Shown here piece after piece: positions 1 to 23,454 of a DNA stretch of 23,454 nucleotides. Below the pieces are notes generated by a model. The model did not search any database, was not told where the DNA came from, and saw nothing but the letters and a program-made list of their open reading frames with translations. Each line of letters begins with the position of its first letter. Position 1 is the first letter of the stretch. The translations under genes and the position numbers were made by a program. This DNA is from a virus, in IMG/VR virus record IMGVR_UViG_3300010210_000005, positions 1 through 23,454 of that record; one strand, given 5' to 3'.

Positions 1-20
1 GAATACTTTGAATTGAATAC
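1..20. repeat. Terminal 20-bp direct repeat, left copy
   Basis: The first 20 bases, GAATACTTTGAATTGAATAC, are identical to the last 20 bases of the window (23435-23454). The sequence is a doublet of the start-associated box found before many genes here, but this exact 20-mer was seen only at the two ends. If the ends join, the repeat would sit between the stop of the small HTH gene (31) and the start of the HTH gene at 23429, which matches the arrangement in other gaps. It could also be a contig break in a repeated motif. Confidence 0.8.
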
Positions 21-30
21 TTAAACCCTG

Positions 31-216
31 TTAAGGGCCATATTTTTTAATCAGTTTTTTAATTATTGGTTCCTCAAGTTGTGTTATTCTAGTTTCGCCG
101 TTTATTTTGTTGTGAAAAGTGGATTTACTCCACGGCAATTTTTTATAACAATCCTCTCTAAATGCCTTTTTTTGATCTGTTGTCAACGCATCATAAAAGG
201 GCTTTAAATCGTTCAT
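31..216 (-). CDS. Small helix-turn-helix DNA-binding protein, hypothetical
   Basis: This 61-residue basic protein has a central segment of HTH character (about residues 27-55, including WSKSTFHNKING). It resembles the short HTH proteins seen in Bacteroidota phages, but no named family was recognised. It lies beyond the terminator at 291-319, so it is probably transcribed from its own promoter in the AT-rich 217-290 stretch, where no clear -7 box was found. A small hairpin, CCCTTAACAGGG, overlaps its stop codon. No start-associated box precedes it. A regulatory role is inferred from the fold alone. If the molecule is circular, this gene lies directly upstream of the other HTH gene (23148-23429). 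Confidence 0.6.
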   Translation of the reverse strand: MNDLKPFYDALTTDQKKAFREDCYKKLPWSKSTFHNKINGETRITQLEEPIIKKLIKKYGP

Positions 217-290
217 AATCTTTTCGTTTTTGGGTGTATTTAGTTTTCATCATATAAAAATATATTTTTAAAATTAAATAGCTAGTGTTT

Positions 291-319
291 AAAGGGGGTT
301 ATTAATTCCCCCTTTTTTT
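291..319. terminator. Bidirectional intrinsic terminator after the lysis genes
   Basis: AAAGGGGG (291-298) pairs with CCCCCTTT (308-315) around a 9-nt loop. A run of seven T on the plus strand makes a strong plus-strand terminator. On the minus strand, the direction of the genes, only a short T tract follows. The minus-strand stem overlaps the stop codon of the last lysis-region gene, so it plausibly ends the late transcript and separates it from the HTH gene at 31-216. Confidence 0.7.
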
Positions 320-541
320 GAAAAATCTAAAACGTTTTTTTGTTTTAGTAGTGTTTTGCTCCTGTTTCACATTTGTAACAGTTGTATTGTCCACCTTATT
401 ATTTTGGCCCTTAGCTTTGAGCTTTTTATAGTTGTTAGTAACTGATAAATCCGGCTTATCCATTAAGGAATAAGCAAAAAAGCCAACCACTACCATAACG
501 ACGCTCCAAAGTGCAAAGCCTATTTTTTTTAGTAGTTCCAT
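302..541 (-). CDS. Single-pass membrane protein of the lysis region, possible spanin-like
   Basis: The 79-residue product has one N-terminal membrane segment (about residues 6-26), then a polar Asn/Thr/Lys-rich region and a basic tail. Its ATG overlaps the stop of the upstream holin-like gene (TAATG), implying translational coupling. Order is amidase, two-TM protein, this gene, terminator. A membrane-anchored protein with a polar extension at this position could be an inner-membrane spanin or a holin accessory. No outer-membrane spanin lipoprotein is present beside it, and there is no family match, so this is inference from position and topology. Confidence 0.7.
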   Translation of the reverse strand: MELLKKIGFALWSVVMVVVGFFAYSLMDKPDLSVTNNYKKLKAKGQNNKVDNTTVTNVKQEQNTTKTKKRFRFFKKRGN

Positions 542-738
542 TACCCCTCCTCATAAAATAAGTCAGAAATAAACGAACCAACGACCGAAAAGGCCAAGCC
601 TGTATATATTACCCACTCAATATTTTGAGTGGCCGCATAACCAGCGATAACAGCGCCCGCGCTTACTAATGCTTTTCCAATCCGCCGCGCTTTTTTGGGA
701 GTTGGCAAGTGCTCAGAGCCAAATTTTACCTTTTTCAT
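541..738 (-). CDS. Holin-like protein with two membrane segments
   Basis: The product has 65 residues from the start chosen here: a charged N terminus (PKKARRIG), two hydrophobic segments (about residues 20-36 and 41-57) joined by a short polar turn, and an acidic end. This layout is typical of small holins and common in Bacteroidota phages beside an amidase. The ATG at 738 is preferred over the one at 777 for two reasons. It overlaps the amidase stop as ATGA, and the start-associated box GTATTC lies 4 nt upstream, inside the last amidase codons. The likely role is inner-membrane permeabilisation that releases or activates the amidase; this is inferred from topology and neighbours. Confidence 0.75.
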   Translation of the reverse strand: MKKVKFGSEHLPTPKKARRIGKALVSAGAVIAGYAATQNIEWVIYTGLAFSVVGSFISDLFYEEG

Positions 739-1397
739 TTTTGAATACTTTTGAAGTGTTGAATAATATAATGACATGTTGCCTCTCCATGTACTGAGGC
801 AATTTGATTAACACCGCTTGAGGAACGCATAAAATCCAAATCCGTCGGATGGTCATAAAAAAAGTTTTCCGTTAGAATAGCCGGAGCCGTGGTGTGTTTT
901 AATATATAAAATTGACTCTCCTTGTCTGCGTCGCCGTCGCTCATGTCTTTCCGCATCCGGCCACATCTTAAATTTTTCCAAGCTTGGGCCGCGGTGTTAA
1001 AAAACGTTGTGGCTATGGCGTCGGCTTGCGTTTCTCCTACGGAAGTAAAAACCTCCCATCCGGTGCCTCCTCCGGCGTTGCCATGAATACTCACTAAAAA
1101 AACAAAATAGCCTTTTTTAGTGTAAGTTTCAGTTATTTTGTTGGCTATCTCGCACCGCATTGATAAAGGTATATCATCATCCTGAGGAACTAATAAAACG
1201 GACTCTATGCCTAAGCTGGTTAACATACCTTTATACAGGCGGGCAATGGTGCGGTTAAATTCCCATTCCATCAAAACAGGCATTCCCAAATTAAGGGGGG
1301 AACGTTTGCCCGCTGTGTCTTTTCCGTGCCCGTTGTCGATAATAACCAAAACAGGCATTTTTTTTAATATAATTTGTAAAGCTCTGTAATCAATCAT
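735..1397 (-). CDS. N-acetylmuramoyl-L-alanine amidase (Amidase_3-type endolysin)
   Basis: This 220-residue enzyme cleaves the amide bond between N-acetylmuramate and L-alanine of peptidoglycan, releasing progeny phage. Family motifs are visible: IDNGHG with zinc ligand His24, a Glu in the MEWEFNR stretch (44 or 46) as second ligand, SIHGNAG with His105 as third ligand, and LTENFF with catalytic Glu177. The catalytic domain fills the whole protein, and no cell-wall-binding domain or signal peptide is seen, so export to the periplasm probably needs a holin. It overlaps the upstream membrane/coiled-coil gene by 8 nt and the downstream holin-like gene by 4 nt. Met14 is an alternative start. Confidence 0.92.
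   Translation of the reverse strand: MIDYRALQIILKKMPVLVIIDNGHGKDTAGKRSPLNLGMPVLMEWEFNRTIARLYKGMLTSLGIESVLLVPQDDDIPLSMRCEIANKITETYTKKGYFVFLVSIHGNAGGGTGWEVFTSVGETQADAIATTFFNTAAQAWKNLRCGRMRKDMSDGDADKESQFYILKHTTAPAILTENFFYDHPTDLDFMRSSSGVNQIASVHGEATCHYIIQHFKSIQK
743..748 (-). promoter_or_regulatory. Start-associated box embedded in the amidase 3' end
   Basis: Coding-strand GTATTC lies 4 nt before the holin-like ATG at 738. It is inside the last amidase codons, where the reading frame gives KSIQK and then the stop. It is the only copy found without a second box and without an intergenic gap. Confidence 0.55.
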
Positions 1398-1713
1398 TGT
1401 TTTTTAATTGAGTTTGTAAACTGGCTATCCGCTCCCCGTGGGTGTCTAGCCTTTCATCATGTTTATCAAGCTTTCTAAAAATAACCCTTATGCTTTTCTC
1501 ATTGTCGCGGTTGCGCTCCTCCTGTGAGGAAACATGGCGATCTATTGAGGTGGCAATTTTAGTGATAGCTTGTAAAGCGTCGGAGTGCTTTTGGTCGTTT
1601 TTTTCAATGTATCGCTTTAACGCCCATATTAAAAGCGTGGAAATAATCCCAAACATTGTAATTAAAAACCATTGAGCAAATCCAGTAATTACCCAAGTTG
1701 TAGCCAATAGCAT
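1390..1713 (-). CDS. Membrane protein with C-terminal coiled coil, lysis region
   Basis: The 107-residue product has one long N-terminal hydrophobic segment (about residues 3-32), then a highly charged, heptad-like region (about 36-105, with repeated ERI/DERLDTHGERI patterns) predicted as coiled coil. The topology resembles the XhlA/DUF2730 type of phage membrane proteins in mirror order. It lies directly upstream of the amidase and overlaps both neighbours by a few bases (TAATG at its 5' end), so it belongs to the lysis operon. A role as holin partner or antiholin is possible; the sequence does not decide it. Confidence 0.75.
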   Translation of the reverse strand: MLLATTWVITGFAQWFLITMFGIISTLLIWALKRYIEKNDQKHSDALQAITKIATSIDRHVSSQEERNRDNEKSIRVIFRKLDKHDERLDTHGERIASLQTQLKNND

Positions 1714-2045
1714 TATTTTCCTTTTGCTGGCTTCTTTTGGGCTGGTTTAAGTGATTTGAAATACAAACTAATTAACTCGTTAACTTTTGGAGAAAATAAT
1801 TGAAAGTGTTGGGGTTGACTTGCCGCATTATCAATAAAACTAATAAGCTCGTCAAGTTGCTCCTCAGGAATGGTAATAGTTTTCCGGTCGTGGATTTGTT
1901 CTCCAATACGTGAAATATTAATAGAGGAGCCCTGCAAATACAATACATTGCCTAATGTGTTGGATAGCTCCGCACCTGTGGCAACTGTTTTTTTATCAAG
2001 GTCTAACACCTTGAAATCTTTAAAGTCGAATACTATTTTACTCAT
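1713..2045 (-). CDS. Conserved-type phage protein of unknown function, first gene of the lysis operon
   Basis: The 110-residue soluble protein has no membrane segment. Its N terminus (KIVFDFKDFKVLDLDKKTV) looks like mixed beta structure, and it ends in a Lys/Ala/Pro-rich tail. No family was recognised. It is the first cistron after the candidate promoter and operator at 2129-2168. Its leader is the most elaborate in the window: box, hairpin, box, ATG. That placement suggests expression of the lysis genes is gated here. The start is supported by a GTATTC box 5 nt upstream. Confidence 0.75.
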   Translation of the reverse strand: MSKIVFDFKDFKVLDLDKKTVATGAELSNTLGNVLYLQGSSINISRIGEQIHDRKTITIPEEQLDELISFIDNAASQPQHFQLFSPKVNELISLYFKSLKPAQKKPAKGK

Positions 2046-2050
2046 GACTT

Positions 2051-2115
2051 GAATACTTTTAATTTGCTCAGATACAGTTGAATAGTCTGTATCTGAGCGT
2101 TTGAATACTTTGAAT
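2051..2115 (-). repeat. Start-associated boxes flanking the leader hairpin
   Basis: GTATTC occurs at 2051-2056, 5 nt before the ATG at 2045, and again at 2103-2108. The two copies are separated by a perfect hairpin (2066-2098) rather than by the usual short AT-rich spacer. The distal copy is in the extended ATTCAAAGTATTCAAA form found at the other sites. Confidence 0.8.
2066..2098 (-). promoter_or_regulatory. 12-bp leader hairpin with a box-like loop
   Basis: Arms 2066-2077 (plus-strand GCTCAGATACAG) and 2087-2098 are exact reverse complements. The 9-nt loop reads ACTATTCAA on the coding strand, one mismatch from AGTATTCAA, the repeated box. No T run follows on the minus strand, so it does not look like a terminator. 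It lies in the predicted leader of the lysis operon and is better explained as an RNA control element or a protein-binding dyad. Confidence 0.75.
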
Positions 2116-2128
2116 AAATTGAGAGGGA

Positions 2129-2160
2129 CAAAAGAAACAATAAAATTTTAATAGTCCAAA
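2129..2160 (-). promoter_or_regulatory. Candidate Bacteroidota-type promoter for the lysis operon
   Basis: On the minus strand TTTG (2157-2160) is followed after 20 nt by TTCTTTTG (2129-2136), a near match to the Bacteroidota -33 TTTG / -7 TAnnTTTG pattern with one mismatch in the -7 box. The predicted start near 2122 would give a leader of about 77 nt holding both boxes and the hairpin. It overlaps the operator-like dyad. Confidence 0.45.
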
Positions 2161-2168
2161 CTTTGGAC
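2154..2168. promoter_or_regulatory. Operator-like dyad, copy 1 (GTCCAAACTTTGGAC)
   Basis: This 15-bp perfect dyad has arms of 7 bp and one central base. It shares the form GTCCAA-N3-TTGGAC with the dyad at 20273-20287. The TTTG of its right half on the minus strand doubles as the candidate -33 element. This placement fits a repressor or activator site. Confidence 0.6.
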
Positions 2169-2185
2169 AAATATTAATTAATTTT

Positions 2186-2488
2186 TTATTGTAGGTAATT
2201 TTCCGGAGCGTCAAAAATTTGTTTTAAGTCCGCTTTCATTTTAGCGCTCAATTCATCAAAATTATCCTCCATTGTCTCGGTTGTGCTGTGGCTAAAATTA
2301 CTCCCATCCTGAGTATGCATGTGTTTAACTATCCGGCTGGTCTGGCCGCCCTCTGTTTCAATGCGGGCCTCTCCGCTAACTTGGCCGCCCTCTAGTTTTC
2401 CATCAATCAGCTGATAACGATAAAATAATGAATAACCATTAAATAACTCGGTTAACTCAATGGTTTCCGTTTTACTCTTTAACTCCAT
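2186..2488 (-). CDS. Hypothetical phage protein
   Basis: The 100-residue, acidic, soluble protein has a probable beta-rich N-terminal half (about residues 5-62) and a helical C terminus (about 75-95). No membrane segment, signal peptide or recognised motif is seen. It is the last gene of the tail block, separated from the lysis operon by a 140-bp regulatory gap. Its position after the baseplate and fiber genes suggests a virion accessory or assembly role, but nothing in the sequence proves it. Confidence 0.65.
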   Translation of the reverse strand: MELKSKTETIELTELFNGYSLFYRYQLIDGKLEGGQVSGEARIETEGGQTSRIVKHMHTQDGSNFSHSTTETMEDNFDELSAKMKADLKQIFDAPENYLQ

Positions 2489-2499
2489 AAGTTTTATTT

Positions 2500-2700
2500 T
2501 TAATTTGGTTCAACTTCTTTTAAATGGTCGTACTCTCTGTTTTTCCGGCCCCTGCCGTTTTCATCGTCAACGGAGCCACCGCCGCCCCCGCCGGAAAGTA
2601 TAACATCTTTTGTTTTACTTTTTTTATTGCGGCGTCTAATTAAATTATAAACCACCCATCCGGCAAAGCCTAAGGCTAAAATCAAAGCAAATGTTTTCAT
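2500..2700 (-). CDS. Small single-pass membrane protein with polyglycine linker
   Basis: The 66-residue product has an N-terminal hydrophobic helix (about residues 3-20), a basic stretch (RRRNKKSKTK), a run of six glycines (about 38-43) and a charged C terminus. No lipobox is present, so it looks like a membrane anchor with a cytoplasmic basic flank and a flexible tail. The function is unknown. It sits between the baseplate-type protein and the hypothetical gene at 2186, with short gaps on both sides. Confidence 0.6.
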   Translation of the reverse strand: MKTFALILALGFAGWVVYNLIRRRNKKSKTKDVILSGGGGGGSVDDENGRGRKNREYDHLKEVEPN

Positions 2701-2733
2701 AATAATATAATATTTAGAGAAATAAATTGTTTT

Positions 2734-3711
2734 TTACTGTCCTCCGGCTTGGGCCATTGAAATCCAAGTATAACTATCTCTTAAAACTCCGTTTAAATAT
2801 AATTTACTTGTGTACTGTGTATTTTCATCAAGTATTATAAAATTCTCAGTAAAAATCTGATCTGTACCGGATAACATTATAGTATAATCTTTATCCATAA
2901 ATCCACCGACCGCGTTGTCTGTTCTGTAAATTTCAACGGTTATAGTGCCCGTATAACTCACGGTGTTAACTCTTGTAGTTACTACGTTTGTCGATACGTC
3001 CCAAGTGGTTGTAAATTTATTAACATATGGATTAGCTGGCGTTGCATTTAAAGGCACATCAACCCAAAACGGATTATCCGCGGTTGTTTTCCGCGGCAAA
3101 GCATAACGGCCATTCGCAACGTTAGCCGCTCCCCATGCCTTATATGTATCAGTAAGAAAGAATTTTAATGTTAATTCTGTTGAGGATAAACTTGAAAAAT
3201 CAACATCAATGCCGCCGCCTAAACTCTCCTCACTCGCCCAATCGATTAAACCACTATTCCCGTACACTTCAACGCCAAGCAATAAGGTTCCGTATCCGGT
3301 TAAATCCAATAGGCTAACTTGCCAGCCGTCAGAGGTGGCAATTAATGGCATAAATGTATAGGCTCTTTTATCAAATGCATCCGGAGGGTTTCCAATAGAT
3401 AACGGTATTTGGGCCGCGTGGTCGTAACCCCTAAAATGGCCTAAATCATAAGGAGAGCCGGAGCCGCCCAAAGGTTTTAAATACGCCCATAATTGAGTAT
3501 CAGTATCATTGTAAACGGGTATTGATAGTGAGTAATCATTACCCGTACCAAGCCACCACTCAGCGGAGGTGGTTTTTTCATACCTTACAGGCTTTTTTTT
3601 ACTCCACGGGTTGACATTAGACGAAACGCATAGAGTACCTAAATCATTACTACTATGATTTAATGCCGCTTTAACTGCGTCAATTGTTAAATTTGTTTCA
3701 TTTAATGGCAT
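2734..3711 (-). CDS. Tail tip / baseplate-associated protein, hypothetical
   Basis: The 325-residue protein is rich in aromatic residues, Gly, Thr and Asn, as in beta-structured virion proteins. An early segment, NVNPWSKKKPVRY (about residues 32-44), resembles a motif I associate with tail-tip proteins of Bacteroidota phages. The C-terminal third (about 225-320) looks like one or two Ig-like beta-sandwich domains (alternating TxT strands, ending in LNGVLRDSYTW). It starts 4 nt after the fiber stop and is probably co-expressed with it. No enzymatic motif is seen. Possible roles are receptor binding, fiber attachment or baseplate decoration. Confidence 0.7.
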   Translation of the reverse strand: MPLNETNLTIDAVKAALNHSSNDLGTLCVSSNVNPWSKKKPVRYEKTTSAEWWLGTGNDYSLSIPVYNDTDTQLWAYLKPLGGSGSPYDLGHFRGYDHAAQIPLSIGNPPDAFDKRAYTFMPLIATSDGWQVSLLDLTGYGTLLLGVEVYGNSGLIDWASEESLGGGIDVDFSSLSSTELTLKFFLTDTYKAWGAANVANGRYALPRKTTADNPFWVDVPLNATPANPYVNKFTTTWDVSTNVVTTRVNTVSYTGTITVEIYRTDNAVGGFMDKDYTIMLSGTDQIFTENFIILDENTQYTSKLYLNGVLRDSYTWISMAQAGGQ

Positions 3712-3715
3712 AAGA

Positions 3716-6295
3716 TTAATTTTTCTTTAGTTCTTTAATTTCGTTTGATAACTCTTTAATAGCGCCGATTAAATAAGGTATTAACTTTTCATATTTAACG
3801 CCTTTGAATTTATCATATATAGGCCCAACAATGTGCATTAGTTCCGGTATTTGCTCCAATTCCTGAGCTATTACACCATTATCATAAACGCTGTCCTTAA
3901 GGCTCATTAATTGCTTACCCTTATCATTATAATCAAATGAATAGATGTTAATTTTATTAATAACATTTAAAGCATTAGTAAGGGGCTTAATATTGGTTTT
4001 TAATCGTTTATCTGATGTTGAATAGGCTTGTACTGTACCTGTTGCTTTTATATTGCCATTTTGTGCATCAAGAAAAATTCGCGCAACACCTGCACTTGCA
4101 ACATACATACCCCATGAGCCACCAAAGCTTGATAAAAATGATGCCATACCTCCGTTAGCAAATCCAACTCCAAACATATTACCTAAAGTATCTTCGTTTG
4201 GGTTGTAACTACTTCCAATTGTGTAAATCGGATTTGTTTTTGCTCCATTACTACCAATATTATTGTAACTACCTTCTAAATGTCCTGAATTATGTGCTGA
4301 CCTTATTATGTTATTTGTTGTTACAAGTTTACCGTTATAGCCAACCGTAAACCGATTAACCCCACCAACAGCAAAATAAAAGTTTGACGTTGAATATAAA
4401 TTATGAAATACAAATGAATTTGTTGCTACACCTGATACTGTATTTTGCATTGCATCATAATCGGTTTCATTCAATCCTAAAATAGTACCAACAGCACCGC
4501 CATCTTGTTTGAAGTGTATGTATGGATTATGTGTTTCTGTCACATTATCAGTATCAGCATCTAATACAATACCTGCATCAGCTTTACTTTGTATTACAAT
4601 TGCTCTATTTGCACTATCACTTGTATTACCAACATATAGACTACTTCCAAAATAAGTTGGATAACGATTATAATAGTTGATATACATATTGTAACCTGTT
4701 GCGCTATCAAGATGCATATTACCATTAGTGACAGATATAGTACCAATTGATGTAGTTCTTTTTGCTGGGTCACCACCAACACTAATATATTTACCTGCAT
4801 TTAATCCTGCTATCAACATTCTATTTGCTGACGTATTAACAGTATCGCCAAGTGTTAATTTAGTTGAACCTTGTCTTTGTAATTGAAAATCACTACTATA
4901 AGATGTTATGCGGTCATTACCACAATTAATAGTCTTATCAAACCAATATGCTGCTCTATCAGTTTTAAAATGCGTCCAACTTGTATTTTGTGCACCTATC
5001 TCTAACCAACCACTATTAGTTTGAACTTTAACACTACTACCTGCACCTTCAAGTAATTGTGTATTAGTATCAGTTAAGTAAATTGAACCACTTATTAAAG
5101 CATTACCATTAACATCTAAAGCTTGTGTTGGTATACTATTTCCACCTATATATAATCCTGCACTCGTTATATTGGCTTTTATCCCGGCTCCGTGAATACC
5201 AATATTAAATGATATTTTACCTGTTGATGAGGAATTACTTATATATACATTTCCTCTATTACCGATAAGTCCGTAACCATCAACACGTAATGTGTTAGCT
5301 GCTGGCGATACATTAGTTAATAAACCATTAAGATAAATTCCACCGCTATACCTACCATTCCCAACAACATCAAGTGCCTCGGTTGGTGTGTTTCCGTCGC
5401 CTATTCTTAGCTTATTAGGTATTTTAATTGTATTATCTCGGCCAATTAAAAAGGAATTGTAAGAACCTGTTAAATTTCTTATTCTAAAACCGGAGGCCGC
5501 ATCATTATAAACACCCCACGACCAACTATCATAATATGAATAAAATGCTAGTGTATTGGTTGAAGCGACTCTTTGCGTAAAATTCCAAGAACCTGTAACG
5601 GTTGCGCTCTCCGCTTTCCGCGGAAAATCTGAGGCATGGTAGCCGTCCAGCTTGTCGCTGTCCGCCGCTTTGCTTGTAATGCCTAAATACAATCCGGAAT
5701 GATTGCCCCAGCCGTAAGCCGCGGCCCATTGCGTCCGCTCTGTATCGGTAATAAAACGGCGGAGGCTATCCGTGCTTATCATTGAGGCCGGATGAGTGGC
5801 CGGATGAACGTATTTGTTAAAATTAGAACTTACCCAGCTCTCTAAGGCGTAACCTGTTAAATCCGGAGTTAATCCGGATAAATCAACACTATTGCCGCCG
5901 GATATTGAAAGCGTATTTGAGTTAAAAGAGAGGGTTTGAGGAGTAATGACGCTCTGATCTAATGAAATAACCCCATTATTAACATTAATTCCGGCCCCTA
6001 TTTGAACAATTCCTTTTTGTGCTGTTGTGGCTATGGGTAAAGCGTCAAAAATGGAGCCTATGCCCTCCGGAGAGGTGGCATAAGCTTTGAGCCCTCCGGT
6101 GGTGGCTATTGAGGCGCTAACCATAAGCGCCCCCGTGGCCGCGTCAAAAGTAAAATAGTTTTCTAACCAACTCCGCCCGCTGTTGGCTGTTTCATTACTA
6201 ACGCTTATAGCTTGGGCCGCCGTTACATTGTTAGCCCTAAGCCTTTTGTTACGTGGTAAGGCGGAAATTTTAAGCTCTTTAACAAATAAATCCAT
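3716..6295 (-). CDS. Tail fiber with C-terminal peptidase S74 intramolecular chaperone
   Basis: The 859-residue receptor-binding fiber has an N-terminal particle-attachment region (about 1-110) and a segment containing SDKLDGYHASDF (around 210), a pattern repeated in many phage fibers. A long, repetitive beta-rich shaft runs to about 750. The last 103 residues are a peptidase S74 domain. It begins with SDKRLK, whose Ser (about 761) and Lys (about 766) fit the family's catalytic pair. It ends in a helical coiled coil (EKLIPYLIGAIKEL). In this family the domain drives trimer folding and then cleaves itself off. The shaft, roughly 4.0-5.5 kb, is visibly more AT-rich than the N-terminal 0.7 kb, which suggests a swapped module. 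It is 2 nt from the upstream baseplate gene. Confidence 0.9.
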   Translation of the reverse strand: MDLFVKELKISALPRNKRLRANNVTAAQAISVSNETANSGRSWLENYFTFDAATGALMVSASIATTGGLKAYATSPEGIGSIFDALPIATTAQKGIVQIGAGINVNNGVISLDQSVITPQTLSFNSNTLSISGGNSVDLSGLTPDLTGYALESWVSSNFNKYVHPATHPASMISTDSLRRFITDTERTQWAAAYGWGNHSGLYLGITSKAADSDKLDGYHASDFPRKAESATVTGSWNFTQRVASTNTLAFYSYYDSWSWGVYNDAASGFRIRNLTGSYNSFLIGRDNTIKIPNKLRIGDGNTPTEALDVVGNGRYSGGIYLNGLLTNVSPAANTLRVDGYGLIGNRGNVYISNSSSTGKISFNIGIHGAGIKANITSAGLYIGGNSIPTQALDVNGNALISGSIYLTDTNTQLLEGAGSSVKVQTNSGWLEIGAQNTSWTHFKTDRAAYWFDKTINCGNDRITSYSSDFQLQRQGSTKLTLGDTVNTSANRMLIAGLNAGKYISVGGDPAKRTTSIGTISVTNGNMHLDSATGYNMYINYYNRYPTYFGSSLYVGNTSDSANRAIVIQSKADAGIVLDADTDNVTETHNPYIHFKQDGGAVGTILGLNETDYDAMQNTVSGVATNSFVFHNLYSTSNFYFAVGGVNRFTVGYNGKLVTTNNIIRSAHNSGHLEGSYNNIGSNGAKTNPIYTIGSSYNPNEDTLGNMFGVGFANGGMASFLSSFGGSWGMYVASAGVARIFLDAQNGNIKATGTVQAYSTSDKRLKTNIKPLTNALNVINKINIYSFDYNDKGKQLMSLKDSVYDNGVIAQELEQIPELMHIVGPIYDKFKGVKYEKLIPYLIGAIKELSNEIKELKKN

Positions 6296-6297
6296 TT

Positions 6298-8478
6298 TTA
6301 CTCCTTTACTATGGTTAAATTATCCCGTTTTACCTCTGTCATGTTTAAGGTTATTTCTTCGCGGCGGGGGTTAAATTCGTAGCCTAAGGCCAATAACTTA
6401 GGATTATTAGGGAGGTGCTTACTATCCGTAAATAAATTAATAACCGGATTAGGAACTAATGTACTATTAAGCATAACACCGGAAAGCTTAACAGCTGGGG
6501 CCTTATAATTACTAATAATTGTATTTAATAAAAGGGTTTCCGCGTTGTCGGTTATGCCCGCCCGTTTAATCCTATCTAAATAAAAATGCTGGTTATTGCG
6601 TTTGTACATAAAAGCGGCCCGCTCCACACCATCGCGGCGGGTGCCATGCATTAAATCAATTTCCGGCCCGTCGTTTTTAACCTGTTTATTTAAAACGCTT
6701 TCTATTATAACATCACTATTAACCACGTCGGAGCCAGGATAAAAGCCAATATTTGAGGGTAAGGCGGATTTTATTGTTACTCTTAAGTTTTTAATCCTTA
6801 CATCCTTAACATATTTATATTGAGTTGTTTTGGTGTTATTTATTTGCTCCTCTGTCATGTCGTCAAGTAATAAATATGAGGAGGTGCTAAAATGACTTAC
6901 AAATTCAACGGATAGCGTACCCTCATAGCCGTATAAAGCCGGAAATAATGGTATTACAAAAGAATCCCCGCCGTACATATTGCGACATTTCGCCCAAGTG
7001 TCGCTAATATTTGAGGTGGCAATATCCGCGGTTTCACCGGAATAAAAGGCTAAGCGCGTAAGCTTTGGAGTGGTTGACCACGGCAAGCCATACTGTCCGG
7101 CCTCCGGATTAAAATAATGATCTCCTATTTTTATATATGCGTAAATATAACCCGCTCTTATAGTGGTTGCGCTCTCCTCGCTATCGTTGTTTAAATCCTC
7201 TTTCGTTCTAAAATAAGCGTCTAATTCAATGGAAATAAAATTTAAGCTTTCAATCATGTAAGGAGAGGGCATAATTGTTTTAATAACGGGTTGATTATTA
7301 CTCATGTCCGTTTTATCGTCGGGGTTATTATCATTATCCCATTTGCAATAATAATCTAACGGGCTGGGAATGGTTAGATTATTGTCATTTTGCCGGATAA
7401 TATAACCGTTATTGAAAGCCGCGTATTTTGAGTTATTATCATACGCCCACTCTGTCCATTTATAGCCATTTGTTACGCCGTGGGTTAATGTTGTACGGTT
7501 AAAATCAGTATATAAAAACTCATCGGCATCAAATTTGATGTTTAAAATAGGATTAACCCCATAAGGCGAATAATTGATAACCTGTTTATTAATGGCGTCC
7601 TCATAATCCAAATGCTGGCCCTGTCCTTTAAACTCCATTTCATTTGATAAATCCAAAGTATTAACCAGCTGGCTAATGTTCACGTCCTCAATAAATGAAA
7701 AATCAATGCATGAGTATTTTTTTAATACTATATCTGTGTCTTTCTCAAGGGCGTTAATGTCATAAATATATAATGAGTTATCAAAAGGGTTAAGCCGTAT
7801 TTTTGCGCCGTGCGGGGCTAATATAGCCCTTAATATTTCGCGTAATGTCATGCTCTCCCCAAGCTCATCATAGTAATTGTCTGTTAAAACCTCTAACGTA
7901 TGTAAGAGCGACTCCCCCGCCTCAGCTGGCACATAATCCACGTCCTCCCCGTCAAATTCATATACAATTGTTGAACTTAAGGCAATGTATAAGCTAGTGT
8001 AAGGCAAAGCAATTTTTTGAATAATTAATTTTATTACATCAAAAGCGCTCATAATGCCCTCATAGCGGGCGTTAAACTCATTATATAAATACAACCGCTC
8101 TAACAGGTTAAGCCCATCATTAGCCGGAAACTGAACCCCGTAATTAAAGGAGCGGGCGTAATCTTCGCCGTACATTTCAGAATCTAACCAACCACACCAG
8201 CTCAGCACTCCATTTATATAAAACAAAACCTTATATTTTTGCATGTTGGTGGTGTATAAATCAAGCAACTGCATAGAGGTTTTACTTATTAAATTTAATT
8301 CCGCTCCGCTCCCGCCTATGGTATCAATCCGGCTAATAGGTTCCTGACGAATAACAAAGGGCACCTCCTCCGCTTGCAACTCAACGGCGGCCCCTGCATA
8401 ATCCACATCATCAATATCAACCCTGTAAGTATTAACGGCCCGCGGGCCTTTGTACTCGTAAAAATATTTTACCGCCAT
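6298..8478 (-). CDS. Large tail / baseplate protein downstream of the tape measure
   Basis: The 726-residue protein lies exactly where siphoviruses encode the distal-tail and tail-associated (hub) proteins, between tape measure and fiber. The N terminus (about 1-130, including YFYEYKG and INGVLSWCGWLDSEMY) reads like a tail-tip domain found in Bacteroidota phages. The central part (about 200-260) is mixed alpha/beta, and the rest is beta-rich. No lysozyme or peptidase motif was recognised. Gaps to both neighbours are 2 nt. The baseplate hub role is inferred from position and length. Confidence 0.8.
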   Translation of the reverse strand: MAVKYFYEYKGPRAVNTYRVDIDDVDYAGAAVELQAEEVPFVIRQEPISRIDTIGGSGAELNLISKTSMQLLDLYTTNMQKYKVLFYINGVLSWCGWLDSEMYGEDYARSFNYGVQFPANDGLNLLERLYLYNEFNARYEGIMSAFDVIKLIIQKIALPYTSLYIALSSTIVYEFDGEDVDYVPAEAGESLLHTLEVLTDNYYDELGESMTLREILRAILAPHGAKIRLNPFDNSLYIYDINALEKDTDIVLKKYSCIDFSFIEDVNISQLVNTLDLSNEMEFKGQGQHLDYEDAINKQVINYSPYGVNPILNIKFDADEFLYTDFNRTTLTHGVTNGYKWTEWAYDNNSKYAAFNNGYIIRQNDNNLTIPSPLDYYCKWDNDNNPDDKTDMSNNQPVIKTIMPSPYMIESLNFISIELDAYFRTKEDLNNDSEESATTIRAGYIYAYIKIGDHYFNPEAGQYGLPWSTTPKLTRLAFYSGETADIATSNISDTWAKCRNMYGGDSFVIPLFPALYGYEGTLSVEFVSHFSTSSYLLLDDMTEEQINNTKTTQYKYVKDVRIKNLRVTIKSALPSNIGFYPGSDVVNSDVIIESVLNKQVKNDGPEIDLMHGTRRDGVERAAFMYKRNNQHFYLDRIKRAGITDNAETLLLNTIISNYKAPAVKLSGVMLNSTLVPNPVINLFTDSKHLPNNPKLLALGYEFNPRREEITLNMTEVKRDNLTIVKE

Positions 8479-8480
8479 AA

Positions 8481-11400
8481 TTAACGCATTTTGCCCGCTT
8501 TACGGTTATAATTATTTAATACTCCTATTAATTTATCCCCCCTTATCTCAAATTCAACCAAACCCACACCGGAGGGGGCATTTTGAGCCATAATGGTTTT
8601 TAATTTATCCAATGGCGCTATTACCTCAGGATTTGAGCTGGCCCCTGAGTACTCCCCAACTCTTACCAATGTATCTCCATAAACCACCCCTCCATTTGCT
8701 AGGGCTGAAATATTACCCGCTTTGCTTTTTTGGTTGGCAAACATGGCAAGCATGGCCGTTATTCCGGCGGCGGCAATACCTAAACCTATAATACCTTTTG
8801 AACTCTCCCCAGCAATAAGGCCAGCAATGGCCTGTACTAATAATTGGTTAACGATTTGTTGACCACTTTTAAGGGCGGCAATGGCTAAGCTTTCAAATGA
8901 AAATTGCCCCGTTTCAGCTAATTTTATAAACTCATCCTCAATAGCAACCAATCCGGCCCCTATAATTTGGGCCGCCGCGTCGCCTTGTGCCATTGTTTCC
9001 CATAGGGTTAAATGTGTGCGGTTAAGCTCTTTTAGTGCTCTATCGTAAGCTAGGGCATCCTCAGAGCCTTTTTTAAATGGGTTTTTATATTCCTGTGTGC
9101 TTATGGTTAATTTTTTGGCATTTGGGGCCTGTTGTGTTTTTGAGGTTGAAAATCTGATTTTTGGAATGGCTTTTTTGCCCTGTTTAAAATCCTCATCAAA
9201 ACTCAAGCCAGCGGAGGCGGCCACATCACCAACAACGGACATTTTTTCTTGGTGAGAAACCCAATTTTTAAGGCGTTTATTAAGGTATTGCTCAAAATCA
9301 AAGCCCTGTTTAATTAAATCCTCATGTTTTTTATCAGCGTACGCCTTGCCAAAGACTTCAATATCTTTCTCATATTGCTCATATAGCTCCTTTTGTTTAT
9401 TCAAGGCCGCCCTAAAATCCGCGGCATTAAACCCGTCCTCCGTTGTGCCTTTGGCCGTGTCTTGTAAGGTTTTAATTTCTTGTATTTTCTTTTGTATGGC
9501 GTTAAGGTCGGACTCATCATAATTTAAAACGGAGAGGCTTTGGAGCTTTTGCCTTATCTCATCCAGCTCCGGAGCGGTTTTGTTTTTCATACTCTCAAAC
9601 AGCTCCGGAAATTTGGCCGTAACACTTATATAATCCCCTTGCAATTTCTTTACCTCAAGGGAATTTTTACGCATAGCCTCATTCAATTTTTGAAGCTCAG
9701 CGCTGGCCTCCTCGTAAGCTTTACGGGCGGCCTCTCGGCCCTCGGCGGTGGTTTCGGTTTCGGTTTCTATCCATTGGCCGCCGCCGCCCCATGTGCCGCC
9801 GCCAACGTAGGCGCGGCCCGTGTATGAGGTTTGTGTTAGTTTCTCTTGCCTCTTAAGCTCTGCCTCTACCTCGGCCCGCTTTTTGTCGTTTATTTCCTTT
9901 TGATCTAATAAACTTTGTAATAAATCCGCCTTTTGCTGCGCGGTGGCTTTCTTAACTTTATCGGAGTTAATTTCCACGGCGTCGCCGTATTCGTTCATTT
10001 TGCTTACAGCGTCCGGAAAAATAGTGCTTAAATCCTTAACTAAGGTATTGTATCTTTCTTGCTCATTAGCGCTTAATTCTTGCTTTGCTTGCAATGCCTC
10101 ATATTCTGATATTAATTCATCAATTGAGCTCAATTTTGAGGCTTGTTTTAAGCTATTGTTTGAGGCTTGTATAATGTCGTCGGTGCTTTTAGCCTCTTTT
10201 TTAAAGGCAAAATAAGCGGCGGTTAACAATCCCATTGCCGCAATAACAGCGGTTAAAGGATTTGAGCTCATGGTTATCCACATGGCACGGGTGGCCGCCG
10301 TTACGGCCTTAACTGTTGAACCTGTAAGGGCTAATGTAAGGTTATATGTTCGCGTGGCCGTGGTTAAGGCTCCTTTTACAGCGGCGGAGGCGGTTTCATA
10401 CACGGTTAGGGCTTGAATACCCACGGCATAATAACCCAGCTCTAAATTAGTGGCAATTACTCCGGCTTTTAGAACCAATATAGCTCCGGCGGCTATACCC
10501 GCCCAATCTGTTATATTCTCAAAAATATCATCAATCCGGCCCTCATCAAATGCCTTATTTATGGCGGCGGCAATTTCGCCCATTGTTTTATTCACCTCCT
10601 GAGAGGCGGGCATAAGGTAATTACTAATATTTGTATTAACGCGCTTAAGTTGGTGGGCGGTGGTTTCGGCCATACGGTCAAACGCCCGCGACGTGGCCCC
10701 CTCTAATCCATTAAAAAACTCGTTATACTGGCCCATTATGGCGGAGCGTTCGCCGCCGCCTAAAGCCATAACCGCGGAAACCCCCTCTTTGCGGCCCAGC
10801 TTATTCAATAATTTCTCATAACTCCCGCCCGTGTCTTGATAAACTTGTATCATAACCTCACGGAATGTTTTTCCGGCAAATATTCCGGAGCCGTATTCCT
10901 TAGAAATACCAGCAATGGCGGAGGCTATCTGAGTAAAGGCCACGCTCGTAGGTGTACCCTGAGCCGTTAAGGCGGCGGAGCTCTCAATTAAATCCTCATA
11001 ACCTATATTTAATTTAGAGGCCACGGGCGAAACGTCGGCAATACCGGAGGCCAGCTCATCAAAGCGGGTTTTACCTTTTTCAACCCCTTTAAAAAATACG
11101 TCTGAAATGCGGGCGCTCTCGCTGGCTTCCAGTTTCCAAGCATTTAAAACGTTGGTTATACCATCGGCGGCGGTTTTGGTTTCGGTAAGTCCTCCAACGG
11201 CGGCCACACTTGAGGCGCGGAGGACATTAAGCCCAGCGGCCCCGTTATGTCCGGCGGAAACAATCTCATAATAAGCGGAGCCCACATCTGCGGCGGCCTC
11301 TCCGGCGGCGGAGGAAATACCCAGCATTTGAGCATTATATTGGCCCATCCGTGAATAAACCTCATTTGAAATAGTGCTTACCTCTGTTAAAGCCGTTTGA

Positions 11401-11693
11401 GCGTTACGGGCGTAATCGGTTGTGTTTTCGCTTAAATTACTAAATACATAACTTAACCCGCGAACTCCAATAAGAGAGCCGGAAAAGGCGAACATTTGGC
11501 CCGTTAAATCCTTTAAGCCTCCGGAGGTTTTGCCAATGGATAAAAAAGCGCTGTTAAATGAGGATTTAATGAGCTTGTTATTATGCGTAACATTACGGCC
11601 ATAACCTCCCATTAAGCTATTAGCCATTCTCATTCCCTGCCTAAATTGCGTCATATCCGCCCTTAAGACGGTCATTAAACTAAAATCAGCCAT
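8481..11693 (-). CDS. Tail tape measure protein (TP901 family)
   Basis: The 1070-residue protein sets tail length and is threaded through the tail tube. The first 370 residues match the TP901 core, with phrases such as TALTEVSTISNEVY and GLTETKTAADGITNVLNAW. Hydrophobic segments (about 395-420, 470-495 and 975-1000) fit the membrane-active part of tape measures, and a charged helical region spans about 500-830. The C terminus carries the typical ANGGVVYGDTL...GEYSGASSNPEVIAPLDKL pattern. At about 1.5 A per residue it would give a tail near 160 nm. It directly follows the tail chaperone pair. Confidence 0.93.
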   Translation of the reverse strand: MADFSLMTVLRADMTQFRQGMRMANSLMGGYGRNVTHNNKLIKSSFNSAFLSIGKTSGGLKDLTGQMFAFSGSLIGVRGLSYVFSNLSENTTDYARNAQTALTEVSTISNEVYSRMGQYNAQMLGISSAAGEAAADVGSAYYEIVSAGHNGAAGLNVLRASSVAAVGGLTETKTAADGITNVLNAWKLEASESARISDVFFKGVEKGKTRFDELASGIADVSPVASKLNIGYEDLIESSAALTAQGTPTSVAFTQIASAIAGISKEYGSGIFAGKTFREVMIQVYQDTGGSYEKLLNKLGRKEGVSAVMALGGGERSAIMGQYNEFFNGLEGATSRAFDRMAETTAHQLKRVNTNISNYLMPASQEVNKTMGEIAAAINKAFDEGRIDDIFENITDWAGIAAGAILVLKAGVIATNLELGYYAVGIQALTVYETASAAVKGALTTATRTYNLTLALTGSTVKAVTAATRAMWITMSSNPLTAVIAAMGLLTAAYFAFKKEAKSTDDIIQASNNSLKQASKLSSIDELISEYEALQAKQELSANEQERYNTLVKDLSTIFPDAVSKMNEYGDAVEINSDKVKKATAQQKADLLQSLLDQKEINDKKRAEVEAELKRQEKLTQTSYTGRAYVGGGTWGGGGQWIETETETTAEGREAARKAYEEASAELQKLNEAMRKNSLEVKKLQGDYISVTAKFPELFESMKNKTAPELDEIRQKLQSLSVLNYDESDLNAIQKKIQEIKTLQDTAKGTTEDGFNAADFRAALNKQKELYEQYEKDIEVFGKAYADKKHEDLIKQGFDFEQYLNKRLKNWVSHQEKMSVVGDVAASAGLSFDEDFKQGKKAIPKIRFSTSKTQQAPNAKKLTISTQEYKNPFKKGSEDALAYDRALKELNRTHLTLWETMAQGDAAAQIIGAGLVAIEDEFIKLAETGQFSFESLAIAALKSGQQIVNQLLVQAIAGLIAGESSKGIIGLGIAAAGITAMLAMFANQKSKAGNISALANGGVVYGDTLVRVGEYSGASSNPEVIAPLDKLKTIMAQNAPSGVGLVEFEIRGDKLIGVLNNYNRKAGKMR

Positions 11694-11999
11694 CTACTTT
11701 TTTTTATTTAGCATGTTTCCAAGTGCGGCGGCCATTTTTTGGAGCCGCGTTTTTTCCGCCTCAACGTCTATTTTTTCCGCTTGTTCCTCCGGTTGCGGTT
11801 CCGGTGGCTCCCATGAGTCAGGCATAAATTTTTCAATCGGTATAGCCTCCCCTCCGTGAGAGAGGTTAAGGCTGTTATAAATCGAATGGCATACCCAGCC
11901 AAAGCGCTCCTGCCACATGTCGCGCGTTTCTGCTATTGCCTCAAAAAAGAGCTCAATCTCATCAAACGTAACACGGTTAAGGATATACTCCGCGGACAT
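11694..11999 (-). CDS. Tail assembly chaperone, downstream (T) part, probably made by -1 frameshift
   Basis: This 101-residue ORF directly precedes the tape measure. Its frame is -1 relative to the upstream chaperone and stays open upstream of its ATG, through the 23 codons back to the A/G-rich slip site at 12059-12073. It is therefore most likely translated as a fusion (gpG-gpT type) of about 234 residues rather than from its own ATG at 11999. No start-associated box or other start signal is evident there. The N-terminal half is helical, followed by a Pro/Glu linker (PPEPQPEEQ) and a basic helical end. In lambda-like phages this pair binds the tape measure and recruits tail tube subunits. 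Confidence 0.8.
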   Translation of the reverse strand: MSAEYILNRVTFDEIELFFEAIAETRDMWQERFGWVCHSIYNSLNLSHGGEAIPIEKFMPDSWEPPEPQPEEQAEKIDVEAEKTRLQKMAAALGNMLNKKK

Positions 12000-12055
12000 G
12001 CCACCCTTTACCAGCTCTTTATAGATATAACTAACCGTTACCTCACGGGAGCCCT

Positions 12056-12397
12056 TTACTCCCCCGTTTTTTGCTGGGCCTCCTCTATGGTTTTTTGCAT
12101 GGCGCTAAGCGCTTGCTCCTGTACCTGTCTTAAAAATGAGGTGTACTGGCCTAACGGGGCGGGGTTGTCGTCTAGGTAATCCTCTAGCTCCTCCTTAGTC
12201 ATGGTAAAATTATCGCTCGAATTATTGACATACAGCGAATAAAACAACATGTCCACCATTTCGGTTAAATTCTCGCTCTCCCCAACTTTAAAAGCGTTTT
12301 TTCCGGTGCCGCGTTCGTAAGCTAATAAGGTTTTTAAACCCTGTTTAACTTTTAATGTTTTTCCGGCTATTTGTACAGTAGTTTTAGGTATTTTCAT
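12056..12397 (-). CDS. Tail assembly chaperone, upstream (G) part
   Basis: The 113-residue protein lies between tail tube and tape measure, the conserved site of the gpG-type tail chaperone. The N-terminal part (about 1-35) is a small beta domain (TVQIAGKTLKVKQGLKTLLAYER), the rest is helical and acidic, and it ends QQKTGE. Just before its stop the sequence CAAAAAACGGGGGAG offers A-run and G-run slippage into the -1 frame. Slippage at the Lys110 codon would bypass the stop at 12056 and add 124 residues. The unshifted product should be in excess, as in other siphoviruses. Confidence 0.85.
   Translation of the reverse strand: MKIPKTTVQIAGKTLKVKQGLKTLLAYERGTGKNAFKVGESENLTEMVDMLFYSLYVNNSSDNFTMTKEELEDYLDDNPAPLGQYTSFLRQVQEQALSAMQKTIEEAQQKTGE
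12059..12073 (-). other. Predicted programmed -1 frameshift site
   Basis: The zero-frame codons are CAA AAA ACG GGG GAG, then stop TAA. The P-site Lys tRNA can slip from AAA to the overlapping AAA one base back, after which AAC GGG GGA GTA is read in an open frame leading into the downstream chaperone ORF. The GGGGG run offers a second slip point into the same frame. It is not a perfect X XXY YYZ heptamer. The conserved chaperone context is the main support. Confidence 0.7.
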
Positions 12398-12414
12398 TTT
12401 ACTAAGTTTTTAGG

Positions 12415-12867
12415 TTAAACGGCCACATAATCAAATATTTCAAGGGCTCCCTGACCACTCAAAGAAAAACTATATGTTGACTCGCTTTTATCCGGAGCGT
12501 TAAAACTAAGCTTTGTAATTAAAGCGCTACCTTTTAGGTATTTGGTGCCGTCCACCATTTCCAAGCTTTCGCCCACTTTTTCCTTTTGACCTAATACCAC
12601 GGCAATAGGTGTTTTTGCATCCTTAAGCTCTTTTAACTTAAAATAGTCTTGGTCTGCAAGCCATGAGGCCAAACCGTCGGCGCTTATGCTCCACTTGTCT
12701 TTCACGGGTATTTCTTGCACGGCGTCGCCGTCGTCTTTACATGTTACCTCTTTTGTTTCAACCGTTTCCTCCAATTGGTGAGAGGTGGTTTGTAAAATAG
12801 GCTTAAATGTGCCGTTATCATCCCAAAAAAGGATTAAATCCGTACCCTGTTTAATTGTTGTTGCCAT
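12415..12867 (-). CDS. Major tail tube protein
   Basis: The 150-residue protein has the size, order and sequence style of TP901-1-type major tail proteins. The N terminus is ATTIKQGTDLILF, the central strand KWSISADGLASW is typical of the tube fold, and the C-terminal strands end with SGQGALEIFDY. It polymerises as rings around the tape measure. It lies between the tail terminator and the tail chaperones. The start at 12867 is supported by a GTATTC box 5 nt upstream with a second box 22 bp further, in a 43-bp gap. It probably needs strong translation because the tube takes many copies. Confidence 0.88.
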   Translation of the reverse strand: MATTIKQGTDLILFWDDNGTFKPILQTTSHQLEETVETKEVTCKDDGDAVQEIPVKDKWSISADGLASWLADQDYFKLKELKDAKTPIAVVLGQKEKVGESLEMVDGTKYLKGSALITKLSFNAPDKSESTYSFSLSGQGALEIFDYVAV

Positions 12868-12872
12868 AAAAT

Positions 12873-12907
12873 GAATACTTTAAAATGAATGAATGAATAC
12901 TTTGAAT
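12873..12907 (-). repeat. Start-associated boxes before the tail tube gene
   Basis: GTATTC copies at 12873-12878 (5 nt from ATG) and 12895-12900, with ATTC-rich sequence between. They fill the 43-bp gap after the tail terminator gene, leaving little room for a separate promoter. Confidence 0.8.
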
Positions 12908-12910
12908 TAA

Positions 12911-13306
12911 TTATAATTGAGTGCGAATTTGAAACACCAAAACACACATATAAACATTTTCTTTCTGCATATATTCCCCATCATCAAAGGAATCTATTAG
13001 CTCAATATCAATAACATTAACCCCAGCAATAAGGCCGTTTTTTGTATCGATTGCGGAGCGTATAGCCTCACCTAAATCTATGGCCCCGTCATACGAATCT
13101 GAATAAGCGGAAATAACCACTATTGAGCTGTCATTTAACCACTCATTCCGCATGTATTTAGCCTTTGTTTTGTCGCGGTGAAAAACGACATATGAGCCGG
13201 AGAATTTTTCCGGAACTAATACCGCGGCAATCTGAGCACTACTCAAGGCCATAACCTGAGCATCTGCTTTCATGAGGTTTACGGCGACTTTACCAACTGA
13301 AATCAT
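12911..13306 (-). CDS. Tail terminator / tail completion protein (gpU or DUF3168-like)
   Basis: The 131-residue protein sits between the HK97 gp10-like protein and the tail tube gene, the standard place of the tail terminator that caps the tube and joins it to the head. The alternation of an N-terminal helix (DAQVMALSSAQIAAVLVPEK), beta strands (SYVVFHRD, SSIVVISAYSD), a DAIR-type helix (IDLGEAIRSAID) and a C-terminal strand (VYMCVLVFQIRTQL) matches the DUF3168/gpU fold pattern. It overlaps the gp10-like gene by 4 nt. Family assignment rests on pattern and synteny. Confidence 0.78.
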   Translation of the reverse strand: MISVGKVAVNLMKADAQVMALSSAQIAAVLVPEKFSGSYVVFHRDKTKAKYMRNEWLNDSSIVVISAYSDSYDGAIDLGEAIRSAIDTKNGLIAGVNVIDIELIDSFDDGEYMQKENVYMCVLVFQIRTQL

Positions 13307-13779
13307 ACCCCGTATTTTTTAACTTTTCGTTTAACATGGTTACTTAATGCTATTCTCATGTCTTGCCTTATGCGGCTTTTCATTTCTTGCTCACTCTCCT
13401 CAATGGCATCCGTAAAAAAGTGCGTGGCCTTTATGCGGCCCGTACGGTGGTAAACTCCGTTTTTTGTATAGCCCCGCTCTTTGGTTCCTTTGTCGTAAAT
13501 ATGGGCCAGCTGGCCCATGTGCGGACGGCGTGCCCTTGCGCCTACTTTAAGCCCTATTTCTTGCTTATTGAGCGGCTTTGTGCCGATTGATGAACGTATT
13601 TTATCCGGAGAGCCTAACCGCTGTTTAATATTGCGGCGGGCTTTGGTTATTAACGGACGGGCGGCCCTGCGATATGCGGCCACAAATACAGAGCGAAACT
13701 CACCATATGACAACTCCCTAAAAAGCTCATCCGCCTCCTTAATGCCTGTTATTTCAACGTATTTACGCTTATTGCTCAT
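13303..13779 (-). CDS. HK97 gp10-like head-tail / tail assembly protein
   Basis: The 158-residue, strongly basic protein begins with an ITGIKEADELFREL helix, followed by the LITKARRNIKQRLG region typical of HK97 gp10-family proteins. A HIYDKGTKER segment and C-terminal basic helices follow. In HK97-type phages the gp10 protein functions at the head-tail junction, in the order connector, closure, gp10, terminator, which is the order seen here. It overlaps the upstream closure gene by 11 nt and the tail terminator gene by 4 nt. Confidence 0.85.
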   Translation of the reverse strand: MSNKRKYVEITGIKEADELFRELSYGEFRSVFVAAYRRAARPLITKARRNIKQRLGSPDKIRSSIGTKPLNKQEIGLKVGARARRPHMGQLAHIYDKGTKERGYTKNGVYHRTGRIKATHFFTDAIEESEQEMKSRIRQDMRIALSNHVKRKVKKYGV

Positions 13780-14092
13780 TTATCCGGATTGCTGTAATTA
13801 TTTGCTCTCTTAGTGGCTTAGGTTCATCAATATCAATAATGTTAAAGTTTTGGCCCTTATATACAAATCTCCAACTCGATTCAAGCTCCGCCATGTACCG
13901 GAGGCGAAATTTTATTATCTGTTGTGGCCGTGTGCCCTCCTTAAAAAGCTCCTCCGTGCGGAGCTTAAGCTTTTCGGCTTTTATGTTTCGATGCAATGAA
14001 TAGCTTACTTTGCCGCCTGTTCCATATTCTGAGGGCTGCTCAATGGGTTTCATCATATCCAGCCTATGCCTCAACTTGCCCGCCTGTATCAT
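13769..14092 (-). CDS. Head closure / head-tail joining protein (SPP1 gp16-like)
   Basis: The 107-residue protein has the hallmark layout of the head-tail joining family: an early AGKLRHRLDMMKP segment with a Gly-rich loop (GTGGKV), then beta strands ending in WRFVYKGQNFNIIDIDEP, where the YKGQ-YxI-xx pattern is typical. It seals the connector after DNA packaging and forms the surface for tail docking. It overlaps the upstream connector gene by 4 nt and the gp10-like gene by 11 nt, so the four connector-region genes are tightly coupled. Confidence 0.85.
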   Translation of the reverse strand: MIQAGKLRHRLDMMKPIEQPSEYGTGGKVSYSLHRNIKAEKLKLRTEELFKEGTRPQQIIKFRLRYMAELESSWRFVYKGQNFNIIDIDEPKPLREQIITAIRINEQ

Positions 14093-14667
14093 ATCACCGG
14101 ATGAATTTGAAAGAGTTTTATAATGGTTTCCGCGGTTTCCGGAACGGTGTTAACAATGGTGCCAGTTACCACCATATCCCTATTTTCAAAGTAATGATTG
14201 ATTAAATACATTACCCCTTTTATAAGGAGCTCCGGCAATTTTCCGGCGGCATATCCGGCCTTATAGGTTACAGTTACCGCATTTAAAAGCCCATCCGTTA
14301 CGGGCCAGCCTGTGCGGTGCTGTATGCGGGCGGGTGTGCTTACATTATCAATTACCAGCTCATTAAGTGGTATTTCCTGAGTAGCCCCGTCTCTATCTCT
14401 ATACTCCACTTTTTCAACTTCAATTAACGGGCATTTTAGGAGCTCAATTTTATTATCAAATCGATCATTAACGTAAACCATCCGCGACTCATTCAATAGT
14501 AAGCCCGTGCTCTCCTCTATGCGCTCACGCGCGGCCACAATACACAAACTCAGATAATTATTATATTCGTCGTCCGCTGGGTTGTTGGGGTCTAGCCCTA
14601 AGGCTATTTTTGCCTCATTAACACTAACCAGCTCCGCTCCTATTACCTCAATTTTTTTGTATGCCAT
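14089..14667 (-). CDS. Head-tail connector protein (gp6-like adaptor)
   Basis: The 192-residue protein matches the gp6-type connector pattern. It starts with the phrase VSVNEAKIALGLDPNNPADDEYNNYL (the family's 'leeaK.hLr...deDd.l..ll' signature), continues with AARERIEESTG and a central beta region, and has VTVTYKAGY before a C-terminal helical segment (ELLIKGVMYLINHYFENRD). It forms the ring under the portal. The gap to the upstream gene contains a terminator-like hairpin (14686-14705), and it overlaps the downstream closure gene by 4 nt. Confidence 0.87.
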   Translation of the reverse strand: MAYKKIEVIGAELVSVNEAKIALGLDPNNPADDEYNNYLSLCIVAARERIEESTGLLLNESRMVYVNDRFDNKIELLKCPLIEVEKVEYRDRDGATQEIPLNELVIDNVSTPARIQHRTGWPVTDGLLNAVTVTYKAGYAAGKLPELLIKGVMYLINHYFENRDMVVTGTIVNTVPETAETIIKLFQIHPVI

Positions 14668-14680
14668 TACTCAGGATTAT

Positions 14681-14705
14681 AAAACGGAGCGACCGGAGCC
14701 GCTCC
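14681..14705 (-). terminator. Terminator-like hairpin, copy 2 of a 25-bp repeat
   Basis: On the minus strand GGAGCG pairs with CGCTCC around 8 nt, followed by GTTTTAT. The 25 bases are identical to 15144-15168, so the gene at 14719 is bracketed by two copies. The weaker T run here suggests partial termination or an RNA-processing or stability signal. Confidence 0.5.
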
Positions 14706-14718
14706 AAAAAATTAATTA

Positions 14719-15099
14719 CTAAACAGAAAGAGCCTCAATTATTTTCTCAGCTGTGGCCTCACCTATGCCCTCCAAATCAACCAAATCCTCCACGGCCTTA
14801 ACTTTTTCAATGGTATCAATGCCCTGAGCTATTAGCTTGTCGCGGGCTGGGAAATCATCCGGCAAAGTATCTCCACCAGCTCCGGCGGAGGATTGCTCCG
14901 GCTGGGCCTCTTTTTTAATAAAAAGATGGGTTTTATCCGTGGCTATTTCCTCGCTTTGATCTTCTGATTTTTTGGCATATCCGGCCTTTATCCAGCTTGC
15001 GGCTACATTCTCCGGAACTCTTAAAATCTGGCCTTTGTGGGCGGTATCTTTTGCGCCTATCAATAGGCTCGATTGAATAATAATGTTAACTTTTTTCAT
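14719..15099 (-). CDS. Head-region protein with helix-hairpin-helix C terminus
   Basis: The 126-residue protein has three parts. The N-terminal module (about 1-45, with KGQILRVPENVAASWIKAGYA) is of the kind found in small phage head proteins encoded after the capsid gene. A low-complexity polar linker covers about 46-85. The C-terminal helix-hairpin-helix motif (about 105-124, LEGIGEATAEKIIEAL) is a fold that usually contacts DNA backbone non-specifically. A virion or packaging role near the portal is inferred. It is flanked on both sides by identical hairpins, and its leader carries a 7-bp tandem repeat in place of the usual box. Confidence 0.75.
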   Translation of the reverse strand: MKKVNIIIQSSLLIGAKDTAHKGQILRVPENVAASWIKAGYAKKSEDQSEEIATDKTHLFIKKEAQPEQSSAGAGGDTLPDDFPARDKLIAQGIDTIEKVKAVEDLVDLEGIGEATAEKIIEALSV

Positions 15100-15110
15100 T
15101 GTCTTTGTTA

Positions 15111-15140
15111 ATAATGAATAATGAATAATGAATAATGAAT
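15111..15140 (-). repeat. 7-bp tandem repeat in the leader of the HhH gene
   Basis: Plus-strand ATAATGA is repeated four times plus two bases; the coding strand reads as repeated ATTCATT. The shared ATTCA core suggests a degenerate form of the start-associated sequence, but the GTATTC box itself is absent and the spacing to ATG is longer (11 nt). Confidence 0.75.
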
Positions 15141-15143
15141 TAA

Positions 15144-15168
15144 AAAACGGAGCGACCGGAGCCGCTCC
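15144..15168 (-). terminator. Terminator-like hairpin after the capsid gene, copy 1
   Basis: GGAGCG and CGCTCC pair around an 8-nt loop and are followed on the minus strand by GTTTTTT, an intrinsic-terminator layout. It lies between the capsid stop (15197) and the next gene (15099). Partial termination here would raise capsid mRNA over downstream genes, and downstream transcription must still read through. It is identical over 25 bp to 14681-14705. Confidence 0.6.
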
Positions 15169-15196
15169 GCTCCCTTAAACCAAGTAAACCCTAAAA

Positions 15197-16531
15197 CTAC
15201 TGTACAACCAGTTTTTTAATTGGGGAATGGCCCGCATTAATCGGCTTGCCGTCAAATCTCATAAATAAGTTATAAGCCACTTGGTTTTTTGAGCGTAAAA
15301 ACTCGCGGTAAACATGCATTGTTTTAACGCGGCGAATAACATAATTTTCAAGGTCGCCAAATACTAAAGGCACGTTTCCGGTGGCTACATCATCCAAATC
15401 CGGAGTGATAACAATAGGATAGCCTAGCAACGTTTCAGGCGAACCGTCGCGTAAACTTTTTTGATATAAATAATTCCCCTCATTATCCTTTAATTTTCGT
15501 AAGGCCGTGCGGGTTTTATCGTTCATCATAAAACATGCATTTTTACGGCTCTCAGCTCCAACACTACCCTCCAAATCTAGTACATCATCAGCGGCCAAAA
15601 CGCCCACCGCGTCGGTGGTTTTTCCGGTTTCAACGGTTTTTATTCCGGTTGGCTTTTCGTTTCCGTCGGCCTGTACTGCATCTTTCATAAATTTACGCAC
15701 AATTGCCCGCGGCATTTCTTTAACTAGCTTGCCCTCAATATCATACTCAGCGTCATCTATTAACGTCCTATCTATTGTAATGTCCCCCGTTGTGTAATCG
15801 TATGCGTTAAGGGTTATGGAGTCCATGACTGGCTCTAATCCATCGCCCGAATCGGCCCCCTTAGCAACAATTTTCCCCTCCATATCGCGGGCGTTCCATG
15901 TTGGAATTTTAATAGGGTTTCCGGTGCCTGTTTCCTCCTTGCCGCATTTCTCCATAAAATCATTAGCCTTATACAACGCCTCTATAATTTTACTCCTAAA
16001 ATCTGTTGCAACGGTGGCCCCTGCGTTAGTGTCGTAATCAATAAGGCGATGTTCTTCATCGCTAAGCGCCCGCTCTCCATAACGTAAATACTTGTCAAAT
16101 GCCGCGCGGTACTCCTCAGCGCCTTGCTTTTCATCTAATTTACGTTGTTGCTCATCTTCTTTTTTCTTGCGGGCTCCCACGCCTAATAATTGCGCTTGCC
16201 TCAAGCTTTCTAAATTACGGAGCTCCTCCCTAATCTCGTTTGAGCGCTTTTGTAGGTTTTGCCAATCCTCATCATCTTTTAAGGCTCTTTTCTCCTCTTT
16301 ACAAAGGGTAAAACGGGCCTCCATTTTATCGGCAATGTCGCGGCCCTCCTCTTGTAGTGCCTTAATTTGGTCGTCTACATTGGTTAATAATGCCCCAGCG
16401 GCGGCGCTCATCACTAAGCCTCCGGCGGCTAATTGTGGGGTAAGGTCAAAAACTCCCATTAAATCAAGTCCGGCCATTATTAAGGCAAACGCCAACATAA
16501 AGCCCAACCCATGCAAAATAATTTTTTTCAT
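15197..16531 (-). CDS. Major capsid protein, HK97 fold, with unusual hydrophobic N terminus
   Basis: The 444-residue precursor follows the prohead protease. Residues about 52-125 form a charged coiled coil (the delta/scaffold domain), and the HK97-type body follows from about 160. Body markers include IPTWNARD, the VKEMPRAIVRKFM helix, NACFMMNDKTRTALRKL, LLGYPIVITPDLDD and VPLVFGDLENYVIRR. Before the scaffold, residues about 4-21 and 30-49 are two hydrophobic stretches that look membrane-spanning. This is atypical for the family. The long start is supported by a GTATTC box 5 nt before the ATG; Met41 would remove most of the hydrophobic part. The protease should cleave the scaffold during maturation. 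Confidence 0.92.
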   Translation of the reverse strand: MKKIILHGLGFMLAFALIMAGLDLMGVFDLTPQLAAGGLVMSAAAGALLTNVDDQIKALQEEGRDIADKMEARFTLCKEEKRALKDDEDWQNLQKRSNEIREELRNLESLRQAQLLGVGARKKKEDEQQRKLDEKQGAEEYRAAFDKYLRYGERALSDEEHRLIDYDTNAGATVATDFRSKIIEALYKANDFMEKCGKEETGTGNPIKIPTWNARDMEGKIVAKGADSGDGLEPVMDSITLNAYDYTTGDITIDRTLIDDAEYDIEGKLVKEMPRAIVRKFMKDAVQADGNEKPTGIKTVETGKTTDAVGVLAADDVLDLEGSVGAESRKNACFMMNDKTRTALRKLKDNEGNYLYQKSLRDGSPETLLGYPIVITPDLDDVATGNVPLVFGDLENYVIRRVKTMHVYREFLRSKNQVAYNLFMRFDGKPINAGHSPIKKLVVQ

Positions 16532-16536
16532 CTTTT

Positions 16537-16568
16537 GAATACTTTTTGAATGAATGAATACTTTGAAT
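16537..16568 (-). repeat. Start-associated boxes before the capsid gene
   Basis: GTATTC copies at 16537-16542 (5 nt from ATG) and 16556-16561 fill the 39-bp gap between protease stop and capsid start. The gap is too short for a full promoter plus leader, which argues that the boxes act on RNA. Confidence 0.85.
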
Positions 16569-16570
16569 TA

Positions 16571-17221
16571 TTAATTAAATAGCTGTTTGTAATAACATAC
16601 TATATTTTCAGCCTCACGGAGCTCCTCATTGGTATTGCCCGCCCGTTTTTCGCGGTAAGCCTTAAGCCCCTCAAGGGCTGGCTCAGCGTCCCTTTTTTCA
16701 ACACTTGAGCCGCCATATGCCGGACGTGTAACGGGGGCCACATCGGTTACAATTTCAAACTTTTTTATTGTGCGGAGCTCTTTTCCGTCGGGTAAGGTTT
16801 CCCAATTATCCTCCTTAACCCAAAAGGCAAATGAGGACTTATCAACATCGGCCCGCTTAATCAATGTAAGCCAATCATTGCCCTTTGTTGTTGGGGTAAC
16901 GTCGCACTCATAAAATAAACCGTCATTCCGGAGCTCAAGCTTTAACGTGCCGTTAGATGTTCGCCCTAATAGCTCATTATTATCATGGTTCCCGCGGCAA
17001 ACTACGTCCGACAAATCAACGCCCTCAAATGCTCCGGAGTCTATAACTTCATAAAAGGAGCCAAACATTAACTCACTCCGCTCATTGAATCGGCAAGCAT
17101 AGCCACCAATTAAGCGGCTTTCACCCTCTCCCTCAGCGGCGGCGCGGTATTCCACGGGGGCCGTTATAATACGCCTCTCCGGTTGGTTATTAATCTTCTT
17201 CTTTACCGTCATTATCAGCAT
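16571..17221 (-). CDS. HK97-type prohead protease (U35 family)
   Basis: The 216-residue serine protease removes the scaffold part of the capsid precursor inside the prohead. Family markers are in order: RLIGGYACRFNERSEL, FYEVIDSGAF, then RGNHDNNELLGRT with catalytic His79, LRNDGLFYECDVTPTTKGND, and DKSSFAFWV with probable catalytic Ser130, followed by EIVTDVAPVTRPAYGGSSV, the characteristic end of the domain. It overlaps the portal gene by 32 nt; Met4 (MTVKK) is an alternative start with slightly less overlap. The portal-protease-capsid order is the standard HK97 arrangement. Confidence 0.93.
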   Translation of the reverse strand: MLIMTVKKKINNQPERRIITAPVEYRAAAEGEGESRLIGGYACRFNERSELMFGSFYEVIDSGAFEGVDLSDVVCRGNHDNNELLGRTSNGTLKLELRNDGLFYECDVTPTTKGNDWLTLIKRADVDKSSFAFWVKEDNWETLPDGKELRTIKKFEIVTDVAPVTRPAYGGSSVEKRDAEPALEGLKAYREKRAGNTNEELREAENIVCYYKQLFN

Positions 17222-18491
17222 TTATTTTTGTGGTGGTATTAACAGGAAAGCGGAGTTTTGCGGCGTCGCCTCCCATTTTGAAATAATCTAAATATTCGCG
17301 GGCCTCATCGCTTGAAAGTATGCCGGAATTAACCAGCTTAGACAAGTACTCAGCAACGCTTTTCATGTCGCCCTTAATTAACTCCGTTAAATCATGACGT
17401 ATTACATGGCTCCCTTTTTCCTTAAGCTCGAAAAGGCTATGTTCATACGACGCCTCAATACGACGGCACCAAATGGCCACGGTATCAAGTACCCACTCAA
17501 TATTTTGATGTTCAATATTATTATTAGTTGAGCGGCCAAGCTCAAATAATTTGTGAGGTGGAATACCTAAAAAACGGCCTATTTCAGTAATGGAGAATTG
17601 CCGACTTTGTAAGAGTTGGGCGGCCTCTGCTAATAGTTCAAATTGATGATATTTGGCACCCGCTGGAATACCTCCGGTTTTGCCCGTTTTTTGCATCCCC
17701 GCGCTTTTTTCGTTCCAAGTATCTAAGTAAGATTTGATTTTATCAGGGTTTGAGAATTTCTCAGGAAATTCAATAACCCCGCCCATGTGTGCATTATTCT
17801 TAAAAAAATCGCTTGTAAATCGGTCTAGTGTAAGCCCCTGCTCTCCTACGCGCTTGGCAAATCTGAGCGGACTAATGCCCTTTATACCATCAAACCCCAT
17901 GCCCGCAACATGCAATATATTTAACTGTGTATCAGGCTTGCCATTGATAAAGTAGTAAATATTATAATCTCGCTCATCATCCACTAAATAAGGGGAGACA
18001 ATCTCCGGAGCAACACGGCGGAGCCCTATTGTTTGGCCTCTCAGGTCGGTTATTTTACGCGCGTAACTGTTACCATCCGACCAAATTAAGTCCATCATCA
18101 TAGACTCACGGAAATTAAACGCCGGAGTAATATGATTAGTTGAAACATTAAACAACGACTCAAAACGGTGTTTACGGTCTATTATTCTGTCCCCGTCGGC
18201 GTCCACTTTGTACACATGTACAGGGAGGCGGGCAATGGTTCCGGCCAGTAGGTTAACGCCGCGATAAAGGGCGGATAATTGCAAACCTGTTTCTTTTGTG
18301 AGTGTTTCACCCGTGTACATCTCAAAGAAATCATTAAAGCTCATCACCGACCCATTAAAGCCCACGGCTCCGGTCAATGAATCCCCGTTAATCATTCGCG
18401 TTTCCTCGGAGGTACTTTCCGGAGCGGGCGAAGCGGCGGAGCGCTTTTCTGCTCCGCCTGTTCCTAACCAATTAAATAAACCCCCTAGCAT
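17190..18491 (-). CDS. Portal protein, HK97 family
   Basis: The 433-residue protein forms the dodecameric ring through which DNA enters the head. Typical HK97-portal phrases are visible: ALYRGVNLLAGTIARLPVHVYK (about 74-95), MMMDLIWSDGNSYARK, a GMGFDGIKGISPLRFAK segment (about 200), the FSITEIGRFLGIPPHKLFELGRSTNNNIEHQN clip/stem region (about 300-332), and a C-terminal wing with LTELIKGDMKSVAEYLSKLVNSGILSSDEARE. The start is supported by a GTATTC box 2 nt upstream, the shortest spacing in the window. The usual upstream neighbour, large terminase, is absent; the small terminase ends 80 bp before it. Confidence 0.94.
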   Translation of the reverse strand: MLGGLFNWLGTGGAEKRSAASPAPESTSEETRMINGDSLTGAVGFNGSVMSFNDFFEMYTGETLTKETGLQLSALYRGVNLLAGTIARLPVHVYKVDADGDRIIDRKHRFESLFNVSTNHITPAFNFRESMMMDLIWSDGNSYARKITDLRGQTIGLRRVAPEIVSPYLVDDERDYNIYYFINGKPDTQLNILHVAGMGFDGIKGISPLRFAKRVGEQGLTLDRFTSDFFKNNAHMGGVIEFPEKFSNPDKIKSYLDTWNEKSAGMQKTGKTGGIPAGAKYHQFELLAEAAQLLQSRQFSITEIGRFLGIPPHKLFELGRSTNNNIEHQNIEWVLDTVAIWCRRIEASYEHSLFELKEKGSHVIRHDLTELIKGDMKSVAEYLSKLVNSGILSSDEAREYLDYFKMGGDAAKLRFPVNTTTKINADNDGKEED

Positions 18492-18493
18492 TT

Positions 18494-18525
18494 GAATACT
18501 TTTGAATGTTTGAATACTTTGAATA
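18494..18525 (-). repeat. Start-associated boxes between small terminase and portal
   Basis: GTATTC copies at 18494-18499 (2 nt from ATG) and 18512-18517 lie in the 80-bp gap where the large terminase gene would be expected. The rest of the gap holds a short GC-rich stretch and AT-rich sequence with no ORF. Confidence 0.8.
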
Positions 18526-18571
18526 AAGCCCAGCGGGAACGGGGCAATTATTGATTAAATTTTATTTTACA

Positions 18572-19111
18572 TTAATCCGGCCCGTTATTATTTTGCCTTT
18601 TCTTCATCATATTAATCAACTCATCCGCGTTATCCTCATTATTGACAGCTGAGCGAAACAATGAGGCGCGGGCGGATGGTGTAAGCCCAAACTCCGTTAA
18701 CATGCGGAATAATCGTTTTGCTGAATCGCTCATAATATCATATTCCGGACGTTTTTTAATTTGTTTTCCATCCCTTGAAATATTTGTATAAGTGGTGCCT
18801 CTTACCTGTTTTGAGTCGGGGTCTTTTGAGTTAATAAATTTGTATGCATCGTACCAGCTTTGGAAAGCCTCAGAAACTAAACATATTGCCACTTCGTCAA
18901 GTTGGGTAATAATTTTATTAGAAATTAAAAGAGAGCTTAATTGATCGTGAAATTTTCGGGCCTGACCTTTTAAAAAAGTGGGCGTTTTCAACTCCTCAAG
19001 CTTTTCCATGTTAAGCCTATCTTTGTGCCCCTCTCGGCTCTCCTTTAATGTGCCTCTCCTTTTCTTAACTTCCTCAGGTAATGACTTCGCCCCCTTGCTT
19101 GTTAATGTCAT
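18572..19111 (-). CDS. Small terminase subunit (P27 family)
   Basis: The 179-residue protein recognises phage DNA for packaging. It matches the P27-type pattern: a basic N-terminal tail (GTLKESREGHKDRLN), then PTFLKGQARKFHDQLSSLLI, helices with a QLDEVAICLVSEAFQSWYDAY segment, a conserved loop (GTTYTNISRDGKQIKKRPEYDI), and a C-terminal SAKRLFRMLTEFGLTPSARASL, the most typical family signature. It directly follows the lipoprotein gene (4-nt gap). It would normally be followed by the large terminase, but here portal comes next. Confidence 0.9.
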   Translation of the reverse strand: MTLTSKGAKSLPEEVKKRRGTLKESREGHKDRLNMEKLEELKTPTFLKGQARKFHDQLSSLLISNKIITQLDEVAICLVSEAFQSWYDAYKFINSKDPDSKQVRGTTYTNISRDGKQIKKRPEYDIMSDSAKRLFRMLTEFGLTPSARASLFRSAVNNEDNADELINMMKKRQNNNGPD

Positions 19112-19115
19112 ATAA

Positions 19116-19478
19116 TCACTCTTTTAAAATTAATCTTATACGGGTAATAACATCATACGGGCCCACAAGTGTTAAAGCTATTCTTTTTTCTCCGTAAATA
19201 CTATCCTCAACAATATCACGGGCCGGAATCCATGCGCCCTCATAGAAACCCTCGTAAAAATCGGAAAAATCCACATTTGTAAATTTTATTTCCTCCTTTT
19301 CATTGTTTAAAATGAAAGTTGCCGTACGGGTAAGCCTTACCTCTTTCAAAACGTTTTGCGTAATATCTAAGAGCTCATACTTATCAAAATATTGCTCCTG
19401 AGCTGGGGCGGGGGTTTCCTCTTTATCGCATCCAGCAAGCAAAACAACGGCAACAAATAAAAATGCAATCTTTTTCAT
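19116..19478 (-). CDS. Phage-encoded lipoprotein, probably surface-exposed
   Basis: The 120-residue protein starts from ATG 19478, preferred over 19502 because it gives a clean signal peptide: MKKIAF, a hydrophobic core, and lipobox LLAGC with Cys17. The residues after Cys are D-K-E-E-T, which fit C-X-K-(D/E)2-X, the lipoprotein export signal known from Bacteroidota that directs lipoproteins to the cell surface. The mature part is a Pro/Ala linker (about 22-30) and a small beta-rich domain. No known domain was recognised. It sits between an unknown gene and the small terminase. Receptor blocking or superinfection exclusion, as with the T5 Llp lipoprotein, is a reasonable guess but unproven. 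Confidence 0.8.
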   Translation of the reverse strand: MKKIAFLFVAVVLLAGCDKEETPAPAQEQYFDKYELLDITQNVLKEVRLTRTATFILNNEKEEIKFTNVDFSDFYEGFYEGAWIPARDIVEDSIYGEKRIALTLVGPYDVITRIRLILKE

Positions 19479-19494
19479 AATAAAAATATATAGG

Positions 19495-19779
19495 TTAGAC
19501 ATTTAAAAGCGCCTTAAATTTAGCCCTTAAATCGTTTGCACCCTCATTATATGCGGCTTTCTTATTTTGAGAAACAATAAAATTAATGGCTGTATATAAT
19601 GAGCTATTATCAAAACCTTTAAACTCAGGCCCGCTTTTAAATCGCGGGCATCTGAAAAGTAATTGATTTTCGGGGTTGTTCTCACGTTCATAATGTGTAA
19701 ATAATTCTATAATATCCGCGAACGTTTCCGGCTTTAGAATAAAATCTTTAAGGCGGAGGTATGAATTAGACTGGCTCAT
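19495..19779 (-). CDS. Hypothetical protein
   Basis: The 94-residue protein has a helical N terminus (LRLKDFILKPETFADIIELFTHYE), a central basic turn (RCPRFKSGPEFKGF) and a helical end (ANDLRAKFKALLNV). No membrane segment and no recognised family. It overlaps the DUF4494-like gene by 14 nt, and its end overlaps only the extended lipoprotein start, so it is part of the same operon. The function is unknown; genes just before small terminase are often packaging accessories or host-takeover proteins. Confidence 0.7.
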   Translation of the reverse strand: MSQSNSYLRLKDFILKPETFADIIELFTHYERENNPENQLLFRCPRFKSGPEFKGFDNSSLYTAINFIVSQNKKAAYNEGANDLRAKFKALLNV

Positions 19780-20215
19780 CTGTTAGCTCCTCCTTAAGAA
19801 TTTCAAACATTACCTCAATTATGCGGCTTTGGCTTACTTTCTTTACTGTGTAATCAATAGTAAAATCTTTACTCCATTGTTTAAATACATCAATAGCCTC
19901 CTTTGGAGAATTTGCAGCAATCAAACAGCGCAAAGAATGAGTTTTTAATTTTCCGTTGTCGTCCTCTCCGACATAAGAGGCCGTAAGGTTTTGAAAATAA
20001 TCTTTTTCCTCTAAACAAATAATTTCCTCAAGGTTGCACGGCGTAATATTTAAAAGCCGCCATTCTTTAAATGAGTTTAACTCCGCTAAGCGGTGGGCCT
20101 GTTCCTCAGCTTCGCCAAAAGTTGCCGCACTACAAAGGTAATGCTCATTTTGTACCTTGTCTTTTCCGGTCATATCATCAATAACCGACCTTTTAATTTT
20201 AATCTCAAATAACAT
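19766..20215 (-). CDS. DUF4494-like protein
   Basis: The 149-residue protein is the first gene after the candidate promoter and dyad at 20247-20287. The opening (FEIKIKRSVIDDMTGKDKVQNEHYLCSAATFGEAEEQAHRL) matches what I recall of DUF4494, a family seen mostly in Bacteroidota genomes and their mobile elements. A second repeat-like half (CLIAANSPKEAIDVFKQWSKDFTIDYTV) suggests two related alpha/beta units. Its biochemical role is unknown. The start is supported by a GTATTC box 5 nt upstream. Confidence 0.8.
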   Translation of the reverse strand: MLFEIKIKRSVIDDMTGKDKVQNEHYLCSAATFGEAEEQAHRLAELNSFKEWRLLNITPCNLEEIICLEEKDYFQNLTASYVGEDDNGKLKTHSLRCLIAANSPKEAIDVFKQWSKDFTIDYTVKKVSQSRIIEVMFEILKEELTDEPV

Positions 20216-20220
20216 GTTTT

Positions 20221-20239
20221 GAATACTTTGAATGAATAC
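20221..20239 (-). repeat. Start-associated boxes before the DUF4494-like gene
   Basis: GTATTC copies at 20221-20226 (5 nt from ATG) and 20234-20239. With the predicted transcription start near 20241, almost the whole leader of about 26 nt would consist of the two boxes. Confidence 0.85.
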
Positions 20240-20246
20240 TAAAATA

Positions 20247-20278
20247 TAAATATACTCTTTATTTTTTTAACCGTCCAA
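20247..20278 (-). promoter_or_regulatory. Candidate Bacteroidota-type promoter for the packaging/structural operon
   Basis: On the minus strand TTG (20276-20278) is followed after 21 nt by TATATTTA (20247-20254), one mismatch from TAnnTTTG. The region between is A-rich. The -33 element lies inside the dyad at 20273-20287. A terminator just upstream (20361-20388) supports an operon boundary here. Confidence 0.5.
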
Positions 20279-20287
20279 GTATTGGAC
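20273..20287. promoter_or_regulatory. Operator-like dyad, copy 2 (GTCCAAGTATTGGAC)
   Basis: GTCCAA and TTGGAC are perfect inverted arms around three bases, the same form as 2154-2168. In both copies the TTG of the right arm (minus strand) aligns with the candidate -33 element. The plus strand has a T5 run after it, so a weak plus-strand terminator is possible, but no plus-strand gene needs one. Confidence 0.6.
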
Positions 20288-20360
20288 TTTTTAACCAACT
20301 CAATTAATTTAACAATAATACACCTCTCAAATGGAGGAATGAGGCTCCGAAACTGCACAC

Positions 20361-20388
20361 AAAAAAATGAAACCACGGGGACGGTTCC
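20361..20388 (-). terminator. Intrinsic terminator ending the HNH/recombinase operon
   Basis: On the minus strand GGAACC pairs with GGTTTC (one G-T pair) around GTCCCCGT, and the stem is followed by ATTTTTTT. It lies downstream of the Cys-rich and small basic genes and upstream of the DUF4494-like gene's promoter. The surrounding 20216-20409 stretch holds only this terminator, the dyad, the promoter and the boxes. Confidence 0.65.
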
Positions 20389-20409
20389 GGAGCGGAGCCC
20401 TTTAAGGAA

Positions 20410-20604
20410 TTACCCCCCTATCCCCCTTTGCTTCTTAAAATATTGTCTCACAATCTTTTTGGTAAATAATCGGCCACGTTTAGAGCAAAAGGCCGTAGAC
20501 ATGCGGACCCGTAAATATAAGCTCATACTTAGATGTTCAATAAATACATTCATTCTCGGACATCTCCCCTCGTTATGCTTTCGTTTATTATTGTTTTTAG
20601 GCAT
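20410..20604 (-). CDS. Small basic hypothetical protein
   Basis: This 64-codon ORF encodes a strongly basic product (KKNNKRKHNE at the start, KRGRLFTKKIVRQYFKKQRG at the end) with two cysteines and a central helical stretch. The ATG is preceded by an A-rich sequence (CTTTAAAAA), as expected of Bacteroidota starts, but has no GTATTC box. It fits between the Cys-rich gene and a terminator. No family was recognised, and the opposite-strand ORF there looks worse. A nucleic-acid-binding role is possible from charge alone. Confidence 0.45.
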   Translation of the reverse strand: MPKNNNKRKHNEGRCPRMNVFIEHLSMSLYLRVRMSTAFCSKRGRLFTKKIVRQYFKKQRGIGG

Positions 20605-20664
20605 TTTTTAAAGTGTATTATTGTTTAGTTGATTGATTGCAAACAACTGTATTTATTAACTATT

Positions 20665-21057
20665 TTATTGTCTTAATTGAGCTCTATTAAAGTTGTATAG
20701 TTTGCCGCAATTACTACACAATACCTCGGCTTTTACTTCATGAGCTTTACGGCATTTGCAAAGATTTTCTTTATTCTTCCTTAATAATATATTGCAATGT
20801 TTATCTATATCATTAAAACCCCTTAGAGAGCGTGCCGCGTCGGTGTGTTCAATTGAATTAAAACGCTTATTGTTTGCATCTGTTATTTTAAAGACCGGAT
20901 AACGCAACTCATTGAAACCATAGCGGGCGTTAACATGTTCATTAAAATCATTATAATCCTTAGCTATTACAATGATTCTCCTAAGTGGCTTTGTTGGGGC
21001 TTGGTTAACTTTCCAGCTCCGGCCTTTTGTTGTTGGTATGTATTTATTTTTTTTCAT
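20665..21057 (-). CDS. Cys-rich, putative zinc-binding protein
   Basis: The product has 130 residues from ATG 21057, preferred because it overlaps the 59-codon gene upstream by only 14 nt; ATG 21084 would add nine residues. The body is basic and mixed alpha/beta (RRIIVIAKDYNDFNEHVNARYGFNELRYPVF). The C terminus holds CKC and CSNCGKLYNF, a probable zinc ribbon or treble-clef finger. A nucleic-acid-binding or recombination-related role is plausible beside the recombinase and a second zinc-ribbon gene, but no family was recognised. Confidence 0.65.
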   Translation of the reverse strand: MKKNKYIPTTKGRSWKVNQAPTKPLRRIIVIAKDYNDFNEHVNARYGFNELRYPVFKITDANNKRFNSIEHTDAARSLRGFNDIDKHCNILLRKNKENLCKCRKAHEVKAEVLCSNCGKLYNFNRAQLRQ

Positions 21058-21223
21058 TTTTCTTGCAGTTATGGCATAATACATTTATATACTCCTTTGA
21101 TCTATCAGGCTTTAAATGGTGTCTATTGCATCCGTGACATAAATAATAATAAATGTTTTTAGGTTCCTCCTTTTCTTTGTTCGTGGACTTTATAGCAAAG
21201 CCTTTCCTCATTTCGTTTGCCAT
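21044..21223 (-). CDS. 59-residue zinc-ribbon microprotein
   Basis: Reading the minus strand from ATG 21223 gives an uninterrupted 59-codon frame ending in TAA at 21044. The protein starts MANEMRKGFAIKS, is Lys/Glu-rich, and carries LCHGC (Cys29, Cys32) and LCHNC (Cys50, Cys53), a CxxC-x17-CxxC zinc ribbon. The coding potential is convincing because both CxxC pairs are in frame, the gap upstream is just 2 nt after the clamp-motif gene, and the 3' end overlaps the next Cys-rich gene. It probably binds nucleic acid or protein. It is easily missed because it is shorter than common length cut-offs. Confidence 0.65.
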   Translation of the reverse strand: MANEMRKGFAIKSTNKEKEEPKNIYYYLCHGCNRHHLKPDRSKEYINVLCHNCKKNEKK

Positions 21224-21225
21224 AA

Positions 21226-21816
21226 TTAGAAAAGGCTCATTTGTTGGGCGTCGGTGGTTTGGTTCCCTTTTCTCTTATCAAAAGGATAATTAACAGGGGG
21301 GCGCAACTGCTGGGGCGCTGGTTCCTCCTCAGGTTCCGGAGCTGTACAACTAACGGGGGCCGCTGGTTCCTTAATTAGTTCCTCCTCAGGTTCCGGAGCT
21401 GTGTAATTGACGGCGGCGTCATGCTCTGCCTCTGTTACGCTGTGAGGTATTGCAGAAATATTTTGCTTATATGCTGGGGCACCTATGGCGGCGGCTTTTT
21501 GGGCGTTTGTTCCGGTTACAGGCTGGCCGCTGTAATACTCACTATAATAAACATTCATAGGAGAAAGCCCATAATCCTTAAGCGTGGCCCGTTGCTTAAA
21601 TCTCTCATATTCTACGGAGGAACTCTCTATTAATTCAATAGATGGGTTTTTACATGCCTCAAGGAAACCCTCAAGGCGGGGCAATGTCCAATTAAGGAAA
21701 GTATTAGGCCAATGCCTTAGGCTGGTTGCAACTACTGAGCCAGCGCGGAAATAAAGTAATAAATCAAAGATAGGCGGATTTGAAACCCGCACGGTTGAAA
21801 AGTGTTTTAAGTCCAT
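21226..21816 (-). CDS. Unknown protein with C-terminal sliding-clamp-type motif
   Basis: In this 196-residue protein, residues 1-95 look globular (IFDLLLYFRAGSVVATSLRHW, SMNVYYSEYY-like end). Residues about 96-180 are disordered and contain an imperfect tandem repeat with TAPEPEEE at 139-146 and 158-165; the DNA repeat is 25 identical bases at 21321-21345 and 21378-21402. The last five residues, QMSLF, match the bacterial beta-clamp-binding consensus QL(S/D)LF at an exposed C terminus. A role in replication, repair or host-clamp takeover is inferred. The start is supported by a GTATTC box 5 nt upstream. Confidence 0.7.
   Translation of the reverse strand: MDLKHFSTVRVSNPPIFDLLLYFRAGSVVATSLRHWPNTFLNWTLPRLEGFLEACKNPSIELIESSSVEYERFKQRATLKDYGLSPMNVYYSEYYSGQPVTGTNAQKAAAIGAPAYKQNISAIPHSVTEAEHDAAVNYTAPEPEEELIKEPAAPVSCTAPEPEEEPAPQQLRPPVNYPFDKRKGNQTTDAQQMSLF
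21321..21402 (-). repeat. In-frame 25-bp repeat, two copies
   Basis: Twenty-five identical bases occur at 21321-21345 and 21378-21402, 57 bp (19 codons) apart and in frame. They encode the duplicated Thr-Ala-Pro-Glu-Pro-Glu-Glu-Glu segment of the clamp-motif protein and provide a site for slippage or length variation. Confidence 0.8.
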
Positions 21817-21821
21817 AATTT

Positions 21822-21844
21822 GAATACTTTGAATGATTGAATAC
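21822..21844 (-). repeat. Start-associated boxes before the clamp-motif gene
   Basis: GTATTC copies at 21822-21827 (5 nt from ATG) and 21839-21844 fill the 32-bp gap after the recombinase stop. No promoter fits in this gap. Confidence 0.85.
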
Positions 21845-21848
21845 GATG

Positions 21849-22784
21849 TTATTTTAACAGCTGGGCCAATGCTTTTCCAGCTTTATTCTGATAGTGTTTA
21901 AGCTCCTCCGCCATACGTGTATATATTTGTGTTATTTCGGTTGAGCTATGCCCTAAGTATAGCGATACATCAAGCAAATCAAACCCATCCATTATAAGCA
22001 ACACCCCCACGGTATGGCGGAGGCTATGGGCTGTTATTCGCTTTGAGTCTATACCAATGCGGCGGAGGCGGCCCTTAACCATGCGGCTTATGTTATCGCT
22101 GGTTAATCGATTGCCTTGATATGACTTTGCAAGGGCATGAGAGACAAAAAGGGGCTTATTTGGTTCAATATCTCCCCTCATTGATATATAATGCATAACA
22201 GCGGAGAAAATCTCATCTGTTACGGCTACAAAACTATTTTTATAAAGCTCTCCTTTTCTTTGGCACATTATCCCTCTAATGAGGCCCTCCGGAGTATCTT
22301 TATTAATTAAATCTTCATAATTAATACGGGCCACCTCAATAGTGCGGAGGCCACGCATACCCAAAAGGCATAATATAGCCTTATCGCGGGAACCTATAAG
22401 CGTTTTATTGTCCGTTGAGTTGATTAAGTCTTTAAGCTGGGCCCGTGTTAATACGTCCTTTTTATAGCCTTTGTATTTTGGCACGTTGGGAATACCTCTC
22501 CCAATATCCCGCCCCCAGCCTTGCTCATCCAGCCATTTATAAAATTTCTTAACTGTAATAAGGTAAGATAGCGCGGTTGTATCGCTTTTACTTTCAATTA
22601 AATGAGCTCTGTATTGGAGGAGCTCCGCCTTACCAAAATTATAAACGCCGGAGGTTAAGCCAGTAGCCCAGCGGAAATATAAAATTAAATGCCGTTTATA
22701 GGCTCGTTTTGAGGCTGGTTGTACAGATTGAACGCTTAAAAATTGTTTAATCAATGTACTTATAGGGGTCGAAACTGTTATCAT
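21849..22784 (-). CDS. Tyrosine recombinase / integrase (XerC/D-like)
   Basis: The product has 311 residues from ATG 22784, chosen over 22829 because it reduces overlap with the HNH gene from 83 to 38 nt and begins at a normal core-binding domain (MITVSTPISTLIKQFLSV). Numbered from 22829, catalytic residues are all present: Arg162 in RTIEV, Lys192 in the beta-hairpin, His268-x-x-Arg271 in HSLRH, His294 in LGHSS, and Tyr303 in IYTRM. It should cut and rejoin DNA at an attachment or resolution site. No att core was identified beside it. An integrase between HNH and small terminase, in the same operon, is unusual; dimer resolution or site-specific inversion are alternatives. Confidence 0.92.
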   Translation of the reverse strand: MITVSTPISTLIKQFLSVQSVQPASKRAYKRHLILYFRWATGLTSGVYNFGKAELLQYRAHLIESKSDTTALSYLITVKKFYKWLDEQGWGRDIGRGIPNVPKYKGYKKDVLTRAQLKDLINSTDNKTLIGSRDKAILCLLGMRGLRTIEVARINYEDLINKDTPEGLIRGIMCQRKGELYKNSFVAVTDEIFSAVMHYISMRGDIEPNKPLFVSHALAKSYQGNRLTSDNISRMVKGRLRRIGIDSKRITAHSLRHTVGVLLIMDGFDLLDVSLYLGHSSTEITQIYTRMAEELKHYQNKAGKALAQLLK

Positions 22785-23172
22785 TGTTTTTCTGTTTGCT
22801 TTGCTTATACCCGTGGCTCTCTTTACCACTCTTTCGATTATGGTGTCGTGAGTACATGCTTTGCAGATTATCCATATCTAACGGCTCTCCCCATTGGCCG
22901 CCCTCTGTGTCGTATGGGTTAGCTGGGTTAATCCGCTGTATATGGTCTACCATGTTGGCACCGTATGGCATAAGAGAGGTTTTACACTCCTCACACTCAC
23001 AAAACGGGTTAAGCGTTAATTTTTCAGCTCTTAAACTTCGCCAAGCCGGAGACTTATAAAACCAGTTGTTTTTTGCGCGTCTATTTTTAAAAGAGTCCTT
23101 TTTTTCGGGCTCATAACTCCGGCGGCGGGGTGGTGGAATGTATGCCACTATAACAAGCCTTTTGAGTTGCAA
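22747..23172 (-). CDS. HNH endonuclease
   Basis: The 141-residue protein has a basic N-terminal tail (about 1-40) and a canonical HNH fold: FYKSPAWRSLRAEKL, then Cys58, Cys60 and Cys63 (probable zinc ligands), the DHI core at 76-78 with first His77, and MDNLQSMYSRHHNRKSGKE with Asn102 and the final His at 110/111. HNH proteins encoded near small terminase assist the terminase in DNA packaging in many cos-type phages. Here the recombinase and several genes intervene. It overlaps the HTH gene by 25 nt and the recombinase by 38 nt. Confidence 0.9.
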   Translation of the reverse strand: MQLKRLVIVAYIPPPRRRSYEPEKKDSFKNRRAKNNWFYKSPAWRSLRAEKLTLNPFCECEECKTSLMPYGANMVDHIQRINPANPYDTEGGQWGEPLDMDNLQSMYSRHHNRKSGKESHGYKQSKQKNNDNSFDPYKYID

Positions 23173-23429
23173 TACTTAAGAAAATCCACAACATCGCAAC
23201 TAAGGCGGTTATTATCCTTAGTCATTGGAATATCTTTTTTAATGCGCTCAAGGTGTCGGCGTGTAATGTTTAACAGCTTGCAAACAGATTTTGAATCTAG
23301 GCGGTTTTGAGTGTCCGCCAATTTATAGGCCATCATTGCTAAATGTCCGTTATTAAGACAATTAACTAATGTATTTACAGTTTCGCTTAGGGAGTCAATT
23401 TTTAACTCCAATCTTTCGGGGGTGGTCAT
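23148..23429 (-). CDS. HTH DNA-binding protein, excisionase-like
   Basis: The 93-residue protein has an N-terminal coiled-coil-like helix (RLELKIDSLSETVNTLVNCL) for oligomerisation, followed by a winged-helix/MerR-like domain (about 47-90; SVCKLLNITRRHLERIKKD, then a wing and DVVDFLKYC). It is of the type annotated in Bacteroidota mobile elements as HTH or excisionase beside a tyrosine recombinase, and its operon includes the recombinase two genes later. It could direct excision or regulate genes. The start is supported by a GTATTC box 5 nt upstream. Confidence 0.78.
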   Translation of the reverse strand: MTTPERLELKIDSLSETVNTLVNCLNNGHLAMMAYKLADTQNRLDSKSVCKLLNITRRHLERIKKDIPMTKDNNRLSCDVVDFLKYCNSKGLL

Positions 23430-23434
23430 AATTT

Positions 23435-23454
23435 GAATACTTTGAATTGAATAC
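23435..23454. repeat. Terminal 20-bp direct repeat, right copy, and start-associated boxes
   Basis: The last 20 bases equal the first 20 of the window. GTATTC copies at 23435-23440 (5 nt from the HTH gene's ATG) and 23449-23454 make this a normal start-associated doublet as well. The window ends here, so what lies upstream of the HTH gene is unknown unless the molecule is circular. Confidence 0.8.

Follow-up and report, generated by a model that had tools for sequence, protein, structure and literature searches.

Several genes of this phage carry the same short sequence, GTATTC, a few nucleotides before their start codon. The question raised is whether these boxes act in the DNA, as promoters or operators, or in the mRNA, on the beginning of protein synthesis. 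An analysis was performed on the window, meaning the whole stretch of 23,454 nucleotides, and on related viral and bacterial sequences.

The record and its host

The record of 23,454 bp represents one virus and has nearly all of its genes on the minus strand. The gene set is that of an HK97-type siphophage, with small terminase, portal, protease, capsid, connectors and tail tube, and further includes a tape measure, a fibre, an amidase and a tyrosine integrase. The host is probably a member of the Bacteroidota, on three grounds. In the phage collection, the 726-aa tail protein has relatives only in phages of Bacteroides and Flavobacterium and in one fecal phage that is unassigned; prophages of one Bacteroidota family also encode this protein family; and the starts that lack a box are A-rich at -14 to -10.

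A large terminase is absent from the record, in which the small terminase and the portal flank the position, 18491-18572, that it takes in the nearest relatives, described below. Both ends of the record consist of an identical 20-bp box pair. Either the record is incomplete, or its ends and the terminase deletion reflect recombination or assembly at repeats. Exact repeats of 24–25 bp inside the record were passed, and a simple collapse at a 20-bp repeat is therefore not obvious. The existence of the boxes is independent of this question.

A tag before eight gene starts

The window holds 27 copies of GTATTC against 10.9 expected, a count that none of 100 shuffles reached. The minus (coding) strand carries 24 of them and the plus strand three. 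Eight of the 24 minus-strand copies lie 2–5 nt before a gene start and six lie exactly 5 nt before it, while the maxima among 100,000 random placements were four and two, respectively. Within 60 nt upstream of a start we found 15 of the 24, and the copies outside the arrays were scattered as by chance. An unbiased 6-mer search near starts also ranked GTATTC and its overlapping neighbours at the top in the window. The tag AAAGTATTCA before eight starts is thus real. The boxes and associated features are listed below.

743..748, minus strand: single box, 4 nt before ATG 738, within the 3' end of the amidase frame
2051..2056, minus strand: proximal box, 5 nt before ATG 2045
2066..2098, minus strand: predicted 12-bp RNA hairpin between the 2045 boxes, loop ACUAUUCAA, z -4.35
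2103..2108, minus strand: upstream box, gene 2045
12873..12878, minus strand: proximal box, 5 nt before ATG 12867 (major tail protein)
12895..12900, minus strand: upstream box, major tail protein gene
16537..16542, minus strand: proximal box, 5 nt before ATG 16531 (HK97-type major capsid protein)
16556..16561, minus strand: upstream box, capsid gene
18494..18499, minus strand: proximal box, 2 nt before ATG 18491 (portal)
18512..18517, minus strand: upstream box, portal gene
20221..20226, minus strand: proximal box, 5 nt before ATG 20215 (DUF4494 protein)
20234..20239, minus strand: upstream box, DUF4494 gene
21822..21827, minus strand: proximal box, 5 nt before ATG 21816 (196-aa protein)
21839..21844, minus strand: upstream box, gene 21816
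23435..23440, minus strand: proximal box, 5 nt before ATG 23429 (93-aa protein)
23449..23454, minus strand: upstream box, gene 23429, at the right record end
1..20, minus strand: left-end box pair GTATTCAATTCAAAGTATTC, identical to 23435-23454

The distances reported in the earlier note were exact: 5 nt at 2045, 12867, 16531, 20215, 21816 and 23429, 4 nt at 738 and 2 nt at 18491. All eight box-bearing starts are ATG. The note had also placed a second copy 13–22 bp upstream of most boxes; such a copy accompanies seven of the eight starts (none at 738), at 13, 14, 17, 18, 19 and 22 nt measured start to start, with 2045 at 52 nt. The gaps between the two boxes are 7–16 nt, or 46 nt at 2045, and are out of helical phase. 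The motif is not palindromic and, as had been claimed, every array copy lies on the coding strand in the orientation of its gene. The description of the gaps as nearly empty also held, as the 39-nt (16532-16570) and 32-nt (21817-21848) gaps are almost wholly box array. The "many genes" of the earlier note amount to eight of about 34, mostly the first genes of modules.

Anatomy of the box

In an alignment on the proximal box, the invariant core was AAAGTATTCA (8/8), and nothing else was strongly conserved at a fixed distance within 45 nt upstream of the proximal box across the eight starts. A long form, ATTCAAAGTATTCA, which is a direct repeat of ATTCA, is carried by one box in most pairs. At 20215, 21816 and 23429 this is the proximal box; at 2045, 12867, 16531 and 18491 it is the upstream one. 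Relative to the start codon, AAAGUAUUCA spans about -14 to -5, with AAA kept at -14 to -12 in the box starts. GTATTC is absent from all other starts.

Two sites depart from the general layout. The box of gene 738 is embedded in the 3' end of the amidase frame, ATT CAA CAC TTC AAA AGT ATT CAA AAA TGA (..HFKSIQK and stop), where the start codon overlaps the amidase stop (ATGA) and there is no intergenic region. At 2045, 33 of the 46 nt between the boxes form a predicted 12-bp hairpin (z -4.35; 0/200 shuffles) with a 9-nt, box-like loop, ACUAUUCAA. With the hairpin folded away, 13 unpaired nt are left, which is within the 7–16 range of the other pairs. That the hairpin restores the box-to-box distance is suggestive, from a modelled fold at one site noticed after the fact. 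Most box regions fold no better than shuffles.

Genomic placement, promoters and palindromes

Most box starts head modules: that from the DUF4494 gene (20215) to the small terminase, portal–protease, capsid–connectors, and tail. The others belong to the gene preceding a 107-aa protein and the amidase, the holin-like gene 738, the first gene past the record joint, and gene 21816. The 196-aa product of the latter ends in a C-terminal QMSLF clamp-type motif, and the 93-aa product of gene 23429 matched a helix-turn-helix only below the Pfam cut-off. Genes 15099, 14667, 2700, 20604 and 216 have real gaps yet no box, which shows that the box is not merely a property of intergenic gaps.

The Bacteroidota promoter sequence TAnnTTTG was not found within 215 nt upstream of any box start. 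Combined with TTTG or TTG about 19–21 nt upstream, it gave just one pair on the coding strand and none at the boxes. No -33 element accompanies the boxes, and sigma-70-like promoters were no more frequent than in shuffles. A perfect palindrome, GTCCAANNNTTGGAC, lies in each of the two longest intergenic gaps, of 140 and 194 nt, at 109 and 58 nt upstream of the start, respectively. It is present at two of the eight box starts, 2045 and 20215, and in both gaps the box still lies directly at the ATG. The palindromes are better candidates for DNA operators than the boxes. The boxes themselves lack the features of a dimeric operator, being non-palindromic and spaced out of helical phase.

Pairing with 16S rRNA and search for trans-acting RNA

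The earlier note had proposed the 16S segment at 1372-1378 as a partner of the box. A Bacteroidota 16S does contain TGAATAC, which matches the box stretch GTATTCA over 7 nt. When shuffles of the 16-nt consensus were compared with it, 39% of them matched at least 7 nt, and the conserved bases flanking the 7-nt match do not pair. The complementarity is thus not beyond chance, and Shine-Dalgarno-like pairing of the box with 16S, including the proposed partner, was set aside as unsupported.

Neither a trans-acting factor nor a complementary RNA was recognised in the window. Antisense RNA from the window was considered and discarded, as the plus strand has just three GTATTC copies, all scattered. 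An Rfam search gave no match.

Search for the box in relatives

The nearest relatives were L029 (IMG/VR 3300031933_000154) and its near twin L203, neither of them a close sister. L029 matches at 36% in the portal, 32% in the capsid, 39% in the protease and 34% in the connector, and both share the gene order and a hydrophobic capsid N-terminus with the phage. Neither has boxes. The box was likewise absent from the relatives found via portal, capsid, protease and connector, from the prophages found via the capsid profile and PHROG 30639, and from the other viral contigs and Bacteroidota prophage regions that were fetched. A scan for ATTCAAAGTATTCA in 395 Bacteroidota genomes gave isolated matches, and those read were without the box-to-ATG arrangement. 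Exact box-pair scans of IMG/VR and GTDB contigs returned only isolated coincidences, mostly coding. A match to ATTCAAAGTATTCAAAGTATTCA in a 405-kb phage (L238) was dismissed because it lies at the coding end of a gene with collagen-like repeats. A blastn search of one array against phages reached a best E no better than 0.07. A diverged box would escape exact-pattern scans; the unbiased 6-mer search does not depend on the GTATTC sequence, and the top start-associated k-mers of other phages were Shine-Dalgarno-like, A/T-rich of host type, or weak. As no relative searched carries the box, either the element is recent or its other carriers lie outside these collections.

A proposed start element acting in the mRNA and its alternatives

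We propose, with a probability of about one half, that the boxes are a phage-specific start-associated element acting in the mRNA, as paired sites read by an RNA-binding factor. Judged from the sequence arrangement, the tag probably acts on where and when protein synthesis begins, and a start element in RNA that is the target of a putative factor is probably a better description than a DNA operator. AAAGUAUUCA at the first gene of most modules would lie within the stretch of mRNA covered by the initiating 30S subunit, with a second copy close upstream, at a flexible spacing. A factor of phage or host origin would recognise the paired GUAUUC sites and control the access of the 30S subunit, and translation of the modules would thereby be switched in concert. 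By itself, the AAA would aid initiation, since Bacteroidota initiation prefers adenines at -12/-13; in F. johnsoniae, A-12 and A-13 stimulate initiation (PMC6847099). We infer the action in RNA, the existence of the factor and the direction of its control; for a site under the 30S footprint, repression is somewhat more likely than activation.

The RNA reading fits best because the distance to the start is fixed (5, 5, 5, 5, 5, 5, 4 and 2 nt) whereas that between boxes varies, because the boxes have one orientation and no symmetry, with neither room for nor a match to a bipartite promoter, and because one box lies inside the amidase frame and the 2045 hairpin would restore the box-to-box distance. 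The translational role suggested in the earlier note is thus partly supported, but its argument from the fixed distance is not airtight, as the -7 element of a leaderless promoter would be equally placed. Under that explanation the box would be the -7/-10-like core promoter of a phage-specific system making leaderless or near-leaderless mRNAs, with the transcription start fixing the distance to the ATG. Probable -7 elements of F. johnsoniae end 4–5 nt short of +1 (PMC6847099); with the same geometry here, transcripts would begin on the A of the ATG, in keeping with the constant 5 nt. The lone box at 738 would suffice, the boxes lie mostly at module heads, and leaderless transcripts have been predicted for cluster O mycobacteriophages (PMC4351075). 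We nevertheless consider it unlikely: TAnnTTTG, a -33 element or a second block at fixed distance were not found, with the spacings of 2 nt (18491) and 4 nt (738) transcripts would begin within the codon or at it, the second box at variable distance and the hairpin are left unexplained, 87% of predicted F. johnsoniae transcripts have leaders of more than 10 nt (PMC6847099), and no sigma factor or RNA polymerase was recognised in the record.

Somewhat less probable again is that the boxes are duplex-DNA sites of a phage regulator at module heads, a stoperator-like roadblock or repressor, which adjoin the ATG because the gaps are very short. Several near-identical, paired copies at module heads would suit such sites, and L5-like phages have stoperators, 13-bp sequences that act in transcription (PMC3203893). 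The box-to-ATG spacing is, however, far tighter than the box-to-box spacing, whose values (13, 14, 17, 18, 19, 22 and 52 nt) ignore the DNA helix; the box adjoins the ATG even in the 140- and 194-nt gaps, and a genuine palindrome exists separately. It appears distinctly improbable that the box is no more than a strong initiation region of host type, A-rich and without structure, whose repetition reflects shared descent of the modules and which no dedicated factor reads. Its AAA at -14 to -12 fits Bacteroidota preferences and most box regions lack folding beyond that of shuffles, but all eight box starts share the non-A part GTATTC unchanged and other starts lack it, and the second copy at variable distance is not explained. 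The least probable of the alternatives treats the boxes as module-boundary linkers that homologous recombination maintains or spreads and that have no direct role in expression. They do lie mostly at module boundaries, the large terminase is missing exactly at the portal box (L029 and L203 have TerS-TerL before the portal), the record ends are identical box pairs, and repeat-mediated gene loss has been proposed for cluster O phages (PMC4351075). Against it, recombination requires neither a fixed 5 nt to the ATG nor a box within the amidase frame, and an incomplete assembly may account for both the record ends and the missing terminase.

Comparison with known systems

The start-associated sequence (SAS) of cluster K mycobacteriophages, named in the earlier note as the nearest parallel, does have the same layout: many copies of a short, asymmetric repeat, each placed a few nt ahead of a start codon, mostly ATG, and oriented with its gene, some of them joined to a further upstream element, and with a proposed role in initiation (Pope et al. 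2011, PMC3203893). It is a 13-bp sequence, GGGATAGGAGCCC, with a Shine-Dalgarno core; it is conserved throughout the cluster and occurs only in the non-structural half of the genome (PMC3203893). The boxes are likewise asymmetric and oriented with the gene, but their core AAAGTATTCA is without a Shine-Dalgarno core. They lie 2–5 nt from the start where the cluster K SAS lies at about 3–9 nt, so that 18491, at 2 nt, is just below that range. They also precede structural genes (portal, capsid and tail tube), and they were found in one record only, being absent from L029, L203 and the others, none of which is a close sister. The cluster K ESAS is a linked upstream inverted repeat in about half of the cases; the palindrome here accompanies two of eight box starts, 58–109 nt upstream.

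The earlier note suggested that a phage-specific initiation signal would be novel. The layout itself is not new, as SAS-like elements have been published for Microbacterium cluster EF, with ten start-proximal repeats and a linked upstream motif (PMC7302621). These phages have an actinobacterial host, and their SAS, GGGAAAGGACCCC, overlies the ribosome-binding site, with a Shine-Dalgarno core and complementarity to the end of 16S (PMC7302621). Its presence in another host genus indicates that the start-associated kind recurs. In Adephagia, the ESAS have been read as SigA-like promoters with inverted repeats (PMC11373665). This division of labour between SAS and ESAS resembles the box plus GTCCAANNNTTGGAC at 2045 and 20215, although the palindrome stands at only 2/8 box starts here and no promoter hexamers were recognised.

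Dual-site translational control by CsrA/RsmA uses one site in the start region and a second at a flexible distance, one of which may lie in a hairpin loop. The boxes resemble it in combining a start site with a flexible second site, but their core has no GGA motif, and a CsrA relative was not recognised among the families scanned. By this comparison, the element works like a SAS and is not a member of the cluster K or EF SAS families.

Significance

The function of phage start-associated sequences has been a standing question since 2011. A SAS layout without a Shine-Dalgarno core, in a phage of hosts that seldom use Shine-Dalgarno pairing, separates the start signal from ordinary ribosome binding, a separation that the cluster K case cannot make. 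It is possible, though doubtful, that this phage has its own start code, in which paired AAAGUAUUCA sites and a dedicated RNA-binding factor would form a module-wide switch of initiation in a host largely without Shine-Dalgarno pairing. The box is a short, mutable element that comes with a natural spacing series, of 2, 4 and 5 nt to the start and 7–46 nt between copies.

Palindromes and repeats

2154-2168 and 20273-20287: perfect palindrome GTCCAANNNTTGGAC, one copy in each of the two longest intergenic gaps
15142-15175 and 14685-14706: 25-bp sequence GGAGCGGCTCCGGTCGCTCCGTTTT, two copies, a strong terminator-like hairpin
15110-15141: tandem ATTCATT 7-mers

Both palindromes were placed upstream of a box start, that is, a gene start preceded by the GTATTC element, and they are probably operator or activator sites. 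The palindrome was not found in the nearest relatives of the phage, L029 (IMG/VR 3300031933_000154) and its near twin L203, and all of the further copies among the fetched loci were coding.

One copy of the hairpin was located after the capsid gene and the other after the next gene. Gene 15099 carried the tandem 7-mers upstream of its start and no box. Several phages and prophages of Bacteroidota (L203, L260, L262 and L026) showed an enrichment of TTTAAA/TTAAAA 9-11 nt before their starts; this is perhaps a Bacteroidota-wide preference in the initiation region.

Terminase gap and record ends

18492-18571: 80-nt gap between small terminase and portal, containing a box pair
1-20 and 23435-23454: 20-bp terminal repeat made of a box pair

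No large terminase gene was found in the window record, in which the small terminase was directly followed by the gap and then by the portal, whereas L029 and L203 presented a large terminase and small genes at this position. The two record ends were identical, which may reflect either a circular genome or an assembly broken at the repeat.

Predicted proteins

15197-16531: capsid protein gene
21226-21816: box gene
19116-19502: small lipoprotein (predicted), encoded between the genes for DUF4494 and small terminase

The capsid protein displayed an N-terminal hydrophobic stretch, common to the window phage, L029 and L203, followed by a scaffold-like region. The 21226-21816 product ended in QMSLF, preceded by a proline/glutamate-rich repeat, and this C-terminus resembles a sliding-clamp-binding motif. 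The predicted lipoprotein is possibly a superinfection-exclusion protein.
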